The position numbers and the translations under genes were made by a program. Below are positions 1 through 64,000 of a stretch of 64,000 bases of DNA, in pieces. Source of the DNA: Pontibacter sp. G13. GTDB taxonomy: Bacteria > Bacteroidota > Bacteroidia > J057. The stretch covers positions 4,670,501 to 4,734,500 of the forward strand of contig NZ_CP134696.1 of the NCBI RefSeq assembly GCF_031851795.1. Reading direction: 5' to 3'. Numbering within the stretch: position 1 is the stretch's first letter; each line of letters opens with the position of its first letter. A model generated the notes under the pieces. It saw only the letters and a program-made list of their open reading frames with translations, searched no databases and had not been told where the DNA came from.

Positions 1-202
1 TTTCTATATTTTCATTGGTCTTCATGGCTTGCACATCGTCGCAGGACTGGTTGTGCTGTTGGTTGCGATGATCAAGACCGCCATGAACACATTTCGCCCG
101 GGTCGGGGCGTGATCACCTATGAATTGACCGCTATTTTCTGGCATTTCCTGGGACTGCTTTGGGTATATCTCTTCTTTTTCTTGATGATGACCCAAAACT
201 GA
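1..202 (+). CDS. cytochrome c oxidase subunit III, 3' fragment
   Basis: The gene enters from the left edge in the frame starting at base 2 and stops at 200-202. The visible 66 residues hold HGLHIVAG, a transmembrane helix (VVLLVAM), and the WHFLGLLWVYLFFFL C-terminal helix. These match the last two helices of heme-copper oxidase subunit III, a membrane subunit of the terminal oxidase. It is followed 100 bp later by a second subunit III gene, an arrangement common in Bacteroidota caa3-type oxidase operons. The 5' part is outside the window, so length and start are unknown. Confidence 0.9.
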   Translation, partial: FYIFIGLHGLHIVAGLVVLLVAMIKTAMNTFRPGRGVITYELTAIFWHFLGLLWVYLFFFLMMTQN

Positions 203-302
203 TCAGGACGTTAGGATTTCAACACAGCGGGACAATAGTTGATCTAGACTGGACTTTTTTTAATTTTGCAAACATTACATTCATCCGTCAAACGCAAATT
301 CA

Positions 303-1253
303 ATGGCAGACGTAGCAGTTGACAAGAAAGCGTTGATCGAAGGTGAGCGACCGATATTTAATGCCAGCTACGGGAAGTTGATGATGTGGTTCTTCCTGGT
401 TTCAGATGCATTTACCTTTTCGGCACTCCTGATCACGTATGGTGCGCTTCGAATCAGATCCACCACGGAATTCGGTGCGCAGGCTTGGGCAAACCCCGAA
501 GCGGTGTTTACTCACACGCCTTTTCTCTATGAGATCTTCCACATTGAAGCGCCCTTGGTCTTTGTTGGGATCATGACCTTCATCCTCATCCTCTCTTCCG
601 TGACCATGGTATTGGCGGTTGAAGCTGGTCACCGGAAATCCAAAAACGAAGTAGCCAAGTGGGTACTCGCAACCATCATTGGTGGTGCAACCTTCTTGGG
701 ATGCCAGGCTTACGAATGGTACCACTTCATCCACGGATTCGATCAAAAAGGAGTCGTTATTTCTGTCGAGTCTCCCGCATTGGCTCATTTGTCAGCAGGA
801 GAACTGGAAGGCGCATATTATGAAGGCCATGGAGATCACGGCCACTCTCACGGTGAGCATACCAAGCAGGTGAAAGCCTTCGAAATGCTCAATACCGATG
901 GTGAATTGATCGGTTATCGCTTGAGCAACGGGATTCCTATTCGCGAAACCAAAGCAGTTGCCACGATCACTGAGCTCGCTTCTCATGAAGAGAATCTCAC
1001 GCATGGTGGTGCAAACCTCCAAGCGAGTGAATATGGACACAAGTCATTCGCTGCCTTGTTCTTCTTCGTTACAGGTTTCCACGGTACCCACGTATTCTCT
1101 GGGGTGATCCTCTTGATCGTCCTCTACGTGAATGTCGTAAAAGGAACCTATGAGCGTCGTGGCCACTACGAGATGACCGAGAAAATCGGCCTCTACTGGC
1201 ACTTTGTAGACTTGGTTTGGGTATTCGTATTTACCCTCTTTTACCTCATCTAA
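303..1253 (+). CDS. cytochrome c oxidase subunit III with His-rich insert
   Basis: Second subunit III gene of the terminal oxidase, 316 residues. Five hydrophobic helices can be placed at about 25-47, 82-106, 118-142, 246-279 and 292-316. The family signatures FHGTHVFSG (about 259-267) and LYWHFVDLVWVF (about 297-308) are intact. A soluble stretch of about 100 residues (about 143-245) separates helices 3 and 4. It contains a His-rich run at about 174-186 (GHGDHGHSHGEH) that could bind metal, although this is inference. Subunit III does not carry the catalytic centre; it stabilises subunit I and proton uptake. It lies between another subunit III gene and subunit IV with short gaps, so it is very likely part of one operon. 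Confidence 0.92.
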   Translation: MADVAVDKKALIEGERPIFNASYGKLMMWFFLVSDAFTFSALLITYGALRIRSTTEFGAQAWANPEAVFTHTPFLYEIFHIEAPLVFVGIMTFILILSSVTMVLAVEAGHRKSKNEVAKWVLATIIGGATFLGCQAYEWYHFIHGFDQKGVVISVESPALAHLSAGELEGAYYEGHGDHGHSHGEHTKQVKAFEMLNTDGELIGYRLSNGIPIRETKAVATITELASHEENLTHGGANLQASEYGHKSFAALFFFVTGFHGTHVFSGVILLIVLYVNVVKGTYERRGHYEMTEKIGLYWHFVDLVWVFVFTLFYLI

Positions 1254-1279
1254 TTCCGGACCCATAACGCATAGATACT

Positions 1280-1666
1280 ATGGCAAGTGATGGCGCAAGC
1301 GCACGCAAAGAAATATATCGCACGGCATTGATTTTGACGGCGTTGACGATCTTGGAATTTATCATCGCCTTTACCTGGGAATCCATTGGTGGGGCTATCG
1401 GGATCTCCGCTGAGACCGCCAAGACGATGACCGTGCTGTTGTACTTCATCCTCACTATCTTCAAGGCTTTCTACATCGTAGCGGTGTTTATGCACTTGAA
1501 AAATGAGGTGAAGCAGCTGATGTTGACGATTTTGCTTCCGTTTCTGTTTATCATCTGGTTGATCATCGGTTTGGTGATCGAAGGTGATTACTGGGGTGGG
1601 CAGTCTCAAGCCGAAGATTTGGCTGCTGCACACCAGACGGAGCAGGTGTTGGGAGACCTTTCCTAA
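1280..1666 (+). CDS. cytochrome c oxidase subunit IV family protein
   Basis: A 128-residue protein with three predicted membrane helices (about 15-33, 46-67 and 77-101) and the KAFYIVAVFMHLKNE segment typical of prokaryotic cytochrome c oxidase subunit IV (CtaF/CyoD-like). This small subunit helps assemble the oxidase and has no redox centre. It begins 26 bp after the subunit III stop and ends 18 bp before the SCO-like gene, which fits one transcription unit. The C-terminal tail after residue 110 is polar and probably soluble. Confidence 0.88.
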   Translation: MASDGASARKEIYRTALILTALTILEFIIAFTWESIGGAIGISAETAKTMTVLLYFILTIFKAFYIVAVFMHLKNEVKQLMLTILLPFLFIIWLIIGLVIEGDYWGGQSQAEDLAAAHQTEQVLGDLS

Positions 1667-1684
1667 GCATCTAACGGTTTACAT

Positions 1685-2350
1685 ATGACTAGACAGGGAA
1701 ATATTGCTCGGTGGATGGTGATGGCGGTTCTAGTGGTACCCATTATGTTGTATCTCTATCTCCGCTTTGGCGCCGACCACAAATTTGACCGAGTACCCTT
1801 TCAGTATGAAATTACCACAAATGGGGATTCTGCGATTCGCAGACTCCCCGTTTTTAGTATGGTGAGTACTGATGGGGATACCATTACCGATGAAGACCTC
1901 AAAGGCAATATCTGCTTCATCATGTTCGCGTCGGGAGAGCCTGACCCAGAAAACAAGGTGATGGTCATGCACGGTTTGTTGAAGCGACTCTATGACAATG
2001 TAGAGTGGGACCGTGGCGTGAATCTACGATTGGTGACCTTCCATACCGGAGATTCTACCGCGCAATTCGCTACCTTTGCAGATACCCTCGGAGTGGGTGA
2101 GGGATGGCTGTTTTTAAGTGGAAATCCTCAAGCTACCCAAGCCGTCGGCGAGGCAGCAGGTATTACCGCATTCACATGGGATACGACTTCCACTGCTCCT
2201 GTCGAGACCTACTCTGTGGTCTTGGTCGACAAGGAAGGTCGCTTCCGCTCGCTCTATGGCAATGGCATGGACTGGGGCAATGAGCGCAAAATGGAAGAAG
2301 ACTACATCACCTTGATGAGGCTGGAATACCCCGAGGAGCTAGAAAAATAA
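1685..2350 (+). CDS. SCO1/SenC-like thioredoxin-fold protein lacking copper ligands
   Basis: 221 residues: one N-terminal membrane anchor (about 9-27) and a periplasmic thioredoxin-like domain. The position after subunit IV is where SCO copper-delivery proteins usually lie, and the fold marks LPVFSMVSTDGDTIT, DLKGN and VVLVDKEGRFRSLYG fit the SCO family. SCO proteins bind copper with a CxxxC pair and a distal His. Here the expected CxxxC position reads ASGEPDPENK (about 82-91), and the region before VVLVDKEG (about 172-179) has no His. The only Cys (77) lies in the preceding beta strand. Copper delivery by the usual route is therefore unlikely. A structural or assembly role is possible but not shown. 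There are no frame disruptions, so it is not an obvious pseudogene. Confidence 0.8.
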   Translation: MTRQGNIARWMVMAVLVVPIMLYLYLRFGADHKFDRVPFQYEITTNGDSAIRRLPVFSMVSTDGDTITDEDLKGNICFIMFASGEPDPENKVMVMHGLLKRLYDNVEWDRGVNLRLVTFHTGDSTAQFATFADTLGVGEGWLFLSGNPQATQAVGEAAGITAFTWDTTSTAPVETYSVVLVDKEGRFRSLYGNGMDWGNERKMEEDYITLMRLEYPEELEK

Positions 2351-2355
2351 CCCCT

Positions 2356-2904
2356 ATGCAAGCGACGACGAGATACGACGATAAGATCTTTGTGCCCATC
2401 ATCTGGGTTTTGTCTGTGGCGATCCCCGTAGTGGTGGCGATCCTCATGACCCCGGGATTGATCCCCAAACTCTCTTTGGGATTCGATACCATGATCCTCC
2501 CCAAAGTCAATGCATCCATCAATGGCCTCGTAGCCATCTGCCTCATGGCTGGATTTGTATTCGTCAAGCAGGGAAAAGTGGAATATCACCGCATCGCTAT
2601 GGGAACAGCTTTCGGGCTTTCGGCGTTATTCTTGGTGAGTTATGTGACCTATCACCTCTCCACCGGCCATGTGCCATATTGCGAGGACGGATTGATCCCT
2701 TCCGGATTGTATTACTTCCTGCTCATTTCGCACGTTTTACTGAGTGGAATCATCGTGCCTTTGGCGACTTTCACCGTGTATCGCGCTGTGAATGGCCAAT
2801 TGGACAAGCACCGCAAACTCGCCAAGATCACCTTCCCGATCTGGATGTACATTGCGGTAAGTGGCGTGTTGGTGGTAGTGGTCATGTCTCCATGTTATGG
2901 TTGA
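2356..2904 (+). CDS. DUF420 family membrane protein
   Basis: 182 residues with about five membrane helices (about 13-33, 49-70, 81-100, 118-140 and 156-178). The pattern of conserved His residues in or near the helices (EYHRIAM, TYHLSTGH, LLISHVLLSG) and the KHRKLAKITFPIWMYIAVSG segment match DUF420. In Bacteroidota this family is regularly found just after the cytochrome oxidase and SCO genes and is thought to help oxidase assembly; its biochemical role is not established. The start is 5 bp after the SCO-like stop, and the 3' end overlaps the next gene by 8 bp, so the genes are translationally close. Confidence 0.85.
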   Translation: MQATTRYDDKIFVPIIWVLSVAIPVVVAILMTPGLIPKLSLGFDTMILPKVNASINGLVAICLMAGFVFVKQGKVEYHRIAMGTAFGLSALFLVSYVTYHLSTGHVPYCEDGLIPSGLYYFLLISHVLLSGIIVPLATFTVYRAVNGQLDKHRKLAKITFPIWMYIAVSGVLVVVVMSPCYG

Positions 2905-3172
2905 TCTTATGCGAAATAGAATCAGACATATTGCACTCTTGATCGTCGGAATGTGCTGGGCAGGCGCTCAAGCATTTGCCCAATGCTCCCAATGTAAAGC
3001 CGCCGCAGCTTCCGCCGATGATGCAGGAAACCTCATTGTAGGGGCCGGTATCAACACGGGCGTACTGTATCTCCTGGCCATGCCTCTGCTGATCCCATTC
3101 ATTGTGGGAGCACTTTGGTGGCTGCGAGCGCGCAAACAACGAGCGGCCTCTGAGCCTGCAACTGATTTTTAG
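2897..3172 (+). CDS. small membrane protein with CxxC after signal peptide
   Basis: 91 residues. It has a signal peptide ending about AQAFAQ, immediately followed by CSQCKAAA (a CxxC pair at the mature N-terminus), then a hydrophobic helix (LYLLAMPLLIPFIVGALWWL) and a short basic tail. Small proteins of this layout commonly follow DUF420 in Bacteroidota oxidase operons, but no function is assigned. The CxxC could carry thiol or metal chemistry in the periplasm. The start may be Met1 (2897, overlapping DUF420 by 8 bp) or Met5 at 2909. The operon ends here with a terminator at 3203. Confidence 0.8.
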   Translation: MVDLMRNRIRHIALLIVGMCWAGAQAFAQCSQCKAAAASADDAGNLIVGAGINTGVLYLLAMPLLIPFIVGALWWLRARKQRAASEPATDF

Positions 3173-3202
3173 CGAGCTGATCAGATCGGCAATCAAATGA
3201 TA

Positions 3203-3238
3203 AGGGCTTTCTCTGAATTAGAGATAAGCCCTATTTTT
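3203..3238 (+). terminator. Rho-independent terminator of the oxidase operon
   Basis: Inverted repeat AGGGCTT-TCTCT / AGAGA-T-AAGCCCT with a 5-nt loop and one bulged T, followed by ATTTTTTGG. It lies 30 bp after the last oxidase-operon gene. Confidence 0.85.
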
Positions 3239-3257
3239 TGGCTATTTCTTTCATTTT

Positions 3258-3422
3258 GGGGGTGCCCCGGCGTGCTTGGCAATTGTGCTTGAGCTTGAGT
3301 TGATTCTCGCCGGGTCGGGCTTTTCCAGGGGTCCGCTGGCGCTTCCGTCCTCCGCTGAAGGCTCCGGACCTCGCCCAAAGGCTCGCCCTTCCGATCCCTC
3401 ACCCCACACAAGCCAGCCACAC
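3258..3422 (+). repeat. structured intergenic repeat, copy 1 (type A)
   Basis: 165 bp. It starts at GGGGGTGCCCCGGCGTGCTT and ends at CAGCCACAC. It contains the family's 7-bp stem CCCGGCG / CGCCGGG around a 36-nt loop, then the TCCGTCCTCCGCTGAAGGCT block. Same length as copy 2 and nearly identical to it. It sits 19 bp after the terminator at 3203-3238, in the same orientation as the upstream operon. A short reading frame through it is not considered a gene. Confidence 0.85.
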
Positions 3423-3530
3423 AGAGAGATAATCTCAGGATCGATTTGGCAATTTTAACGCGATCTTCCGATTCTTTCTGCCGTAATTGCAAGCGTTTTC
3501 TATTACTATATCTATCAAGGAATCTCTACG

Positions 3531-4550
3531 GTGATACTTCGTTTTTGCATACTTGCTTGGATGACGGTTTGTGCAAGCCTCGTCAATCTTACAGTAGCTC
3601 AGCAATCCGCTTCGGCCATCACAGATCTGTTGGCGACCGATTCCATCTGGCATATTGATATTCGTACAGATTGGAATCACCTGTTTGCAGACCGATCCGA
3701 TTCCCTCGAATACCAGCGTGCCTACGTAACGTGGCAGATTGGGGACAGCCTGATCGAGCGCAAAGCCAAAGTCCGGCTGAGAGGCAATTTCCGACGAAGA
3801 GCCGATGTGTGCAGTTTCCCGCCATTCAAGCTGCGATTCTCCAAGGAGCAGCGTGCTGGAACCCCCTTCCAAATGCACAAGCATCTCAAGGTGGTGACGC
3901 ATTGCATGGAAGAATCCTTCCTGCTGCGTGAGTATCTCGTCTATCGCACCTATGAAAAATTGACGCCCTACAGTTTCAGGGCCAGACTCGTCAAAATCAC
4001 CTATTCATCCACGCAGGATACAATTCCATCGCAGACGTATTTTGCCGTGCTGCTGGAAGATGACAAGACGCTCGCTAAACGTCTGGGGGGAGAGCTCTGG
4101 GAAGGAGATCGCCTGAAACCGGAACAGGTAGATCGGCAAGAGTTGACGCTATTGGCACTCTTCCAGTACATGATCGGCAATTTGGATTGGGATATCTCTT
4201 TGCATAAAAATGTGGACTTTGTGCAGATTCCCGGGAAGGAACAACCCGTGGTGGTTCCATTCGATTTCGATTATTCAGCGATGGTCAATCCACCTTACAC
4301 AGGCATTACCCCCTCTTATGATCGCAGAAGGATCGGCGGTTGGCTATGTCGTGATCGCGAAGAGTACAACTCGGCAGTTCAGACTATTTTGGCCAACAAG
4401 GACGAGATCCTCGAACTCTACCGAAAATTTCCGCACCTATCCAGCCAGTTTCGGCAGGAACCCGCTCAGTATATTCGGTCATTTTTTCGGGAAGCCAAGC
4501 GGCCCACTTTCCTAGACTTGTTGGAGGAGTTTTGCGAAGAGGAAGGCTAA
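3531..4550 (+). CDS. secreted CotH-kinase-like protein
   Basis: 339 residues with a signal peptide (about 1-23). Several blocks resemble the CotH kinase fold: KVRLRGNFRRR with FPPFKLRFSK (about 77-104), FLLREYLVYRTYEKL (about 128-142) and the putative catalytic part YMIGNLDWDI-LHKN with VPFDFDYSAMVNPPY (about 213-253). The Asp residues in NLDWD and DFDY are where CotH enzymes place their catalytic and metal-binding acids. The match is by motif pattern only and the protein is shorter than many CotH proteins, so the kinase activity is uncertain. It stands alone on the plus strand between repeat copy 1 and a small secreted protein. Confidence 0.7.
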   Translation: MILRFCILAWMTVCASLVNLTVAQQSASAITDLLATDSIWHIDIRTDWNHLFADRSDSLEYQRAYVTWQIGDSLIERKAKVRLRGNFRRRADVCSFPPFKLRFSKEQRAGTPFQMHKHLKVVTHCMEESFLLREYLVYRTYEKLTPYSFRARLVKITYSSTQDTIPSQTYFAVLLEDDKTLAKRLGGELWEGDRLKPEQVDRQELTLLALFQYMIGNLDWDISLHKNVDFVQIPGKEQPVVVPFDFDYSAMVNPPYTGITPSYDRRRIGGWLCRDREEYNSAVQTILANKDEILELYRKFPHLSSQFRQEPAQYIRSFFREAKRPTFLDLLEEFCEEEG

Positions 4551-4724
4551 CCCCAGATTGGAGGATGTTCTTGCAGAGCAGCTCATGGGGCGATTTGCAT
4601 ACGGTTTTGCAATTTTTGCACGATTGCAACTTTTTCATGAATAACTGCATCTATTTCTCGACTATTCGTCAAAAACCTCGTAATACGAGTTATCTTCAAG
4701 GATCGTAAACACGTTGTGTGAGTC

Positions 4725-4997
4725 ATGGGCAAATACCTATTTCTATCTGCATTGATTTTGGGATTGGGAGTGATGATTTCCATCGAGGAAATTCCTCCTA
4801 GGCAACCGCTCGATCAGGTGGTTCAAGAAACTTCTTGGTCCCTCGATTCGACAGTCGCGCGTCTCCCATTGGCGAGTGCACAGGAAAAGGGTGCTTCCAC
4901 TTCCTCCAAACCTTCCAGCGAATTCATCCAAGATGCCGGATTCAGCGTGTTGAATGCATTCTTCAATATGATTGTAGGACTCTACGATCACAAGTAG
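4725..4997 (+). CDS. small hypothetical secreted protein
   Basis: 90 residues with no recognised domain. The first 20 residues are hydrophobic (MGKYLFLSALILGLGVMIS) and could be a signal peptide or anchor. The middle is polar and Ser-rich, and the C-terminus FSVLNAFFNMIVGLYDHK is amphipathic. It ends 16 bp before the hydrolase gene on the same strand, which makes a two-gene unit plausible. Support is limited to a clean frame, the hydrophobic start and this spacing. Confidence 0.45.
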   Translation: MGKYLFLSALILGLGVMISIEEIPPRQPLDQVVQETSWSLDSTVARLPLASAQEKGASTSSKPSSEFIQDAGFSVLNAFFNMIVGLYDHK

Positions 4998-5013
4998 GCG
5001 CCCCCCCCTGCTG

Positions 5014-5799
5014 ATGTCTTTCCTGCCCATCCATTTTTCTCATGCCAACGGTTTTCCTGCAGATTCCTACCGTTACTTTTTGGACCAGCTAGCTCCACAC
5101 GCTGTGTCTGCCATTCCCGTCACGGGTTCCACCATTTCTCAGCCATTTCGCAACTGGACGCCACTGGTCGATGAATTGATTGATCATATTCGCGTCACCT
5201 ATCAAACGCCCATTTTGGGGCTTGGTCATTCATTGGGGGGAGTTTTGATGCTCAAAGCCTCTCAGCGCGCACCCGAACTCTTTCGGGGGGTAGCCTTGAT
5301 GGACCCGCCATTGTTGGGGTGGGAAAAACGGCTGGCGATTTCTTTGGCGGTGGGATTGAAGCTCGACCATCGGATGAATTCCCCGATCAAATTGGCACTC
5401 AACCGAGTGTGGCAGTTTGAAGATCGAGCGCAGGCCGCTTCATATTGGGGCGAGAAAGCGTTTTTCTCCCAATTTCATCCCCAATGTTTCGAGGACTATT
5501 TGGTTCATGGCTTGATCGAACATCCTGATGGAGGACTCCAACTCAGGATCAACCGTGAGCGTGAGGCGCACATTTTTCGGACCATTCCCCGAGGACTTGG
5601 GCCTAGCGATCTCATCGTTCCCACCAGTTTGTTTCTCCCCTCGCGAGGCGTATTGACGTCCAAGGAGATTCGGCGCATCACGGATCGATTTGGATTCGAT
5701 CACTTGGGACGGGTAGATGAAAGTGGCCACATGTTCCCGCTGGAAAAGCCTATCGAGACTGCCGAGCGCCTGAAGGCGTGGTTTGCGGAGATTTCGTGA
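5014..5799 (+). CDS. alpha/beta hydrolase
   Basis: 261 residues of the alpha/beta hydrolase fold. The N-terminal HFSHANGFPADSYRYFLD is the oxyanion-loop region, GLGHSLGG (Ser73) is the nucleophile elbow, and DESGHMFPLEKP carries the likely catalytic His239. The acid residue is not certain. Substrate is unknown; this group covers esterases and lipases of small acyl compounds. There is no signal peptide, so it should act in the cytoplasm. The gene stops 16 bp before repeat copy 2. Confidence 0.85.
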   Translation: MSFLPIHFSHANGFPADSYRYFLDQLAPHAVSAIPVTGSTISQPFRNWTPLVDELIDHIRVTYQTPILGLGHSLGGVLMLKASQRAPELFRGVALMDPPLLGWEKRLAISLAVGLKLDHRMNSPIKLALNRVWQFEDRAQAASYWGEKAFFSQFHPQCFEDYLVHGLIEHPDGGLQLRINREREAHIFRTIPRGLGPSDLIVPTSLFLPSRGVLTSKEIRRITDRFGFDHLGRVDESGHMFPLEKPIETAERLKAWFAEIS

Positions 5800-5815
5800 C
5801 CCTCATGGATTCGAT

Positions 5816-5980
5816 GTGCGGCTGGTCCGTGTGGGGTGAGGGATCGGAAGGGCGAGCCTTCAGGCGAGGTCCGGAGCCATCAGCGGAGGACGGGAGCGCC
5901 AGCGTACCCCTGGAAAAGCCCGACCCGGCGAGATTCAATCCAAGCCCTAGCACAATTGCCAAGCACGCCGGGGCACCCCC
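5816..5980 (-). repeat. structured intergenic repeat, copy 2 (type A)
   Basis: 165 bp in reverse orientation, GTGCGGCTGG at the left and GGGGCACCCCC at the right. It is very similar to copy 1 over its whole length, including the 7-bp stem and the TCAGCGGAGGACGGGAGCGC block. It lies between the hydrolase gene and the partial copy 3. Confidence 0.85.
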
Positions 5981-6053
5981 AAAGGTTTATCAATTTACCC
6001 AAAATTGAAGGTATATCAGATCGCCTATGGACCTAACCAGCGCCCGGTTCGTA

Positions 6054-6075
6054 GGGACACCTCTTGTGGGTGTCC
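6054..6075. repeat. short inverted repeat between repeat copies 2 and 3
   Basis: GGACACC / GGTGTCC, 7-bp arms around TCTTGTG. It has no T-run and no gene next to it that it would terminate. Confidence 0.4.
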
Positions 6076-6086
6076 AATAATTTGGC

Positions 6087-6145
6087 GACCCGGCGAGATT
6101 CAATCCAAGCGCTAGCACAATTGCCAAGCACGCCGGGGCACCCCC
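6087..6145 (-). repeat. structured intergenic repeat, copy 3 (partial)
   Basis: 59 bp that differ from the matching end of copy 2 by a single base. Only the part with the CCCGGCG / CGCCGGG stem is present; the other half is missing. This points to a recent local duplication of the stem module. The next 235 bp, up to 6380, hold only a 66-codon frame without recognisable features, and no gene is called there. Confidence 0.8.
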
Positions 6146-6380
6146 AAATGATCATCATCATTACATGCAAGAAGGGACCATCTTCATACGAAGACGGCCC
6201 CAAAAGACTCGTTCTTACAAGAGCGAATTGAGTGGAATGAGTGTGAAAGCCCAGGTGGTAATCCTAGAAAGCAGGGCTAGTGACTGCCGCACCATTAGCG
6301 CAGCCGATATCTCATTACATCAGAACAAGTCCAAACCTGAATACTTGGGTGTGTTCAAAACGTGATACAGAAGGAACTCC

Positions 6381-6572
6381 CTAAGGAAGTTCTGGAACGG
6401 AAGCCTCCAAGTAGGGACTCGCAGCGATCGGAGCGGGCTCGTCCGTGTAGACCTTGCCGAGCAACATCATGGCACAAGCGAAAAGCAAGCTTCCCAGAAA
6501 GAGGGCCGCAAATCGGACACTGATGTTTTCTCGGGTTTTGGTCGCTACTTGATTACGTAAAGATCCTCTCAT
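6381..6572 (-). CDS. small single-helix membrane protein
   Basis: 63 residues from the internal Met at 6572: a basic N-terminus (MRGSLRNQVATKTREN), one membrane helix (VRFAALFLGSLLFACAMMLLG) and a short Pro/Glu-rich tail. The frame continues upstream to 6629, but that extension is polar and unlike a signal or domain, so the shorter start is preferred. Not recognised. It is the only minus-strand gene in this stretch, and repeat copies 3 and 2 lie downstream in its orientation. Positions 6573-6947 upstream hold no convincing gene. Confidence 0.5.
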   Translation of the reverse strand: MRGSLRNQVATKTRENISVRFAALFLGSLLFACAMMLLGKVYTDEPAPIAASPYLEASVPELP

Positions 6573-6947
6573 GTCAGACACACGTTTGTTGAACTGAAAC
6601 AAATGTGCAACGGAAATCCGTAGTATCAATTTTGAAAACTCGGAGTATATAACCCCCCAGTAGGGTAGACAGGGTAGGTGGGTAAGCGCGGAATTCCTAC
6701 ATGTTCATTTGTGGGGATTTACTCAGGTACCGCAGCAAAGGCAGATGGAGAGCTTAGGCTACATTTTTCGGTTCGCGGGAGTCTGATGACCGTTCGCGAA
6801 AATGCCTGTTCCATTTGGGGCAAGAATCTCGCTCTGTTGTGGAATCTGGTCCAAGAATCCTTCATATTGGAGAAGCTGGCTGGAGACCCGCAATCCAACA
6901 GCCTTCACGGCTGAGAAATCCTCGAAAACTCATCTCAATTCTGCAAA

Positions 6948-9900
6948 ATGCATCAACCTATTCGCTTTGCATCGATTCTGGCGATTGTCCTGATGGGCAG
7001 CTTCGCCTCGATATTTGCCCAATCCCATCCCATCACCCTTCAGGCACCGAAGTTCGCTGTACTCGTCAAACCCGAAGGAGATACCGCCTCCCAACCCTTG
7101 TCGATCGCCCAAATGGAGGTCCAAATGGCCACACGTGCCCACTGGGTCTTGACGACATTTGATGTCTGGGTCGCAAATCCTTCCAACCGCGAAATGTCCG
7201 GAAAACTCCACGTGCCATTGAATGACGGTCAGAAACTCACGGGATTTGCGCTGGAGGTCAATGGCGAGATGCGCCCCGGTGTAGTGGTGGAAAAACAGCA
7301 AGCACGCGTTGCTTACGAGTCCACTGTCCGTCAAGGAATCGATCCTGGGCTGGTAGAGTGGGTCGGTGGAAATACCTTCAAGGCCCAGATCTTCCCAATC
7401 CCCTCTGGAGGAACCAAGCATTTTCAGATTACTGTGGAGTCTGAGGTTCCCATTGGGGCAACATCGGTACGCTGGGAATTGCCCCTAGCGGAAGGTATCG
7501 AGGTCAGACAGCTTGCCCTCAAGGCTCTGATCGAAGGCTCGAAAGCTCCTCGCATGGAATTGCCTCAAGGAAAGACCGGTCTGTTTTCTGAATCGGGAAC
7601 CGGGTGGCAGGCATCTGTCCAGATCAAGCATCCCGAAACTCAACCCGCTGCGGTATTGACCTTCGATCGATCGGCTGAAACGCAGGTATGGCTTGGAGAT
7701 GTACGCGGCAGTGTGCCATTTTATGTCCAGACCCTGACTGCGCTATCCAAGGTGAAAGCTCCTCGTCCCAAGAAGGTGGGGATCATCTGGGACCGTTCGC
7801 TATCGACTCAAAGCCGAGATCTGGAGACGACCCTAGACGCGCTTGAAGCTTGGTTGGGGCGTATCCAACCCCAGGAGATCCATGTGCAGATCGTCAATGA
7901 CCATGCAGAATTCTGGGAATCGGTGAGCTGGAGCCATTGGAAACGGAAAGAGATGCGCAACAAGCTAGCGGCGGTGCCTGCAGATGGTGCGACGCAATTG
8001 GGGGTGATCGATTTCAATAAAGTGGAATTAGATGCCTATCTGTGGGTGACTGATGGGGTGAATACCTTTGGCAATCCCGCACTCACTTGGCCCGCCATGC
8101 CTGTACATATACTCGATCCGCATGAAGCCTCTGCCACAGAGTACCTGAAATTCTTTGCACGGATGACAGGCGGTCAATACCTGTCTGTGGATTCGCAGAA
8201 TTTCTCCGAAATGATGGCCTTGACAGAGCAAGCCCCCAAGCGGCTCTTGTCCGTCCGCGCGAAATCTGGAGAGGTAAAGGATGTATTGCCGGATATCCAG
8301 CTAAATGGCTACGGCGGGATTTCTGTGGCCGGGATGCTTGTTTCCGAATCGGCAGAGCTTGAGTTGGGCTTCGGAATCAACGGCAAAATTACGGATACGC
8401 AGGTCATTCAATTGTCCAGAGCGGGGCAGACCGCCAGTACCAAATGGCTCGGAAGAAAATGGGCTGAGCAAAAACTCTCCTATTTATTGCCGCAGCAAGA
8501 GAAGTTCAAAGCAGACATCGTCCAACTTGGGGAGCAGTACCAGATCGTCACTCCGTTCACTTCACTCATCGTTTTGGACCGCGTGGAAGATTATGTGCGG
8601 CACAAGATCGAGCCGCCAGCTTCTTTGAAGAAGGAGTATGACAAGCTGATGGCGCTGGAAACAACCTCTGCGGAGAATACCCAGACTGCGCTGCTGAATC
8701 AGGCTGCTACGGCATTTCAAGCACGTATCGATTGGTGGAATCAGCAGATTGATTTGAAGAAGATCGAAACCAAATACCAATATGATTTGGATTCTCTTCG
8801 GAAAGGAATTCGGAGCATGCGTGAACAGCTAGCGGTAGATGCTGCGAGCGCTCCTCAAATCCATGAAGTCCAAAATCTGGTGGTGCTTCGAACCCTTCAT
8901 GCGGAGTTAGCCAAGCAGCTAGAGTTGGAGGCACTTCGAAAGCAAATGGAGGAAATGCGGGAACGACGGGACCAAATGTTGCAACAGGGGGACAGTTCTG
9001 GCATGTTCCAATCTGGAGACTATGATGATGAATTTGGTGCAGATGATGTCGCTTCTGACGAAATGGGTACAGCAGACTACGACAGCGATGAACCTATGCT
9101 AGAAGAAGATCTTTCAAGGATGGGGGAACTTGCTGGTTCAATGCCAGGGATGGCTGCCGAAGCGGCACCCGATGAGGGCGCCGGAGGATTTTATTCTGAA
9201 TCTGAGGAGAGTGATGCTTTTGAGGCGGATGTTTCCGAAGGGATGGAGGATCAATCGACGGACCGGATCAATGACATCGATCTCTCAGAGCGGCAGAATC
9301 TACCTTTCGGTGCTGAAAGTCAGGAGCAGGTGAACCAATCAGAACTCAAGATCCAGCTTGGAGAGTGGGTTCCAGATGCGCCTTACCTCGCGGTGTTGGA
9401 TTCTGCTTCTGATCCATATTGGGCTTATTTAGCGTTGCGCGATTCGTTGGGAACGGCTCCGGCCTTTTACCTAGATGTAGCCCGTTGGTTCCATTCGCAT
9501 GAGCAGTCCCGATTGGCACGGACGATCCTGTCGAATTTGGCTGAGATCGAATTGGAGCAGCAAGAATTACTCAGAGTATTTGCCCGTCAATTGGAGGAAT
9601 GGGAGGAATACGAACTCGCACAATGGGTGTACGAGGACGTCTTGCGCATGCGTCCGGAGGAGCCTCAGTCATACCGTGATCTAGGGTTGATTCTCGCCAA
9701 ACAAGGCCAAAACCAAGCAGCCGTGGATACGCTCTACCGAGTAGTTGCTCAGGCTTGGGATGGGCGATTTCCTGATATCACCACTGTAGTGGCCCATGAG
9801 ATGAATGCCATCATCCACCGGGCTGGAACCACGATCGACACCTCACACGTTGATCCGAGGCTACTGGCAGATTTGCCGACGGATGTGCGGGTGGTTTTGG

Positions 9901-10244
9901 AGTGGGATTCCGACAACACAGATATGGACCTTTGGGTGACTGATCCTTATGGTGAGAAGTGCTATTATCAGCACAAGCGCACCAAGATCGGGGGAATGAT
10001 TTCCAATGATTTCACTGGTGGATATGGACCGGAGGAATTCCTGCTGAAACAAGCCTCTCAGGGCGAGTACAAGGTGGAGGTCAACTATTATGGCACCCGC
10101 CAAACCGGCAATCGCGGACCGACGACCATCCGGGTCATTGTCTTCAAGCACTATGGCACTGCTGAGGAGACTACCGAGACCATCACCTTCCGACTCGGCA
10201 AAAACAGCCAAGTGTTTCAGGCTGCCACCTTTACAGTCGAATAG
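6948..10244 (+). CDS. VIT and vWA domain protein with TPRs and C-terminal DUF2135
   Basis: 1098 residues, secreted (signal peptide about 1-24). Domains in order: a VIT domain (about 45-175; EKQQARVAYESTVRQG and NTFKAQIFPIPSGG are typical); a von Willebrand A domain (about 270-410) whose MIDAS is complete, with DRSLS, ADGATQ and VTDG; a beta region; a charged coiled-coil region (about 560-690); a very acidic, Ser-rich linker (about 690-790); tetratricopeptide-like helices (about 800-940); and a C-terminal DUF2135 domain (about 983-1098; LEWDSDNTDMDLWVTDPYG). VIT plus vWA suggests metal-dependent protein binding at the cell surface or in the periplasm. DUF2135 is seen in YfaP-like proteins. It stands alone between non-coding stretches. 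No partner or substrate can be named. Confidence 0.88.
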   Translation: MHQPIRFASILAIVLMGSFASIFAQSHPITLQAPKFAVLVKPEGDTASQPLSIAQMEVQMATRAHWVLTTFDVWVANPSNREMSGKLHVPLNDGQKLTGFALEVNGEMRPGVVVEKQQARVAYESTVRQGIDPGLVEWVGGNTFKAQIFPIPSGGTKHFQITVESEVPIGATSVRWELPLAEGIEVRQLALKALIEGSKAPRMELPQGKTGLFSESGTGWQASVQIKHPETQPAAVLTFDRSAETQVWLGDVRGSVPFYVQTLTALSKVKAPRPKKVGIIWDRSLSTQSRDLETTLDALEAWLGRIQPQEIHVQIVNDHAEFWESVSWSHWKRKEMRNKLAAVPADGATQLGVIDFNKVELDAYLWVTDGVNTFGNPALTWPAMPVHILDPHEASATEYLKFFARMTGGQYLSVDSQNFSEMMALTEQAPKRLLSVRAKSGEVKDVLPDIQLNGYGGISVAGMLVSESAELELGFGINGKITDTQVIQLSRAGQTASTKWLGRKWAEQKLSYLLPQQEKFKADIVQLGEQYQIVTPFTSLIVLDRVEDYVRHKIEPPASLKKEYDKLMALETTSAENTQTALLNQAATAFQARIDWWNQQIDLKKIETKYQYDLDSLRKGIRSMREQLAVDAASAPQIHEVQNLVVLRTLHAELAKQLELEALRKQMEEMRERRDQMLQQGDSSGMFQSGDYDDEFGADDVASDEMGTADYDSDEPMLEEDLSRMGELAGSMPGMAAEAAPDEGAGGFYSESEESDAFEADVSEGMEDQSTDRINDIDLSERQNLPFGAESQEQVNQSELKIQLGEWVPDAPYLAVLDSASDPYWAYLALRDSLGTAPAFYLDVARWFHSHEQSRLARTILSNLAEIELEQQELLRVFARQLEEWEEYELAQWVYEDVLRMRPEEPQSYRDLGLILAKQGQNQAAVDTLYRVVAQAWDGRFPDITTVVAHEMNAIIHRAGTTIDTSHVDPRLLADLPTDVRVVLEWDSDNTDMDLWVTDPYGEKCYYQHKRTKIGGMISNDFTGGYGPEEFLLKQASQGEYKVEVNYYGTRQTGNRGPTTIRVIVFKHYGTAEETTETITFRLGKNSQVFQAATFTVE

Positions 10245-10335
10245 CGTCTAGCTGGGAGATCAAACGGTTGAGCGTGCGGATATGCCTGTTTAACGAAGTT
10301 GGCACCTAGGTTACCTCCAGATTATTTGGAAGCTG

Positions 10336-10343
10336 TACCTTTG
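10336..10343 (+). promoter_or_regulatory. possible -7 box upstream of bshA
   Basis: TACCTTTG fits the Bacteroidota -7 consensus TAnnTTTG. It is 167 bp before the chosen bshA start. No well-spaced -33 TTG is visible; TTTG lies only 7 bp upstream. Confidence 0.35.
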
Positions 10344-10509
10344 CGCCAAGAAGAAGTTTGAGGCTTTATGCTGCAAAGTGGTAAGCAAAAACCGCAAACA
10401 GCTTCTCAGACTAATCCCGAGGACGAATGTCGCGTACACGTCTTGCGAAAGACGAAAGCAGAACGATTTTCGTCCCTGTGAGTTAAAATGGGCATATCTG
10501 CACCTTGAC

Positions 10510-11649
10510 ATGAATATTGGCATTGTTTGTTATCCGACCTATGGAGGGAGTGGGGTGGTCGCCACCGAATTGGGCAAGGCTTTGGCCGCCAAAGGGCATC
10601 AGATCCACTTCATCACCTATGACAGGCCCATCCGGTTGGACTTGTTCTCGGGGAATATTTTTTACCACGAAGTCCGGACCAAGGATTATCCCTTGTTCAA
10701 CTTCGTTCCCTACGAGTCTGCGCTAGCCAGCACCATGGTCGATGTGGCCCGGTATCACAATCTGGATTTGTTTCACGTCCACTATGCCATTCCCCACGCC
10801 TCTGTGGCATTCCTCGCCAAGCAGATCCTCAAAGACTACGATCTCCACATTCCCGTAGTCACCACCTTGCACGGAACCGATATCACGCTGGTCGGAAAGA
10901 ATCCAAGTTATGAGCCAGTCGTGAGTTTTTCCATTGATCAAAGCGATGGCGTGACCGCGGTTTCTGAGTACTTGAAGCAGGCTACGCTCGAGAATTTTGC
11001 CGTTCGCAGTGACATCCGGGTGATCCCCAACTTCGTGGACCTAGAGCGATTCAAGCGACATGACAAGGAGCATTTCCGTAAGATGCTCACCTCGAATGGG
11101 GAGAAAATCCTCATCCACACGTCAAATTTCCGCAAGGTCAAACGGATCGGCGATGTGATGAAAACTTTCGCCAAAGTTCGACAGGAAATTCCTTCCAAAC
11201 TCCTGATGGTGGGAGATGGGCCAGAGCGAAACATGGCCGAGGAACTCTGCCGCGAGCAGGGCTTTTGCGACGATGTGGTCTTCTTGGGCAATCAAAACAA
11301 AGTAGAGGAGATCTATTCCATCGGAGATCTATTCCTATTGCCTTCCGAAAGTGAAAGCTTTGGATTGGCGGTATTGGAAGCGATGGCTTGTGAAGTGCCT
11401 GTGATCACCACCAATGCCGGCGGTCTGCCGGAAGTTGTGGTCGATGGCGAATCCGGATTTGTGGCGGACGTTGGAGATACCGACAAGATGGCGAGCGATG
11501 CGGTCAAGATCCTGAAGGACCCTGTGGTCTGGAAGAAATTCAGCGAATCCGCTTTCAAGCACGCACAGACGTATTCGATCGAACGAATTGTGCCAAAATA
11601 TGAGCAGTACTACGAAGAAGTATTGGGAACAGTCTCAACCGTATCATAA
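10510..11649 (+). CDS. bshA: N-acetyl-alpha-D-glucosaminyl L-malate synthase BshA
   Basis: 379 residues, GT4-family glycosyltransferase fold, at the usual length of BshA. It joins UDP-GlcNAc and L-malate, the first step of bacillithiol synthesis in the cytoplasm. Diagnostic blocks are [20 protein letters not shown] at the start, [26 protein letters not shown], the RKVKRIGDV region and the nucleotide-sugar site [21 protein letters not shown]. The reading frame is open from 10378, but its first 44 codons are unlike the family; the ATG at 10510 gives the canonical N-terminus. No bshB or bshC gene lies next to it. Confidence 0.95.
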
Positions 11650-11721
11650 CTTTCTGTGCCTTTTTCGGTATATTGAGAAATGGGTTGGCCGTGCGTTAGC
11701 CCACAGATAGATTGAACGGAA

Positions 11722-12018
11722 ATGAACGTACTTTTTTGGATCTTTGCCTGCTTCTTCGGTATCTATTTGACATTTAGATTTTTTGGCCGCCAGATTTTGT
11801 CTTTCGCGATGATGAAACTGACTGAGCGGCTTGTCAAGGATTCCCAAGCACAGGCACAAGCCTACCAGAAAAATTATGAGGACCATGCCTATTCACGATC
11901 CAATGTGTATGTGGATGAAGACATTCAGGTTTCGGCACCCATGAATGCAGGCAAAAAAGAAGTGTCCGAAGATGAAATCGCCGAAGACATTGAATTCGAG
12001 GAGCTATCCACCCAATAG
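11722..12018 (+). CDS. DUF4834 family small membrane protein
   Basis: 98 residues: one N-terminal membrane helix (LFWIFACFFGIYLTFRFFG), a basic and Gln-rich middle, and an acidic C-terminus ending EIAEDIEFEELSTQ. A short helix, a flexible middle and a final D-x-EFEE-like motif match DUF4834, a Bacteroidota family without a known role. It lies 72 bp after bshA on the same strand and could share its transcript. Confidence 0.7.
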   Translation: MNVLFWIFACFFGIYLTFRFFGRQILSFAMMKLTERLVKDSQAQAQAYQKNYEDHAYSRSNVYVDEDIQVSAPMNAGKKEVSEDEIAEDIEFEELSTQ

Positions 12019-12225
12019 CCTTGATACTCCTCTCCATCGACCCGCGTTCAGTTATCGGTTGGACGCGGGTTTTTCATTTCTGCAACTCCCGTTCAGCAGG
12101 ATGAAGTGCCCAAACACTCGGCCCCAGAAACCGTCTAGGCTTCAATCCCATCCGATGACGGCAGATGGCATGCCTAACGGTCTTTTGATCCTTTATCACG
12201 ATGAAGTTTTGGGGTAAATTTGTCC

Positions 12226-12233
12226 TACTTTTG
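12226..12233 (+). promoter_or_regulatory. -7 promoter box of ispE
   Basis: TACTTTTG is a perfect match to TAnnTTTG and lies 20 bp before the ispE ATG, which would give a very short leader. A TTTTG lies 14 bp further upstream, closer than the usual -33 spacing. Confidence 0.5.
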
Positions 12234-12253
12234 CGATCCAAATTTACTTGCTC

Positions 12254-13033
12254 ATGCTCCATCTTCAACCACATGCCAAGGTCAATCTTGGCCTGTTGAT
12301 CAAGGGAAAACGTCCTGATGGCTACCATCTCCTCGAAACCCTCCTTGTTCCCATTCCTTCCCTCACAGACGATTTGTGGCTTACCCCCAACGACACAGGT
12401 TCCTGCCAACTCACCTTGGAAGGGATTTCCATTGATGGGGATCTGGAAGACAATCTCTGTGTCAAAGCCTATCGTGCGCTTCAGGCGATTCATCCTGATT
12501 TGCCGGGCGTGGATATCCGACTGAGAAAAGGGATTCCAGCAGGTGCAGGTCTAGGAGGCGGTTCTTCGGACGCTGCCCATGTGATGTTGGGGCTCAACGA
12601 ATTGTTTGATTTGGGGATGTCGCCAGATGATCTAGCCCCCCTAGCGGGAAAGTTGGGGGCGGATGTGCCATTCTTCCTATTCGGAAAACCCCTCCTCGCG
12701 AGTGGAATCGGCACTGATTTTGAAGAGGTAGATATTCAGCTCCCCTTTGATATCCAGGTATTCCCCCAATCGCTGCATGTGTCGACCATCTCAGCCTACA
12801 AGGCCTTGGACTATCGCATGTTTGATCCGGATCGAAACCTCCTTGAGATCCTTCAGCAACCCATCGAGGACTGGAAGGAACTCCTGCCCAACGATCTGGA
12901 AATCCCAGTATTTCAACTTCATCCTTCGATAGGCAACATCAAGCAAGACCTGTATGACCGCGGGGCCATATACGCTTCGATGTCCGGTAGCGGCAGTGCA
13001 TTTTTTGGACTGTTCCCCAATCATTCAGCCTAA
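12254..13033 (+). CDS. ispE: 4-diphosphocytidyl-2-C-methyl-D-erythritol kinase IspE
   Basis: 259 residues, GHMP kinase family. It phosphorylates CDP-ME with ATP in the non-mevalonate isoprenoid pathway, in the cytoplasm. The N-terminal AKVNLGL-I-GKRPDGYH block, the ATP-binding PAGAGLGGGSSDA loop (about 95-108), LGADVPFF and the C-terminal MSGSGSAFFGLF are all present. The ATG at 12254 is chosen over the upstream TTG at 12248 because it follows a good -7 box and gives the family N-terminus. The gene is monocistronic in appearance. Confidence 0.95.
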   Translation: MLHLQPHAKVNLGLLIKGKRPDGYHLLETLLVPIPSLTDDLWLTPNDTGSCQLTLEGISIDGDLEDNLCVKAYRALQAIHPDLPGVDIRLRKGIPAGAGLGGGSSDAAHVMLGLNELFDLGMSPDDLAPLAGKLGADVPFFLFGKPLLASGIGTDFEEVDIQLPFDIQVFPQSLHVSTISAYKALDYRMFDPDRNLLEILQQPIEDWKELLPNDLEIPVFQLHPSIGNIKQDLYDRGAIYASMSGSGSAFFGLFPNHSA

Positions 13034-13113
13034 CGAAAGGATCTTACCTAGTTTCATTCAGGAGCTTTTGGACCGAAAACACTCCACAGCTCCTCAATCT
13101 ACCTGTCAGACCT

Positions 13114-16100
13114 ATGACTTCTTCTGCTGTCAGCCGGGTATTCCTGCTACTTAGTCTCTTCCTTGCTCATCAGGGACTAATGGCGAATGGTGGGGAAACT
13201 TGCGGAAATGCCACAACCATCCTTGCCTTGCCCTACACGGACAATGGCAATACCTCTTTGGCCTTCGACGACTACAATGAAGCTTGCACCGCTCCCGTCA
13301 CGGGGGGGCAAGATGTCGTCTATGCCTACACGCCCTCGATCAATGAAACGGTCAATATCTCCCTCTGTGGAGGATTGTCTAATTTCGATACGAAACTTTA
13401 CGTCTACCAAAATGCCTGCCCAGCTGCAGGAAGCGGGACCACTGGGACACAAGTTGCCTGCAACGATGACGAATGCGACAACTTCCCCATCTACAACTCT
13501 CCCTATCTCTCGGCCATCTCCAACCTGAGTTTGACCGCGGGAAATACCTATTACATCGTCGTGGATGGGTATAGCAACACCGAATTCGGAGATTATACCT
13601 TGACGATCGAAGCTGCTCCCGGCGATGTGGGGGTGTCCGCTGCCATCGGTCCTCTGGTGGGATGCAATCTCACTGCCAATGAACAGGTGAGCGTAACTGT
13701 CACCAATTATGGAACGGATGCGACGAATATCAGCATGTACCTTGAGGTCAATGGCCAAGTCATCGCCAATGAACTTCTCCCCGGACCCATCACCACAGCA
13801 GGTTCTCAAAATTATGCCTTCAACACCACCGTGGACTTGTCCGCACCGGGTGTCTACTCGGTGAGAGCAGCAGCTTCGGTGAGTTCCGATGCACAGCCCT
13901 TCAACGATACCCTGAGTTTCGAGATCATCAATGAGGTGGCTTCGGCACTTCCACAAGGCGTCGATTTCGAAGGATTCTCCGGAACCAATCTCGATCAGCT
14001 GTTCCCCGGCTGGTATGAAGCCTATGGAGTAGGGGCGCCTTCCTCCATCCAAAATACCCCTTGGGTCAAAAGCAGTACCAGCCAGACGACGGCTTTCGGT
14101 TCCACCACGACCACCATCAATTTGTTGGGTACTCAGCAACACGCTTGGATCGTGAGTCCATTGTTCATGGTGAATGCCCTGACTGAGGTCTCCTTCGAGG
14201 CTGCGATTACGGACTGGCTCAATACCACGCCAGATGCGATGGGAAGCGATGACAGTGTGAGATTGATGATTTCCACGGATTGCGGGGAAAATTGGACCGC
14301 GCTGTTGGTATTCGATGCGGCCAGTCAACCGAATAATTCGCTCACAACCCATACGGTGGGATTGGCGGCTTACGCGGGGCAGGAAGTGAAAGTGGCTTTC
14401 TACGCTACCGATGGTCCCATCGACGATTCCGAAGACTATGACTTTCACCTCGATCATATCCTCATCTCCAATCCTTCTGCCAATGATGTTGCAGTCACAG
14501 AATTGATCGCGCCCAATACAGTCTGCGGACTTACTGCGAATGAATCCATTACGGTCAATCTTGAGCAACTGGGACAATTGGGCATGAATACAGGCGATAC
14601 TGTGGAGGTTTCCGTGCTGGTGGATGGCGCCAACTTGGTGGAAGATACCCTCATTCTCACGCAGGATTTTCAGTCTGGCGATGTGCTGACACATACCTTC
14701 TCCGGCACATTTGATTTCTCTGCCTACGCCAATTTTGGCCTCGAAATCTGGATCGATGTCAATGGCGATGAAGCCTCCTCCAATGATACACTCGATATCT
14801 TGGTGCAGCATTACGAGCCCGTGACCGTTACGGCAGGCTGGGATTCCCTCGTCTGTGTGTTCGCAGATACCCTCTACCCGGAGCCCAACTACTTCGGAGG
14901 AACTTGGTCAGGACTTGGCGTTGTCGACCCCGAAGAAGGAGCCATCAGTACTGCCATGATCGGTACAGGAAACACAGCTACGATCACCTACACCTACGAT
15001 GCGCCTTATGGCATTCGCTCGATTCCCTACAATCCGACTGGAATCACCCAAGCGGATACCGTGAATTTGCTGGATGACCAAGTGATCCAGATCCCGATTG
15101 GGTTCAAGTTCCCATTCTTCGATTCCCTGTTTTCGGATATTCACCTCAGCTCCAATGGATTGATCGGATTCGGAGCTGGTACCGCTTCTTCGAATAACGT
15201 CGCGCTTCCAAGCAACAGCGTCATCGGCAATATCCTCGCATTTGCATGGATGGATTGGGACCCTGACAATGGCAATGACGGGACCATTTCCTACACGACG
15301 GTGGGTACGTCTCCGAGCCGAAAGTTCATCATTACCTTCGATCAGGTACCTTCTTTCTCCGGACTGGGGAATGGCGTTTTGTCCGCACAGGTGGTATTGT
15401 TGGAAAACTTGGGGACCATCGAGGTTCACTACACCCAGCTGGAGACGGATGGTGCAAATGTTACCTTGGGACTGCAGAACCTTGCACAGAACGATGGCGT
15501 GGTATTCCCATTGGCCAACAACCAACCCGTTTCGTTGCTGACGACTTCCTTCGAGATCGTGCCCACACCCTGTGGAGGATCTGATTCCATCACCATCACC
15601 CTGAATGCGGCACCTAGCGTTTCATTTGCCCAAGACTCCTTGAATCTTTGCCCGGATGATGAGATCACACTGGTCCCTGCGGCATCTGGCGGTACATTCA
15701 TGTGGAATACTGGCGATACGACTGCTGGGGTGAGCGTCTCTACGCCCGGTCTCTACAAGCTGACAGTCACCGGAAATGACGGCCAGTGCGCCATCTCCGA
15801 CAGCGTGGAAGTAGTGGAGGTCACTGCCCCCATCGTCCTCGTGGATTCTGTGCTTGAAACAGGCTGCGCGGGCGAAACCACGGGCGGCATTTACCTGACG
15901 CTCTCCGGTGGGGTAGGGCCATTTGACTACCTCTGGACAACCGGCGATACGACCTTGGATCTGGAGAATCTCCAATCCGGTAGCTTCAGCTTGCTCATCA
16001 CGGATGCCGCGGGTTGTACCCATCAGTTTGATACCACCGTGCTGGCGACGACCCAGCCTTTGAATACAGCTTTTGCAGCAGACTTGCCTTCATGCTCCGG

Positions 16101-16794
16101 CATTGAGGATGGATCTTTGGACCTGACCGTTTTCGGCGGTGCTGGGCCTTTTTCCTACGAATGGTCTACTGGCGATACAACCGAGGATCTGTCCGAAATC
16201 ACCTCTGGGGTCTATGTGGTGACCATCACCGATGCCAATGGCTGCGAGTTCCTTTCGGATAGCGTGACATTGCTCTCGGACAATCTGGCTCCATCCGCAG
16301 GATTTGATTACGAAGTGGCAGGCGGTACGATCACCTTCACCGCGCAGACCAGCATTGCGGATAGCTTCCACTGGAACTTTGGCGATGGTGTGGATGCTTA
16401 CGGCGATTCCGTCGTTTCCCACGAGTACAAATCCAACGGCAATTATCAAGTTACCTTGGTGGTGTACAACGAGTGCGGGACGGATTCCATCACACAGTTG
16501 ATCATGTTGGAAAGTGTGTCCATCAACTCTCGACTGGACAACGTATGGTCGGTGTACCCGAATCCGCATGGCGGCCAGTTCAATCTGATGTTCTCCGGCA
16601 ATCTCGGTTCACAGACACAGTTCCGCCTCTACGATTCTATGGGCCGCGAAATCCATCGCGAGGTGTATGATCGCGTTTCCATCGGACAATTGCAGCAGAT
16701 TTCCCTTCCGCAAGATCTGGCTGAAGGCGTTTACATTGCCCAGCTCCACACCGCTTGGGGCATTTCGGTCAAGCGCATGATGCTGAAACGCTAG
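13114..16794 (+). CDS. large secreted surface protein with SprB and PKD repeats and T9SS sorting tail
   Basis: 1226 residues. After a signal peptide (about 1-25) comes a domain resembling bacterial pre-peptidase C-terminal domains (about 27-170; GGQDVVYAYTP, YYIVVDGYS). Next are CARDB-like segments, a jelly-roll-like region with LSSNGLIGFG (about 640-820), two SprB-type repeats (about 915-1050; SGGVGPFDYLWTTGDTT and GGAGPFSYEWSTGDTT), a PKD domain (about 1060-1135; WNFGDG) and a type IX secretion sorting domain (YPNPHGG, then a GVYIAQL strand and basic end KRMMLKR). SprB repeats occur in gliding adhesins, so export to the cell surface is likely. No catalytic site is seen. It is unlinked to gliding genes here. 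Confidence 0.9.
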   Translation: MTSSAVSRVFLLLSLFLAHQGLMANGGETCGNATTILALPYTDNGNTSLAFDDYNEACTAPVTGGQDVVYAYTPSINETVNISLCGGLSNFDTKLYVYQNACPAAGSGTTGTQVACNDDECDNFPIYNSPYLSAISNLSLTAGNTYYIVVDGYSNTEFGDYTLTIEAAPGDVGVSAAIGPLVGCNLTANEQVSVTVTNYGTDATNISMYLEVNGQVIANELLPGPITTAGSQNYAFNTTVDLSAPGVYSVRAAASVSSDAQPFNDTLSFEIINEVASALPQGVDFEGFSGTNLDQLFPGWYEAYGVGAPSSIQNTPWVKSSTSQTTAFGSTTTTINLLGTQQHAWIVSPLFMVNALTEVSFEAAITDWLNTTPDAMGSDDSVRLMISTDCGENWTALLVFDAASQPNNSLTTHTVGLAAYAGQEVKVAFYATDGPIDDSEDYDFHLDHILISNPSANDVAVTELIAPNTVCGLTANESITVNLEQLGQLGMNTGDTVEVSVLVDGANLVEDTLILTQDFQSGDVLTHTFSGTFDFSAYANFGLEIWIDVNGDEASSNDTLDILVQHYEPVTVTAGWDSLVCVFADTLYPEPNYFGGTWSGLGVVDPEEGAISTAMIGTGNTATITYTYDAPYGIRSIPYNPTGITQADTVNLLDDQVIQIPIGFKFPFFDSLFSDIHLSSNGLIGFGAGTASSNNVALPSNSVIGNILAFAWMDWDPDNGNDGTISYTTVGTSPSRKFIITFDQVPSFSGLGNGVLSAQVVLLENLGTIEVHYTQLETDGANVTLGLQNLAQNDGVVFPLANNQPVSLLTTSFEIVPTPCGGSDSITITLNAAPSVSFAQDSLNLCPDDEITLVPAASGGTFMWNTGDTTAGVSVSTPGLYKLTVTGNDGQCAISDSVEVVEVTAPIVLVDSVLETGCAGETTGGIYLTLSGGVGPFDYLWTTGDTTLDLENLQSGSFSLLITDAAGCTHQFDTTVLATTQPLNTAFAADLPSCSGIEDGSLDLTVFGGAGPFSYEWSTGDTTEDLSEITSGVYVVTITDANGCEFLSDSVTLLSDNLAPSAGFDYEVAGGTITFTAQTSIADSFHWNFGDGVDAYGDSVVSHEYKSNGNYQVTLVVYNECGTDSITQLIMLESVSINSRLDNVWSVYPNPHGGQFNLMFSGNLGSQTQFRLYDSMGREIHREVYDRVSIGQLQQISLPQDLAEGVYIAQLHTAWGISVKRMMLKR

Positions 16795-16818
16795 CAGGCA
16801 ATTGCATAGATATCATGA

Positions 16819-16855
16819 AGGCTCGCTCATGCAAATGGGCGAGTCTTTGCTTGTT
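16819..16855 (+). terminator. terminator after the SprB/PKD protein gene
   Basis: Stem AGGCTCGC / GCGAGTCT (one G-T wobble) followed by TTGCTTGTTTG. It ends 16 bp before repeat copy 4. Confidence 0.55.
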
Positions 16856-16870
16856 TGAGACGCAAGGTAT

Positions 16871-17094
16871 GGGCGTATCCCGGCGTGCTGGGTGTCGATT
16901 TGCTGCTGGGCATGTGATTCGCCGGGCCGGGCTGATCCATGGGTTCGCTGCGCTCCGTCCTCGATACGGGGATTTTCGCACTTGAGCGCCATCGTTCATC
17001 CATTTCGCTGTTTCCGTTTACTTCCTCGATCTATCTCGGACTGCTCCTGACGTCGCACCATTCCCATCCCTTACGCCGCACGTATCAGCCGCAC
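16871..17094 (+). repeat. structured intergenic repeat, copy 4 (type A, enlarged)
   Basis: 224 bp from GGGCGTATCCCGGCG to CAGCCGCAC. The CCCGGCG / CGCCGGG stem is intact. The central GTCC...GGAC module is about 60 bp longer than in copies 1, 2 and 6. It follows a terminator in the same orientation. The rest of the 16.80-17.24 kb gap contains no gene. Confidence 0.8.
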
Positions 17095-17235
17095 CAGAGC
17101 GGAAGGCGGGATGGATTCAGCGCATAGTCTTACGGGTTGGGGAAACGTGAAATACCACAGCGGGAATTTGACTGAGATCGCTCTATCAATTTTCCACGAA
17201 AAGCAATACCTTTAATCCTCAATCCAATAATTCGA

Positions 17236-18717
17236 ATGATGAAGCAATTGCGCCTGACTTTCGGATTGCTGATGCTTGGTTTGACCACAGTCTCCCTCAC
17301 GGCTCAAGACCGTCACAAAATCGAAGTGGAGATTGCTGGATTTACCGGGTCGGAAGCATATCTGGGGTATTATCTCGCCGACAAGACCTACCTGCTCGAC
17401 ACAGCCGCTGTCGAAGACGGAAAATTCGTATTCCAAGGGGACGACCCATTGGACAAAGGGATGTACCTCGTGGTATTTCCACCTGAGAACAACTATTTCG
17501 AGGTCGTGATAGACAAGGACCAGACATTCTCCGTGTCGACTTCCTATCCCGAATTCGTCAAAAACATGAAGGTCAAGGGCTCCAAGGAAAACCAAGTCAT
17601 GTACGATGACCTTCACTTCTTGGATGAACAACGCCAAACTGCGATCGCTCTTCAGGCCGATCTGGAAGGCTTGGAGGAAGGCTCCGAGGCCCATACCGCC
17701 ATCTCCGAGCAATTGGCGGCGATCAGCAATGAAGTAGAAGATTACCGCAACAATTTCATCGCCGAAGATCCTGAGATGCTTTACGCCAAGATGCTCACGT
17801 CCCTCAAGCAGGTGGACGTACCAGAATCTCCCGTGGATGAAAACGGCGAAGAAATCGACCCGAGCTTCCGTTTCCGATACTATCGCGACCACTTCTTTGA
17901 CTATGTGGATTTCACGGATGATCGCCTCCTGCGCACCCCTATCCTGTTCGACAAGGTCAAAACCTACTTCGAAAAGCTCGTGATGAAGCACCCTGACTCC
18001 ATCATCGCACAGATCGATCCCATCATCGAAAAGGCTGGAGACAATTTCGAAGTGTACCAGAACCTCGTCGTGCATTTCACCAACCAATATGCGACCTCCA
18101 AGATCATGGGCATGGATGCTGTCTATGTACACATGGTCGAGCAGTACTACATGCACGAGGAAAAGACGCCTTGGGTAGATGAGGAGCAGCGCAAAAAGAT
18201 GAGAGATCGCGCATATGCGACCTCCAAGACCATTCTTGGTCGCCCAGCACCTGATTTCTCCGTGAAGGACATCAATGGCGATACCCAATCCGTTCATGGA
18301 ATTGAGGCGGAATACACGCTCCTGTATTTTTGGGATTATGATTGCGGCCACTGCAAGACCATTACCCCCAAGTTGAGCGAGGCGCTGAAAGACTACTCCG
18401 AGTACGATATCAAGCTCATGTCCGTCAACATCAACGGCGATGAGACTGTCTGGAAGGAGCGCGTGAAGAAATACGAGCTGGATCAGGATTTCATGATCCC
18501 AACCCACGATGCGTATCGGACCAGTGGTTTCGACCAGTTGTACGATATCCGCTCTACGCCACGATTGTTCATCCTCGACAAGGACAAGAAGATCGTAGCC
18601 AAGCAGATCTCCGTGGAGAGTATGCGCGAGATTTTGGATTCCATGCTCGGCATCGAGCGCCCAGCGGAGCCTGAGTCTGAAAATGCGAGCGAAGAGAGTG
18701 AATCTGCTGGTCATTAG
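17236..18717 (+). CDS. TlpA-like thiol-disulfide protein with DUF4369-like N-terminus
   Basis: 493 residues, exported (signal peptide about 1-23). The N-terminal beta domain (about 27-115; AYLGYYLADKTYLLDTAAV, FVFQGDDPLDKGMYLVVF) is DUF4369-like. A helical middle (about 120-330) resembles DUF5106. The C-terminal AhpC/TSA-thioredoxin domain (about 334-475) carries the active-site pair CGHC at 370-373 in YFWDYDCGHCKTITPKL and the cis-Pro region STPRLFILDKDKK. It probably acts in periplasmic thiol-disulfide exchange; the partner is unknown. It is the first of three tandem homologues. Its C-terminal half and its terminator have a close copy in the next gene. Confidence 0.9.
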   Translation: MMKQLRLTFGLLMLGLTTVSLTAQDRHKIEVEIAGFTGSEAYLGYYLADKTYLLDTAAVEDGKFVFQGDDPLDKGMYLVVFPPENNYFEVVIDKDQTFSVSTSYPEFVKNMKVKGSKENQVMYDDLHFLDEQRQTAIALQADLEGLEEGSEAHTAISEQLAAISNEVEDYRNNFIAEDPEMLYAKMLTSLKQVDVPESPVDENGEEIDPSFRFRYYRDHFFDYVDFTDDRLLRTPILFDKVKTYFEKLVMKHPDSIIAQIDPIIEKAGDNFEVYQNLVVHFTNQYATSKIMGMDAVYVHMVEQYYMHEEKTPWVDEEQRKKMRDRAYATSKTILGRPAPDFSVKDINGDTQSVHGIEAEYTLLYFWDYDCGHCKTITPKLSEALKDYSEYDIKLMSVNINGDETVWKERVKKYELDQDFMIPTHDAYRTSGFDQLYDIRSTPRLFILDKDKKIVAKQISVESMREILDSMLGIERPAEPESENASEESESAGH

Positions 18718-18737
18718 ACCGTTTTCACTTCTATCAC

Positions 18738-18776
18738 ATCGGGCGAGGTTCTAGCGAATCTCGCCCGATTTCTTTT
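18738..18776 (+). terminator. terminator of the first TlpA-like gene
   Basis: Perfect 10-bp stem ATCGGGCGAG / CTCGCCCGAT with a 12-nt loop, then TTCTTTTG. The same hairpin, with one mismatch, follows the next gene. Confidence 0.85.
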
Positions 18777-18851
18777 GCGGGGTTGAAGAAACTTGGGTAG
18801 TTTCTAGACAGGATGGCGGTTTTCTCAGCTTTCCGACCTTTCAACTGTAAG

Positions 18852-19514
18852 ATGCTTATGTTTAGACCTATCACAACCATAGTAGGGGTGTCCCTCCTAC
18901 TCTTTGGCGCAATTACCTCATGTGCCCAGTCTCATCCCGGTCCTCAGGAACCTGAGGCTGCCTCCTCCTTGAATGCTCAGGCTCCCTTCCATAAAGGGAT
19001 CATCACCCTAGAACGACCTCCAGACCCAAAACTCGGGGAGTTGGCACCTGATTTTTCGATCATCGATATGGATGGAGTCCCCCAATCGGTTCATGGGATT
19101 GAGGCCACCTACACTTTGCTGTATTTCTGGGATTATGAATGTAAGCGCAGTATGTCCTTCGCACCATTGCTTACTGCAGCATTGGAGGATTACAAAGCAT
19201 ACGATATCAAGCTCATGTCCGTCAACATCAATGGCGATGAGACTGTCTGGAAGGAGCGCGTGAAGGCACTCAAGTTAGATCAGGATTATATGGTTCCGCT
19301 TCACGACCCGTATCTTAAGAGTGGTTTCGCCCAGTTGTACGCTATTCTCTCTACGCCACGATTGTTCATCCTCGACAAGGACAAGAAGCTAGTAGCCAGA
19401 TGGATCTCCGTGGAGATGATGCGCGAAATTTTGGACCATGAGCTCGGCATCGAGCGCCCAGCAGAGCCTGAGTCTGAAAATGCGAGCGAAGAGGTTAAGT
19501 CTGCCGGCCAGTAG
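18852..19514 (+). CDS. truncated TlpA-like lipoprotein paralog without CxxC
   Basis: 220 residues from the Met at 18852 (the frame opens at 18813). The N-terminus is a lipoprotein signal with lipobox ITSC (Cys24). A short linker leads straight to the thioredoxin-like domain; the DUF4369-like and helical parts of its neighbours are missing. From QSVHGIEA to the end it is nearly a copy of the preceding protein, including the tail GIERPAEPESENASEE. The active-site pair is lost: DYDCGHCKTI in the neighbour corresponds to DYECKRSMSF here. Redox catalysis is therefore unlikely. Partial duplication including the terminator, followed by change centred on the active site, explains this. It may have a binding role or be decaying, although the frame is intact. 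Confidence 0.85.
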   Translation: MLMFRPITTIVGVSLLLFGAITSCAQSHPGPQEPEAASSLNAQAPFHKGIITLERPPDPKLGELAPDFSIIDMDGVPQSVHGIEATYTLLYFWDYECKRSMSFAPLLTAALEDYKAYDIKLMSVNINGDETVWKERVKALKLDQDYMVPLHDPYLKSGFAQLYAILSTPRLFILDKDKKLVARWISVEMMREILDHELGIERPAEPESENASEEVKSAGQ

Positions 19515-19536
19515 GCCATATCACTCCCTTCAACAA

Positions 19537-19577
19537 CATCGGACGAGGTTCTAGCGAATCTCGCCCGATTCCTTTTT
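19537..19577 (+). terminator. terminator of the truncated TlpA paralog
   Basis: ATCGGACGAG / CTCGCCCGAT, 10-bp stem with one mismatch and the same 12-nt loop as the terminator at 18738, followed by TCCTTTTTCGG. It was evidently duplicated together with the gene end. Confidence 0.8.
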
Positions 19578-19634
19578 CGGGGTTGTGGGGAAATTGGTAT
19601 CTTGGCTTTCCGAAAATTGAACCAATTAGCTGAC

Positions 19635-21116
19635 ATGCGAAATCAACTGACGATTCTGCTGTGTATCCTCGGGATGGGTTGGATGGCATCTTGCTCCAAT
19701 TCTACCGGTTCCACCGAGACAACAGGTAGCACAGTGGTAGCTGCCGTGGACAACACACCTGCAGACGACCACTACGATATCACCCTCAATATCCCCAATC
19801 AGACTGCCGATACTGCGGTGCTGGCCTATTACATGGGCGACAACCGCTACGTTAAGGACACGGCGCTGAGAGTGGGCTCCGAGTTCAAATTCCAAGGAGA
19901 TGAGCCGCTGCCGAAAGGACTCTATCTGGCGGTGTTCATGCCGGGCAACAACTTCTTTGATTTCGTGGTCGGCAAGGATCAGACGTTTACCCTGACGACC
20001 GATACTACCGATCTGGCTGGAAATATGCAGGTCGATGGCGCTGCGGACAATGCACTATTCTATGAGCATGTCCAATACCTCAACAGTCAGCGAGTCAAGA
20101 TGGAGGAGCTGTCCAAGCAACGTCAAGCACTTGCCGAGGGAGATGCACAGATTCAGCCGTTGGAGGATCAGATGAAGGCATTGAATGAAGAGGTGATGAA
20201 TACCCGCAAGGAGCTCAAAGCCAATAATCCTCACTCTTTGGCTGTCAAAATCTTGACCGCTTCCGATGCCCCGCAGGTGCCAGATGCTCCAGAAGGTGCT
20301 CCCGAGGATTTCCAATACCGATACTACAAGGCCCACTATTGGGACAATCTCGATATCGCCAATGATGGCCTTATGCGTACGCCCATCATGGACAAGAAAG
20401 TCGATGAATACCTCGATCGTCTCGTGATGCAGCATCCTGATTCCCTCATCGGGGAGGTAGATAGCCTGCTCATGCGCTCCAAGATGAACGATGAGACCTT
20501 TCAGCACTACCTCGCGTACCTCTTGAACAAGTATGCCGACAAGGCCAACAAGATCATGGGCATGGACGCGGTGTACCTGCATATCGTGGAGAAGTACTAT
20601 GCAGCGGGCGAAGCTTGGTGGATGGACCCAGACGCATTGGAAGACATCATCGAAAAGGCCGAAAAACTCAGCCCGATCATCATCGGTCGCCAAGGCAAAG
20701 ACTTCGGTGCGAAGGATGAAAATGGCCAGCTCAAGACCTTGTTTGGGGAGCAGGCTGAATTGACTATCCTCTACTTCTGGGACTACGACTGTGGCCGATG
20801 CAAGAAAGTGACCCCAGAACTGGCCAAGATCTACCCAGACTACAAGGATCAGGGCGTTGCGCTCTACACCGTCTCTATCAATGGTGATGACGATACTTGG
20901 AAGAAAAAACTCAAGGAGTACGGGCTGACCGGTATCGGTGCTACCAATGTGGCAGATCCTTACCGTAGCTCAGGATTTGATGACAAGTACAACATCAACT
21001 CCACGCCCAAGATCTTTATCCTCGACAAGGACAAGGTCATCCGCTACAAGTGGATCGGCGTAGACCAACTCCCTGAGATCCTCGACCGCGAATTGAACGG
21101 CGAGACTGAGGAGTAA
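19635..21116 (+). CDS. TlpA-like lipoprotein with DUF4369-like N-terminus
   Basis: 493 residues from the Met at 19635. The frame opens at 19602, but only the later Met gives a lipoprotein signal, with lipobox MASC (Cys20). It has the same layout as the first tandem gene: a DUF4369-like beta domain (YYMGDNRYVKDTALRV, FKFQGDEPLPKGLYLAVF), a charged helical middle, and a C-terminal thioredoxin domain with CGRC (about 386-389) in YFWDYDCGRCKKVTPEL and STPKIFILDKDK. It is the least similar of the three and probably the oldest duplicate. The lipid anchor would hold it at a membrane, with the redox site in the periplasm. Confidence 0.9.
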   Translation: MRNQLTILLCILGMGWMASCSNSTGSTETTGSTVVAAVDNTPADDHYDITLNIPNQTADTAVLAYYMGDNRYVKDTALRVGSEFKFQGDEPLPKGLYLAVFMPGNNFFDFVVGKDQTFTLTTDTTDLAGNMQVDGAADNALFYEHVQYLNSQRVKMEELSKQRQALAEGDAQIQPLEDQMKALNEEVMNTRKELKANNPHSLAVKILTASDAPQVPDAPEGAPEDFQYRYYKAHYWDNLDIANDGLMRTPIMDKKVDEYLDRLVMQHPDSLIGEVDSLLMRSKMNDETFQHYLAYLLNKYADKANKIMGMDAVYLHIVEKYYAAGEAWWMDPDALEDIIEKAEKLSPIIIGRQGKDFGAKDENGQLKTLFGEQAELTILYFWDYDCGRCKKVTPELAKIYPDYKDQGVALYTVSINGDDDTWKKKLKEYGLTGIGATNVADPYRSSGFDDKYNINSTPKIFILDKDKVIRYKWIGVDQLPEILDRELNGETEE

Positions 21117-21134
21117 GCGAAACGATAATCAAAT

Positions 21135-21180
21135 AATCGCCCCATCTGGAATTGACCAGATGGGGCGATTGGGTTTGTTG
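21135..21180. terminator. bidirectional terminator between convergent genes
   Basis: Perfect 15-bp inverted repeat AATCGCCCCATCTGG / CCAGATGGGGCGATT with loop AATTGA, then GGGTTTGTTG on the plus side. It serves the TlpA-like gene ending at 21116 and the minus-strand gene ending at 21192. Confidence 0.85.
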
Positions 21181-21191
21181 GGCGATGATTT

Positions 21192-21707
21192 CTATTTGAA
21201 GAGCTGGACCATGCAGTTGTCAGTCTGGATGAATCCGCCTGCGTCATAGGAGGCGGAATAACTGATCGTGAGGGAGTCGCCTTGGAAGAAATTTCCAGAT
21301 CCGGAGAAGGTGTATGAAATGGCTCCGCAATCGACTGTCTGCTCTGCGATCTCTAGTGCTGTGCCTATGACATCGGCAGTCAGGCGGATTTCTCCACTCG
21401 GGCAGGCATAGTCGCCTAGGTCCAAGAGGTAGACTTGCAGATCATTGTCTGGCTTCCGCTCTAGGGAAACCTTGTGGAAATCGGAGGTGGAGATACAGCC
21501 ACCATAATCGGAGTGGTAGGAACCCAAGTAGGAATTGAGGTCTACGGTCTCGCACAACTCCCCGGCAAATCCCGATGGGCATGTACAGGAACCATCGTCG
21601 CAGACGCCTCCATTTTGACACTCGGTAGTTTCGCAGGGCTCTTTTTTGCAGGAGGAAATTCCGGCGAACAGGCCGAATATGAGGCAGGAGAAAATCAGTT
21701 GTTTCAT
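21192..21707 (-). CDS. lipoprotein with EGF-like domain
   Basis: 171 residues from the Met at 21707; the frame opens at 21776, but only this start gives a signal peptide. The lipobox is ISSC, followed by KKEPCETTECQNGGVCDDG and CTCPSGFAGELC, a six-Cys EGF-like module (about 24-54). The remaining 115 residues are a beta-rich domain of the kind found in small Bacteroidota lipoproteins, with several Cys. Function is unknown; EGF-like modules here probably serve structure or protein binding at the cell surface. Confidence 0.85.
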   Translation of the reverse strand: MKQLIFSCLIFGLFAGISSCKKEPCETTECQNGGVCDDGSCTCPSGFAGELCETVDLNSYLGSYHSDYGGCISTSDFHKVSLERKPDNDLQVYLLDLGDYACPSGEIRLTADVIGTALEIAEQTVDCGAISYTFSGSGNFFQGDSLTISYSASYDAGGFIQTDNCMVQLFK

Positions 21708-21857
21708 TGGCCAATAAAGGTTAGGTCTATCGCTGTCTGTGGAGGTGAATCGAGCAGCTTCAAGAAAGATAGCCATAATATCATTTGATTAGGGGGGCAA
21801 AATGGCTGTATGCTTAGGACAACTGATGGCGGGATGTACCTACCGAATGTAGGGTAG

Positions 21858-22020
21858 GCGGCTAAAGCGTCAGAATCGAGTTTTTGACTTGATCTCTAGC
21901 CCGGACACGGCGTCAGGGAAATCCTCACTTGACCCATCAGGCTCGGTTTCCCTTTCTGGTTTCCGAGCAAGATCTCGGCGCAAAAATCCTCGATTCATAC
22001 TGAGGAGCTACTCAAGCCGC
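21858..22020. other. non-coding region closed by a long-range inverted repeat
   Basis: Outer arms GCGGCT (21858) and AGCCGC (ends 22020), then AATCGAG-TTTTTG (21874-21886) pairing with CAAAAA-tc-CTCGATT (21981-21995). Inside lies a smaller hairpin with GCTCGG / CCGAGC arms. The region 21.71-22.28 kb has no convincing gene. A branched RNA or a small mobile-element remnant are both possible. Confidence 0.4.
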
Positions 22021-22062
22021 CATTTTTGCAGATCATAGTGGGGCTATGTTCGAAAAAATGGC
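22019..22062. repeat. imperfect hairpin GCCATTTTT / AAAAAATGGC
   Basis: Outer arms of 9-10 bp and inner arms ATAG / CTAT. It directly adjoins the inverted-repeat region to its left. No T-run follows it in either direction. Confidence 0.4.
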
Positions 22063-22277
22063 CCATTGAGGGATTCCGGAAATGGGCGTTTGCAGCCTAA
22101 AGAGTAAGCATAAGTGGGAAGGAAAAAGTAATGGGAGAATTTTGCGAAGGAATCGTCTTCGAAGGCAAGAAAGAAAAATGAAGCTTGGTGGTCCAAGTGA
22201 AATTTTTCTGCCGCAGAATTCGGATACGAGATCGAGTAAAAGGCCGCATGACTTTTGGATTCACACGAAGACAGCTT

Positions 22278-22460
22278 CAAAAAAAACAAGGGCGCCTTTC
22301 GGCACCCTCTCCAGTTCCAGATTGGTTATGAAGATTCTTGAATTACTCCCGAAGGAGTCGTAGAAAAGGCAAGCTTCAAACATTATGCAAGAATGCTTGC
22401 CCCAGTTTTGGTTTTCAGGCCAGTGACCTGAAACGTGATTTCCCTTTCAAATGACCTATG
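22278..22460 (-). ncRNA. candidate structured small RNA with terminator
   Basis: On the minus strand four hairpins follow one another with no plausible coding frame: TTTCAGG / CCTGAAA (about 22431-22410), GGCAAGC / GCTTGCC (about 22402-22369), ACTCC-TTCG-GGAGT with a stable UUCG tetraloop (about 22359-22346), and a final stem AGGGtGCC-GAAA-GGCgCCCT followed by TTGTTTTTTTTG (22308-22278), which is a good Rho-independent terminator. No gene lies upstream that this terminator could serve; the nearest minus-strand gene has its own terminator at 22786. The 5' end is a guess, placed after CACCTTTG at about 22465. It does not match 6S, tmRNA, RNase P or a riboswitch I can recognise. Confidence 0.45.
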
Positions 22461-22472
22461 ACAAAGGTGCAG

Positions 22473-22499
22473 ATTACGCGCTTATCATACATGCGTAAT
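22473..22499. promoter_or_regulatory. inverted repeat upstream of the candidate small RNA
   Basis: Perfect 7-bp arms ATTACGC / GCGTAAT separated by 13 nt. It lies just before the proposed RNA start, where it could be an operator or a leader hairpin. Confidence 0.35.
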
Positions 22500-22604
22500 T
22501 CTACCTGTTTTTCATTTAGGTACTGTTACTAGGGTAAAATGATAAGCTGGGTAGAATCATACGGTGTTGGGGAAAATATGCTGGTGGGCTTGCATTCCAG
22601 AAGC

Positions 22605-22763
22605 GTGCGGCTGGTAGGTGAGGCGTGAAGGATGGGAACGGTGCGAGGCACGAGCAGTCCGGAGCCCTCAGCGGAGGACGGAGCTTGCGAACCCGTGGAC
22701 AGCCTGACTCGGCGAAAAGGCTGCCAGTCAGGGATCTGAGTCCAGGCACGCCGAGGCACGCCC
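22605..22763 (-). repeat. structured intergenic repeat, copy 5 (type A)
   Basis: 159 bp in reverse orientation. The 7-bp stem reads CTCGGCG / CGCCGAG, a compensated change from the usual CCCGGCG / CGCCGGG. It lies directly behind the terminator of the minus-strand cytochrome gene, in the same orientation as that gene. Confidence 0.85.
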
Positions 22764-22774
22764 AAAACCATCTC

Positions 22775-22820
22775 CCAAAACAAACAGCCATCCAAGCGGG
22801 AAAATCCTACTTGGATGGCT
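22775..22820 (-). terminator. terminator of the membrane cytochrome c gene
   Basis: Perfect 11-bp stem AGCCATCCAAG / CTTGGATGGCT with a 13-nt loop; on the minus strand it is followed by GTTTGTTTTGGG. It lies 26 bp after the stop codon. Confidence 0.8.
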
Positions 22821-22845
22821 GGGCATATTGGATGCTAGGTCCAGA

Positions 22846-23499
22846 TTATGGACGGAAGCTCTTCACGTAAGCGGTCAAAGCTTTGACTTCATCCTCGGTA
22901 AGTCCGGGGTATGGAGGCATGGCGTTTTTACCATTGGCGAGCAATTCAGCGATTTCAGCGTCAGTAGCAACACTTTCGCTCAATTTTTTGGCGCCGGACA
23001 ACCCGAGTGCACCGTCTTCCCCGTGGCAGGAAATACAGTTGTACTGTTTGAACAGCACCTTGCCATGAGCTACGATGTCGTAATTGGCATCCGCAGGGTC
23101 GGTGACCAATTCAGCGGGAGCGACATCTGCCAATTCTTGCGGCTTCGCTTTTGCGGCCTTGTTCATCTCGCCGATCCCGTAGGCACCTACCAAGAAAAGG
23201 AGGGACAAACCTGCGAGCGCGATATTTTCACGTTTGTAGCCGATGACGGCCAAAGGAATGGAGGCGAGCACGATGCCGATTTTCACCCATACCATCGGGG
23301 TGGTCTGAGCGCCCATCACCAACATGCCGATCCCTGTGAGGAGGAACAAGAAGCTGATGACCATCTCGGAGATGCGAGCCCACTTGGGCCAGGAAGCGAG
23401 TTTCTCCTTGTTGACGATCAAGAGGATAAACTTGACCAAGTAGATGAGGAGAAACAAAGTCACCACCAAGCGGTGGGTATGCAACAATCCAGTGTACAT
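22846..23499 (-). CDS. membrane protein with C-terminal cytochrome c domain
   Basis: 217 residues. The N-terminal half has four membrane helices (about 10-29, 45-63, 69-87 and 94-110) arranged like SirB2-type small membrane proteins, with His7 and His9 near the start. The C-terminal half (about 138-217) is a class I cytochrome c: heme site CISCH at 155-159 and likely axial Met194 in NAMPPYPGL. The heme domain should face the periplasm, anchored by the helices. It is likely to carry electrons between a membrane complex and another cytochrome, but no partner gene is adjacent. The final KALTAYVKSFRP helix is complete, so the protein is not truncated. Confidence 0.85.
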   Translation of the reverse strand: MYTGLLHTHRLVVTLFLLIYLVKFILLIVNKEKLASWPKWARISEMVISFLFLLTGIGMLVMGAQTTPMVWVKIGIVLASIPLAVIGYKRENIALAGLSLLFLVGAYGIGEMNKAAKAKPQELADVAPAELVTDPADANYDIVAHGKVLFKQYNCISCHGEDGALGLSGAKKLSESVATDAEIAELLANGKNAMPPYPGLTEDEVKALTAYVKSFRP

Positions 23500-23681
23500 A
23501 AGGGTCTGCGATTTTTGGTAAGTCCTCCAAAGTTCATGGATTCGGGCAAGACTACCAAATGCTGGTGAAAAAGGCGAGAAAAATCATGGCGGGAGTGGTG
23601 GTTCTGGCTAGGGGGCAGTCTGTCAATTGTTTACAGAAAGGTGTATATTCGCACGTCGCAAAACAAGAGACAGTTAACCCA

Positions 23682-24431
23682 ATGAAATTACTTGAAGGAA
23701 AAATTGCCCTGGTAACAGGAGCTACTCGAGGAATCGGACGCGCCATTGCGGAAACCTTCGCCAAGCAAGGTGCAACGGTCGTTTTCACTTATCGCTCGTC
23801 CGTGGAAAAGGCGCAATCGTTGGAGGAATCCCTCAAGGCTGAGGGGGCTGAATGCCTGTCCTTCCAAGCAGACGCCGCTGATTTTGAAGCTACTCAAAAC
23901 GTCATAAACGGTACTTTGGAGAAATTCGGCCGCATCGACGTCATCGTCAACAATGCCGGTATCACCAAGGACAACCTGCTCCTCCGTATGAGCGAAGAGC
24001 AGTGGGATCAGGTCATCAACACCAACCTGAACTCCGTCTTCTACACTACCAAGGCTGCCCTCCGTGCCATGCTCAAGCAGCGTGCGGGTTCCATCATCAA
24101 CATCAGTTCTGTAGTAGGACTGCAAGGTAATGCGGGACAGGCCAACTACGCCGCTTCCAAAGCAGGTATGGTCGGATTCACCAAGTCCATGGCCCGTGAG
24201 GTCGGAAGCCGCGGTATCCGTGCCAATGTCGTTGCCCCAGGATTCATCGCTACCGAGATGACTGCCGAATTGCCTGAAAAGGAGTTGGCCACTTGGTTGG
24301 AAGGAATTCCGTTGAAGCGTGCGGGTGAGCCTCAAGATGTGGCTGATCTATGTGTATTCCTCGCTTCTGACATGTCCAACTACATCACCGGACAGGTTTT
24401 CAATGTAGACGGCGGAATGGTCATGGCCTAA
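23682..24431 (+). CDS. fabG: 3-oxoacyl-[acyl-carrier-protein] reductase FabG
   Basis: 249 residues, short-chain dehydrogenase. It reduces 3-oxoacyl-ACP with NADPH in fatty acid elongation, in the cytoplasm. The cofactor motif TGATRGIG (12-19), NNAGITKDNLLLRM, the Ser of INISSVVG, and the catalytic YAASK pair are present, as is the C-terminal NVDGGMVMA typical of FabG. The frame opens at 23559, but its first 41 codons are not FabG-like; the ATG at 23682 gives the standard MKLLEGKIALVTG start. It stands alone, divergent from the cytochrome gene and followed by its own terminator. Confidence 0.95.
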   Translation: MKLLEGKIALVTGATRGIGRAIAETFAKQGATVVFTYRSSVEKAQSLEESLKAEGAECLSFQADAADFEATQNVINGTLEKFGRIDVIVNNAGITKDNLLLRMSEEQWDQVINTNLNSVFYTTKAALRAMLKQRAGSIINISSVVGLQGNAGQANYAASKAGMVGFTKSMAREVGSRGIRANVVAPGFIATEMTAELPEKELATWLEGIPLKRAGEPQDVADLCVFLASDMSNYITGQVFNVDGGMVMA

Positions 24432-24456
24432 TCGCCTAGATCCTGCTGACAGCATA

Positions 24457-24491
24457 CAGGCCGTTCCTTTTGGGGACGGCCTGATTTTTTT
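24457..24491 (+). terminator. terminator of fabG
   Basis: CAGGCCGT / ACGGCCTG 8-bp stem plus inner CC / GG, followed by ATTTTTTTGG. It lies 25 bp after the fabG stop. Confidence 0.9.
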
Positions 24492-24520
24492 GGTGGCAAA
24501 AGACATAAGGACCAATGAGG

Positions 24521-24800
24521 TTGTAGGTACTTGAGACCGTGGCGTCCACAAGGGAGTGCCATTACGGTAGAATAGGGAAGTATGAATCGAGCCGTTGTAG
24601 GTGCTTGAGACCGTGGCGTCCACAAGGGAGCAACGCCATTACGGTAGAATGGGAAAGTATGAATCGAGCCGTTGTAGGTGCTTGAGACCGTGGCGTCCAC
24701 AAGGGAGCGCCATTACGGTAGAATGGGAAAGTATGAATCGAGCCGTTGTAGGTGCTTGAGACCGTGGCGTCCACAAGGGAGCGCCACTACAGTAGAATGA
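24521..24800. repeat. tandem repeat, four units of about 74 bp
   Basis: Units start with GTTGTAGGT at 24521, 24594, 24671 and 24745, so the periods are 73, 77 and 74 bp. The 77-bp period comes from a 3-bp insertion. Each unit holds two small inverted repeats, GTGG-CGT-CCAC and CCATT-ACGGTAG-AATGG; the second is changed in the last unit. The unit length is not a multiple of three and there are no unique spacers, so it is neither a coding repeat nor a CRISPR. Short minus-strand frames through it are by-products. The rest of 24.80-24.99 kb shows nothing. Confidence 0.9.
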
Positions 24801-24994
24801 GGAGGTTGGGAGACGGGTACAGGATTTAGGGCTAGCGGGTATGGGGACATTATCTTATCTTGGATGGGAAGTCGCAAGTTTGCCTGCAAGGAACGGTGTA
24901 AAGAACTTCCCACTTCTCTGTACCACATTCCAGACCCATTCGTAACTTGTGGGACGGAAACCACTTGGCTCCTTTCTGACCTTTATCTACCGAA

Positions 24995-27142
24995 ATGAAT
25001 ATTTCATTTACCTACTCTCCACTGTTTCTCCTGTTGATCGTTCCGTTGGCTGCACTCGCTGCTTGGTGGATGTATCGGGGGACACGGGATCTACTTCCGA
25101 GAGGTGTACAAATGTTCCTGACCGGATTGCGGTTTTTGGCGTTGTGCCTGATCGGATTGATTCTGTTGCAACCGGTCATCACCACTTTGACGAGATTGAC
25201 CTATCCGCCAATCGTAGCGGTGTTGCAGGATCAGACGGAGAGTTTGGCCGTACAGCGGGATTCTCAATTTGTCCGGCAACAATATCCGGAGCAACTGAAG
25301 GCGTTTTTGTCGGCTTTTCCGACGGAGGATTATCAGGTAGATTTGTATGGTTTTTCCACGGGATTGGAGGGAGTCGTTTCCCCGGATTCGCTTCGATTTG
25401 ATCAAGTAGGGACCAATCTCTCTGATGTGTTGTCCGATGTGGAGGACCTGTATCAGAATCAAAACCTAGGCGCCATTGTCCTCGTCAGCGACGGGATCTC
25501 TACGGCTGGTGTCAATCCCGTCTACACCGTGGATGGCATCCGCGAGCCGGTCTTTACGGTGCTGTTGGGCGATACCACCACCCAACAGGATCTCAAGATC
25601 AAGGAGGTGCTGTTCAACGAAATTGCCTACCTCGAAACCGAAACCCCCATCCGTGCCAATATCCAAAGCTCGGGATACAAGAATGCCCAAGTTAAGGTTT
25701 CCCTCAAAAGTGCCGGAAAAGTACTCGACTCAGAGACCATCAAGATCGGGGAAAATGACCCCGAAGTGTCCGTCGATTTCCTTATCAAACCCAAAGAGGT
25801 GGGAATTCGCCAATATGTCGTGGAGGTCTCTCGCCTAGATCAGGAGATTACCTACCGCAACAATGTCCAGCAGATCTTCATCAATGTCCTCGAAACCCGA
25901 GTCAAAATCGGATTATTTGCGGGAGGACCTCACCCTGACTTGGGCGCACTGCGGATGGCTTTCGATCGGGATGAACGATACGAGCTGGTGGAATTCATCC
26001 ACAAATCCCCCAGTACATTCTACAACGACCCGGGCAATGCCAATTTGGAGGAATTCGACCTCTTCATCCTGCACAACTTCCCCGTCAATTCGCAGGATAG
26101 ACCTTGGGTCACCAAGCTTTCAGAACTCGTCAAGGAACAGAAAAAGCCCGTCATGTACTGGGTCGGTCAGCGCAATGACCTTCGGATCATGGGACCGCTT
26201 TTCGAAGATATGGCATTGGCACCGAGTGGATTCACGCCCAAGTCCGAAGAAGTGATCGCCGATTTCTCTAGAGAGTATCGCGACCATTCCACCTTCACAT
26301 TTGAGGATAGCTGGCTGCGTTGGATCAATTCCGCCCCGCCGATTTTCCGCAATCAGTCTACTTGGCAACCCAAAACGACGGCTGAGGTATTCGCTACTGC
26401 CAAAATCAAGAACATTGCGCTCGACTATCCGGTGTTTGCCCTCCAGAACCATCTGGGCCGCAAAAACATGGTCTTCGTGGGCGAAAACTTCTGGCGCTAT
26501 CGTCAGCATAGTTTCGTGGAGACGGATGACTTCGAGATGTTTGACGAATGGCTGTTCAGCGTCATCAAATGGTTGATCGTGTCCGACGACAAGCGCAAAT
26601 TCAAAGTCGCACCCACCAAGAAAATGTTCACCGGCAGTGAACCCGTCTTTTTCAAGGGCCAGGCTTATGACGATAGCTACAACCCGATTTCAGGGGTGGA
26701 GATCAAAATGAAACTCACGGCTCCGGATGGCAAGGTGACGGACTATTACCTCAATGAAGCTTCACAGGGGCAGTACTTCTTGGAACTCGCCAATTTGGAG
26801 CAGGGAACCTATCGCTATGCCGCGGAGGGATTCCGAAACAATGTCAGCATCGGCAAGGACCGCGGGCAATTTTCCATCGGTCGATCCAATGTCGAGCACT
26901 ACCAGCTCCAAGCCAATCGCGACCTCATGGAGCAGCTCGCGCTTCGGACAGGTGGCGAATTTGCATTGGCACAGGATTTCCCCGCACTCGCAGCGGACAT
27001 TCAGGCGCTTCCCGGCCTCAAACCCGTGATCGATTACAAAAAGGCCCGCAAGCCGCTACTCGATTTCTGGTGGCTCATGGTGATTTTGCTCAGCATGCTC
27101 TCCATCGAGTGGGTCGTCCGGAAATTACACTCCATGCTCTAG
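24995..27142 (+). CDS. vWA-domain membrane protein (BatA-like)
   Basis: 715 residues. Two N-terminal membrane helices (about 7-26 and 41-61) and one near the C-terminus (about 688-708) enclose a large periplasmic part. Residues about 70-200 form a vWA-like domain (AVLQDQTESL in place of DxSxS, and IVLVSDG). Next come a CARDB-like beta domain (about 215-300), a region with the flavodoxin/amidotransferase-like fold (about 305-480) and another beta domain (about 560-640). This layout occurs in Bacteroidota proteins near Bat/MoxR aerotolerance loci, but no MoxR or Bat genes are adjacent, so the role is open. A terminator follows. Confidence 0.8.
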   Translation: MNISFTYSPLFLLLIVPLAALAAWWMYRGTRDLLPRGVQMFLTGLRFLALCLIGLILLQPVITTLTRLTYPPIVAVLQDQTESLAVQRDSQFVRQQYPEQLKAFLSAFPTEDYQVDLYGFSTGLEGVVSPDSLRFDQVGTNLSDVLSDVEDLYQNQNLGAIVLVSDGISTAGVNPVYTVDGIREPVFTVLLGDTTTQQDLKIKEVLFNEIAYLETETPIRANIQSSGYKNAQVKVSLKSAGKVLDSETIKIGENDPEVSVDFLIKPKEVGIRQYVVEVSRLDQEITYRNNVQQIFINVLETRVKIGLFAGGPHPDLGALRMAFDRDERYELVEFIHKSPSTFYNDPGNANLEEFDLFILHNFPVNSQDRPWVTKLSELVKEQKKPVMYWVGQRNDLRIMGPLFEDMALAPSGFTPKSEEVIADFSREYRDHSTFTFEDSWLRWINSAPPIFRNQSTWQPKTTAEVFATAKIKNIALDYPVFALQNHLGRKNMVFVGENFWRYRQHSFVETDDFEMFDEWLFSVIKWLIVSDDKRKFKVAPTKKMFTGSEPVFFKGQAYDDSYNPISGVEIKMKLTAPDGKVTDYYLNEASQGQYFLELANLEQGTYRYAAEGFRNNVSIGKDRGQFSIGRSNVEHYQLQANRDLMEQLALRTGGEFALAQDFPALAADIQALPGLKPVIDYKKARKPLLDFWWLMVILLSMLSIEWVVRKLHSML

Positions 27143-27163
27143 GATTGAGAGCTTGAACCCCAA

Positions 27164-27208
27164 AAAGCGCTTGTCTCATGAATCTGAGGCAAGCGCTTTA
27201 TGTTTTCT
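27164..27208 (+). terminator. terminator of the vWA membrane protein gene
   Basis: AAAGCGCTTG / CAAGCGCTTT 10-bp stem with inner CTCA / TGAG, followed by ATGTTTTCT. It ends 8 bp before repeat copy 6. Confidence 0.85.
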
Positions 27209-27216
27209 ATAGGGTT

Positions 27217-27379
27217 GGGCGTGCCTCGGCGTGTTTGGCATGTAGAGTGCCTTTTGGCAGACCGGTCGCCGAGTCAGGCTGTTCATGGGTTCGCTTTGCT
27301 CCGTCCTCCGCTGAAGGCTCCGGACTGCTCGCGAGCTCGCACCATTCCCATCCTTCACGCCGCCGCAGGCCATCCGCAC
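27217..27379 (+). repeat. structured intergenic repeat, copy 6 (type A)
   Basis: 163 bp from GGGCGTGCCTCGGCGTG to GGCCATCCGCAC. The stem is CTCGGCG / CGCCGAG, as in copy 5, i.e. compensated relative to the other copies. A perfect 10-bp palindrome GCGAGCTCGC lies in the right half. It follows a terminator, co-oriented with the upstream gene. Confidence 0.85.
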
Positions 27380-27389
27380 CTTTGATTCA

Positions 27390-28553
27390 TTATCGCAAGA
27401 TGATCGCCTCTTCCACAAATTCCCCATCCATGAGCATGTACCGCTTCCCTTCAATCTCGATCGAATCGCCATCCTTCATGTCCGACAGGCGATCGATATC
27501 CTCCTCGATGGTGTGGACAGAGCCGCCTGTGATTCTGGCGAGATTGAGGTATTCGATCCGCACAGGAAAGGAAGCATCCACTCCACACAGAACCACACGC
27601 ACCGGGACCTTGACTTCCTCGGCGAGTGCGATATCCCGGACTCCACTCTTGTTGTCCGCAATGAGGATAACCTCGCCTTCATGGCGGGCCCACTTGATCC
27701 CCCGCAGAAGCGCCTCAATGTCATTCTCGGGCTCATCGCCGCCTGTTCCCCCATTCATGCAATCTGCCATGGTATTCAAGACCCCTTGGATGGTTTGTGA
27801 ACGCGAAGGATAAATCCCGCGAGTTTTGCCGATCCGCTTGAGATGATCCCTGCGTTTGTCTCCGTCATTGAACATCACGAATTGTTGGATGGTGGCATTC
27901 CGCTGCATATTGAGACGATGCCAGAGCAGAACGGAAGCGCCATACGGATACATACTGCCTGTCCAATCCATCACGACGAGCATGTCTTTCCATTCCGGGT
28001 GGCGGTCTAGAATTTTGAGCGCCGTCGAATCGTGCAATTCCGCCTTTTGGTAGGCAATGTCCGCCACTGCTTCCATTTCCTCCGCCATAGGATCTAGGTG
28101 GATGACGAATCCGTGAAACATATCCTCGGCCTGCGCCTCATTTTTGCAATCGGTCTGGAGGATGTAGAGCCATTCGATCTTGGGGTCTTGGAAGATGGAA
28201 GGATCGAGGCGATGCAGACTTGCTAGGCGTTGTTGGAGGAGTTTGTTGTAAGGGAATTGCCACTTTTCCAGCGACTTGGGATACCTCGTGAAGACCAATT
28301 CCACCCGTTTGATCTTCTGTTCACGCCATTGATACGCCACCTCCGGATTGAGGATGTGTGGCCACGCATAGCGCATCTGAAGCACGTGGTAATTGCTGTC
28401 TGACTGAAAGATATACTTGGGGATTTCTACCACAGCAGGGGTGCGGGGAGGGGCGATCTGAGCGTGTAGTCCAGTTCCGAAAAAGAGGAAAAGGATCAGC
28501 AGAATTGCCGTGCCCAACCCATGCATTCGGTCGAGAATAGTGGAAATGATCAT
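27390..28553 (-). CDS. secreted vWA-like protein
   Basis: 387 residues with a signal peptide (about 10-31, ending GLHAQ). The C-terminal two thirds have vWA-like features: MLVVMDWTGSMYPYG (about 191-205) with the DxTGS metal-site motif, FVMFNDGD, GTGGDEPENDIEALL and EVILIADNKSGVRD. The N-terminal part (about 40-150) is not recognised. It could bind another protein through a metal ion in the periplasm or outside. It converges on the vWA membrane protein gene, with repeat copy 6 between. Positions 28554-29195 upstream hold no gene I can support, although a few minus-strand frames are open. Confidence 0.75.
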   Translation of the reverse strand: MIISTILDRMHGLGTAILLILFLFFGTGLHAQIAPPRTPAVVEIPKYIFQSDSNYHVLQMRYAWPHILNPEVAYQWREQKIKRVELVFTRYPKSLEKWQFPYNKLLQQRLASLHRLDPSIFQDPKIEWLYILQTDCKNEAQAEDMFHGFVIHLDPMAEEMEAVADIAYQKAELHDSTALKILDRHPEWKDMLVVMDWTGSMYPYGASVLLWHRLNMQRNATIQQFVMFNDGDKRRDHLKRIGKTRGIYPSRSQTIQGVLNTMADCMNGGTGGDEPENDIEALLRGIKWARHEGEVILIADNKSGVRDIALAEEVKVPVRVVLCGVDASFPVRIEYLNLARITGGSVHTIEEDIDRLSDMKDGDSIEIEGKRYMLMDGEFVEEAIILR

Positions 28554-29101
28554 GATAGCGAATTGGAGCGAGAGCTGATAATTCGGTAGTGCTTTCCCAT
28601 CAGGGAAGGAATATCACCACAAGAATTTGACCGTTTTGGACTGGATGAATTCCGTTTTGTACGAATGGTTGAATTTCTGTGAATATCGGTACAATTCCAA
28701 TTGCTGTAGGTTAAGCTTCGTCCCCAAAATGGACTCACAGCTATGACGATTCTGTGAAATATGTCGAAAAGTTTGAATTCGGAAGGATGGAATTCAACCC
28801 GTATCTAGCGTTATTCGGTGAATCGTCTCCTCGATGAGGCAGCCACAGGGATAAGACTCGATGCAGGAATCGGAAAAATATGTCTGCGTCGCCCATGAAA
28901 GATGGGAGTCCCAATTTCTTGAAAGACAGTGCTAAACGTCGGATTGAAGACTGGACGGATACAATCCCATTTCTTAATTGAAGGAGATTTGGGAATACGC
29001 CATCTTCGGTTTATTCGAAGCCTCCGGCCATCCACTTCCAGATCGCCAATTCCTCAAGAGATTGAAAAACCGAAAATTCAGGACCTTTGATGGGTTCTTC
29101 G

Positions 29102-29109
29102 TAGTTTTG
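29102..29109 (+). promoter_or_regulatory. possible -7 box of the DUF6029 gene
   Basis: TAGTTTTG fits TAnnTTTG, 86 bp before the ATG. A TTTG lies 12 bp upstream, closer than usual. Confidence 0.35.
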
Positions 29110-29195
29110 AAATCGAAGTAAATTGTGGGGAATGGACTTGTTCCCAAATCCATCACCCTCAACGCCTTCCTTAACCTAGCCAAATACGAGACGCT

Positions 29196-30848
29196 ATGCA
29201 TCGAACCTTTAGGGTAATTTTCCGGAATCTGTTGTGTTGGATATGCTGTATGGTGGGAGCCAACGGGCTGATGGCGCAAAATGTCGCCGGCGGTACCATC
29301 AGCGGTAGTTTCCAGACGGATGTCCAGTACCTCTTTCCAGACTCCATCATCGGAGCGGAAAAGGTAGATGAAAACATCCTTTCCAACTCCTTCCTCCAGC
29401 TCACCTACCGCAATGGAGGATTCACGGCTGGCTTGCGCTACGAAGCTTACCTCAATCCGCTCCTTGGATTCGACCCTCGATTCGAAGGACAGGGAATCGC
29501 CAACCGATTCGCCAGCTATTCCTCCGAGCATTTTGATGTGACCGTAGGAAATATCTATGACCAATTCGGCAATGGAATCGTCTTCCGCTCCTACCAAGAA
29601 TGGACCCTCGGGATCGATAACTCGGTCGATGGCGTGGCAGTTCGGGTGCGCCCAACGGAAGGGGTTACCCTCAAAGGGATTTTGGGGAAACAACGATTCT
29701 TCTGGGAAAGAGGGGAAGGAATTGTGCGGGGAGCAGATGGAGAACTCAACCTCAACCAACTCATCCCAAGCATGGCCGAAAGCAAAACGCGTCTTGTTTT
29801 GGGGGGATCTGTGGTCTCCAAATTTGAAAAAGACGAGGATTCTCAGCTTCAACTTCCAGAGAATGTCACCGCGTTTTCAGGGCGACTCAACCTCACCCAC
29901 GGCGGATTGAATATCAACGGGGAATACGCATACAAAATCAATGACCCCAACAGCCAGAACGATTACGTCTACAATCCGGGCAACGCACTCTACCTGAATG
30001 CGACCTATTCCCGCAAAGGATTTGCTGTCATCGCATCTGCCAAGCGAATCGACAATTTCGATTTTCGCTCTCAGCGTGAGGTGACCTTCCAGGAATTGAC
30101 CCTGAACTTCTTGCCACCGACCAGTAGATTCCATACCTATCGCCTCCCGACCCTGTATCCCTATGCGACGCAGTTCAACGGCGAGGTGGGTTTCTCTACG
30201 ACTTTGCTCTACAAGATTCCCAAGAAGACCAAGTTGGGCGGAAAATACGGGACCCAGCTTCAGCTGAACTACTCCCGCATCAATGGCCTCGACAAGATGT
30301 ATGACGATCCGCCATTCACCTACGAGACCTCATTCCTCGGTGATCCGCAGAAGTTGTACTTCCAAGATCTCAACTTCGAGATCAACCGCAAGTGGAACAA
30401 GAAATTGCGTACCATCCTGACCGGTATCTGGATGCAATACAACCAAGACGTGGTCGAACTCGGGATTGAAAGCGATAGCGTCAACTTGGTGGATGTCAAG
30501 ATGGCTGTTTTGGAGGTTCAGTATCGAGTCAATCGCAAGACAGCTTTGCGCGGTGAGCTCCAGTACATGGGGACGCCTGATGATCGTGGAAGCTGGGCGA
30601 TGGCCTTGATTGAGGCTTCCTTCTCTCCACATTGGTACATCACCATCTTTGACGAATACAACTACGGCAACCCCGTGGAGGCGCTTCGGGCCCATTACTA
30701 CAATGGATCTGTCGCCTACAACTTTGGTGCTACCCGGATCGGCTTTTCTTACAGCCGCCAGCGTCGAGGTTTGTTGTGTGTGGGTGGTATCTGCCGTGAG
30801 GTTCCCGCGTCCAATGGATTTGGCCTGAATATCACCAGTTCCTTCTAG
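29196..30848 (+). CDS. DUF6029 outer membrane beta-barrel protein
   Basis: 550 residues, signal peptide about 1-28 (ending LMAQ). The rest alternates short polar turns with amphipathic strands (YRNGGFTAGLRYEAYLNP, FSGRLNLTHGGLNINGEYAY) and ends in a Phe (NGFGLNITSSF), as outer membrane barrels do. The conserved C-terminal YSRQRRGLLCVGGICREVPA block is typical of DUF6029. The next gene encodes an Omp28-related lipoprotein, a pairing seen repeatedly in Bacteroidota, so the two products probably act together at the outer membrane. Function is not established. Confidence 0.85.
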   Translation: MHRTFRVIFRNLLCWICCMVGANGLMAQNVAGGTISGSFQTDVQYLFPDSIIGAEKVDENILSNSFLQLTYRNGGFTAGLRYEAYLNPLLGFDPRFEGQGIANRFASYSSEHFDVTVGNIYDQFGNGIVFRSYQEWTLGIDNSVDGVAVRVRPTEGVTLKGILGKQRFFWERGEGIVRGADGELNLNQLIPSMAESKTRLVLGGSVVSKFEKDEDSQLQLPENVTAFSGRLNLTHGGLNINGEYAYKINDPNSQNDYVYNPGNALYLNATYSRKGFAVIASAKRIDNFDFRSQREVTFQELTLNFLPPTSRFHTYRLPTLYPYATQFNGEVGFSTTLLYKIPKKTKLGGKYGTQLQLNYSRINGLDKMYDDPPFTYETSFLGDPQKLYFQDLNFEINRKWNKKLRTILTGIWMQYNQDVVELGIESDSVNLVDVKMAVLEVQYRVNRKTALRGELQYMGTPDDRGSWAMALIEASFSPHWYITIFDEYNYGNPVEALRAHYYNGSVAYNFGATRIGFSYSRQRRGLLCVGGICREVPASNGFGLNITSSF

Positions 30849-30967
30849 GAATTGAAGGAATGTCAGCAACCTGACGCATGGATTGATTCGTCGATCCCAA
30901 ATTTAAACGTGGAGCCACTTTCGGCCCCAAAGACATTTTAGCTACACTGACCGATACGATATCTGAT

Positions 30968-31879
30968 ATGAACCGCACCCACTCACTTTTCACCGGTCTG
31001 CTGGCCATGCTCCTGCTGATCTTTGCAGGCGGCTGCGACATCATCGAAGACCCATATTACGAGCCTGAGTACCTCGAGTCACTCAACATCACCGCAGACG
31101 AACAATGTCTGAAGGATGCACAGGCTTCCGATCCATTCGCAGGAGTCACCATCGAAAAGAAGGTGTTCCTCGAAGAGATGACCGGCCACAAATGCGGAAA
31201 TTGCCCAGCAGCCTCCGACCGAGCCTATGAGATCTACCACGACCTGTACCCCGGCCGAGTCGTATTCATGGGCATCCACGCTGGATCTTTGGCGACCTTT
31301 TCCCCTGCCGCATCCAAGTTCTACACCAATTTCACCACGCCTACCGGAGATGAAATCTATGGCGAACTCAACGATGTGGGCGGTGTTCCATACGGTATGA
31401 TTGACCGTGTGCACAAAACCAACAATTCCACGCTCTGGAGAGGTCAGGTGGAAGAGCAATTGGCAGAAGCGCCAGAGGCAGGTTTGAGCATTTTCAACTG
31501 CTACAATGCCGACAGCAGCACGTTCACGACCGTCGTGGATGTCAAAACCTTGACGGACTTGACAGAAAATGAATACCTAAGCCTCTTCTTGGTGGAGGAT
31601 CAGATCATCGACTGGCAAAAGGATTATCGCACCCCTTCCAAGATCGATTACGATGACTATGTGCATCACTTTGTCCTCCGTGGCGCGATCAACGGAACGT
31701 GGGGCAGCCGTCTGTCTGAGGAAGCGATCGCTGCGGACACTCGCTTTACCGAAGTATTCTCCGCCCAGATCAATGCCGACCATGACGTGAACAATCTCTA
31801 CGTCATCGCACTCATCTACCAGAAAGGTTCTGATGAGCAGGTAGTCCGCCAAGTGGAAATCGCTCCTCTGGTCAACTAA
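30968..31879 (+). CDS. Omp28-related outer membrane lipoprotein
   Basis: 303 residues. Lipoprotein signal with lipobox AGGC (Cys23). An Omp28-type thioredoxin-like domain (about 60-180) contains KKVFLEEMTGHKCGNCPAA with the CGNC pair and the NDVGGVPYGMIDR cis-Pro loop. The C-terminal half is beta-rich (VDVKTLTDLTENEYLSLFLVEDQII). It is likely exported to the outer membrane and may exchange thiols or act as a chaperone for the DUF6029 barrel encoded 119 bp upstream; that link is inference. A strong terminator follows. Confidence 0.9.
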   Translation: MNRTHSLFTGLLAMLLLIFAGGCDIIEDPYYEPEYLESLNITADEQCLKDAQASDPFAGVTIEKKVFLEEMTGHKCGNCPAASDRAYEIYHDLYPGRVVFMGIHAGSLATFSPAASKFYTNFTTPTGDEIYGELNDVGGVPYGMIDRVHKTNNSTLWRGQVEEQLAEAPEAGLSIFNCYNADSSTFTTVVDVKTLTDLTENEYLSLFLVEDQIIDWQKDYRTPSKIDYDDYVHHFVLRGAINGTWGSRLSEEAIAADTRFTEVFSAQINADHDVNNLYVIALIYQKGSDEQVVRQVEIAPLVN

Positions 31880-31902
31880 GGAGGCATCATATTCCGCCAC
31901 AA

Positions 31903-31945
31903 AAAAGCGCCACTCCAGATCTTGGGGTGGCGCTTTTGGGTTTTT
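31903..31945 (+). terminator. terminator of the DUF6029-Omp28 unit
   Basis: Perfect 11-bp stem AAAAGCGCCAC / GTGGCGCTTTT followed by GGGTTTTT. It directly abuts repeat copy 7. Confidence 0.9.
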
Positions 31946-32160
31946 GGGGGTGTCCCGGCGTGCTTGGCAGATGGGATGTCGCTGGGCATCCATGTCGCCG
32001 GGCCGCTCCCATTCCGGGCTCGCTGGTCGCTCGGTCGGTGGAAAATGATACATGCTTGAACAGGTACCCTCCCCCTGGGTGGATGGTGGATACTGCAAAA
32101 GTCAGCTCACCCACCGACTGAACCCTCCAGGCAGCTCACCCCACACGGGGCCATCCGCAC
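31946..32160 (+). repeat. structured intergenic repeat, copy 7 (type B, long loop)
   Basis: 215 bp from GGGGGTGTCCCGGCG to GGCCATCCGCAC. The CCCGGCG / CGCCGGG stem is present. The central hairpin has GTCGGTGG / CCACCGAC arms around about 70 nt that are unlike the other copies. The right end (CCTCCAGGCA and onwards) matches copies 8 and 9. It sits directly behind a terminator and 8 bp from the end of the minus-strand regulator gene. Confidence 0.8.
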
Positions 32161-32168
32161 GATGAAAC

Positions 32169-32489
32169 CTATGATTCCGATTTCTTCTTGCGCTTGGAGG
32201 AGGTTAGCAATTTTGCATCCTGGAGTTTTCGGCCAAATACATCATCCTTGGCAACTTGGGCCAAGTCCTCTCCCAATCCCAATACATTTAAAACCTGCAG
32301 GTAAAGACCAATCCCGATATGCGAACTGCCTTTTTCAATATGCCATAAGGATGAGCGACTGATATTGGCTCGTTCAGCAACCTGAGTAGTCGTTAATTTT
32401 CGCCTTAGACGAGCTAGCTTAATATTTTCCCCTAATCCTGCAAGCAATCGCTGTTCCTTTGGTCGAAGAACTGATTTTCTGGAGTTCAT
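32169..32489 (-). CDS. HipB-like XRE-family regulator without a HipA partner
   Basis: 106 residues from the Met at 32489 (the frame opens at 32537, through AT-rich promoter-like DNA). A helix-turn-helix of the XRE type covers about 18-75: GLGENIKLARLRRKLTTTQV, ERANISRSSLWHIEKGSS. The C-terminal DVFGRKLQDAKLL is typical of the HipB-like antitoxins that precede hipA genes in Bacteroidota. No hipA follows; repeat copy 7 begins 8 bp after the stop. It could be an orphan antitoxin or a stand-alone regulator. Palindromes over its own start suggest autoregulation. The surrounding 32.45-32.55 kb is much richer in A and T than the rest of the window. Confidence 0.85.
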   Translation of the reverse strand: MNSRKSVLRPKEQRLLAGLGENIKLARLRRKLTTTQVAERANISRSSLWHIEKGSSHIGIGLYLQVLNVLGLGEDLAQVAKDDVFGRKLQDAKLLTSSKRKKKSES

Positions 32490-32536
32490 TTTGTTTCTAT
32501 TGAAAAACAAAATATATAATATTGTCTGTATATACA
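32488..32536 (-). promoter_or_regulatory. probable operator/promoter region of the HipB-like gene
   Basis: Two inverted repeats in AT-rich DNA: ATTTTGTTT / AAACAAAAT (9-bp arms, 8-nt spacer, 32488-32513), touching the start codon, and the perfect 10-bp palindrome TGTATATACA (32527-32536). Their placement suits binding by the encoded repressor. Confidence 0.45.
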
Positions 32537-32604
32537 ATCATTTTTGGCAAAGATCTCTATTTTATCGGGCCTGTAGTTTGGGAGGCCCCCATCTCGATGA
32601 GCGA

Positions 32605-32645
32605 CTGCATAGTGCTGCGTAAGGAATAGGGACGGTACTATGCAG
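32605..32645. repeat. inverted repeat element, possibly related to the intergenic repeat family
   Basis: Perfect 9-bp arms CTGCATAGT / ACTATGCAG around a 23-nt centre. The centre and right flank (CGTAAGGAATAGGGACGG) resemble CGTGAAGGATGGGAACGG in copy 5. Nothing else is seen between 32540 and 32797. Confidence 0.4.
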
Positions 32646-32797
32646 CCGAAGTTTTGGAGCCTTGTGCATGGACAGGTAACCTCTTTGGACAACCAATTCC
32701 GCTACTCATTAGCAATCGACAATTATTTTGCCAGCAAGTGAAGGTATACCCAATCATCTCCTCCCAGCGCATTTCACCTGAAAACCTTCCCCAAACG

Positions 32798-32829
32798 TAA
32801 AAAGCCACCCTCCAAGGAGAGCGGCTTTC
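32798..32829 (-). terminator. terminator of the aminotransferase gene
   Basis: On the minus strand AAAGCC...CTCC-TT-GGAG...GGCTTTTT, followed by ACGTTTGGGG. It lies 20 bp after the stop. Confidence 0.65.
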
Positions 32830-32848
32830 TTCTATCTGATATTCGAGA

Positions 32849-34078
32849 TTACGCATTGTCGGAGGCAAGCGCTTCTCCGGAGATTACGCGTCCGGGGTAG
32901 GCTGCCAGACCTGCCGCGAGGCACTCCATAGCCTTGCGGAGATCTTCTTCATTGAGGACATAGGCGATGCGAACTTGGTCAGTGCCCAAGCCGGGGGTCG
33001 CGTAGAATCCTGATCCGGGGGCCATCATGACGGTCGCGCCTTCGTGATCGAATTCTTCCAGCATCCACTGGCAGAATCGCTCGCTGCTGTCCACAGGCAA
33101 TTGCACCATCGCATAGAATGCACCATCCACATCTGGGCAAACCGCTCCTGGGATTTTGGCAATTGACTCCACCAATACATCACGACGCTTGCGGTAGATT
33201 TCTACCACGTCTTGATAGTAGCTGGCGGGCAATTGGTACAAAGCCTCCGCGCCAATCTGCCCCAGTGTCGGAGGAGAAAGACGCGCCTGAGCCAATTTCA
33301 TGACTCCACCCATTACATCCGCATTCTTGGAAACGACGCATCCAATCCGAGCGCCACAAGAAGAGAATCGCTTGGAAATGGAATCCGTCACGATTACGTG
33401 ATCCTCCATGCCTTCGAGGCCAAGCACAGATTTGTGCTGCTTGCCATCGTAGGCGAATTCACGGTACACTTCGTCAGAAACGAGGTAGAGATCGTGCTTT
33501 TTGACAATCTCCTGAAGCTTCTGGAGAGATTCCTGTGGGTACAACACGCCCGTAGGATTGCCGGGGTTGCAAATCAGGATCGCTCGGGTACGGGGGGTGA
33601 TGAGCTTCTCGAATTCCTCGATAGGCGGCAACGCAAAGTCGTTTTCGATCTGTGTCTGGATCGGTACCACCTTGACATTGGAGAAAATGGAGAAGCTATT
33701 GTAGTTGGCGTAGAACGGTTCGGGAATGATTACCTCGTCCCCGGGGTTCATGATGGTGGCGAATACAAAGCTCAATGCTTCGGAAGCACCCGTGGTTACG
33801 ATCACCTGATCGGTATTCAGGGGATGACCGAGGTTGCCGTAGTAATCGGCGATGGACTGACGCAGCGATACGTGTCCCGCAGAGTGGCTGTAGGCAACTA
33901 CCTTCAGATGTGCATCTTGGATGGCATCGAAGAATACCTGTGGGGTTTCGACATCGGGTTGGCCGATATTCAGGTGATAGACATGCTTGCCGGCGGCTTT
34001 GGCGGCTTCGGAGTAAGGGACCAACTTCCGGATCGGGGAAGCAGGAATCTCAAGCGCGCGTTGGGATAATGCTGGCAT
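32849..34078 (-). CDS. pyridoxal phosphate-dependent aminotransferase, aspartate aminotransferase-like
   Basis: 409 residues, class I/II aminotransferase fold. LNIGQPDVETP (about 36-46), TTGASEAL (PLP phosphate contact), NPGNPTG (171-177), SDEVYREF, and the PLP lysine K236 in SISKRFSSCGARIG are all present. The most likely reaction is amino transfer between aspartate or a related amino acid and 2-oxoglutarate, in the cytoplasm; exact specificity cannot be read from the sequence. It has its own terminator and a likely promoter box at 34172, so it appears monocistronic. Confidence 0.9.
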   Translation of the reverse strand: MPALSQRALEIPASPIRKLVPYSEAAKAAGKHVYHLNIGQPDVETPQVFFDAIQDAHLKVVAYSHSAGHVSLRQSIADYYGNLGHPLNTDQVIVTTGASEALSFVFATIMNPGDEVIIPEPFYANYNSFSIFSNVKVVPIQTQIENDFALPPIEEFEKLITPRTRAILICNPGNPTGVLYPQESLQKLQEIVKKHDLYLVSDEVYREFAYDGKQHKSVLGLEGMEDHVIVTDSISKRFSSCGARIGCVVSKNADVMGGVMKLAQARLSPPTLGQIGAEALYQLPASYYQDVVEIYRKRRDVLVESIAKIPGAVCPDVDGAFYAMVQLPVDSSERFCQWMLEEFDHEGATVMMAPGSGFYATPGLGTDQVRIAYVLNEEDLRKAMECLAAGLAAYPGRVISGEALASDNA

Positions 34079-34171
34079 AACGGGGACTGATGTTTTATGT
34101 GTGAATACCTTGAAACGTTCTAACTATTGAATCAAGCAAAAATCGCGTCTGACTGAGCTTGATACATCCGA

Positions 34172-34179
34172 CAAATATA
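34172..34179 (-). promoter_or_regulatory. -7 promoter box of the aminotransferase gene
   Basis: TATATTTG on the minus strand is a perfect TAnnTTTG match, 93 bp before the start codon. Confidence 0.45.
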
Positions 34180-34280
34180 CATGCTTTTGCCGGGTTTTAG
34201 ACACTGCCGCAAGCCATATGCCTGTATTTTCGAGGATTGTGTTAGTGGGAAAATATGGTCCTTGATTGGACTACATTTCT

Positions 34281-34607
34281 CTACCAAAAACCACCCGGGG
34301 TAGATTGCAATCGTTTGACTGGCTGATGATTGCCTATATGACTGTCCAGAATTTCTGGCAAATCAGACGGTTGCACTGGTCCGTACAAGGTGAGATCATG
34401 TAGGACGCGAACTGTCACGCCGTGTTCACAGTTTCTCATACAGGCACCGGGTTGGGCTTTGACCTGATCTTGCCAGCCTCTCAGATTGATTTCTCGCTGG
34501 CAGGTTTCCAGTAGTTCGGCAGCTCCGAGATGGCCACAGCCGGGCGCCCCCTTCACTTTGGGTTTGACGCTATGGCAGATATGCAAGGTGGTCGAAATGG
34601 GTTCCAT
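34281..34607 (-). CDS. thioredoxin-like 2Fe-2S ferredoxin protein
   Basis: 108 residues. Four cysteines are spaced as in thioredoxin-fold 2Fe-2S ferredoxins: Cys11 (HICHSVKPK), Cys24 (GAPGCG), and Cys56 with Cys60 (PGACMRNCEHG). Another Cys (36) lies in the helix between. It probably carries one electron between cytoplasmic enzymes. No redox enzyme gene is adjacent; it is divergent from the prenyltransferase gene. The C-terminal 20 residues are not conserved-looking. Confidence 0.8.
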   Translation of the reverse strand: MEPISTTLHICHSVKPKVKGAPGCGHLGAAELLETCQREINLRGWQDQVKAQPGACMRNCEHGVTVRVLHDLTLYGPVQPSDLPEILDSHIGNHQPVKRLQSTPGGFW

Positions 34608-34744
34608 ATCGGCAAATTAGGAATTCAAATCTACCCTCCATTTGGAAATATGCCGAAAAGGACGGAACATTACCCAGTTATTGGTACACCCAACCTTCAG
34701 CTCAAACAGCGGAACACTTTATTATCCATCTTGTCACTCTCGAC

Positions 34745-35617
34745 ATGAAGAAATACCTGTCTCTGGTCAAATTCTCCCATACGATCTTCGCACTTCCTTT
34801 TGCGTTGCTGGGACTCTTTCTCGCCTTCCACTACATGGATATCCGTGGGCTTGAATTGGACAAACCTTGGTGGCAATCTCTGATCCTGGTGCTGATCTGC
34901 ATGGTGACTGCCCGAAATGCCGCGATGGGATTCAATCGATACATTGACCGAGACATCGACGCACAAAATGAGCGGACCAAAACCCGAGAAATTCCCGCGG
35001 GCGTAATCTCACCCAATAAGGCTCGACTGTTTGTGATCGTGAATGTCCTGCTGTTTATCGGCGCGACTTGGTTCATCAATCGGCTTTGCTTCTTCCTTTC
35101 TCCGGTAGCCTTGGCTGTGATTTTGGGATACTCTGTCACCAAACGATTCACAGCGCTTTGCCACTTGATTTTGGGACTTGGATTGGCACTGGCGCCTGTG
35201 GGTGCTTTCATTGCGGTAACAGGTGCCTTCGAATGGCCCCCTGTCATTTTGGGGATTGCGGTATTGACGTGGGTGAGCGGATTCGATATCATCTATGCCT
35301 TGCAGGATGACCAATTCGACAAAAGCCTCAAACTTCACAGTATTCCTGTTGCCTTGGGCCGTGAGCGTTCACTGATGGTTTCCAATCTCCTGCACGTCGT
35401 TTCAGGCAGTATGATCGTCCTGTTTGGGTATCTGATTGAAGGCGGCTGGTTGTTTGGTTTGGGGGCATTGGTCTTTTTGGGGCTGCTGCTGTATCAACAC
35501 CTGATTGTTTCTTCCAAAGACCTGTCCAGAGTGAATCTCGCCTTTTTCACCACCAATGGAATTGCATCGGTGATCTTTGGTGCCTGCTCGATTGCAGAAT
35601 TATTGATGGGAATTTAG
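34745..35617 (+). CDS. UbiA-family prenyltransferase
   Basis: 290 residues with about eight membrane helices. The first Asp-rich motif is NAAMGFNRYIDRDIDAQNER (about 58-77) and the second DIIYALQDDQFD (about 181-192); these bind the Mg-prenyl diphosphate. The pattern (FNRYIDRDIDAQNERTKTRE, LALAPVGAFIAVTG) fits the UbiA-like subgroup distinct from MenA. In quinone-making bacteria without ubiquinone this subgroup is proposed to be MqnP of the futalosine menaquinone route; that is inference, as no mqn gene is in view. Its last 4 bp overlap the end of the converging histidine kinase gene. Confidence 0.85.
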   Translation: MKKYLSLVKFSHTIFALPFALLGLFLAFHYMDIRGLELDKPWWQSLILVLICMVTARNAAMGFNRYIDRDIDAQNERTKTREIPAGVISPNKARLFVIVNVLLFIGATWFINRLCFFLSPVALAVILGYSVTKRFTALCHLILGLGLALAPVGAFIAVTGAFEWPPVILGIAVLTWVSGFDIIYALQDDQFDKSLKLHSIPVALGRERSLMVSNLLHVVSGSMIVLFGYLIEGGWLFGLGALVFLGLLLYQHLIVSSKDLSRVNLAFFTTNGIASVIFGACSIAELLMGI

Positions 35618-36690
35618 GTAAATGGCAGGGCCAATTGGTCTGTCGTTTTCTCTGGATTCTTCAGCGTGAAAAAGAACGTGGTTCCTTGATTCGGCTTGGA
35701 GGTGAGCCAAATCTTACCTCCATGCTGTTCCACAATCAATTGGCATAAACTGAGTCCAATGCCGCTTCCTTGATAATTGGAGGCTTGTTCGGCACGACCA
35801 AATAGCTTGAAGATTCTTTCCTGCTCTCTCAGGGCTATGCCGATCCCATTGTCTTGAACTTCGAATTTCCAGCCGTTTTCTTGGGCAAATCCTCGTACCA
35901 CCACCTCGTGGTTCCGTCCGGGATGCTGAAATTTCAGGGCATTGGTCAGCAGATTTTGGAATAGCTGCTTGAGCCGAGTACTGTTGCCATAAATATGGGT
36001 CGGCATGCATCCCAGCTGTAGCGAGGTCCCTTCGAATTGTACCGACAAATCCTGTCTGATCTCCTCGATCATTTGGGTAGGATTGATCCGATCGATCGTC
36101 ACTTCTTCCCCCTTTTTCAGCACGTAATAGGCAAGCAGATCACGTGTGAATTTCTCCATCCGTTTGGTGGATTCGATGATCTGATCGAGCACATCTTTGC
36201 TACCCGTCGCCAGTTCATCCGGCATCTGCCGTTGCAGCAATTGGGAGAAATTGGCGATGTTCTTGAGGGGCTCTCGAAGGTCGTGGGTGACTGTATAGGC
36301 AAATTGCTCAAGCTCTTCGTAGGCATCTCGATAGGCATTGAGCTTTTCGAGTAACACCTGTGATTCGGGGCTTGGCACATTGGGCCTTAATTGGGATTCA
36401 GGGCCCAAGGTCAAGACCGATAGCCTGAGGTGAGGGGATCTATGCTTGCGATAGATTTCCACATTCTGGAATTGTCCTGCTTCCAATACAGGATGAATGA
36501 ACATGGTCCGATGGGGTTGGTTTTCCATGACACGGCATCCATGTCGGATCACCATCTGCATCAGTTCTGGCAGGGGCGTGCAGACATCTTCACCCGGATG
36601 GAACCGCTCAGCCAATTGAGGGTCCCGATGGGTGACACGTCCATAGGTATCGATCGTCACAGAAAAATTCTGTGGAATCCTATTTTGCAT
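35614..36690 (-). CDS. soluble sensor histidine kinase
   Basis: 358 residues, no membrane helix. The N-terminal 100 residues are a probable sensor region, too divergent to name (possibly PAS). A HisKA domain follows with the H-box VTHDLREPLKNI (His136), then the ATPase domain with N-box LLTNALKF, G1 DNGIGI and G2 GSGIGLSLCQLIVEQHGG. It should autophosphorylate in the cytoplasm and pass phosphate to an unlinked response regulator; none is encoded nearby. The kinase half resembles that of the next gene, so the two are probably paralogs. Confidence 0.88.
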   Translation of the reverse strand: MQNRIPQNFSVTIDTYGRVTHRDPQLAERFHPGEDVCTPLPELMQMVIRHGCRVMENQPHRTMFIHPVLEAGQFQNVEIYRKHRSPHLRLSVLTLGPESQLRPNVPSPESQVLLEKLNAYRDAYEELEQFAYTVTHDLREPLKNIANFSQLLQRQMPDELATGSKDVLDQIIESTKRMEKFTRDLLAYYVLKKGEEVTIDRINPTQMIEEIRQDLSVQFEGTSLQLGCMPTHIYGNSTRLKQLFQNLLTNALKFQHPGRNHEVVVRGFAQENGWKFEVQDNGIGIALREQERIFKLFGRAEQASNYQGSGIGLSLCQLIVEQHGGKIWLTSKPNQGTTFFFTLKNPEKTTDQLALPFT

Positions 36691-36842
36691 AATTGCCTGA
36701 AATCAAAACGCACCAATATGGGTGCAAAGTAGCAGGAGGTGGGAAACCAATCAGGAGATTCTAGCAAGGATCTGGGCCTGATGTGACAAATATATGATTA
36801 TCTGAGATTTTTCAAGCAAAAGGTTCCTTTTTGGAATCATTC

Positions 36843-38699
36843 TTATTTTGGAGAAGTAAAGGATGTCCCGGGTAGAAATAGCCGAATGCATGTACCTTGA
36901 CCAACTAACGATGATAGGGTGATTCTGCCCTGATGTTGCTGGACGATTTTCTTACATAGCGCAAGCCCGATTCCAGCACTGTTCTGGCCAGGTTTGGGAT
37001 TGAAGTGCTTGAATAACTCAAAGACAGCATCCTGCTGCTCTTCCGGAATCCCGAGGCCATTGTCAGTCACGGTGATATCCCATCCATCCGGGAGCATATC
37101 GCACTGAATATGGACTTCTGGAGAGCGATCCGGATGGCGATATTTGATGGCGTTTGAAATGAGGTTTTGGAACAATTGTTTGATTCTCAAGGGCTGGCCA
37201 TAGAGTTGTTTGGGGAAGGCTTCAAATAGGACCTCGGCATCAGTTTCGCGGATTTGTCTTCCTAAACCAGAGAGAATTTGTTCCTGCAACTCAAGTGTGT
37301 CGAAATACTCAAATTGCGGAACACCTCCATCCAATCTGGCGAATGACAGCAAATCTCGGATCAGGCGATCCATATTCTTGGCAGACCGGATGATGAGTTC
37401 GAGATACTCCGTGGCAGTCTGGTCCAATTCTTCGCCATATTTCCGTTTGAGAAGCTGCGAAAATCCCGTGAGCGTTCTGAGCGGCTCCCGCAGATCATGC
37501 GATGCTACATAGGCGTATTGTTCCAGTTCGCTATTGGACTGAATGTATCGTTCGAGTTCCTCGTTTTTCCGCCGAAGCTCGCGTTCCGTTTTCACCAGAT
37601 TGGTTACATCTGTAGCAAATAGGAGAATGCCCTTGATTTCTCCATCCTCATCATAGAACGGCAGCTTGTCGGTACGGACCCATTGATCTCCCGTTGACGA
37701 TTGGTGGCGCTCCACGATTCCCAAGACGGGCATCCCTGTGCGCATGAGTCGCTTGTCGTCTTCGTAGTATTTGTCCGAATCCTCAGGATACAATTCGCGG
37801 GAAGGCCTTCCTTCAATTTCTTCGATGGGTAGATCGAGGTTTTCTGCTACCCGCATATTCACCTTGAGGATATTGTTGGACAAATCCTTCTGCATGAACA
37901 TCACAGGCATGGAATCGAGAATATATCGGGTCTCGTAGTACTGCTTGTTCAGCTGTGTCTCTGCATTCTTTTGGTCGGTGATTTCAGACATGAACCCCAG
38001 TACCTGCTTCAATTTCCCATCCTCTGATCGCGTGAAAGCCTGTTCTTTGCAGAGAAACCATCGGCAATTACCTGATTCGTCCAAAATTCTGAATTCGGTA
38101 GTCTCAATACCTGCGTCTAGGGGCTTGAGTCTTCTTCGAGCCGAAAGCAATTCTGAAACATCTTGATCATGGACTAGAGAGGTCGCCAATTCCATCAGGG
38201 AATCCGTCTCGCGGAAATTATGCCCCAAAAAATAGCCATCGCTATTGTCATAGACCAATTTCCCTGACTGCACATCTACGATATAGAGAAAGTCATCCAA
38301 TCGTGTGACCATCTCTCGGAAGTTGGGCACAGAGGTCCTTTCTACCGCATGATCGGGCTGACAAGTCAGGAGAAATTGTTCCTTGCCTTCGTGTTGGGTA
38401 ATGGAAAGCTTGCACTGGACGTATGGATGGGGACTTTGTCCCCCTGTAGAGAGGTGTCTCCCTTCCCAATGACCGGGATCGGGAAAATAGGTAAGAAGTG
38501 CATGCTGAATGAAAGAGGTGATCTGAGCAGGTAGGATATCCGACAAGGGATAATCCGAGTGATGGGCATTCCAGAAAGTCCAAAAGGCTGGTGTCCCATA
38601 CAATACGATACCGTCCTGAGACAGAACCGCCATCGCAGGGAGGTATGCCTCAAACATATCTTTGGCCCGAGTCTCTTTCGAAGGGTGTGCAGAATCCAT
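36843..38699 (-). CDS. soluble PAS-domain sensor histidine kinase
   Basis: 618 residues without membrane helices. Three PAS-like domains precede the kinase: about 15-110, about 125-245 (FLYIVDVQSGKLVYDNSDGY, CRWFLCKEQAFTR; ends with EITDQKNAE) and about 255-370 (ILDSMPVMFMQKDLSNNILK; ends TDVTNLVKTEREL). A coiled linker leads to HisKA with ASHDLREPLRTL (His401), then N-box LISNAIKY, DNGLGIPEE and AGIGLALCKKIVQQHQG. Likely a cytoplasmic sensor of redox state, small ligands or light through PAS. No response regulator gene is near. Same strand and 152 bp upstream of the smaller kinase. Confidence 0.9.
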   Translation of the reverse strand: MDSAHPSKETRAKDMFEAYLPAMAVLSQDGIVLYGTPAFWTFWNAHHSDYPLSDILPAQITSFIQHALLTYFPDPGHWEGRHLSTGGQSPHPYVQCKLSITQHEGKEQFLLTCQPDHAVERTSVPNFREMVTRLDDFLYIVDVQSGKLVYDNSDGYFLGHNFRETDSLMELATSLVHDQDVSELLSARRRLKPLDAGIETTEFRILDESGNCRWFLCKEQAFTRSEDGKLKQVLGFMSEITDQKNAETQLNKQYYETRYILDSMPVMFMQKDLSNNILKVNMRVAENLDLPIEEIEGRPSRELYPEDSDKYYEDDKRLMRTGMPVLGIVERHQSSTGDQWVRTDKLPFYDEDGEIKGILLFATDVTNLVKTERELRRKNEELERYIQSNSELEQYAYVASHDLREPLRTLTGFSQLLKRKYGEELDQTATEYLELIIRSAKNMDRLIRDLLSFARLDGGVPQFEYFDTLELQEQILSGLGRQIRETDAEVLFEAFPKQLYGQPLRIKQLFQNLISNAIKYRHPDRSPEVHIQCDMLPDGWDITVTDNGLGIPEEQQDAVFELFKHFNPKPGQNSAGIGLALCKKIVQQHQGRITLSSLVGQGTCIRLFLPGTSFTSPK

Positions 38700-38880
38700 C
38701 GAGTAGTAGTAATGGAGAGATGAAACGGGAGGAATTCAATGTGTCACCGGGGCGTCGGGAGAAAATTTAATCTTCTGATACCCATGAATATAGGAATTAT
38801 TCATGGTTTCGTCAAGAACTGGAATGCCCAATTGCGCTCATCATTTCCGAACCGGGGACATTTTGAAAAAGTGACATTGA

Positions 38881-39837
38881 CTAATCGCGAATCAATTCGC
38901 GCAATCGGTCAATGCCGAGTTTTCGACCACACAGAACGAGTACCACCTGCTTGTCCCGATATTCAGCAGCAATCCTCCGGAAGGTTGCCAATGCTAGCCC
39001 GGCAGCACCTTCGACCATCCATTGGTGTTTTTCGAGCAGATACCGGAGGGCGGCTTGAATGTCTTCCTCCGAGACAAGCTCCATCCGATCGACATACTTT
39101 TGGCACAAATCAAAGGTGATGCTGCCCGGCTCCAATCCTCCTGCAGTTCCATCGGACCAAGTAGGGTAGGTAGCTACCTCGATGATTTCGCCTGCCTCCA
39201 AGGATCTGTGCATCGCAGGGGATTTCTCCGGAGAGCAACCGATAATCTCGATACCTGGACGAGCGCCCTTTAAATATCCCGCTGTCCCAGAGATCAACCC
39301 GCCTCCGCCCACAGGTACAAACACAGTGGAGAGATCAGGTAACTGCGCGAATAGCTCCAGACCCATTGTCCCTTGACCGGCGACTACTGCCTCATCATTG
39401 TAGGGAGAAATGAAGGATTTTCCGGTTTGGGCGGAAGCTTCTCTCGCGGCAAGCTCCGATTCGAGTGGATCTGTTCCGATGAATTTCAATTCGACCCCAT
39501 ACATGCGCATGTAATCGATCTTGCTTTGGGCAGTTCCATTGGGTAGATAGATTGTACCGGGAACGCCTAGCTTGTGGCACATGTAGGCAAAGGCCGATCC
39601 GTGATTTCCCGTGGAGGCGGTAATCAATCCACGATTACGCGCTTCCTCCGAGGCAGATAGGATGTGATTGGCCGCGCCTCTGAGCTTGAATGAACCAGTG
39701 GTCTGAATATGCTCCAGCTTGAGCCAGACCTCGGCTCCGGTATCTCGGCTGAGCCATGGCGAATATTCAACGGGCGTCTTGAGGATATATGGGCGAATGC
39801 GTTGTTCGGCGAGTTGGACTTGGCGATGTACGTTCAT
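38881..39837 (-). CDS. threonine/serine dehydratase (PLP-dependent ammonia-lyase)
   Basis: 318 residues, tryptophan synthase beta-like PLP fold. The PLP lysine K51 lies in TTGSFKLRGA, the substrate loop is TASTGNHGSA, the phosphate loop is PVGGGGLISGTAGYL, and LVLCGRK lies near the C-terminus. It should convert threonine to 2-oxobutyrate or serine to pyruvate with ammonia release. It lacks the C-terminal regulatory ACT domain of biosynthetic IlvA, so a catabolic or housekeeping role is more likely. The frame opens at 39927; the Met at 39837 gives the family N-terminus. Divergent from uxaB. Confidence 0.9.
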   Translation of the reverse strand: MNVHRQVQLAEQRIRPYILKTPVEYSPWLSRDTGAEVWLKLEHIQTTGSFKLRGAANHILSASEEARNRGLITASTGNHGSAFAYMCHKLGVPGTIYLPNGTAQSKIDYMRMYGVELKFIGTDPLESELAAREASAQTGKSFISPYNDEAVVAGQGTMGLELFAQLPDLSTVFVPVGGGGLISGTAGYLKGARPGIEIIGCSPEKSPAMHRSLEAGEIIEVATYPTWSDGTAGGLEPGSITFDLCQKYVDRMELVSEEDIQAALRYLLEKHQWMVEGAAGLALATFRRIAAEYRDKQVVLVLCGRKLGIDRLRELIRD

Positions 39838-40004
39838 TTTTGGGGTACTATCTGTCTGAATTCCTTCCAAAATAGCATATAATTTAATTTTTGGGCTTGA
39901 TTTGCTTGCAAGGACCCAGCGTCCCAAAGCGAATCAAACTTGAATGGTTGGATGCCCGTAGCCATCGAATCCGTAATCGGGAATCCGCATAAATAGATAA
40001 CCCG

Positions 40005-41540
40005 ATGAATCCTTTATTGACCCAATCCCTACTCGCTCAATTGGACCCCAACCAAGTCCAATTGCCTTTGCCGGAAGACGCAGATCGTCCTGCTCGTATC
40101 CTCCAGTTTGGTACCGGAGTATTGCTCCGCGGCTTGGTCGATTATCTGGTAGATGCAGGCAATCGTAGCGGAGATTTTGATGGTAGAATTGTCGTCGTTC
40201 AATCTACCGGCAATTCCAAAGCTCAGCAATGGCAAGCGCAAGATGGCCTATTCACGATCCAGATGGAAGGGTTTCGCGCTGGAAACTCTGAGAAGGGCGC
40301 CATCATCCCCGGTAGTGTCTGCCGAGTGTTGGCTGCTCGTGACGAATGGGATGATTTGCTGGCCTATGCCCGAGATCCACGCATGGATATCGTCGTGTCC
40401 AATACCACCGAAATCGGTCTCCACTTCAAGGCAGAAACCATTGGCGATACTTGCCCTGACACCTATCCAGCAAAACTTACCGCACTGTTGTATGAACGCT
40501 TCAAGCATTTTGAGGGAGCGCCAGATAAGGGGTGGCTTGTCCTGCCAACCGAATTGATCGCAGGCAATGGTTCTCTGCTCAAGTCCGTGGTGTTTCAGCA
40601 TATCAAAGGGCAAAACTGGCCTGAGGAATTTGCCACTTGGGTCACTGCGAATGTACATTTCTGCGATACCTTGGTGGATCGGATTGTACCGGGCAAACCG
40701 GGAGATGAGGAGCATGCTGAATTGGAGCGACAATTGGGCTATACAGATCCGATGATGGTCAAGTCCGAATTGTATGCGTTGTGGGCTATCGAGGGAAAAC
40801 CCGAATGGGCAGATCGCTTGGGATTTGTCAAAGCCGGAAAGGGAGCTGTTCTGACCGAAGATATCACGCCGTATCGTGAGCGAAAGCTCCGAATCTTGAA
40901 TGGGTCGCATACCCTCAGCGTGGCAGCGGGACATTTGGCTGGCTTGGAGACCGTCCGTGAAATGATGGCGGATGACGTGATGGGACCTTTTGTGGAACGT
41001 GTCATTTTGGACGAAATCGCAGTGGGCCTTCCTGTCGATCCAGCAAGTGCCCAGGCATTCGGAAAAGAGGTTATTGATCGATTCCGAAATCCTTTCCTAC
41101 ATCACAAATTGCTCGATATTACCCTTCAATACACCTCCAAAATGAAGGCACGCAACGTGCCCAACTTCCAATATTTCCTCGATCATGCGGGTACTGGAGC
41201 CCCGCTAATGGCAATGGGATTTGCCGCATTCCTGCATTTTGCGCGTCCTGTGAAGGAAGATTTAGGAAAATTCTACGGCGAATGGAATGGCCAATCCTAT
41301 TTGCTGAGAGATGATCAAGCTTCCTACTGGTGGAATCTGCACCAGAATTTCGATGTGCAAGATGTTGACCAAAGGCGCGATTTTCTTACAACCGTTTTGA
41401 CCGATGAGGAACGATGGGGAATGAATCTCCTATCTCTCGGGAATTTTGGGGAAATGGTTACAGCCGCCTATGAGGATATCTTGACCATTGGGGTGCGGGA
41501 GTCTGTGTCCAAACGACTGAAAGTTAGTGATTTGAGGTAA
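40005..41540 (+). CDS. uxaB: tagaturonate reductase (altronate oxidoreductase) UxaB
   Basis: 511 residues, mannitol dehydrogenase / UxaB family. The Rossmann start ARILQFGTGVLLRGLVDYLV (about 29-48), the SNTTEIGL motif, LPTELIAGNG, and the catalytic segment RERKLRILNGSHTLSVAAGH (Lys and His) are present. Expected reaction: NADH-dependent interconversion of D-tagaturonate and D-altronate in galacturonate breakdown, in the cytoplasm. No uxaA, uxaC or kdg gene is in the window, so the rest of the route must be elsewhere. Specificity versus mannonate reductase rests on overall resemblance only. Confidence 0.85.
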   Translation: MNPLLTQSLLAQLDPNQVQLPLPEDADRPARILQFGTGVLLRGLVDYLVDAGNRSGDFDGRIVVVQSTGNSKAQQWQAQDGLFTIQMEGFRAGNSEKGAIIPGSVCRVLAARDEWDDLLAYARDPRMDIVVSNTTEIGLHFKAETIGDTCPDTYPAKLTALLYERFKHFEGAPDKGWLVLPTELIAGNGSLLKSVVFQHIKGQNWPEEFATWVTANVHFCDTLVDRIVPGKPGDEEHAELERQLGYTDPMMVKSELYALWAIEGKPEWADRLGFVKAGKGAVLTEDITPYRERKLRILNGSHTLSVAAGHLAGLETVREMMADDVMGPFVERVILDEIAVGLPVDPASAQAFGKEVIDRFRNPFLHHKLLDITLQYTSKMKARNVPNFQYFLDHAGTGAPLMAMGFAAFLHFARPVKEDLGKFYGEWNGQSYLLRDDQASYWWNLHQNFDVQDVDQRRDFLTTVLTDEERWGMNLLSLGNFGEMVTAAYEDILTIGVRESVSKRLKVSDLR

Positions 41541-41601
41541 GGTGGTAAATTTCGACCTTTCCAAAGGTATCGGTTTTAAGCATTTCTGGAATAGGGTCCA
41601 G

Positions 41602-41635
41602 TTGTTTTCATGTACGATATTTTTCTCTATATTCG
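41602..41635 (+). promoter_or_regulatory. possible promoter of the OmpA gene at 41675
   Basis: TTG at 41602, a 23-bp spacer, then TATATTCG at 41628 (one mismatch to TAnnTTTG). The leader would be about 35 nt. Confidence 0.4.
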
Positions 41636-41674
41636 AGGGCGAGTATAGTTCCTCCTAGCGTTAAACAGGACCTT

Positions 41675-43063
41675 GTGATGAAAAAGTTTTACATGCTCTG
41701 GGTGTTGTTGCTCGGTGCTCTTGGTGGCGTGGCACAGCCGTCAAGTGGATTCGAGATCGATACCGTATATTTTGGATTCGACAGTTTCTTCTTGAAGGAA
41801 GAATCCAAACAATCTCTGGATTCCCTGATCGGGAAGTTCACCAGCTATCCTTATTACTACGTCGAAGTCTACGGACACACCGATTCTATCGGGTCTGACG
41901 TGTATAACTTGGATTTGAGTGAACAACGCGCACGTGCTGTAGCCCTCTACTTGACGGAGCAAGGCGTTTCCCTCGATCGGATCACCTATGAAGGATTGGG
42001 TACCAATAAGCCCGTAATGACCAATGACTCCTATTTTGGTCGCCTTCAAAACCGTCGCGTTGATATCGCAGTGGTCTACACCACCGAAAATTTGGTTCCA
42101 GAAGATACGACCCCTGTGGTTGTAGAGGTCGTGGAGGAACTTCCTCCTGCCCCCAAAGTGGATACCATTTATTGCGACTACAAGCCTTTCATGATCAACC
42201 CTGCCAAGCAGACGGTTGTATTCACCCCGAAAGGAACCAAGCTCGTCATTCCTGAACAAGCTTTTGTGACAAACTCCGAGGAGCTGTCCGTCGAGATGAA
42301 GGAAATGTTTGAGCGAGTCCAGATGGTGGAATCTTCCATGCCGACGATTTCCAAAAACGGTCCGTTGGAATCCCCCAGTATGTTTGCTTTCACTGTCAAG
42401 GATGGCCGCCGCTTTCCTCGAATCAATGAAGGCGTGACATTCGAAGTGGAATTGCCAGCAGGTCGCCGTGATGCCAATATGGCTGTCTACAAAGGAAACG
42501 GTGGTTCTCGTGGAGGATCTCGCAAAAAAGGAAAAGGTGCTTCTGCTATGGATGCAGGTGATCCTAATTTCCCCGCGGTCAAGGTCTGGAAGAAGTTGGA
42601 AGGAGATGAGGTGCGCTACCTTGGAAAGGACAAGAAATACAAATTCGGAGTGACTGATCCCGGTCGCTACGCCGTGGCTCGCCCTTTGTACTACTCTCAG
42701 AATACTCCACGCGATGACAATGGCATCGACATTTTCGTGAAGTTCAAAGGCAAGCGTTTCCCCAAGACTACCTCTACCATGATCATGGGGGAGACAGTCA
42801 AAACTTATATCCCGTTGAAAAAGGAGTCCGATCGCGTCTACACGGCTCAGAAAGTGAAGTTTGTGGACGAAGGAACCAACATGGTGTTGTTTGCAGTTCA
42901 ATTTGATGATGATGGAAACCCATGGATCATCGAGCGCGAATTCAAAACCTCCCAAGCCAAAGGGAAATCAGACGGTGGAAAGACACGCAAGAAATTGAAG
43001 ATTAAAGCCAAGTTCCGCAAAATTGATAAGGACGATTATCAAGACATTTTGCAAGGGCTCTAA
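41675..43063 (+). CDS. OmpA-family protein with unrecognised C-terminal domain
   Basis: 462 residues, signal peptide about 1-20. The OmpA-like peptidoglycan-binding domain is at the N-terminal end (about 28-135): FGFDSFFLKEESKQSLD, VEVYGHTDSIGS, NLDLSEQRARAV and GRLQNRRVDI. This is the reverse of the usual order, in which OmpA is C-terminal. The remaining 320 residues contain FTPKGTKLVIPEQAFV, a ZU5-like beginning seen in Bacteroidota surface proteins, a Gly/Arg/Lys-rich stretch (about 275-290) and a very basic C-terminus (KTRKKLKIKAKFRKI). It is probably periplasmic, bound to the cell wall. Terminator at 43088. Confidence 0.85.
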   Translation: MMKKFYMLWVLLLGALGGVAQPSSGFEIDTVYFGFDSFFLKEESKQSLDSLIGKFTSYPYYYVEVYGHTDSIGSDVYNLDLSEQRARAVALYLTEQGVSLDRITYEGLGTNKPVMTNDSYFGRLQNRRVDIAVVYTTENLVPEDTTPVVVEVVEELPPAPKVDTIYCDYKPFMINPAKQTVVFTPKGTKLVIPEQAFVTNSEELSVEMKEMFERVQMVESSMPTISKNGPLESPSMFAFTVKDGRRFPRINEGVTFEVELPAGRRDANMAVYKGNGGSRGGSRKKGKGASAMDAGDPNFPAVKVWKKLEGDEVRYLGKDKKYKFGVTDPGRYAVARPLYYSQNTPRDDNGIDIFVKFKGKRFPKTTSTMIMGETVKTYIPLKKESDRVYTAQKVKFVDEGTNMVLFAVQFDDDGNPWIIEREFKTSQAKGKSDGGKTRKKLKIKAKFRKIDKDDYQDILQGL

Positions 43064-43087
43064 TCGTTTAGCATAACACACAACTAC

Positions 43088-43115
43088 AAAGCCCCCATCT
43101 TTTGGGGGCTTTTTG
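43088..43115 (+). terminator. terminator of the OmpA-family gene
   Basis: AAAGCCCCC / GGGGGCTTT perfect 9-bp stem with a 7-nt loop, followed by TTGCG. Confidence 0.9.
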
Positions 43116-43220
43116 CGTTTAATAGCTCCTACTTGACATCGGGTTTTGACTAGCCCAATCGTCGAAAAGATGGAGAGAAAACTGTCATTTCTCGGACAGT
43201 GATTTTCTGTGGGAAAGTAT

Positions 43221-43228
43221 TACCTTTG
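43221..43228 (+). promoter_or_regulatory. -7 promoter box of trxB
   Basis: TACCTTTG, perfect TAnnTTTG, 43 bp before the trxB ATG. An ATTTTC tract about 18 bp upstream may serve as the -33 element. Confidence 0.5.
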
Positions 43229-43271
43229 TTCACTTCCCACTGGTTTGTGCGAATAACAATCTGATATTGAT

Positions 43272-44234
43272 ATGAGTCAGGCAAACGGCCAATCCAATCA
43301 CGAAAAAGTGATCATCATCGGTTCCGGTCCCGCCGGTTATACCGCAGCGATATATGCCGCAAGGGCGGAATTGAAGCCACTCATGTTTAGTGGTATGCAA
43401 CCTGGAGGTCAGCTCATGATCACCACCGACGTTGAAAACTATCCCGGATACCCAGAAGGAATCATGGGGCCTGAAATGATGGAAGATTTCCGCAAGCAGG
43501 CTGAGCGTTTCGGTACCCGAATCAAATATGAGCCAGTTGTCAAAGTAGACCTTGAGTCTACGCCTAAGCGCCTCTGGTCTGATTCTGGCGAAGAATACAC
43601 CGCTGATTCTGTCATCATCTCTACAGGTGCCAAAGCCAAATGGCTGGGAATCGAAGCAGAGGAAAAATACGCCAACAAAGGGGTAAGTGCCTGTGCAGTT
43701 TGTGACGGATTCTTCTTCCGTGGTAAAGAAGTGGTCATCGTAGGAGGTGGAGATACCGCCGCTGAAGAAGCCCTTTACCTTTCCAAATTGGCAACTACCG
43801 TACACATGCTGGTCCGCCGAGATGCGCTTCGTGCATCCAAGATCATGGCTGCTCGTGTACAAGCTGCTGAGAACGTCAAGGTGTACTGGAATACCGAAGC
43901 ATTCGATATCTCCGGGGACGATAAAGTGGAGCAAGTTCACGTCCGCAACAACAAGACGGGTGAAGAACAGGCGATTGATGCTTCTGCTTTCTTTGTGGCT
44001 ATTGGTCACAAGCCAAGCACGGAGATCTTCGACGGCCAGATCACCATGGATGACGCAGGCTACATCATCGTAGATGCGGGTACTTCCAAGACCAACCTTG
44101 AAGGCGTATTCGCTTGTGGCGATGCCGCAGACAAGGTGTACCGTCAGGCAGTCACTGCTGCAGGTACAGGTTGTATGGCAGCACTTGACGCAGAAAGATG
44201 GTTGGCAGCTCAAGAAGCGCCAGTCTCTGCATAA
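43272..44234 (+). CDS. trxB: thioredoxin-disulfide reductase TrxB
   Basis: 320 residues. FAD site IIGSGPAGYTAAIYAAR (about 13-29), GGQLMITTDVENYPG, the redox pair CAVC at 141-144 in KGVSACAVCDGFFF, NADPH site VVIVGGGDTAAEEA, and C-terminal FACGDAADKVYRQAVTAAG. It reduces thioredoxin with NADPH in the cytoplasm. It has its own promoter box and a strong terminator, so it is probably monocistronic. Through thioredoxin it could link to the exported TlpA-like proteins at 17-21 kb, but nothing here shows that. Confidence 0.97.
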   Translation: MSQANGQSNHEKVIIIGSGPAGYTAAIYAARAELKPLMFSGMQPGGQLMITTDVENYPGYPEGIMGPEMMEDFRKQAERFGTRIKYEPVVKVDLESTPKRLWSDSGEEYTADSVIISTGAKAKWLGIEAEEKYANKGVSACAVCDGFFFRGKEVVIVGGGDTAAEEALYLSKLATTVHMLVRRDALRASKIMAARVQAAENVKVYWNTEAFDISGDDKVEQVHVRNNKTGEEQAIDASAFFVAIGHKPSTEIFDGQITMDDAGYIIVDAGTSKTNLEGVFACGDAADKVYRQAVTAAGTGCMAALDAERWLAAQEAPVSA

Positions 44235-44253
44235 TCTCGTGCACGCAAACATC

Positions 44254-44296
44254 GAAAAGGGGTGATCTCAATGGGATCACCCCTTTTCTGATTTTA
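44254..44296 (+). terminator. terminator of trxB
   Basis: 14-bp stem GAAAAGGGGTGATC / GATCACCCCTTTTC with a short loop, then TGATTTT. Confidence 0.9.
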
Positions 44297-44464
44297 ACCC
44301 TTTGGGCCAGGGAATTCATTCAGATGGATATGACCTTTGAGGATGGAATACAGGCAGTTGAAGCCGAATTCCCGGAGTAAGACAGGACAAATCTTGCGAT
44401 TCAGGGAGAATTGACCGGAATTTTTCCGTCAGATGGTGTACTTTGCTGACCAATTCATCAAATC

Positions 44465-45277
44465 ATGCACATGAATCCGGAATCCTTGCTGAAGGACCTC
44501 AAGTCCATCGCCCGCGCAGCTGGAGAAGAAATCCTCGCGATCTACGCTGATGAGGAAAAGTTCCAACGCGTGGACTTCAAAGCCAATGACTCCCCCCTGA
44601 CGCTCGCCGATCAAGCCGCTCACAATGTGATCGTCGCTAAATTGGCTGAAATTACCCCAGATATCCCCGTCCTTTCGGAAGAGGGTAGAGACATTCCTTA
44701 TTCCGAAAGATCTCAGTGGACTCAGTTCTGGCTGGTAGATCCACTCGATGGTACCAAGGAATTCATCAAGCGAAATGGCGAGTTTACCGTCAATATCGCA
44801 TTGGTGGAAAATGGGAATGTGATTATGGGATGCGTGCATGTGCCCGTTCTCAACACTACCTATTCTGCTGCCAAAGGCTTGGGCGCTTTCGTCGAGCGCG
44901 AAGGTGAAGCCGAAACCAAGATCCAAGTGGCAGACTTCTCCATGACAGATAAAGGTCTGCGAATCGTTTGCTCCCGCTCCCACATGAGTGCAGATGTAGA
45001 GCAATACGTCAGCCAATTTGATGCACCTGAGACGGTTTCTATGGGAAGCTCCCTCAAGTTGGTACTCGTGGCTGAGGGCAAAGCTGATATTTACCCGCGT
45101 CTTGGACCTACTATGGAGTGGGACACCGCGGCCGCACAAGTCGTCGTAGAGCAAGCGGGTGGTACAGTCATCAATCACGAGACAGGTGCTCCATTGACTT
45201 ACAACAAGGAAAACCTCCTGAACCCGTACTTCATCGTATTCGCCAACAAGCAAGAATCAGCTGATCCTGTATCCTGA
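44465..45277 (+). CDS. cysQ: 3'(2'),5'-bisphosphate nucleotidase CysQ
   Basis: 270 residues, inositol monophosphatase superfamily. Metal-binding motifs are SEEGRD (about 71-76) and FWLVDPLDGTKEFIKRNGEF (about 89-107), with the second acidic site MEWDTAAAQVVVEQAGG near the C-terminus. It should remove the 3'-phosphate of PAP or PAPS, recycling a product of sulfate assimilation; cytoplasmic. Either Met1 (44465) or Met3 (44471) may be the start. No other sulfur-assimilation gene is in the window. A strong terminator follows. Confidence 0.9.
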   Translation: MHMNPESLLKDLKSIARAAGEEILAIYADEEKFQRVDFKANDSPLTLADQAAHNVIVAKLAEITPDIPVLSEEGRDIPYSERSQWTQFWLVDPLDGTKEFIKRNGEFTVNIALVENGNVIMGCVHVPVLNTTYSAAKGLGAFVEREGEAETKIQVADFSMTDKGLRIVCSRSHMSADVEQYVSQFDAPETVSMGSSLKLVLVAEGKADIYPRLGPTMEWDTAAAQVVVEQAGGTVINHETGAPLTYNKENLLNPYFIVFANKQESADPVS

Positions 45278-45293
45278 TTCTCCCATCATAAAT

Positions 45294-45332
45294 AAAAAGG
45301 GCGCCTCCAAATTGCTGGAAGCGCCCTTTTTT
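45294..45332 (+). terminator. terminator of cysQ
   Basis: AAAAAGGGCGC / GCGCCCTTTTT with inner TCCA / TGGA, followed by further T residues. Confidence 0.9.
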
Positions 45333-45439
45333 ATGGGCTGGTGATTGCGTTTTGTGTCAGCTGCGAATACCTTTTTGGGAAATGGCATCACTTTTCCAGA
45401 TAACATAGAGGATCATGCACAGCATCCAATAGGCTTGAC

Positions 45440-46861
45440 CTACTCGGCAATCCAAACTTTCTGCCATTTGGATGCCTGTCCCGATTGCCGCGCTTCCAGT
45501 AGATAGATTCCTACAGGGAGATCCTCTCGGCTAAGTTGGGTCGAGGATTGCTGGATCGCCGTTGTCTGCCGGACCATTTGTCCTTCGAGGTTCCAAAGGA
45601 CCACTTTCCAGCTTCCTTGCCATTCGGAGGGTTTTTCCACTTTCAATTCATCTATCCAAGGCTGAGGATAGGCCCAGGCAGACGTGTAGGTCAATGGGTC
45701 GATGCTCGTGGGAGGAGAGGAGTTGAGGTCCCGAATGCGGTAAATGGTTCCTTGAGTGAGGGCAGCTACGAATAGTTCTCCGTCTACATTTTCGCCGAAT
45801 GTGCTCGCTTGCTCATTGGGGAGGAGTTTGCCTTGATATGTCGTATCAAACACCCCCGGAGTGGTAGGGAATAGGGTCCAGAAATTGCCGGAGACATAAT
45901 CGGAGAAAATGTAGTATCCATCCAGATCCGGAAAGGAGTCCCCTCGATACACGTATCCACCAGTCACTGAGGCTCCGATAGAGTGATTGTAAGCAAGTAT
46001 GGGCGAGATGTAGGCTCCGATCGAATCACATCCCGAAGAATTGAAAATGACGTCCCCCTCAACACATCTCCAACCATAGTTTCCTCCTCCTTCAAAATCG
46101 GCGCTTTCAAAGCTGATTTCCTCTCGCAAACCTTGGCCTACATCTCCTATCCACATATCTCCCGTTTCTCGATCAAAGGAGATTCTCCAAGGATTGCGCC
46201 AGCCCAAGGACCAGATTTCTGCGAGGGTATCGGTTGCGCCAACGAATGGATTATCTGCTGGGATCGAGTAGGCGCCATTTCCTGAGACATCCAATCGGAG
46301 GATTTTCCCCAAATAGGACTGTGTATTCTGTCCGTAATCATCGGGATCTCCTGCACTCCCACCGTCCCCGAAAGCCGCATAGAGATAACCATCAGGACCA
46401 AATGCAAGATCGCCTCCATTGTGGTTGTTGAATGGCTGAGGCACGGTGAGCAAGATGTTTTCAGAAAGCGGATCAGCAATATCTGGCTGCCCGGTAGTTA
46501 CTTGATAGCGAGCAATGACAGATACATTGTCTGGCTGGCGGGTGTAATTGACATAAAATGAGCCAGAAGTGGCAAAGTCCGGTGCGAACGCCAAACCGAG
46601 GAGTCCGCGTTCACCGCCATATCTGACCTTGCTGGTAATATCGAGGAACGGAAAGGCGTTGACGGTACCGTCTGATTGGACGATCTGAATTTTGCCGGTT
46701 TGGTCCACGACAAAAAGGCGGCTATCCCCGGCATGTGTGATGGCAACCGGTGTATTCAAACCTGTCGCGAATGTCACCAGCTCGAGATCGGGTTGTGCCA
46801 TGAGCGGTTGGGCCAAGCTCAGCCAGATGATGAGTTGAGAAAAAAAAATGATACGAACCAT
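45440..46861 (-). CDS. secreted PQQ-dependent sugar dehydrogenase-like protein with T9SS tail
   Basis: 473 residues from the Met at 46861, which gives a signal peptide (ending LMAQ); the frame runs on to 47011 without a plausible start. The body is a six-bladed propeller of the soluble glucose/sorbosone dehydrogenase type: TGLNTPVAITHAGDSRLFVV, GERGLLGLAFAPDF, NHNGGDLAFGPDGYLYAAFG DGG, WSLGWRNPWRISFD, GDVGQ. It probably oxidises a sugar or is a PQQ-fold binding protein. The last 75 residues form a type IX sorting domain (YPQPWIDELKV ... GIYLLEARQSGQ). Divergent from the OmpA lipoprotein gene. Confidence 0.87.
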   Translation of the reverse strand: MVRIIFFSQLIIWLSLAQPLMAQPDLELVTFATGLNTPVAITHAGDSRLFVVDQTGKIQIVQSDGTVNAFPFLDITSKVRYGGERGLLGLAFAPDFATSGSFYVNYTRQPDNVSVIARYQVTTGQPDIADPLSENILLTVPQPFNNHNGGDLAFGPDGYLYAAFGDGGSAGDPDDYGQNTQSYLGKILRLDVSGNGAYSIPADNPFVGATDTLAEIWSLGWRNPWRISFDRETGDMWIGDVGQGLREEISFESADFEGGGNYGWRCVEGDVIFNSSGCDSIGAYISPILAYNHSIGASVTGGYVYRGDSFPDLDGYYIFSDYVSGNFWTLFPTTPGVFDTTYQGKLLPNEQASTFGENVDGELFVAALTQGTIYRIRDLNSSPPTSIDPLTYTSAWAYPQPWIDELKVEKPSEWQGSWKVVLWNLEGQMVRQTTAIQQSSTQLSREDLPVGIYLLEARQSGQASKWQKVWIAE

Positions 46862-47189
46862 GATGGAATCGAATTTGTTTGGGATTCGAAGTAGAAATTT
46901 TGGGGTCGAATATGGTTTGGTGTGGTGTGGGTTTCGGATGGGGCAAGGAACAGGCCATTTGCGAAAGCATTGTTCCAATGGTTTGAAGAGCAAGTACGCC
47001 AGCATCAGCAATTTACATTTTTCAAACGATTTTCAACATTTCCGCCCAATAGTGGGTTAGATGGTGCGCAGGGGCGCCTCCTAAATGAGACGTTTCAACG
47101 CCAAATGCAACGGCAACTCGAATTACAACGATATTTGATATTGTATGGTATATTCAACTTTTCAGGCTGAATCTTTTGTTAACCAGCGA

Positions 47190-47197
47190 TAGATTTG
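47190..47197 (+). promoter_or_regulatory. possible -7 box of the OmpA lipoprotein gene
   Basis: TAGATTTG, perfect TAnnTTTG, 96 bp before the ATG at 47293. The region 46862-47292 separates divergent genes and holds no further gene. Confidence 0.4.
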
Positions 47198-47292
47198 CTT
47201 ATTTGGGTAAGTATGAATAACTATGCAAACGAGAAATTTCAGGCCTAATTTTTGTCCTGAAAGTCCCTCATTTGATTACGCAACGCAAGATT

Positions 47293-48063
47293 ATGATGAA
47301 ACTGTCAGTAACGATCTTTAGAGCTTTCGTGGTGGTTGCTGCGATGGGTGTCATTTCCTCCTGTGTTTCCAAAAAGAAGTACGAGGAAGCTGTCAACAAA
47401 GCCGCTGCCGAAAAAAGTTCCTTGGAAAGCTCCTTGGCTGAAGCCCAAGAAGAGTCCGAGCGCTTGAAGTCTGAAATGGCTCAATTGGAGCAAAACCTCA
47501 ACATGTCCAAAGAGGAAATTGCTCAGCTTAGCGAAACTGTAAAGGTTAATAACACCAAAGTAGCTGGTTTGCAAAACGCCATCACTGAAGCGTTTGAAAC
47601 CTACGACCAAAGCCAAATCAACGTCGAAGAGCGTGATGGCAAGTTGTACATCACCATGGCCAACTCCATCTTGTTTGACTCCGGCCGCGATCGCTTGAAG
47701 AGCGAGTCCAAAGAAGTTATCTCTACTTTGGCTGAAGTATTCAAAGCTAACCAAGGCCTCAACATCTTGGTAGAAGGTCACACCGACAACGATCCTGTTG
47801 TTATCCACAAAGCGAAATACAAAGATAACTGGCAGCTGTCTGTTGCTCGTTCTTTGAACGTAGTTCGTGAGCTGGAAAAAATGGGTGTGAACCCTGCTCG
47901 TATGACTGCTTCTGGAAAAGGCGACACGCAGCCTATCGCTTCCAACGATTCTGACGAAGGCAAAATCGCCAACCGTCGTACCGAATTCGTTGTTGCTCCT
48001 AAAATCGACGGTCTGTACCGCATGTACAAAGACGGATTCGAAGGTTCTACCAGCGGACGCTAG
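47293..48063 (+). CDS. OmpA-family lipoprotein
   Basis: 256 residues from the Met at 47293. Lipobox ISSC (about Cys24), then an alpha-helical coiled coil (about 28-100; KYEEAVNKAAAEKSSLESSL, EEIAQLSETVKV), then the OmpA peptidoglycan-binding domain (about 125-245; ILFDSGRDRLKSES, LVEGHTDNDPV, WQLSVARSLNVVREL, IANRRTEFVV). This Pal/YiaD-like layout tethers the outer membrane to peptidoglycan. Codon use is strongly biased to one or two codons per residue, which hints at high expression. Own terminator at 48087. Confidence 0.92.
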   Translation: MMKLSVTIFRAFVVVAAMGVISSCVSKKKYEEAVNKAAAEKSSLESSLAEAQEESERLKSEMAQLEQNLNMSKEEIAQLSETVKVNNTKVAGLQNAITEAFETYDQSQINVEERDGKLYITMANSILFDSGRDRLKSESKEVISTLAEVFKANQGLNILVEGHTDNDPVVIHKAKYKDNWQLSVARSLNVVRELEKMGVNPARMTASGKGDTQPIASNDSDEGKIANRRTEFVVAPKIDGLYRMYKDGFEGSTSGR

Positions 48064-48086
48064 TCTCAACTACGCCAAAAGATTAA

Positions 48087-48117
48087 GAGGTCTCACCCAC
48101 GGTGAGACCTCTTTTTT
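48087..48117 (+). terminator. terminator of the OmpA lipoprotein gene
   Basis: GAGGTCTCACC / GGTGAGACCTC perfect 11-bp stem with loop CAC, followed by TTTTTTG. Confidence 0.95.
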
Positions 48118-48236
48118 GTGTCTATTGTATGATTTCTCGTATGATGGATCTTAGGGGTAAAGCCCTGAAAGGCCCACTTTCGGAAGCTCCTATGCGACAT
48201 TCACAGTCTCTACTTTCCATACCGGATCTCTTTTCA

Positions 48237-48244
48237 TATTTTTG
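48237..48244 (+). promoter_or_regulatory. -7 promoter box of prfC
   Basis: TATTTTTG, perfect TAnnTTTG, 37 bp before the prfC ATG. Confidence 0.5.
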
Positions 48245-48281
48245 CGGCGGTTTCAGCTACACCTAAATCCATAACAAAGGC

Positions 48282-49862
48282 ATGGGATTCATCGAGGAGA
48301 TCAATCGTAGACGTACATTCGCCATTATCAGTCACCCGGATGCGGGTAAGACCACGCTTACCGAGAAGCTGCTGCTTTTTGGTGGCGCTATCCAAACGGC
48401 TGGGGCGGTCAAGTCCAACAAGATCAAACGCGGGGCGACTTCTGACTTTATGGAGATCGAACGCCAGCGGGGAATCTCGGTCGCTACCTCTGTCATGGGT
48501 TTTGAGTACAAGGATATGCAGGTCAATATCCTCGATACCCCTGGTCACCAGGATTTCGCAGAAGATACCTACCGTACCTTGACAGCTGTGGATTCTGTGA
48601 TTGTGGTGATCGACGTAGCCAAAGGGGTGGAGGCCCAGACTGAAAAATTGGTCAAGGTCTGCCGGATGCGAGATACGCCTGTCATGGTTTTCATCAATAA
48701 GATGGACCGAGAAGGTAAAGACCCCTTTGAATTGCTGGATGAAATCGAGCAGAAACTCGGATTGACGGTCCGGCCTTTGAGCTGGCCTGTCGGAATGGGT
48801 AAGAATTTCCGAGGCGTCTATAACCTCTTTGACCAAAAAATGGCCTTGTTTACCGCTCATGGTAAGCAGTCCATCGATGATACCGTCCTCATTCAAGATC
48901 TCGCCGATTCCAAACTGGACGATATGATCGGGGATGACAATGCTGAAACGCTCCGTGAGGAGGCAGATCTGATCAATGGCGTCTATCCGGAATTTGAACG
49001 TGAAGACTACCTGGCAGGGATGGTTTCTCCGGTATTCTTCGGATCTGCTATCAACAACTTTGGGGTTCGCGAATTGCTGGATTGCTTTGTTCAAATTGCG
49101 CCATCTCCCCAACCAGCCCACACCGAGGAGCGCGAGATCAAGCCCGATGAGTCCAAGTTCACCGGATTCGTCTTTAAGATCCACGCCAACATGGACCCCA
49201 ATCACCGGAACCGATTGGCGTTCGTGAGGATCTGCTCAGGCATTTTTGAGCGAAACAAAAACTATCGCCATGTACGGTTAGGCAAGAACTTCAAATTTTC
49301 CAGCCCGACGACCTTCATGGCTTCCAAGAAATCCATTATCGAGGAGGCTTATCCGGGGGATATCGTTGGCCTATACGATACAGGAAATTTCAAAATCGGG
49401 GATACGCTTACAGAAGGCGAACAACTTCACTTTAAGGGAATTCCCAGTTTCTCGCCAGAACTGTTTCAATATGTCGAGAATGCTGACCCGATGAAGTCCA
49501 AACAGCTGGCCAAAGGACTCAATCAGCTCATGGATGAAGGTGTGGCTCAGTTGTTTATCCACCAGACTTCTGGCCGGAAGATTATCGGGACCGTAGGTGC
49601 GCTTCAGTTTGATGTGATTCAGTACCGCCTCAAGCACGAGTACAGCGCTACCTGTAGGTATGAATCTGCGAGTCTATATAAGGCTTGTTGGATCACTACA
49701 GATGACCCGGCAATCCTCAAGGCTTTCCGGATTCGAAAAGCCAAAAATATGGCAAAGGATAAGCATGGCCACGATGTTTTCCTGGCAACTTCGAGCTGGG
49801 ACCTCAATTCTACGCAGGAACTCTTTCCCGAAGTGAAGTTCCATTTTACCAGTGAATTCTAA
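48282..49862 (+). CDS. prfC: peptide chain release factor 3 PrfC
   Basis: 526 residues, translational GTPase. Switch and P-loop motifs: [16 protein letters not shown] (17-32), the RF3-type insertion [12 protein letters not shown], the effector segment [32 protein letters not shown] and NKMDREG. The C-terminal half ([19 protein letters not shown]) is typical of RF3. It uses GTP to recycle RF1/RF2 from the ribosome. It is full length and not linked to other translation genes. Confidence 0.97.
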
Positions 49863-49913
49863 CGCAGCGGGTTGCAGGCTTCGGCCGATTTTTGCGAATA
49901 TGTTAATGGATTG

Positions 49914-49960
49914 AAAAAAAAGCCTCCCTTCGGGTTGCACAAACCTAAGGGGGCGTTTAA
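49914..49960 (+). terminator. weak terminator after prfC
   Basis: CTCCCTT / AAGGGGG stem (one G-T wobble) with a 16-nt loop, flanked by an A-run on the left and GCGTTTAAATT on the right. Confidence 0.4.
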
Positions 49961-49992
49961 ATTCAGTCTGACATTCAACTGCATATCCGCTG

Positions 49993-50904
49993 ATGAGGTT
50001 GTTCGAGGCAATATGTGAGCATGACATCTTGTTGGTCAAAGCACATTTGCAACAAGGTGGTAGCCCAGATCTTCAAGATGACATGGGTAGCACGCTTTTG
50101 CATGCCGCAATTCGGGAAGATAGCATGGACATCACCGGGCTCTTGATGGAATATGGAGCCTTGGTGGACTCTTCTGATGACTTCGGAAACACCCCGATGC
50201 ATATTGCTGCGCTATTTGGCAATCTCCAAGCAGCCAAGCTCCTCGCTCAATGGGGCGTAGATATCGATCGTTTTACCACCCGCCGTTCTTGGACGCCACT
50301 GATGGTGGCCATCAATCTTGGACATTTGGATATGATCGACTGGTTCTTGACTGAGGGGGCAAATGTCAATCATGTCGGTAGGGAAGAAGGATGGACGCCG
50401 CTGATGTTGGCAGCCGACAAAGGGATGGATGGAGTGACGATGGAATTGATTCAGCGCGGTGCCAATGTTCATGCTCACCTAAGCAATGGAGACGAAGCCG
50501 GAAAAGCAGCCATTCATTTGGCAGCTTACCAAGGCAGTGTGCCCATCGCTGAGGCTCTCGTCAATCAAGGCGGCCGCCCCGACAACCCACCAGCTGGTGG
50601 AGGATTGACAGCGTTGCATTGGGCGGTATACAATGAGCACAACGACCTGTTGGACTATTTCCTCGGATTGAACCTCAACTTGAATGTTCGGGCTACGGGG
50701 ATTTATCACGGTCGGGTACCGCTTCACTATGCGATTTCCGGAAAAAATCTTTCTGCTGCTGAAAAGCTCCTCCGAAAAGGGGCTAATCCTTTGGTGGAAG
50801 ATGTAGAAGGCCTCACTCCCCTCGATATCGCGCAGAATGCCAGCATGCGCTCCTCCCTGGAGACCTATCGAATCATGATAGATTTGCTGGAAGCCTATAT
50901 TTGA
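49993..50904 (+). CDS. ankyrin repeat protein
   Basis: 303 residues made of about eight ankyrin repeats and no signal peptide. Repeats are visible at DMGSTLLHAAIREDSMDITG, DDFGNTPMHIAALFGNLQAA, RRSWTPLMVAINLGHLDMID, EEGWTPLMLAADKGMDGVTM, GKAAIHLAAYQGSVPIAEAL, GLTALHWAVYNEHNDLLDYF, GRVPLHYAISGKNLSAAEKL and GLTPLDIAQN. It should be a cytoplasmic protein-binding scaffold; the partner is unknown. Same strand as prfC, 130 bp downstream. Confidence 0.9.
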   Translation: MRLFEAICEHDILLVKAHLQQGGSPDLQDDMGSTLLHAAIREDSMDITGLLMEYGALVDSSDDFGNTPMHIAALFGNLQAAKLLAQWGVDIDRFTTRRSWTPLMVAINLGHLDMIDWFLTEGANVNHVGREEGWTPLMLAADKGMDGVTMELIQRGANVHAHLSNGDEAGKAAIHLAAYQGSVPIAEALVNQGGRPDNPPAGGGLTALHWAVYNEHNDLLDYFLGLNLNLNVRATGIYHGRVPLHYAISGKNLSAAEKLLRKGANPLVEDVEGLTPLDIAQNASMRSSLETYRIMIDLLEAYI

Positions 50905-50932
50905 TCCCCGCGCAATTTCTTGCAGAATGTAT

Positions 50933-50940
50933 TACATTTG
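50933..50940 (+). promoter_or_regulatory. possible -7 box of the M43 protease gene
   Basis: TACATTTG fits TAnnTTTG, 118 bp before the ATG. A TTG lies 10 bp upstream, closer than usual. Confidence 0.35.
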
Positions 50941-51058
50941 CTAAATTCATATCTCTACGAAGGTATGAACACCCACGCGCTCATTCGCCCAATCCTGTCT
51001 GTAGGTCCCGATGTCTTTCCCGGGACCCTGAAGTGGTGTTAGCAAACCCGATTCACCC

Positions 51059-54000
51059 ATGTTCAAACAATTGTTGGCAAGCCTGGCCCTTCTTTGTATG
51101 GCCACGCAACTGATGGCGCAGAATACTCGGCCATCCCAGTCCGCAGAATCCCTCGATCTCCGGGAGGTTCAAGCATCCCCGCTCTCCGTTCCCCCAGCTG
51201 GTCAAGCCAAAGTTCGGGGAGGTAGAAGGAAATGTGGCTCTCTCCAAGCTGACCAAGATCTGCGGGCCAAACATCCCGATGGGTGCGATCAACCCGAAGA
51301 TTTTGAAAACTGGATGCAAGAAGGACTCAACCTACGCAAAAGAGCCCGCCAACGGGGCTCAGAGGAAGTCTACACCATTCCTGTGGTGGTCCATGTCATC
51401 TACAGCAACTATCGGGAGAATATTCCGGATGAGCAGGTCTTCTCTCAGATCGAAGTCCTTAATCAGGATTATCGCCGCAAAAATCCGGACCAAACCAATA
51501 CTCCACGCCAATTCAGAAACGTAGCGGCCGATACCAAAATCGAGTTTTGCCTCGCTTCTGTGGACCCAAATGGAAACCCCACCAATGGAATCCATCGAGT
51601 CTCTATGCCGGGCGCGCCTTTCACTGAGCGCAATTTCCAGAGCCGGGTACAACCCAACACTATCTGGAATCCTGATCAATACATGAATATCTGGGTCTGC
51701 AATCTTGCAGATAACGTAGTGGGATTCGCCCAATTCCCTGCCTCCAATCGGGTCGAAGGGCTTGCGGAATTTCGCAAAACTCGCGAATCTGACGGGGTTG
51801 TGATTCACTATCAGGCCTTTGGAACCGTGGGAGCAGTCCAGTATCCATTCAACAAAGGACGTACCGCCACGCACGAAGTAGGCCATTGGCTAGGGCTGAG
51901 ACATATTTGGGGTGACAATGGCTGTCTGGCAGATGACTATTGTAACGATACGCCTCCCACCGCCGAAGCCAACTACGAATGCGGGAGTCTTCCGACTGTT
52001 TGTGAATCCTTCACCGCGCCGATGATCCAGAATTACATGGATTATACGCCTGACCAGTGCATGAATCTCTTCACGCTGGAGCAAAAAGCACGGATGCGCA
52101 TGGTCCTGGAAACGAGCCCTCGTAGACAAAGCCTGCTCCGTTCTGGGCGATGCAATGAAGCGGTTTTGCCGCCGACGCCCAAATTTACCGCTGACCTCAC
52201 GAGCGGTTGCGGTCCGCTCAAGGTTCAATTCAAGGATTTGTCGGAGGGTAGCCAACTTTCTTACGAATGGTTTTTCACCGGAGGAAAGCCGGAGCGCTCG
52301 ACAGATCGCAATCCCAAGGTGACGTTCAAGCGTCCGGGCCGGTATGGGGTGACCCTGAGAGTTTCCAATTCAGCGGGAACACGGACCGTTTCACAAGAGC
52401 AATATATCCGCGTGTTGGATGGAGGTCGTACGCTTCCCTTTGCGATGGATGCAGAGGAAGTCGATGAATTGGAAGCCAAAAATATCCGCGTACTCAATCC
52501 CGATAGAGATGAAGCTTGGGCATTGGAAGAACGCGTTTCTGCTTACGGAAATGGATTGGGATCTGTCGCAATCCCTCCTGCGAGAAACTATCGGCCGGGT
52601 TCTGCTGACTGGCTGATCTTGCCGATGGTCGACTTCTCAAGGGATACTCGCCACCAAATCACGTTCGATTGGGCATACATGAGCCCCAGCGGAGTGTTTG
52701 ACGATACGCTTCGGGTCATGGTAGCGACGGGCTGTTCACATACATTTCAAGCAGTGTGGACCAAAACAGGTTCGGAATTGGGGCTTAAATCTCAAGTGCA
52801 GCAATCCAATGGGTTGCCAACGCCCGACCAGTGGAATCAAGAGGTCGTGGATTTGAGCAGATTCTCTGGAGACCCTTATGTCCAAATCGCCATCGTCCGC
52901 CGTTCAGGTACGGGCAATGCCACATTCATCGACAACTTCTCGGTTTCATCTGGGGTGCAGGTCAAACCGTCCAGTATGTTCTTCGCCGATGGCCGCAAAA
53001 TCTGTGAAGGGGAGTCGCTCTCCTTTCAAGATGAATCCAGCCAAGGACCCACCCGATGGCTCTGGTCATTTCCCGGTGGAGTGCCGGCTAGCTCTTCTGA
53101 ACGCAATCCCAAAGTCAGGTATGATCAAGCCGGAACTTATGCCGTTTCGCTGACTACCTTCAATGATGCGGGCAGCCATACATTTTCGCAATCTCAATAC
53201 GTCACTGTTCAAGCCAAACCCGAATTGGTCCTGACTGCTTCCAAAGCTACAGTGTGCCAAGGGGAAGTAGTCACCCTGGTAGGCTCAGGAAGTGCCTTAT
53301 TCAGTTGGGAGATGCCCGAAGGGATGACGACACCGACAGGGAATTCCATCCAGATTCATCCCGAATATGATGCGACCTACCGAATTGTCAGCAACAATAC
53401 TCAAGGCTGTAAAGCCTCGGATGAGGTGACAGTCCGGGTACGGGACGCACGTCCTTTTCAGGTTTCTCCTCCAGAGGCCTCTGTATGTCCCGGATCGACT
53501 GTGACCTTGCAAGTGACGGGCGCAGATGAGTATCGCTGGCAACCCGCTCCGGGCCTATCCAATACTTCCAGCGGATTGGTCAAAGTGACCCCCTCCCAGA
53601 CCACGACCTATGTGGTGGAAGGTACCACTGACAGCGGTTGTACCTATCGCAAGGAGGTACCTGTCAAAGTGGAAAACCCGGATGACCTGATCTTGTCCGT
53701 AGGGAGACAGGTGATCTGTGCCGGGGATACGGTCCATCTTTCGGCAGAAGGAGCTGGTGCCTATACATGGTCCCCTGCATCCTCGCTGAATATGCATGCA
53801 GGAAATCGGGTGATCGCGAGCCCCTCCCAGACCCAGACCTATACCGTAAAAGGAACCTCATTCGGCGGATGTGAAGCCACCCGTTCCATACGAATCGAAG
53901 TCGTCAACAAGCCTTCAATCGTGGTACAGGCATCAGATCGCAGTCCTTGCCCCGGTGCCACTGTGGAATTCAACGCCTTTGGTGCGGAGCAATTCCGGTG

Positions 54001-56539
54001 GATTTCTCCAGAGGATGGATTCTCTCACCAAGGTGCCAACTTCACTGCCCAACCCAAGCAACCTACCGAATACATCGTACAAGGAATTTCAGCTTACGGC
54101 TGTGCCGATACTGCCAAAGTGTTGATCAAACCTCAAGCAGGACAAGCCCTAGAGGTGGAAGTGTCAAAGCCCGTCATCTGTGCGGGAGAGATGAGTACGC
54201 TCAGCGTGAATCAAACCGGCAATTTCAGATGGTATGACGGAGCCGGAAATCAGGTCGGCTCAGGTAGTGTCATCCAAGTTCGCCCCAAACGAGAAGAGCG
54301 ATACAGAGTGGTGAATCTCAGTGGCAGTGATTGTTCCAGTACAGGGTATGCGACCGTAAAAGTCGCGTTGGGAGGAAGTCCCGTAGCTTCCTTTGAAGTG
54401 GATCGAGAGGTTTCTTGTGCAGGTCAATCGGTGACTTTCACGAGTTCTTCGAGCCAGGCTTCAGAATATTTCTGGGAGTTTCCGACGGGAATTCCTAGCC
54501 ACTCTACCGATCCCAATCCGGTCGTCAAATTCCCAACTGCAGGCTATCACACAGTTGCTTTGGAAGTAACAGGCTGCCGCGGCGGAAGAGATAAACTCGT
54601 ACGCGAGGAATTCGTGGTGGTGTCAGAAGCTTTCGATCTCAATCTGAATACCTTTGGAGAATTGATCTGTCAGGGAAGCACGGTGACCTTGAATGCCTCT
54701 GGGGGAAAAACCTACGAATGGAGTCCCGCCATTGGATTGAATAGCACCGAGGGATCGACCGTTTACGCGAGCCCGACAGAATCCATCGAATACACGGTCA
54801 CCGCTACCGATTTTGAAGGCTGTCAGGTGGTTCAGCATATTCCGATTGATGTCATCAGTACGGAAAGCGCATTGACCTTGAATCACAAAGATCCAGTGCT
54901 TTGCTCAGGAGAAGAGATTACGCTGGAGGCTGCTGGTGCTTACGAATACAATTGGAAGGCATCAGATGGTACCACTCATAATGGTCCCGTCTGGAGTGTT
55001 CAACCGACCAAAAGTGCCACCTACCTCGTCCACGCAGTCACCATTGATGGATGCGAGTTTCAGGATTCGGTCGTGGTGGAGGTGCGGGATTCGAAGGCAT
55101 TTGCCGTGAGGGCTGATCAGGCTTCTCTCTGTGAAGGGGAACAAACTCAGATTTCCATTCCGATTCCGGGGACGTACCAATGGGCGCCTAATTATGGTCT
55201 GAGTCAGACTTCCGGCACCCGTGTGACGGCTTTCCCAAGGGAGACGACGACCTACCAAGTGACAGGTGTGGATGAAATGGGATGTTCCCACAACGGAACT
55301 GTCACCATTGAAGTGAATCAAGGTTCTCGCGTACAACTGGATGCCGAGAAAGTGGAGATCTGTGCTGGAGATTCTACAATCCTTCGTGCCAAAGGTGGAA
55401 CTTCCTACAGTTGGGGACCTGCACTGGGATTGAGTCGGACCGTCGGATCGGCAATCTACGCATTCCCAACAGAGACGACCACCTATTCGGTGGTAGCTGC
55501 AGGAGCTGGCTGTGGAGCCGAAAAGCGAATTACGGTGGTGGTACATGATCCAGAACCCATCGTGGTGACTCCTCAAGATGCCCGAATCTGTGATGGATCT
55601 GGAATTACCTTGGAGGCGAGCGGAGCGAAATACTATATCTGGGAGGCCGCTGATGGCTTGGAGGTAATCGGAGGTCCAAGCGCCCCCGTCAAACCCGCTC
55701 AGACTACCCGATACACGGTACACGGTATGGATCAGCATGGCTGTCTGGCTAGCGGTTCTGCAACGGTCCGAATCGGGGGAGGAGAATTCATGCGTCTGGC
55801 GGCATCTACTGCTAAGGTCTGCGCCTCAGGCGAAGTGATTTTGGAGGCGGAAGGTGCCACGCAGTACACTTGGTTGAGTGGCCCCGGCATCTCCGAAAAC
55901 ACCCCCGCGAATGCTCGGGTAGCCATCAAACCCAATCAGGCAGGAACGTACCGCATGGTGGGAACCAATAGCCAAGGGTGCCGTGACACAGCTTCCGTAC
56001 GAGTTGAAGTCGCCAGAATGCGTCCCGAATTTGTGGTGTCCATAGATGAGATCGATTTGGCGACCGAGTCGGGAGAGATTCACTTGGAGGACAAAACCCC
56101 AGGAGCGACTTCTTGGAGTTGGTTGCTGGAATCGGAAGTATCGGCTGAAGGTGCCCACCTCACCCACGTTTTCACGGAGGTGGGAAGATACCCGATCACC
56201 CTACAGGTCTCCAATGGCGTATGTACCGAAACGCTCCGCAAGGAAATTCGCGTCATCAATTCTTCGAGTTTGAAGGAAATCCGAGATGAGGCCGGCATCA
56301 ACATTCGGTATATCTCCGAAAATGGCCGAGTCCGGATTGCGATGAAGATTCCTCGCAAGATGTTCCTCAATCTCCGGGTACTGGATCGCAGATCACATCA
56401 GGTGCTCCAGCAGGATTTGAGATTGGAGCCGGGACCGTTTTTGCAGGAATTGGACCTCAGCTCGTTCGAAGCAGGACAATATCTCGTCCAGATCAGTGAC
56501 GGAACAGAATTGGAAACCAAGACCATTACGATTCCCTAA
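51059..56539 (+). CDS. giant secreted M43-family metalloprotease with Ig-like and PKD repeats
   Basis: 1826 residues, signal peptide about 1-21. The protease domain (about 95-360) has the zinc motif HEVGHWLGLRH at 272-282 and a Met-turn region IQNYMDYTPDQCMNLFT, as in pappalysin-type (M43) enzymes. A PKD domain follows (about 378-465), then a jelly-roll-like domain (about 470-640) and a second PKD (about 645-718). After this come eleven related domains of about 75-85 residues, each with two Cys (pattern: CxGxxVTL, then W-P, T-YxVxG, GC), interrupted by a PKD, then a last PKD-like domain and a C-terminal type IX sorting-like domain. It is probably exported to the surface or medium. Substrate unknown. 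The catalytic site is intact. Confidence 0.92.
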   Translation: MFKQLLASLALLCMATQLMAQNTRPSQSAESLDLREVQASPLSVPPAGQAKVRGGRRKCGSLQADQDLRAKHPDGCDQPEDFENWMQEGLNLRKRARQRGSEEVYTIPVVVHVIYSNYRENIPDEQVFSQIEVLNQDYRRKNPDQTNTPRQFRNVAADTKIEFCLASVDPNGNPTNGIHRVSMPGAPFTERNFQSRVQPNTIWNPDQYMNIWVCNLADNVVGFAQFPASNRVEGLAEFRKTRESDGVVIHYQAFGTVGAVQYPFNKGRTATHEVGHWLGLRHIWGDNGCLADDYCNDTPPTAEANYECGSLPTVCESFTAPMIQNYMDYTPDQCMNLFTLEQKARMRMVLETSPRRQSLLRSGRCNEAVLPPTPKFTADLTSGCGPLKVQFKDLSEGSQLSYEWFFTGGKPERSTDRNPKVTFKRPGRYGVTLRVSNSAGTRTVSQEQYIRVLDGGRTLPFAMDAEEVDELEAKNIRVLNPDRDEAWALEERVSAYGNGLGSVAIPPARNYRPGSADWLILPMVDFSRDTRHQITFDWAYMSPSGVFDDTLRVMVATGCSHTFQAVWTKTGSELGLKSQVQQSNGLPTPDQWNQEVVDLSRFSGDPYVQIAIVRRSGTGNATFIDNFSVSSGVQVKPSSMFFADGRKICEGESLSFQDESSQGPTRWLWSFPGGVPASSSERNPKVRYDQAGTYAVSLTTFNDAGSHTFSQSQYVTVQAKPELVLTASKATVCQGEVVTLVGSGSALFSWEMPEGMTTPTGNSIQIHPEYDATYRIVSNNTQGCKASDEVTVRVRDARPFQVSPPEASVCPGSTVTLQVTGADEYRWQPAPGLSNTSSGLVKVTPSQTTTYVVEGTTDSGCTYRKEVPVKVENPDDLILSVGRQVICAGDTVHLSAEGAGAYTWSPASSLNMHAGNRVIASPSQTQTYTVKGTSFGGCEATRSIRIEVVNKPSIVVQASDRSPCPGATVEFNAFGAEQFRWISPEDGFSHQGANFTAQPKQPTEYIVQGISAYGCADTAKVLIKPQAGQALEVEVSKPVICAGEMSTLSVNQTGNFRWYDGAGNQVGSGSVIQVRPKREERYRVVNLSGSDCSSTGYATVKVALGGSPVASFEVDREVSCAGQSVTFTSSSSQASEYFWEFPTGIPSHSTDPNPVVKFPTAGYHTVALEVTGCRGGRDKLVREEFVVVSEAFDLNLNTFGELICQGSTVTLNASGGKTYEWSPAIGLNSTEGSTVYASPTESIEYTVTATDFEGCQVVQHIPIDVISTESALTLNHKDPVLCSGEEITLEAAGAYEYNWKASDGTTHNGPVWSVQPTKSATYLVHAVTIDGCEFQDSVVVEVRDSKAFAVRADQASLCEGEQTQISIPIPGTYQWAPNYGLSQTSGTRVTAFPRETTTYQVTGVDEMGCSHNGTVTIEVNQGSRVQLDAEKVEICAGDSTILRAKGGTSYSWGPALGLSRTVGSAIYAFPTETTTYSVVAAGAGCGAEKRITVVVHDPEPIVVTPQDARICDGSGITLEASGAKYYIWEAADGLEVIGGPSAPVKPAQTTRYTVHGMDQHGCLASGSATVRIGGGEFMRLAASTAKVCASGEVILEAEGATQYTWLSGPGISENTPANARVAIKPNQAGTYRMVGTNSQGCRDTASVRVEVARMRPEFVVSIDEIDLATESGEIHLEDKTPGATSWSWLLESEVSAEGAHLTHVFTEVGRYPITLQVSNGVCTETLRKEIRVINSSSLKEIRDEAGINIRYISENGRVRIAMKIPRKMFLNLRVLDRRSHQVLQQDLRLEPGPFLQELDLSSFEAGQYLVQISDGTELETKTITIP

Positions 56540-56556
56540 TAGATCTGCCATCACAA

Positions 56557-56588
56557 GCAAACAGGCGACCCTTGGGTCGCCTGTTTGC
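56557..56588. terminator. palindromic terminator between convergent genes
   Basis: Perfect 15-bp arms GCAAACAGGCGACCC / GGGTCGCCTGTTTGC with a TT centre, then ATTTGGGG. The T-run is short, but the stem is very strong. Confidence 0.7.
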
Positions 56589-56610
56589 ATTTGGGGAAAA
56601 GGAAATAAAG

Positions 56611-56793
56611 GTGCGGATGGCCCGCGGGGCGTAAAGTGCCTGAAGTGGCCCCCGTTAGGGGGAGTCTCTGATCAGGAGGTGGCGATCTCTCGCCTCCTGA
56701 TCGGAGACCGAGCGCCAGCGAGCACGCAAGGGACTGACCCGGCGACATTCCTGCCAAGCATGGAACCTCAATTCTTCCCGCCGGGATACGCCC
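56611..56793 (-). repeat. structured intergenic repeat, copy 8 (type B)
   Basis: 183 bp in reverse orientation (GTGCGGATGGCC at left, GGGATACGCCC at right). It has the CCCGGCG / CGCCGGG stem and a 45-nt hairpin at 56664-56708 with arms GATCAGGAGG / CCTCCTGATC plus outer GTCTC / GAGAC. A second small stem CCCCC / GGGGG lies beside it. Co-oriented with and 26 bp behind the minus-strand BNR-repeat gene. Confidence 0.85.
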
Positions 56794-56818
56794 ACCTGCC
56801 TCCGATGCCAAGCCTCGG

Positions 56819-59395
56819 CTAATGCTTCGTCCAGACTTCGCTTAGCTGCACCTCATCTGCCAGGAGTCGGACGATATATCGCCCATCGGCCCATTGACTG
56901 GCAGGGATGTTCAGTTGCTCGCGCTCTAAGCTGGGCCTTGGGTGTGGAGATTGATAGACACTCCGACCTTGCATGTCCAGCACTTCGATCTGATAAGTCG
57001 GCGCTGAAATCCCCGTCAGTTCGATATGAAGTTGATCGCCCCCCGGATTCGGGAAGAGCGTCATGCGGTTGACGACCTGCAATGGGGGGCCGACCGATAC
57101 CACTTCCTGCTGCATGGGATATTGGAAAACGCCCCGACCATGCGTGGCGACCCGTACCTTGCGGTTGGCCTCGGAATAGCTGAGATCCATCACAAACAAG
57201 GGTTCCTCAAATCCAATCGTCAGATCCTGCCACGATTGCCCGCCGTTGTCGGAGAAGAATAGGCCGAGATCGCATCCGGCATACACATGCCCGGAATGCA
57301 TGGGGTCGAGCAATACGGCATTGAAAGGGACATCAGGCAAGCCGGTGGAAATGTCACTCCATGTCTGGCCGCCATTGGAAGATTCGAAGATATGCGAAGT
57401 CCCAAATCCGCCCAATGCCGCCACGAGATACTGGTCATCCGTCTCCGAAACCGCGAAATCCAAGGTCACACGATCTGGAAGCCCCGCTTGAATGGAGGTC
57501 CAAGTGACTCCGCCATTGGTGGTTTTGAGGACATTGGCAGATCCGTCGATGGTGATGTCGCCCATGTATCCTTCTTGCAAAGGCGTGGTGGAAATGTACA
57601 CCTTGTCGCAATCCTGATGAGAAATGGCCATGGCCACGGGCTTCCGCCCCTGATCGACCTGTCCACCTGATACCGGGAAGCTAGAAGTCCCGAAGTTGGT
57701 GGATTTGTGGATGGTATCGGCCCCGCCATACACGATGGATGGGTCGGTGGGACACACAACAAATGGCGCGATGAAAGCCGCATGCAAGGATGTGCGACCC
57801 GGGAAACCCACTGATAACCAGTTGAACGACTGGGCTTTGTTGGTGGATAGCGCAATCCGCAACCAGTAAACGCTGCCGTACACACGGTTGTCATCATTGG
57901 GGTCCACCCAGTTGAAAGCTCCATCTCCGCCAATCTGCCGTCGCCAAGCCACATCTCCTTCGTAGATGGCTGTGGCATTGTCCTGCAAGCCGCCGATGAA
58001 GAAGAGGGAATCCTGCTGAGAATTGGAGGTGCCGGGATAAAACTGAGTGGTCTGGTACCCACCGTTGGCTCCGGTGAAGGTTTCGCCATTGTCATAACTG
58101 ACGAATACGCCGCCATCTGTCGCGAAATACACCACATTGTGGTTGTCTGGACTACGCTGAATATCGTGGATATCTGCATGTACATAATCGGCAGGACCTT
58201 CTGGTCCGCCCACGGGAGTGGCATCGAATGACCAATTGTACCAATAGGATTTTTGGGTGAGGGAATTGGTCATGGTGGAGTACTTGAGCACATTGGTACC
58301 AGCCACGATGACATCAAATGGGTCGATGGGATTCACACTCAAATCATGGGCAAACCAGCCATAGGTGTAGGAGAATCCGCCTCTGGGAGCCCACATGGTT
58401 CCAAAATTCGTGGAGGCGTACAATTCCTCCGCGCTGTTCTGTGCGTAGCCGACTCCGGCGTACACGATGTCAGGATTGGAGGGCGACATCGCCAGCATGG
58501 TCTTGCCGATGAAGGTCGGGAAGGTGGAATTCTGCGACCAATTCTGTCCGCCGTCTACCGATTTGTAAAGCCCGCTTTGTGGATGTTGCAAGTTGCCCGC
58601 TGCGAATAGCATGCTGTCGCTATTCATGGGGTGGATCACGAGATCGGTCACAAGAGGTACGGTCGAAATCTGTGTCCAAGTCAAACCGCTATTGGTGGTC
58701 TGGTAAACTCCATGACTTGTCCCTGCGAAAAGGATGGTTGGATCTTTCGGGTGGAACTTCAGGACATTGATCCCGCGCATTTCCTCCATCATCCAGTCGA
58801 GCGACGGGGCCCAGGTCTGGCCTCCATCCGTGGTTTTCAGGATACCGATTCCATACGTGCCACGCGTTCGCCAGTGCATCCCATTGGAACTGGTATGCCG
58901 ATGGTTGTAGATCTCCCCGGTTCCGATGTACATGGTGTTGCTATCGGTCGGATGAATGGCGATGGCAGAGACCGCGATTACTGGATAACCAGTCGGAACG
59001 GGTTCCCATGCTTGTGCGCCGACTCCTGCGGTCTCACTTTTCCAGAGTCCTCCGCCGGCACTGCCTGCGTAAAGGGTCTGCGAATTCTGGGGATTGAATG
59101 CCAAGGCAAGCGTCCGCCCTCCGAAGTTTTTGGGGCCGAGCTCTTCCCAGCCTGCGGGCACTGATGCGGCCATTTTGGATGCTCCCGTCATGGCGCGTTT
59201 CTGGTTCCAAGCTCGTGAGATGGCACCGGCGGGGATTTCCTCAAAGGGATATGCCCGATGTTGGTACCAGTAGTCGAGCGATCTGGCTGCCCCCGACGGT
59301 TTGAAGGCATGGCGGCTCCGGTGGAAGTGTTGGGTGGACCAAATCATGAGACCGATGCTGCCCAAAAGCATCGAAGCGTAGATCAGTCTTTTCAT
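56819..59395 (-). CDS. secreted BNR-repeat (sialidase/VPS10-like propeller) protein with T9SS tail
   Basis: 858 residues with an N-terminal signal or anchor (about 4-21). About ten copies of the BNR/Asp-box type recur: KTTDGGQTWAP, QTTNSGLTWTQ, KSVDGGQNWSQ, VSYDNGETFTG, KTTNGGVTWTS, ESSNGGQTWSD, FSDNGGQSWQD. They form a large two-propeller region (about 85-770) like those of sortilin-type or xyloglucanase-type proteins. Catalytic residues of a glycosidase cannot be assigned. The last 80 residues are a type IX sorting domain (TLFPNPGGDQLHIEL ... GRYIVRLLADEVQ). Probably displayed or released outside the cell. Confidence 0.88.
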   Translation of the reverse strand: MKRLIYASMLLGSIGLMIWSTQHFHRSRHAFKPSGAARSLDYWYQHRAYPFEEIPAGAISRAWNQKRAMTGASKMAASVPAGWEELGPKNFGGRTLALAFNPQNSQTLYAGSAGGGLWKSETAGVGAQAWEPVPTGYPVIAVSAIAIHPTDSNTMYIGTGEIYNHRHTSSNGMHWRTRGTYGIGILKTTDGGQTWAPSLDWMMEEMRGINVLKFHPKDPTILFAGTSHGVYQTTNSGLTWTQISTVPLVTDLVIHPMNSDSMLFAAGNLQHPQSGLYKSVDGGQNWSQNSTFPTFIGKTMLAMSPSNPDIVYAGVGYAQNSAEELYASTNFGTMWAPRGGFSYTYGWFAHDLSVNPIDPFDVIVAGTNVLKYSTMTNSLTQKSYWYNWSFDATPVGGPEGPADYVHADIHDIQRSPDNHNVVYFATDGGVFVSYDNGETFTGANGGYQTTQFYPGTSNSQQDSLFFIGGLQDNATAIYEGDVAWRRQIGGDGAFNWVDPNDDNRVYGSVYWLRIALSTNKAQSFNWLSVGFPGRTSLHAAFIAPFVVCPTDPSIVYGGADTIHKSTNFGTSSFPVSGGQVDQGRKPVAMAISHQDCDKVYISTTPLQEGYMGDITIDGSANVLKTTNGGVTWTSIQAGLPDRVTLDFAVSETDDQYLVAALGGFGTSHIFESSNGGQTWSDISTGLPDVPFNAVLLDPMHSGHVYAGCDLGLFFSDNGGQSWQDLTIGFEEPLFVMDLSYSEANRKVRVATHGRGVFQYPMQQEVVSVGPPLQVVNRMTLFPNPGGDQLHIELTGISAPTYQIEVLDMQGRSVYQSPHPRPSLEREQLNIPASQWADGRYIVRLLADEVQLSEVWTKH

Positions 59396-59616
59396 CGTGA
59401 TGAGTTGAAAGTTGAGGATTGAAATCAGGAAATAGCAAAGTCAAAAAAACTATCCAGTTCGGTAGCCATTTACAGGTTTGGCAATCAATGTGGAGGATAA
59501 GTTATTCAATCACGGCAAATGTTTAGGGGATAAATATGTACCTCAATTTCTTGGTTGTGGGCAAACGGTTTTCTTCACCGGGGCACCTACGAGGGGATGC
59601 GCCCTACATGGGATTT

Positions 59617-59800
59617 GGGCGTATCCCGGCGTGCTGGGGATCTGATGCGCTCTTGAAGATGCCGGTCGCCGGGTCAGTCCCTTTCGTGCTCGCTGGCGCT
59701 CGGTCGCAGATCTGGGGGCGAGAGATCGCCGCCCCCAGATCTGCGACTCCCCCTGACGGGGGCCACTCCAGGCACTTTACGCCCCGCGGGCCATCCGCAC
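59617..59800 (+). repeat. structured intergenic repeat, copy 9 (type B)
   Basis: 184 bp from GGGCGTATCCCGGCGTGCTG to GGGCCATCCGCAC. CCCGGCG / CGCCGGG stem, then a perfect 18-bp hairpin at 59703-59747 (GTCGCAGATCTGGGGGCG and its complement, 9-nt loop) and a CCCCC / GGGGG stem. This is the only copy not lying behind a co-oriented gene. The rest of 59396-59900 holds no gene. Confidence 0.85.
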
Positions 59801-59839
59801 AAGGAGATGGACGACTTTTCCATTTTTCTACATAGACAA

Positions 59840-59878
59840 CGCCCCCATCTCCCTGAAATGTCAGGAAGATGGGGGCGC
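59840..59878 (-). terminator. terminator of the A2M-like gene
   Basis: CGCCCCCATCT / AGATGGGGGCG 11-bp stem with inner CCTG / CAGG. On the minus strand it is followed by TTGTCTATG, a weak T-run. Confidence 0.55.
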
Positions 59879-59900
59879 GCTAGGATCTATTATCCGGGAA

Positions 59901-62900
59901 TTATTCTCCGATTACGATATCTGAAGCCCGGGTCCAAGATCTGTATTCTGGGGTGTAGTACAGATAGGCATTCGAAGCCGGAGAAGCATACGTCCCCGGA
60001 GCTTCGGCTTTCAGATCAAAGTGGATGGTACGGGACTCTCCCGCCATGAAGTGCCGGAAGTACAGGATCACCTCGTGTCCGCGCACCTCCAAGAAATCCA
60101 CCTGTTCCTCTTTTACCAATTCCTTCAATTGCCAAGGCTGAGCACTCAATCCGCCCGGAATGCCGATGATGGCGATAGGGCTGGGCACTGCGGCGTCAGT
60201 CAGATTTTGGATCGAGCAACTCAAGCGGACGGTTTCGCCCATCTTGGCAGTAGACCTAGCCAGCTCGGTTTTGAGGTCCAATGCACAGGCAGATTGGGAG
60301 ACGGGCTTGGGCTGACTGTATTGAACCGACAACGTGTAGGGGAGGGGATTCCCATCGGCATAGACCACTTCCATGCGTTGACTTCCCGGCTGGAGATATT
60401 CTTCCAGTCCCTTCATGACGATAGGCTCATTGCTGCCCGCCTCGTAGGAGATGGACTTGACCGTTTCGCCATTTACTTTGATCAAAATTTGTCCGTCGGT
60501 TTCTGTTCGGCGATCATATTCCTCAAACATGATCAAGGACCGGAGCGCCAGCACAGTGGCATTGGTGGAGCCATAGTATCCTGCTCCACTCTTTTTGGCC
60601 CGAATTTCGGCGATGAGCCTTTTGACCAATGGACGGAACTGGTTGTCTCCTGCCTTCATCATGGCCATAGCTGCTAGCGCATTGGCTTCTACCGTCAAGG
60701 AGATTCCCGAAGAACCGGGCGCAGAACGATAGGAAGCGGTATGCACCAAACTGGGTTGCTCGGTTTGTTGTTGCATGAGGATACTGAGCAATTGGACAGC
60801 CTCGTCTTTTCGTCCGAAATTCATCAGGGTATTGGCCGCCAAGGCAAGCTCGTAGGGGGCACGAGATTGTTGAGCCTGGCGAGCGCTGTAAGCCACCTCT
60901 TTCTCCAAATCCGTAAAGCCAGCCTCAGAAAGCGCATAGGTGATGTACAAGCTCATGGTCTCATTGTTGGTCAGGCCGAAACTATGCAAGGCACGGCTAT
61001 TCCGCATGAATGCGCCCTTTCCATCTCGGCGGGACATCAGCCATTCGGTGGTGCGATCGATCATCTGCTGGCTGACTTTTGGGTAGACCTTTTGCATGTC
61101 GATAAATTCCAGCAATCCATAAGCCGTCAGCCCCTCATGCCCATCGCCTCGTCCAAACCATTCGTAGCCCCCGCTTCCACATTCGAAGCTGGTCAATCGC
61201 TTGTATCCCTTGTCAATCAACCCCAATGCACGTTTGCGGATACCGGGCTTGTCTTGCTTGGTGGCCTCAAGGTATTGGAGCACCAAGATGTTGGGATACG
61301 TGCTCGAAGAGGTCTGCTCAAAACACCCATGAGGCTCCCGGAGCATGCCCTCAAGTCCTGTCATGATCTCGCCCGTGACATCAGGGAAGGCGATGAAATT
61401 GGCTTTGATCGAGCTCGGAAAGGCCTCCGTGAGATCTAGCATTCCGACTTGATTGCGCTCGGTACCCGCCAAGGTCCAAGATTGAGGATAACCGAGATCG
61501 CCTAGTTGGATCGTCTGCTTCATCTCATCTGAATGCCCTTTGGACTGAACGGACAGGTAGATGGATGCCTCGCCAGATCTGCCGGTCACAACTACGGGAA
61601 GGTACTTGGAAAGGGACGTGCGGGCGGGTAGATCTATCGCGCCGGAGACATTGCCTAGTGCCATCAGACCGGGGGACAGTACTGCCGTATATTTCGCCTT
61701 GGTACCACGATGCTGATGGTTGTGGAAGGTCATGGGAATCATGAGCGTATCCCGCAACATGGCTTCCGCTGGAATCTTGGCCGTCAGGGCCACAGGCAAT
61801 TGACTGTAAATCTTCTGAGTTCCTCGCCCTACATCTCCTTGGGCACTGATCCCTTCTGCGGTGATCTGGAAGGAGGAGATGGCATCGGACGTGTAGAAGG
61901 AGAGTGTGGTGTATCCCGAAGCGGGGACATTCACTCGGCCATTCCAGTACAAAGTGGTACGGAAATCATTGCGCGCTTCTCGCTCGGAGGTGTAGGCATG
62001 ATCCGGCCCTGAGAACTGACGTGCTCGATAGTATCGGGTCGTTTGGGTTGGCGCAGCAGCTTGGAGAGAGGCTACTGGCAGAACAGGCGCTCCATCCAGC
62101 AATTTGAAGGCCCAAGGAATATTCACCCAGTATTGGATGGGTCGGCCACCCTGTACCGCCGGACTAAACTTCAAGCTCATGATATGCTTATCTATCTCGC
62201 TGGTAAGGATTGGGTGGACGGTGCGCACATGCTTATGCTTCTTGTATTGTCCGTTTTTGTCGATCAGGATTCTGGTGACTACCGTGCCTTCGATCCCGGC
62301 ATCCCGCGCAACCTTCGGATAGCCGATATTGCGACGAATCTCATCCAGATTGAGGGGGCGTGGCTCCTCTTCCGCAAAGATGAATTCATCCATTCGAGGG
62401 ACTTTTTGCCATTCGACATCTTCACTTTGAACCACGTGGACCACTTCTTCTTCCTCGTCATCCATTTCCATCTCGGGGATGTCCTCTGCGATTTCGAAGT
62501 CATCTTCCGCAGGCGCATCTACCAGAAGCTCTTTGGCCATCACTCCGTCGATGAAGAAAGCATTGTTATCGGCTCTAGCTCCACGAAGCTCCACATGGTT
62601 TGCTTCCACCATTTCAGCTGGCGGTGGAGGGGGAGGAAGAAGCTCCTCATCTACCTCTGCCATTTCATCCTCGACCATTTCGGGCCTAGCTGCTTGATCA
62701 ATGGGAATCACAACAGGCTGATTATTGGCGGTCGGTCTTGCTGGTTGTACAGCATCCCCTGCCCCCGCTTGTGGGTCATTGGGAATACCGGGAGCCGCGG
62801 CCACGATATTTCGATTCTGTCGCTTGGCCATTTTCTTGATGGATTTCCGCTGGCGATTGGCTCCTGCGACCACTACTTCTTCGAGCACCATTGTATTGGG

Positions 62901-64000
62901 CGCCATCGTAATTTGTAGTTCATTTTGGGACAAATCCGTGAATCGGGCGGTCTCATATCCGAGGTAATTCACTGCGAAAGACGATACTGGTGCAGCAAGG
63001 GAGATATTGAAGTTTCCGTCAAAATCTGTCGCAACTCCCGAGACAACCTCATTATTCGGTCCATAGAACACGACCGTAGCGCCAATCAGGGCTTCCCCTG
63101 TTTCTTCATCGGAGATATTGCCTTTGAAATAGTACTCCTTTCGGAAGTTGATGTCAGAGCCATATTCGTGGACGACTTGGCTTCTGTAGGCCCCGTCCTC
63201 AAAATACGCCTGAAGGGTTGCCGGTTGATAAAGGTCTAGATCACGGATGGAATAAGCTCCCACTGAATCAGCTTCGTAGGATTGTCCCGTCTCCAATACC
63301 TTGAGGGAAGCAAAAGGAACTGGATTGCCTTGAGCGTCGAGTACCAATCCAGACACCTCCCGCTGTTCTGCTATTTGCTTGATTCCGGGCAAATGGTCAG
63401 CCGTAATCTCCTCCCATGTAAATCTCCTCCAGCCATGTGTGAGCATCACAAGATCACGCGCTGGAACGGCTTTTTCTTCGGTTTTGTCAAAGTAGAAGTA
63501 GGGCTCTTGAATGTCTCCGCGGAGGTCTGCGCCCATCAAAAGCCAAGAGAGAATGTTGTGGGATTTGTCATCGGCAAAAGTCAAGATCTGGTCATCAGTT
63601 ACGGCTACGGACAGCTGGGCGGGAAGCGGTCTTCCCAAATAGTCAGATACGCTCACGGTCATGTTCACTTCCTCACGGGGGAGGTATCGCTCTTTGTCGG
63701 TTTCGATTTCCACCTGCATGGCACGGTCGGCATTCACGAAGGCGAGACGCTCGGCACGGGCCACGCCGCGGCCATCAAACAAGGTGAATTGTACCACCCC
63801 GGTCGGAAACTCTGTGGGGTCTAGGTCAATCTCCGTGACACCGGGATCTACCTCGTATTCGGATGCGAAATAGACCTCTCCACGCATCATGCCCACGAGG
63901 TGTAATTTGTCCTCGAAACTACTCTGCAATTGAATGCGAATTCGGTGCTCATCGGCTTCCAATACTCGGAGTCCCCAGCCACGCTTCAATGGCTTTGGCA
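59901..64000 (-). CDS. alpha-2-macroglobulin-like protein with inserted carboxypeptidase-regulatory and TonB C-terminal domains, partial
   Basis: The gene leaves the right edge; at least 1362 residues are visible (numbered from 63989) and the true start is outside. In order: the end of a macroglobulin MG region (about 30-130; TDKERYLPREEVNMTVSVSD); two carboxypeptidase-regulatory-like beta domains (about 213-275 and 290-370; EALIGATVVFYGPNNE, ATDFDGNFNI); a segment resembling a TonB-receptor plug (NHVELRGARADNNAFFIDGV, about 466-485) in a Pro- and acid-rich linker; a TonB C-terminal domain (about 543-640; YPKVARDAGIEGTVVTRILI); then the A2M complement-like part with the thioester-type motif CFEQ at 889-892 in PHGCFEQTSS, a helical thioester domain (about 880-1200) and a receptor-like C-terminus. 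It probably traps proteases or acts at the outer membrane. Confidence 0.88.
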   Translation of the reverse strand, partial: PKPLKRGWGLRVLEADEHRIRIQLQSSFEDKLHLVGMMRGEVYFASEYEVDPGVTEIDLDPTEFPTGVVQFTLFDGRGVARAERLAFVNADRAMQVEIETDKERYLPREEVNMTVSVSDYLGRPLPAQLSVAVTDDQILTFADDKSHNILSWLLMGADLRGDIQEPYFYFDKTEEKAVPARDLVMLTHGWRRFTWEEITADHLPGIKQIAEQREVSGLVLDAQGNPVPFASLKVLETGQSYEADSVGAYSIRDLDLYQPATLQAYFEDGAYRSQVVHEYGSDINFRKEYYFKGNISDEETGEALIGATVVFYGPNNEVVSGVATDFDGNFNISLAAPVSSFAVNYLGYETARFTDLSQNELQITMAPNTMVLEEVVVAGANRQRKSIKKMAKRQNRNIVAAAPGIPNDPQAGAGDAVQPARPTANNQPVVIPIDQAARPEMVEDEMAEVDEELLPPPPPPAEMVEANHVELRGARADNNAFFIDGVMAKELLVDAPAEDDFEIAEDIPEMEMDDEEEEVVHVVQSEDVEWQKVPRMDEFIFAEEEPRPLNLDEIRRNIGYPKVARDAGIEGTVVTRILIDKNGQYKKHKHVRTVHPILTSEIDKHIMSLKFSPAVQGGRPIQYWVNIPWAFKLLDGAPVLPVASLQAAAPTQTTRYYRARQFSGPDHAYTSEREARNDFRTTLYWNGRVNVPASGYTTLSFYTSDAISSFQITAEGISAQGDVGRGTQKIYSQLPVALTAKIPAEAMLRDTLMIPMTFHNHQHRGTKAKYTAVLSPGLMALGNVSGAIDLPARTSLSKYLPVVVTGRSGEASIYLSVQSKGHSDEMKQTIQLGDLGYPQSWTLAGTERNQVGMLDLTEAFPSSIKANFIAFPDVTGEIMTGLEGMLREPHGCFEQTSSSTYPNILVLQYLEATKQDKPGIRKRALGLIDKGYKRLTSFECGSGGYEWFGRGDGHEGLTAYGLLEFIDMQKVYPKVSQQMIDRTTEWLMSRRDGKGAFMRNSRALHSFGLTNNETMSLYITYALSEAGFTDLEKEVAYSARQAQQSRAPYELALAANTLMNFGRKDEAVQLLSILMQQQTEQPSLVHTASYRSAPGSSGISLTVEANALAAMAMMKAGDNQFRPLVKRLIAEIRAKKSGAGYYGSTNATVLALRSLIMFEEYDRRTETDGQILIKVNGETVKSISYEAGSNEPIVMKGLEEYLQPGSQRMEVVYADGNPLPYTLSVQYSQPKPVSQSACALDLKTELARSTAKMGETVRLSCSIQNLTDAAVPSPIAIIGIPGGLSAQPWQLKELVKEEQVDFLEVRGHEVILYFRHFMAGESRTIHFDLKAEAPGTYASPASNAYLYYTPEYRSWTRASDIVIGE

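Follow-up and report, generated by a model that had tools for sequence, protein, structure and literature searches.

A repeat family in the window and across the genome

The 64,000-nt stretch of the Pontibacter sp. G13 genome analysed here (the window) carries nine copies of a structured repeat, eight of them full. A pattern search for the left block gave nine matches against 0.04 expected, each where the original prediction had placed it, and the full copies extend to the right ends named there. Four full copies are of the short-armed type A, at 3258..3422 (+; covariance model R1, E 7e-41), 5816..5980 (-; R1, E 1.6e-39), 22605..22763 (-) and 27217..27379 (+), the last two being recovered by the left-block pattern, by R1 and also by R2, a second model trained without this genome. 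The other full copies were found by the left-block pattern and R1, and comprise one of type D at 16871..17094 (+), with a 72-nt variable insert in its arm, one of type C at 31946..32160 (+), missed by R2, and two of type B, at 56611..56793 (-), which has a long palindromic arm and was also missed by R2, and at 59617..59800 (+), for which R2 gave only E 0.18. The ninth, predicted as a partial copy at 6087-6145, is indeed truncated; it spans 6086..6145 (-), consists of the left block with the variable-loop hairpin only, is 94% identical to the copy at 5816 and gave a weak model match at 6051-6145. Of the nine copies, R2 gave E values below 1e-4 for four, of 0.015 for one more and of 0.2-0.8 for two, and did not find the other two. 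The window also contains a tandem duplication with a period of ~800 bp at 18247-19585.

The family had not been recognised from established repeat classes, and no Rfam family reached its gathering score in the window; one copy examined alone gave sub-threshold matches only. Across the genome (7.67 Mb in 3 contigs), the pattern TTTGGGCGTRYCYCGGCG, allowing up to three mismatches, gave 231 + 232 matches compared with 11 + 9 for the reversed control. Model R1, built from 18 type-A copies of this genome, matched all 150 candidates scored out of 1,895, and found 60 copies in 40 evenly spaced 20-kb stretches, one per 13.3 kb, from which a family of ~575 copies is extrapolated. A covariance-model search had been put forward as a check of the original prediction; R1 found copies across the genome and also in Bacteroidota relatives (see below). 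Together, the window and the 40 stretches provided 69 copies. The claim that the copies are intergenic was sound, since a single copy of the 69 overlaps an ORF supported by codon usage, and this by 4 nt; a mechanical ORF list does overlap copies, e.g., at 27178-27813, an ORF which the codon score rejected.

The element is ~160-250 nt long and has a closing stem, P1 (GGGCGTG/CACGCC, GGGGGTG/CACCCC or GGGCGAT/ATCGCC), and a stem P2 (CYCGGCG/CGCCGRG) bearing a variable loop, which is 33-37 nt long in 69/69 copies. After P2 come a long arm and then a 3' tail mostly ending in CCRCAC. Four kinds of arm occur: short (A), a long palindrome (B) and two with an insert (C and D), the inserts measuring 61-72 nt in 26 of the 27 captured by pattern and 87 nt in the remaining one. 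The 5' flank was compared in 89 copies whose 3' end is canonical; it reads TTT in 61 and ATTT in 50. Bacteroidota promoters have a -7 box, and this was considered as a source of the ATTT flank and rejected, as the register does not fit. Direct flank repeats of 2, 3 and 5 nt were no more frequent than in shuffles, and those of 4 nt numbered 8 compared with 5.0 in shuffles (21/500 shuffles equal or higher), ATTT being near-fixed on the 5' side; the target site duplication by which a DDE-type MITE is recognised was not seen in these flanks.

Placement and orientation in the chromosome

Copies occupy 31 of 98 convergent gaps, 20 of 385 tandem gaps and 6 of 93 divergent gaps (convergent versus the rest, P 7e-12), a clear preference for gene 3' ends. 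The family withstands the two tests set with the original prediction, random placement relative to gene ends and confinement to the window, because copies prefer gene 3' ends and are present genome-wide and in other Bacteroidota. The proposed link to terminators fared less well. In the window, a same-strand hairpin precedes the copies at 16871, 27217 and 31946 and the partial copy by 12-28 nt (4/9), and the scan found none before the remaining copies; that at 3258 has an evident terminator in its upstream flank, with a loop outside the scanner's allowed range. A same-strand terminator-like hairpin lies within 100 nt upstream of 18 of 67 copies, 14 of these within 30 nt, whereas 6-7% of random intergenic windows have one; 12/67 copies have such a hairpin downstream on the opposite strand. 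Gene ends near an element have a terminator in 36 of 75 cases and other gene ends in 147 of 517. The suggestion of an element which inserts at terminators was thus overstated, as these are just upstream of 27% of copies and not of most, and the co-orientation with the upstream gene noticed in the window is not general: in tandem gaps 10 copies are co-oriented and 13 counter-oriented.

Of 66 copies, 48 are followed by an antiparallel gene and only 18 by a co-oriented one, so that most chromosomal copies are not promoters and such a role is disfavoured for them. Among 255 located copies there are 21 neighbour pairs less than 600 bp apart, 19 of which are + then - (3' ends facing), one - then + and one tandem. 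GC skew places the replication origin at ~3.75 Mb; the folding strand is on the lagging template in 87/148 copies (P 0.04) and in 32/60 of the even sample, an orientation bias relative to replication which is at best weak. Element density appears somewhat lower near the origin (G000:C1 ~3.0-4.5 Mb), with 20 of 148 copies within 0.75 Mb where 29 are expected (P 0.05).

Folding as RNA or as single-stranded DNA

In the alignment of the 69 copies, which was fitted to the model and hence is biased towards the predicted pairing, 95.4% of cells are paired, 23 of 28 pairs have double changes and there are 301 double-change cells compared with 77.6 in shuffles. The composition of the pairs was counted in 111 distinct copies. 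Helices 1, 2, 3 and 5 contain 2,220 Watson-Crick pairs, 4 G.T, 9 A.C and 8 others; helix 4 contains 390, 2, 5 and 29, and the poorly supported helix 6 contains 194, 11, 0 and 77, respectively. For comparison, in tRNAs of the same genome (26 distinct ones among the 30 best of 64 tRNA matches) the acceptor and T stems contain 280 Watson-Crick and 22 G.T pairs. The G.U share is 4/2,224 in helices 1, 2, 3 and 5 compared with 22/302 in the tRNAs (Fisher P 2e-17), and 17/2,821 over all six helices; the conserved stems do not have the G.U content usual for a structured RNA. G.U intermediates are normally retained in RNA stems and, as they are almost absent here, folding as single-stranded DNA rather than as RNA is favoured.

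The mismatches bear on which strand folds. Type-B stems contain 8 A.C and no G.T in 14 usable arms, the first of 15 arms having been misaligned and omitted along with its two A.C and other mismatches. Helices 1, 2, 3 and 5 and the type-B stems together have 17 A.C compared with 4 G.T (P 0.007), an excess which would make the complementary strand the folding strand. However, the argument is weak by itself, because the addition of helices 4 and 6 brings the counts to 22 and 17 and the asymmetry is gone; from mismatches alone, folding of the complementary strand is only suggestive.

The P2 loops diverge far faster than the scaffolds: mean P2-loop identity is 0.575 in the 31 copy pairs whose scaffolds are at least 95% identical, and ~0.44 in distant pairs. 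A conserved scaffold with diverged loops could alternatively mean selection in place. The variable loops were compared with their own flanks and with an 864-kb sample. Neither complementarity nor identity to their own flanks was clearly above that for the flanks of other copies. The hairpin loop gave 328 12-mer matches (mean 257 and maximum 311 in 100 first-order Markov controls) and the arm loop 283 (mean 253 and maximum 323 in controls). With a small excess for the former, none for the latter and unconvincing capture, the idea of a guide RNA or bridge RNA was rejected.

Relatives in Bacteroidota and signs of mobility

Model R1 matches 8 of 148 genomes of the phylum and 4 of 21 in the search of relatives, this genome being counted in both; within the same family it gave six weak matches in one genome and none in 11 others, compared with hundreds here. 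These low counts may partly reflect divergence, since R1 was fitted to this genome. The core pattern GCGTKNCCN{2,32}GGGTCGGGCT was present in 44 of 395 genomes, half of which (22) belong to a single genus, with at most 24 matches per genome; part of the single matches must be due to chance, as the reversed control gave 10 single matches. In this genome it matches once only and it therefore misses diverged subfamilies. The full anatomy was seen in 27 of 30 fetched matches, and none of the copies examined had a gene inside the element.

Occupied and unoccupied orthologous sites in Flavobacterium support mobility of the element. In the smt-metH gap, copies were found in 9 of 57 loci, all in Flavobacterium or in genus g6 (judged Flavobacterium); in eight of the nine a variable ORF is also in the gap, and in L141 the element is alone. 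Three more Flavobacterium loci have ORFs with no copy detected, and among the 48 loci lacking a copy the gap is at most 13 nt in 23. Of 30 Flavobacterium genomes, 5 (the seed being one of them) have a detected element downstream of pdxJ, and L262 appears to hold a degenerate copy. The smt-metH gap, between two methionine-synthase genes (L181-L189, L134, L141, L146), is a hot spot for variable genes in Flavobacterium, with the element in 8 of 11 ORF-bearing loci, and L183 has two ORF-plus-element units.

Y1 transposase genes

A search for RAYT genes had been proposed with the original prediction, and two Y1 (RAYT-like) genes are present in the genome, at G000:C1:5488564-5488794 (L032) and 1435526-1435867 (L031). 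However, each lies amid its own REP-type repeat array, these arrays (GCGGACTTCCGGACCGTG... and CAGGGAATGAAATTCCCTG...) being different from one another and distinct from the element. Elsewhere, regex and R2 found no element within ~1.5 kb of 30 Y1 loci in 13 genomes, giving 0/32 Y1/RAYT loci with a copy when the two of this genome are included, and R2 on 100 kb of Y1 loci gave nothing at E 0.01; no Y1 match was obtained in two genomes that contain 7 and 6 copies of the element. Copies flanking a cognate Y1 gene, as in a REP/RAYT system, were thus seen at none of these loci. Mobilisation by RAYT is disfavoured, with the genome's own Y1 genes being accompanied by other repeats and the other Y1 loci lacking the element.

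Relatives on conjugative plasmids

With a Flavobacterium copy as BLAST query, 18 Bacteroidales plasmids were matched, 17 of them typed conjugative, over 63-65% of the query among the matches listed; a window copy as query matched no plasmid. On viral contigs 67 stretches match the core, of which 26 complete elements were read. At E 1e-3, the version on contig L360 gave matches to 220 plasmid records (188 conjugative), only 5 of the 220 covering 80% of the query, and a shorter L360 query at E 1e-5 matched 57 (47 conjugative, 28 covering 80%). The phage collection gave no match or one partial match, and E. coli genomes gave zero BLAST matches, although the model found F. Nine proteobacterial contexts were chosen by hand from the match lists, with gene tables from PLSDB which are incomplete; both annotated neighbours are co-oriented in 9/9, and in 8/9 the stretch includes ssb, DUF932, a large ParB-like gene, a methyltransferase or a TrfB-related gene.

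The 18 copies used to train model R2 comprised 12 of Bacteroidota genomes and 6 of IMG/VR contigs whose host is unknown; this genome contributed no copy, and the type found on proteobacterial plasmids was not represented. The E-values of R2 are from a short calibration. On 19 kb of F (48-67 kb) it found two sites, 10089-10173 (85 nt, E 6.6e-7) and 15477-15561 (E 4.5e-4) in the numbering of that stretch (L396). They lie within a pair of 559-bp repeats, 89% identical, which stand upstream of ssb and of the DUF932 gene. By position, as given in PMC9849209, these are Frpo2 and Frpo1. An A/T-rich hairpin starts ~250 nt beyond the module at both. On the whole of R388 there are two sites, both in the leading region (E 2e-4 and 3e-4), one 33 nt behind a TrfB-related gene and the other coinciding with the fiwA stop and followed by a zincin-like gene which by our own reading is ArdC-like. 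Bacteroides p5482 has two sites (E 4e-15 and 9e-15) and six proteobacterial plasmids have 10 (E 8.5e-8 to 2.4e-3), so that the ten BLAST-found plasmids (among which L391 and L394 are the same plasmid) have 12 distinct sites on 7, p5482 included, and 3 were missed (L392, L398, L401). R2 found no site in a leading-region stretch of ColIb-P9. In the IncN leading region, R46 has a weak, co-oriented match (L403:23791-23883, E 0.2) that lies between ardA and ccgAI.

Of the 16 sites on F, R388 and the ten plasmids, 15 could be evaluated for orientation, and at 14 of these the next downstream gene is co-oriented and 380-722 nt away; on L393 this gene is an IS91 transposase, and the exception is the pAOVO01 site, beside a Tn3 transposase. 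Three sites (F, p5482, pAOVO01) overlap a small ORF annotated on the opposite strand. Blocks are conserved in both stems and joints (GGGCGT..CGGGCT..ATCCCT.ACGC) and, on these model matches, the chromosomal repeat and the leading-region modules of F and R388 are similar in sequence and in predicted structure. F transfers the strand complementary to its leading genes, so the module would fold on the T-strand, in agreement with the folding strand suggested by the mismatches. Frpo promoters serve in both priming and early expression (PMC7736820, PMC11541004).

Interpretation

The structure and its covariation, the near absence of G.U from the best helices, the intergenic placement and the occurrence across the phylum are features of the family itself. 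We think it probable that the repeat is a non-autonomous DNA element, functional as its folded complementary strand (reading GTGCGG...ACGCCCAAAT), which is homologous to a module of plasmid leading regions and has spread to intergenic sites. In plasmids the module stands 380-722 nt before the next gene (among others ssb, DUF932 or an ArdC-like gene), on the strand which the recipient receives as single-stranded DNA, adjoining in F a promoter of the Frpo type, and its role there is probably in priming or early expression at the single-stranded stage of the DNA. In the chromosome it would have spread to roughly 575 intergenic sites, chiefly between convergent genes. The fold would act in single-stranded DNA in both settings, the T-strand in plasmids and transiently single-stranded DNA in chromosomes, and an enzyme acting in trans on the folded strand may have spread it, without target duplication; spread of a folded single-stranded DNA element by an as yet unlinked enzyme would be the simplest account of the chromosomal copies. 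Against this explanation stand the lack of any enzyme linked to the element and of target duplication among the flanks compared, the lack of an element with an internal gene among the copies examined, the weak orientation bias relative to replication, the loss of the mismatch asymmetry once helices 4 and 6 are added, and the misses of R2 (3/10 BLAST-found plasmids, two window copies and the ColIb-P9 leading region). Our wider proposal is tentative, and we would put it at somewhat less than even: an ancient single-stranded DNA architecture may serve as an entry-region signal, for priming or early expression on the incoming strand, in conjugative plasmids from Bacteroides to E. coli, and as a self-spreading hairpin element in Bacteroidota chromosomes, landing in transiently single-stranded DNA. 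If true, the plasmid modules and the chromosomal repeats are two life styles of one element.

The original prediction, which is partly supported, offered as one reading a transcribed 3'-end RNA module, in which mRNAs would contain the element and their 3' ends would be stabilised or terminated by it. The preference for convergent over divergent gaps, the terminators just upstream of 18/67 copies and enriched at gene ends near an element, and the 19 of 20 close opposite-strand pairs which face each other, as if each lay behind its own gene, would all fit; however, G.U pairs are nearly missing from the best helices, the copies read show no U-tract behind the stems, tandem gaps show no bias in orientation, and the plasmid relatives are also found upstream of operons and put the folding strand on the transferred strand, so that we consider an RNA module improbable. 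Another reading is a REP-like family mobilised by a RAYT or IS200-type Y1 transposase, for which high copy number, intergenic location, paired inverted copies and the lack of target duplication would speak, and PMC6006769 describes subclass 2.6 enzymes, mostly of Bacteroidetes, which go with atypical structures lacking the usual foot. This too appears improbable given the other repeats around both Y1 genes here, the 30 further loci in 13 genomes without the element, the genomes with 7 and 6 copies but no Y1 match, and an element far bigger than typical REPs.

Host-selected chromosomal sites, acting in priming or as single-stranded DNA promoters when chromosomal DNA becomes single-stranded, would account for a nearly constant scaffold with diverged loops and for the same site being occupied in several Flavobacterium genomes. 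We regard such sites, as opposed to a mobile repeat, as unlikely, since the antiparallel downstream genes speak against a promoter role for most copies, genomes of the same taxonomic family gave few or no R1 matches, and occupancy differs between species. Finally, the resemblance to plasmids might be convergence of GC-rich three-way junctions and not homology, as the core is short and GC-rich, the calibration was short and the scores for R388 and several plasmid matches are modest (E 1e-4 to 2e-3). That R2 was trained elsewhere, that blocks are conserved in both stems and joints, and that sites occurred only in leading regions (of the whole of R388 and the F stretch searched) with consistent orientation make us doubt convergence strongly.

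Comparison with known systems

Integron attC sites fold as single-stranded DNA, are recognised by structure, have variable terminal loops and are located after genes, and they carry RYYYAAC/GTTRRRY boxes. The element is like them in its predicted single-stranded DNA fold, its variable terminal loops and its position after genes, and unlike them in that these boxes were not seen by eye at the element ends read. With REPs and REPINs and their RAYT (TnpA-REP) it shares many intergenic structured copies, inverted pairs and no coding capacity, but the element was found without Y1 linkage, is 160-250 nt long, has a three-way fold and has relatives on conjugative plasmids. The REP foot GT[AG]G was not seen at the element ends read by eye; some REP types of Bacteroidetes lack this foot (PMC6006769).

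In the Frpo or ssi region of F-like plasmids, a single-stranded DNA promoter, the same folded module lies 5' in both Frpo-type repeats of F, on the leading-gene strand. In Frpo proper, a stem-loop restores the -35 and -10 boxes (PMC9849209); none were evident in the GC-rich module cores read by eye, and in F the GC-rich module ends ~250 nt before the A/T-rich hairpin. The plasmid relatives lie, as Frpo does, in leading regions upstream of co-oriented genes, whereas the chromosomal copies mostly do not lie upstream of co-oriented genes (18/66). In the open-access literature searched, we found neither a description of the family nor a link from Frpo to Bacteroidota or to chromosomal repeats. The main ways of looking for single-stranded DNA promoters on incoming plasmids have been BLAST with five known sequences and searches for a -35/-10 consensus (PMC11541004). 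One covariance model reaches Bacteroides, Burkholderia, Pseudomonas and the F and R388 plasmids together and, spanning phyla in this way, could open a way to study how conjugative elements programme their entry. Hundreds of module copies can fill a chromosome with no enzyme yet linked to them, and these chromosomal copies make the spread of single-stranded DNA hairpin repeats a testable question.

Follow-up and report, generated by a model that had tools for sequence, protein, structure and literature searches.

A 64,000-nt stretch of the Pontibacter sp. G13 chromosome (the window; 4.67-4.73 Mb of the 7.67 Mb genome G000), whose proteins carry T9SS sorting, PKD, and Ig-like CHU_C domains, contains two 45-nt hairpins with a common loop and different stems. 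This raises the question of what the hairpins belong to and what has kept them paired. An earlier note had placed them at 56664-56708 and 59703-59747, counted three stem pairs changed on both sides and two uncompensated differences, and ascribed the compensated changes to selection on RNA or single-stranded DNA (ssDNA) structure. Re-reading the sequence bore out the length, the coordinates, the shared loop, and the three two-sided changes (4-42 GC/UA, 11-35 UA/AU, and 14-32 GC/AU). Positions 6-40 and 17-29, the two differences taken as uncompensated, give A-C on the strand that was read at the time; the folded strand is the opposite one, and there both are U-G pairs. Written on that strand, the hairpins are GTCTCTGATCAGGAGGTGGCGATCTCTCGCCTCCTGATCGGAGAC (56664-56708, +; 19 bp including two U-G pairs, with a 7-nt loop) and GTCGCAGATCTGGGGGCGGCGATCTCTCGCCCCCAGATCTGCGAC (59703-59747, -). 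Pairing is retained at all five positions at which they differ, and four of the five differ on both sides.

Both hairpins are helix P4, one arm of a seven-helix dispersed element that we call type B. The copy that holds the first hairpin, B8, is full length (186 nt; 56611-56796, +) and was recovered with nhmmer and with two covariance models, R1 (193 bits) and R2 (99 bits). The second copy, B9, spans 187 nt (59614-59800, -; R1 195 bits, R2 97 bits). The ends of the element, GTGCGG and CCCAAA, are not inverted repeats of each other, and the family as a whole measures about 120-230 nt. In B8, the closing helix P1 joins GGCGTA (56628-56633) to TACGCC (56787-56792), which is followed by the conserved CCCAAA-type end. 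Its strands lie about 155 nt apart, and among copies it appears as GGCGTG/CACGCC, GGCGTA/TACGCC, GGCGCG/CGCGCC, and GGTGTG/CACACC. Within P1 sits P2 (56635-56647 with 56723-56735, strands about 90 nt apart), with a GNA/GNA internal loop whose middle base is free and which is conserved both in type B copies and in other genomes. P3 is a small hairpin (56649-56662) placed by the structure derived on 65 copies, about 24 of which have a tandem G.A there (G.A/A.G at two adjacent pairs). P5 (56712-56719) is a two-pair hairpin within the conserved motif GAGCnnnnGCGAG, with changes from GC/GC to AC/GT and GT/AC, while P6 (56738-56785) is a hairpin whose loop, about 36 nt long, evolves fast. All groups have the core GCGTGA...CACGCCCAAA in common, and the leader GTGCGGATGGC was found only in the home-family copies that were read.

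How widespread is this element in its home genome? A DNA search gave at least 40 copies at E<1e-29 (230 candidates), and a motif specific to the element had 52 exact matches, against 0 for a reversed-pattern control. We sampled 60 tiles of up to 20 kb around known copies. In 1.24 Mb they contained 69 copies of type B that scored above 100 bits, and a search with R1 put the full-length total over all types at about 134 in 1.25 Mb. The copies are largely intergenic, with just 15 of 134 overlapping a long-ORF call. The density of type B is inflated because the tiles were centred on B copies; from the density of the other types we estimate several hundred copies genome-wide. At most B loci the 45-nt hairpin also matched on the opposite strand, but this was the palindrome itself and no second copy.

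In the window we count eight full copies plus a partial one. Besides B8 and B9, there are four of type A at 3255-3422 (-; R1 78 bits, R2 73 bits), 5816-5983 (+; 75 and 67 bits), 22605-22766 (+; 72 and 67 bits), and 27214-27379 (-; 84 and 75 bits), and two of type C at 16868-17094 (-; 89 and 65 bits) and 31943-32160 (-; 98 and 76 bits). Types A and C have the ends, P1, P2, P5, and P6 in common with type B and differ from it in the P3/P4 region, type C having a large P4 loop of about 75 unconserved nt. The partial copy (6086-6148, +) consists of the 3' (P6) part only and matched a 3'-end profile at 33 bits. Comparable 3'-only copies were seen at locus L095 (8452-8502 and 9446-9519), and each of the three has a full copy of matching orientation about 70-340 nt upstream of it. 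Two of them have near-identical loops, and the pattern suggests that the 3' part has been duplicated repeatedly around an inserted segment. In several copies a different repeat, about GTAGGGnnCATCCCCTTGTGGGTGCCCC, is inserted next to the P6 loop or within it (window 5984-6085, the flank 59580-59613, and L109 562-774 and 10268-10480). Adjacent elements were arranged head-to-head in 11 of 12 pairs with gaps of 9-197 nt (e.g. L080 1926-2321, L090 9644-10066, and L095 3685-4024). This was a feature of G000 alone: close pairs of this kind were not conspicuous among the matches in genomes G059 and G009.

To what extent selection accounts for the pairing can be judged from the alignment of further type B copies, which the earlier note had proposed and which gave significant covariation. 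The test was R-scape-like, a G-test with APC whose null moved the inferred substitutions along the tree. Across 69 copies, 11 column pairs were significant at E<0.05, all of them with 98-100% standard pairs; P4 accounts for six, P1 and P2 for two each, and P6 for one. Over the full structure in 65 copies, 97.2% of cells were paired, compared to 84.2% when shuffled, and two-sided changes occurred at 33 of 47 pairs. For P4, the corresponding figures were 99% of cells paired and two-sided changes at 12 of 19 pairs. The covariation score was 0.355 versus at most 0.058 with slid partners, a control that is partly favourable by construction in that the structure was derived from the same copies. The cells represent sequences rather than events. 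Outside P3, 49 of the 65 copies had no non-standard pair at all.

A near-perfect long hairpin is a known substrate for template switching and quasi-palindrome correction, and type B P4 is a near-perfect hairpin of 18-19 bp, so the compensations might come from mutation inside the palindrome, with no selection. We consider this very improbable. Template switching could compensate P4 only, yet P1 and P2, whose strands are far apart, covary too, and these long-range helices refute it as the sole cause. Such a process would also be strand-symmetric, yet over all helices, with one constant loop pair left out, G-U pairs outnumber A-C pairs 55 to 5 (p 1e-11), and it does not fit with a common fold kept across families of unrelated sequence. 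The 11-fold excess of G-U over A-C identifies GTGCGG...CCCAAA as the folded strand. Together with the covariation of the long-range helices, it argues for selection on a single strand and against mutation within the palindrome. Selection retains the fold through compensated changes in all main helices, and the structural cause proposed for the two hairpins is thereby supported.

The same fold is present in several other families of the class Bacteroidia. With R1, the same-family genome G009 gave at least 21 copies and G014, from the same order, gave one. In a class-level search of 395 genomes, with six candidates scored in each and low sensitivity, this model matched in seven genomes including G000. 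R2 is a broader model; it was built from a CM-fitted alignment and hence leans towards the fold. It gave at least 47 copies in G059, a 2.9 Mb genome, at least 41 in G009, 8 in G020, 6 in G146, 5 in G014, and one or two each in G007, G159, G213, and G347, with zero matches in 26 of 35 genomes. Two-sided changes persist in the copies of other genomes. By DNA search, full-length type B was found in 0 of 40 relatives, G009 having merely a 25-nt match to the 5' end. In G059 (L192, L195, L196, and others), the P6 arm is often CCCTGAGCTTGCCGAAGGG, as if repeats had replaced the arm; this arm recalls a REP-like hairpin that occurs in many Bacteroidetes. The element matched no family in Rfam 15, the only scores being sub-threshold chance ones (miRNA, HCV, and sbcD) and a real neighbouring tRNA, and the window as a whole likewise had no match there. 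Plasmids and phages contained no match, one collection scan returned only scattered single matches in unrelated organisms that we took as chance, and no description of the element was found in the open PMC literature.

Copies have multiplied within genomes and are present or absent between congeners. For three G000 copies that are 97% identical, the downstream flanks are all unrelated; upstream, one flank is unrelated and two share repeat DNA. Three G020 copies (L176, L180, and L184) are missing at the matching places of the congener G014, which may reflect either gain or loss; the flanks of L184 match one contiguous stretch there. One copy is common to both congeners; conservation is visibly higher in its core than in its flanks, and its P6 has been replaced by a different, fully paired hairpin. 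Neither target-site duplication nor pairing between flanks rose above shuffled controls in G059 or G000. The variable loops were also considered as possible guides, but the P6 and P4 loops had no excess match to their own flanks (the control for the P4 loop being crude), and clear matches elsewhere were only partial element copies and an inserted repeat.

As for the molecule that is acted upon, the GNA/GNA loops and wobble pairs, along with the tandem G.A of P3, favour RNA, with ssDNA being less likely. An element of the REP/RAYT or IS200/IS605 type, cut and joined in trans as folded ssDNA by a Y1 (HUH) transposase, would be consistent with a fold confined to one strand and with the lack of target duplication, and the head-to-head pairs (11 of 12) resemble REP doublets. 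We nevertheless rate this as improbable. Y1_Tnp (PF01797) is absent from G059, G014, G020, G347, G213, and G159. G000 has two Y1 genes, neither linked to the element, and loci L130 and L131 gave no match with R1; the RAYT-like gene at L131 (G000:C1:5488564-5488794, -), tried as a candidate mobiliser, is flanked by its own, different repeats. The architecture is also unlike that of a REP, with 120-230 nt in a multi-branched structure and no GTAG foot, and RNA is the more usual setting for GNA/GNA loops and G-U pairs.

Judged by simple long-ORF gene calls, copies tend to sit just past gene ends. In G000, convergent gaps are enriched (46 of 129 copies against 71 of 369; p 3e-4), while orientation in tandem gaps is even (31 vs 33). 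In G059, 35 of 39 copies lie behind a gene that faces them, at a median of 20-33 nt from the gene end, with the folded strand antisense to that neighbouring gene. An A-rich stretch follows CCCAAA in this genome, the gene strand has no T-run after the element, and the promoter motif TANNTTTG is not enriched on the folded strand of the flanks (4 vs 19 on the other strand).

Under the main rival to a mobile element, each copy would act in place at a gene 3' end, for example in mRNA 3'-end formation, termination or stability, or as an antisense RNA, and would be selected by the host, with dispersal being secondary. The enrichment in convergent gaps and the short, fixed-orientation spacing to gene ends in G059 are in keeping with this, as is the conservation of the copy common to G014 and G020 above that of its flanks. 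So is the contrast between loop and stem. The P6 loop differs by 0.56 between copies compared to 0.21 in the P6 stem, and between the closest B pairs by 0.42, while their stems differ by only 0.03-0.10. Stems that stay paired despite such divergence of the loop imply long retention of the fold, either through use in place or because only fold-competent copies spread; this retention and the common locus could equally mean host function. Against it, the even tandem orientation in G000 means that the folded strand is often outside the transcript of the neighbour, and in G059 this strand is antisense to the gene. The three copies missing from the congener and the lack of a T-run on the gene strand also speak against it. 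We judge host function to be unlikely overall.

Group IIC introns are structured RNAs that insert behind gene ends in a preferred orientation, which the G059 copies recall. A decayed group II intron or other retroelement, spread by target-primed insertion with an A-rich 3' tail and having lost its reverse transcriptase (RT), would also fit with the A-rich stretch after CCCAAA, and with a sharp 3' end at which related copies share their upstream and not their downstream flank. However, RVT_1 is absent from G059, G014, G020, G347, and G159, the element is much shorter than such introns, and there was no Rfam match even though Rfam holds group II models. The only RVT_1 match in G000 (L105 4632-6023, -) is a UG17-type defence RT (DRT) that is unlinked to the element and was rejected as its mobiliser. 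We find this origin more doubtful still than an ssDNA element. Y1_Tnp and RVT_1 are thus largely excluded as mobilisers, and the 1.24 Mb sample contained no autonomous, ORF-bearing version.

On balance, we consider it probable that this is a dispersed structured-RNA element, selected for its fold and spread by machinery acting in trans. In the non-coding element one defined strand (GTGCGG...CCCAAA) takes up a multi-branched fold: P1 closes it and encloses P2, P2 bears the GNA/GNA loop and the hairpins P3, P4, and P5, and P6 and the CACGCCCAAA end come after. The element would have spread as a non-autonomous (SINE- or MITE-like) unit. Trans-acting machinery would recognise its folded transcript, or with lower probability a folded ssDNA, and insert it with no target duplication and mostly just beyond gene ends. 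Type B would be a lineage-specific burst in which P4 has grown to 18-19 bp with a fixed loop. Counting against this reading, no mobilising enzyme, no ORF-bearing version, no target duplication, and no promoter enrichment on the folded strand were found. A further-reaching proposal, which we offer tentatively, is that of an undescribed mobile structured-RNA family across Bacteroidia, its copies per genome numbering in the dozens to hundreds, moved by machinery that is neither Y1 nor a standard RT and that reads the GNA/GNA junction, possibly as a SINE-like RNA. The element would represent either a new kind of mobile RNA or a widespread RNA function at gene ends. The fold-conserved repeats usual in bacteria are short palindromes, whereas this is a seven-helix junction with compensation in distant helices that occurs in multiple families and is absent from Rfam 15. 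With many natural variants in one genome, the structure should be solvable now, and pull-down and comparative work can be aimed directly at a partner protein.

Several known systems share some of these features. REP/BIME/REPIN sequences with their RAYTs are likewise high-copy, intergenic, and conserved in fold, often form head-to-head doublets, and favour convergent gaps and gene ends (PMC3733652). They differ in being single palindromes of 20-40 nt with a GTAG or CGTC foot, compared to seven helices over 120-230 nt and no such foot, and their Y1 transposase (PF01797) is missing from several carriers of the element, including G059 with its at least 47 copies. Mobile/repeat sequence candidates (the MRSC class, e.g. 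MRSC-65-2; PMC11109978) are likewise structured and multi-copy, show covariation, and lack a consistent orientation relative to genes, but MRSC-65-2 forms one long stem containing a UYCCGG repeat, as opposed to seven helices with other conserved sequence. Enterobacterial RU-1, RU-2, and RU-3, described as MITE-like (PMC2759123), are also non-coding, dispersed, intergenic, and 100-170 bp in length; the arms of the element described here, in contrast, are parts of a branched structure formed by one strand, and target duplication was not observed. Unlike a MITE, this element has neither terminal inverted repeats nor a target-site duplication (G059 and G000). Miniature elements derived from IS200/IS605 resemble it in their single folded strand and lack of target duplication, and differ in architecture and in the Y1 transposase, which most of the searched carriers do not have.

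Three other features of the window were observed in passing. The region 59901-63890 (-) encodes an unusual fusion of carboxypeptidase-regulatory-like and TonB C-terminal domains with an alpha-2-macroglobulin TED domain. Neighbouring ORFs contain duplicated segments at 18247-18785 and 19044-19585 that are about 79% identical, and at 24520-24806 a unit of about 74 bp is repeated in tandem, its copies being about 94% identical.

Follow-up and report, generated by a model that had tools for sequence, protein, structure and literature searches.

A thioester alpha-2-macroglobulin of Pontibacter sp. G13 with a TonB C-terminal domain and SusC-type NTE domains inside its chain

Human alpha-2-macroglobulin (A2M), whose bait region measures about 40 residues, CD109 and TEP1 have an MG2 domain, a thioester domain (TED) with the motif GCxEQ, an A2M domain, a receptor-binding-type end and an R-x-x-F anchor after the bait. 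According to two studies, the R-x-x-F pair threads the central channel in proteins of this family (PMC9156758, PMC9352918), and in complement proteins the bait slot is taken by a folded anaphylatoxin domain, ahead of the stretch that passes through the channel (PMC9156758). Bacterial macroglobulins are regarded as periplasmic protease traps, those of the YfhM/ECAM type being thought to guard the periplasm (PMC4498604), and a tie to outer-membrane import is not described in the literature searched. In SusC receptors, an N-terminal extension (NTE) is followed by the Ton box, and losing either impairs or abolishes growth (PMC7782687). A literature search for macroglobulins with TonB, plug or SusC, or in Bacteroidetes, returned no report of the fusion described here among the papers searched.

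A thioester macroglobulin gene at the end of the window

The window, a stretch of 64,000 nucleotides of the Pontibacter sp. G13 genome, holds near its right end the 3' four-fifths of one intact gene encoding a 1713-residue macroglobulin (Table 1). Read in the genome, the gene forms a single open frame from an ATG start, which supplies the 5' end missing from the first-pass annotation. MG2 (residues 55-155, 6.6e-20, Pfam on the whole 1713-residue protein), A2M and TED lie in that order and above the Pfam cut-off, the composition of a thioester (type I) A2M, and the thioester A2M family (human A2M, CD109, TEP1) gave the best solved-structure matches by sequence. The protein shares with YfhM/ECAM-type A2M that it is a bacterial thioester macroglobulin, but differs in having neither bMG3, bMG5 and bMG6 (Pfam, 1713 residues) nor a lipobox cysteine: its N-terminus bears a hydrophobic stretch, and the first 40 residues contain no cysteine and hence no lipobox or lipoprotein signal. 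A separate YfhM-type paralogue in the same genome (L133) does possess bMG3, bMG5 and bMG6. The macroglobulin is probably located in the periplasm. No receptor gene adjoins it, no penicillin-binding protein (pbpC) was recognised by eye in the open reading frames of L009 and L011, and PADLOC gave no match. A chimeric assembly is rejected as an explanation for the fusion, because the same architecture recurs in several independent genomes.

Table 1. Features of the macroglobulin gene, with positions in the window and residues of the protein
Feature	Position	Strand	Residues	Remarks
First 348 codons	immediately right of the window			genome C1, up to 4735542
In-window gene portion	59901..63998	(-)	349-1713 + stop
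A2M_BRD region, part preceding the insert	63582..63941	(-)	368-487	Pfam 0.00046, slightly below cut-off, weak
TxGWR motif	63426..63440	(-)	535-539	left border of insert
Hypervariable insert in bait-region slot	61974..63425	(-)	540-1023
First CarboxypepD_reg-like domain	63162..63359	(-)	approx. 562-627	borders by eye; Pfam counts two stretches
Second CarboxypepD_reg-like domain	62868..63125	(-)	640-725	SusC-type NTE (PF13715)
Ton-box-like LEEVVVAG	62862..62885	(-)	720-727	end of second NTE, as in SusC receptors
Proline- and acid-rich linker	62391..62837	(-)	736-884	hexaproline at 803-808
TonB-receptor plug remnant	62523..62597	(-)	816-840	~25 residues
TonB C-terminal domain	62097..62390	(-)	885-982	Pfam TonB_C 907-981, 1.5e-11, 45 bits vs cut-off 24.6
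Bait-sized stretch between TonB_C and anchor	61974..62096	(-)	983-1023	~40 residues
RNDFRTTLYW	61944..61973	(-)	1024-1033	R-x-x-F anchor of A2M family (alpha'NT / BR-C)
A2M domain (PF00207)	61692..61949	(-)	1032-1117	Pfam 8e-5
Thioester domain (TED)	60534..61382	(-)	1221-1503	Pfam 5.2e-29
GCFEQ thioester motif	61314..61328	(-)	1239-1243	aligned to GCGEQ of human A2M
bMG10 / receptor-binding-type C-terminal MG domain	59946..60140	(-)	1635-1699	Pfam

Ton-system modules in the bait-region slot

Judged from sequence, the insert lies between the A2M_BRD and A2M domains, with the bait region inserted in MG6. All Ton-system modules stand within this slot, immediately before the anchor: two NTEs come first, followed by the Ton box, the plug remnant, the acidic linker, TonB_C, the stretch of about 40 residues and the R-x-x-F anchor. 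In a profile of the region after the insert, R-x-D-F aligns with R-K-Y-F of human A2M and R-K-H-F of CD109, and all 13 aligned relatives have TxGWR (12) or TRLWR (1) before the insert and DFRxT after it. In contrast to the human A2M family, the protein is bacterial and its slot of about 480 residues accommodates folded Ton-system domains; AlphaFold modelled the 681-residue slot region poorly (mean pLDDT 35, alignment of two sequences). Complement C3, C4 and C5 likewise have a folded domain ahead of a channel-threading stretch (PMC9156758), but here TonB_C and NTEs stand instead of the anaphylatoxin and no convertase is known. In the chain, TonB_C stands at the place of the anaphylatoxin of C3, a likeness of position only.

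Pfam recognises CarbopepD_reg_2 in two stretches, the best at 640-725 (1.5e-17), and the model of this second domain resembles the NTE of the SusC protein BT3090 (PDB 9hfj, TM 0.82 by target length). The putative Ton box LEEVVVAG was compared with VDEVVV of Bt1763; the pattern used also matches 2.8% of shuffled inserts. The succession of NTE, Ton-box-like stretch and plug-derived residues is that of SusC/RagA receptors, from which the protein differs by lacking a full plug and a barrel. A complete plug is ruled out, since Pfam Plug had no match in the 1713 residues at E up to 10, and neither had a barrel; what is left is the remnant, the insert scoring 16.2 bits with an HMM built from three relatives' plugs, against at most 6.9 in 1000 shuffles. 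That HMM includes the two SusC proteins that serve as its positive controls and reaches only E 0.003 with the independent receptor L143, and therefore Pfam weighs more for the missing plug in the neighbouring barrels described below.

The TonB_C modelled alone matches solved TonB domains in fold, retains 37 of the 45 positions that are conserved among 18 TonBs, and is 62% identical over 102 residues to a real TonB of the same genome, with which it also shares a preceding proline-rich linker. Whereas TonB is short and TM-anchored and ends in this domain, here the domain is internal, starting about 880 residues into the chain with 730 residues of macroglobulin after it. TPR and M56 proteins of the same genome contain TonB_C modules as well, and the domain is therefore promiscuous in it.

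The first-pass annotation had described macroglobulin parts with an intact CxEQ motif, two carboxypeptidase-regulatory domains and a TonB C-terminal domain placed inside the chain rather than at its end, and each of these holds in the whole protein; the misassignment of the TonB-like part, which it had allowed for, is not borne out by the structure model. Its plug-like segment does not amount to a plug domain.

Variation of the slot and descent of its TonB domain

The slot is hypervariable, the insert ranging from 242 to 491 residues among 13 relatives, and its recurrent modules derive from the Ton system. The partial relatives L033, L053, L054 and L055 were excluded from the alignment, and a related-locus search in named genomes gave two loci, of which L012 was the only full-length match. 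A class-wide search had matches in 64 genomes (9 of the order, one, G042, already included, and 54 others), and 40 of these 54 were fetched and 14 left out; insert length was unreadable in 6 of the 40, and most relatives have a short plain insert. TonB_C is present in 7/13 order-set relatives and in 1/40 of the others read. The domain lies 34-46 residues before the anchor in all eight carriers. In four related genomes, a full plug occupies the slot, and the adjacent gene encodes a SusC-type barrel without plug.

Among the 7 A2M TonB_Cs, 5 have the TonB of the same genome as their closest relative, as against none of 8 TonB_C proteins of other kinds (Fisher p 0.007), and random assignment reached five own-TonB matches in 2/100,000. 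The match fails for G011 and G013, and the margin is thin in the window's protein (61% to its own TonB, 59% to TonB of other genomes) and in G016 (60% versus 58%, the bit score favouring the TonB of G000). The A2M TonB_C of G641 groups with its own TonB by tree (100/100), and G000_A2M sits at a fork without resolution in the 55-row tree. AU tests rejected a single lineage of A2M TonB_Cs (p 0.0054 with 7 rows; 0.0074 in a second test; 0.00055 with 8 rows); p became 0.06 when the long-branched G013 row was excluded from the A2M group, so the rejection leans partly on this row and on G641. The TonB_Cs of the sister A2Ms of G006 and G008 (100/100, core tree) are not kept together either (AU p 0.029). 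The third tree left out three long-branched TonB_C rows of G006/G007 and contains repeated G641 sequences (L198 and L199 repeat L191; L195 equals L196). The TonB_Cs are thus not one lineage and most are closest to the TonB of their own genome, so the domain was recaptured from, or is kept matched to, the cell's TonB.

Possible roles of the Ton modules

As the likeliest of the readings considered, though still a tentative one, we propose that the protein is a trap of the periplasm, docked at receptors of the Ton system and with its bait slot filled with Ton-system modules. TonB_C, and with it the Ton box, would attach the trap to TonB-dependent receptors by way of their Ton boxes, or else to TonB. 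These receptors may be the gates where foreign proteases or protein toxins enter; a protease cutting the long exposed slot would free the anchor, the molecule would collapse, and the GCFEQ thioester would then bond the protease at the gate. If the trap docks on receptors of its own cell, this would account for the match between TonB_C and the TonB of that cell. Six of the 13 order relatives are without TonB_C and eight without Ton box by the pattern used, and trapping must therefore be possible without docking. The coupling to outer-membrane receptors raised by the first-pass annotation retains the genuine Ton modules, the own-TonB match and the plug-bearing relatives beside plugless barrels in its favour, the docking itself being what we infer.

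Alternatively, TonB_C may be cargo, released like C3a: cleavage on both sides would free it into the periplasm to occupy Ton boxes and shut the gates, the protease meanwhile being caught by the trap. Its situation in the slot of the anaphylatoxin (PMC9156758), with a cleavable stretch on either side and at a near-constant distance from the anchor, is consistent with this. So is the matching to the cell's own TonB, which a competitive inhibitor would require. In E. coli, transport is inhibited when a TonB domain is present in soluble form in the periplasm, which counts for such a release, and a literature search on inhibition by a soluble TonB domain found nothing relevant. A single cut, however, would leave TonB_C tethered, and we consider this version unlikely.

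The modules might instead be baggage without function, in a slot that accepts any insertion and with Ton-system genes as abundant donors. The variable insert length, the numerous NTE donors in the window's genome and the degenerate copies, namely the window's plug remnant and the TonB_C of G013 (26/45 conserved positions), would fit; yet the carriers of TonB_C cluster on the macroglobulin tree (2 changes, equally low in 6/500 shuffles) while the domain's sequence follows the cell's own TonB, and its distance to the anchor is the same in 8/8, which makes mere tolerance improbable to us. We rate as poorer still the chances of a decoy bait, in which the slot would copy the targets of invading proteases in the periplasm (TonB, receptor NTE, plug) such that cutters are caught without docking. 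The derivation of recurrent modules from the Ton system, captured copies matching the own TonB and a long acidic, proline-rich linker speak for it, but a decoy would not need a folded conserved domain, and seven order copies keep 26 to 41 of 45 TonB positions, nor does the short plain insert of most relatives agree with it. Energy transduction, in which the protein would be driven by ExbB/ExbD and pull receptors via TonB_C, had also been suggested at first and is rejected as highly improbable: a hydrophobic N-terminal stretch and a TonB_C do occur within one chain, but the domain lies within the chain, some 880 residues after the N-terminus, no exbB or exbD was recognised near the gene, and about 83 kb away the genome has two ordinary TonB genes whose neighbours are of the ExbB/ExbD type.

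Returning to the docked trap, a slot that repeatedly takes up Ton-system parts, together with a TonB domain matched to the cell's own, provides a testable link from protease defence to TonB-dependent import, and suggests that some bacteria tie this defence to their import gates. It also shows that bacteria accommodate folded domains in a slot that in complement holds the signalling fragment. In a wider and rather doubtful reading, the protein would be a bacterial counterpart of C3, whose cleavage would arm the thioester and free or expose an own-matched ligand of the Ton gates, closing or marking them, while sister lineages would supply a complete plug with Ton box in trans to the neighbouring plugless SusC-type barrel. 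The relatives with a full plug beside such a barrel raise the question of whether a receptor plug can be a separate protein.

A thioester macroglobulin with a long bait slot

The minus-strand frame 59901-63998 is open up to the right window end, and DNA fetched beyond the window (C1:4670501-4734500 in a 7.67-Mb genome of three contigs) supplied the 5' end missing from the first-pass annotation: the complete gene spans C1:4730401-4735542 and encodes 1713 aa from an ATG start. The N-terminus is a hydrophobic stretch, without cysteine in its first 40 residues, and Pfam detected no Por_Secre_tail in the whole protein, which would be best placed in the periplasm or on the periplasmic face of the inner membrane. 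The C-terminal half (residues 1209 to 1697) matches human A2M, whose thioester stretch PYGCGEQ aligns with PHGCFEQ, and a profile search gave CD109, A2M, TEP1 and A2ML1 as the closest solved structures. The sequence features tested place the protein within the thioester A2M family; it does not belong to the YfhM type, for which the same genome carries a separate gene (L133 6204-11735; 1843 aa, GCVEQ). Nor is it a TonB or a receptor. No paper in the open-licence literature searched described a macroglobulin with Ton-system modules.

Domains of the macroglobulin (Pfam, whole protein, residues) and barrel-macroglobulin loci of relatives (locus coordinates)
Feature	Position	Remark
MG2	55-155	
A2M_BRD	368-487	weak match
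CarboxypepD_reg	640-725	better of two stretches
TonB_C	907-981	
A2M domain	1032-1117	
TED	1221-1503	
bMG10	1635-1699	
Plugless SusC-family barrel directly upstream of complete-plug macroglobulin	L134 6199-13652; L135 7163-14498; L136 5770-13062; L182 1066-8599	

About 480 residues separate TxGWR (535-539) from RNDFRTTLYW (1024-1033). We compared these borders in an alignment of 13 full or nearly full relatives, 12 from a search of 22 genomes of the order (the window's own included) and one, L012, from a separate search. The left border reads TxGWR in 12 and TRLWR in one, the right border DFRxT in 13/13, with the anchor R in 12 and Q in G012; the stretch between them (242-491 aa) is not alignable throughout. 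In the profile search, R-x-D-F lines up with R-K-Y-F in human A2M and with R-K-H-F in CD109. The matching residues are R732 and F735 in A2M and R730 and F733 in A2ML1, where the R/F stretch threads the central channel and retracts once the bait is cut (PMC9156758, PMC9352918). Judged from sequence, the insert is the bait slot of the A2M family, and the place before the channel-threading stretch is here occupied by TonB_C.

The next gene downstream encodes a sortilin-like propeller protein that bears a T9SS tail (window 56819-59395, minus strand); a similar-looking gene follows the macroglobulin of G011, another genome of the order (L047 186-2768). Two genes away from the protease trap, window 51059-56539 (plus strand) encodes an 1826-aa protein with a metalloprotease-type motif (HEVGHWLGLRH, by eye) and many Ig/PKD-like repeats.

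Ton-system modules inside the slot

The AlphaFold model of the 681-residue slot region is poor overall (mean pLDDT 35), with block means of 56-78 in its NTE part (model residues 201-280, protein 640-719); its top PDB match is the NTE of SusC BT3090 (9hfj; TM 0.82 by target length). At the NTE end lies a Ton-box-like LEEVVVAG (720-727). In Bt1763 the Ton box VDEVVV likewise comes after the NTE, and growth on levan is impaired by Ton box loss and abolished by NTE loss (PMC7782687). Of 17 macroglobulins tested, all full-length or nearly so, 9 contain the pattern, one match (G154) looking spurious; among shuffled inserts its frequency is 0.4 to 3.6%. The plug-like segment first proposed is detectable at residues 816-840 (16.2 bits with a plug HMM, versus 6.9 for the best of 1000 shuffles), though only as a remnant.

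The TonB C-terminal domain proposed from the first reading held up: it shares 62% identity over 102 residues with a TonB of the same genome, whose gene lies ~83 kb away and adjoins ExbB/ExbD-type genes (judged from sequence). Modelled alone from one sequence, it has a core pLDDT of 74-87 and the order beta-beta-alpha-beta; 17 of the first 18 Foldseek matches are TonB-type C-terminal domains (best E 0.011), and a second aligner has TonB or TolA domains in its first 16 places (Z 4.6-6.6, middling by the aligner's own note). Sequence and predicted fold agree on the assignment. TonB_C also occurs outside TonB elsewhere in this genome: L004 and L006 combine it with TPR repeats, L007 with an M56 peptidase domain, and L005 is a short ORF containing it.

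Recurrence, own-TonB match and possible function

Pfam detected TED in all 13 order sequences, CarboxypepD_reg in 11, TonB_C in 7 and Plug in 3. Macroglobulins matched in 45/394 genomes of a phylum sample (E <= 1e-20) and 64/396 of a class sample (E <= 1e-45). Whether the domain order is common in Bacteroidota was a question raised earlier; TonB_C recurs within the order, but our own HMM found TonB_C in none of 29 further phylum-sample loci read (L058-L086), and among 40 class-sample loci TonB_C was found in one (L172, Pfam E 4.7e-19) and a plug in two (L171, L182). Since measurable class-sample inserts without plug or TonB_C are 221-276 aa long in 32/32 cases, the short insert is the usual state and TonB_C an addition; the single short-insert example scanned with Pfam (L150) has one NTE-like domain.

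TonB_C ends 34-46 residues before the anchor in 8/8 copies. On the macroglobulin core tree (13 rows, insert columns removed) its state requires two changes, a number as low in 6/500 shuffles, and the G006 and G008 proteins join at 100/100. The TonB_C tree differs: the G006 copy groups with G006 TonBs (99/98), that of G008 with TonBs from G008 and the congeneric G007 (92/87), that of G012 with G012 TonBs (80/90, in a fork also containing the G013 copy), and that of G641 with TonB_C proteins of G641 (100/100). A single clade is rejected for all 8 macroglobulin copies (AU p 0.00055) and for 7 (p 0.0074), but a test that omitted G013, a long-branched copy, gave p 0.06. When the 7 order copies were compared with 18 TonBs from 13 genomes, 5/7 were nearest by plain identity to a TonB of their own genome, a number that random assignment of genomes reached in 2 of 100,000, versus 0/8 for other proteins with TonB_C in those genomes (Fisher p 0.007). 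Weighing against the match, the margin is 2 points for the window's copy and likewise for G016, whose copy by bit score prefers the TonB of G000; those of G011 and G013 do not follow their own TonB. The match may reflect either repeated capture or gene conversion.

From the observed anatomy, place, recurrence and own-TonB match we infer every functional step. The slot parts are those of two periplasmic partners (Ton box and TonB domain) and sit at the trap's trigger; our best, tentative reading is a protease trap that would dock at Ton-dependent gates. A C3a-like release seems unlikely, and equally so that the modules are tolerated baggage; that they act as decoy bait is somewhat more doubtful still, and an energy transducer is highly improbable.

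Plug-bearing relatives and plugless barrels

The slots of G247, G042 and G231 hold a complete plug (Pfam 1.4e-18, 2.5e-14 and 3e-16) preceded by a Ton-box-like stretch. Directly upstream, on the same strand, lies a gene for a 923-958 aa SusC/RagA barrel-family protein (TIGR04056, E 9e-18 to 3e-49, short of the cut-off set for the family), in which Pfam found no Plug at E up to 0.05 and our own plug HMM gave a best E of 0.02. The same pair was found later in G677 of the class sample; across the 40 loci read there, no other ORF matched the barrel HMM. An ECF sigma gene is nearby in G247 (Pfam) and in G042 and G231 (by eye). The DNA read around the order's plug-bearing L012, L048 and L052 contains no such barrel. 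In L012 (Saprospiraceae MAG, 6956-12527) the macroglobulin gene comes after an ECF sigma gene, whose end it overlaps. By eye, its product opens with a stretch resembling an anti-sigma factor, then a TM helix; the arrangement resembles a surface-signalling receptor in one piece.

Short relatives without the thioester motif carry a plug in 9/10 cases at E <= 0.01 (7/10 above the Pfam cut-off). Pfam found no Plug in the one from this genome, an 836-aa half-macroglobulin (L056 1557-4067; C1:2582556-2585066) whose corresponding slot shows plug-like words (by eye). In a single chain, L136 3379-5703 combines an N-terminus resembling an anti-sigma factor and a TM helix (both by eye) with a Ton box, Plug, VWA and a T9SS tail. 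The product of L134 5605-6090 (162 aa) looks secreted and consists of two plug-like C-terminal halves (Plug E 1.8e-9).
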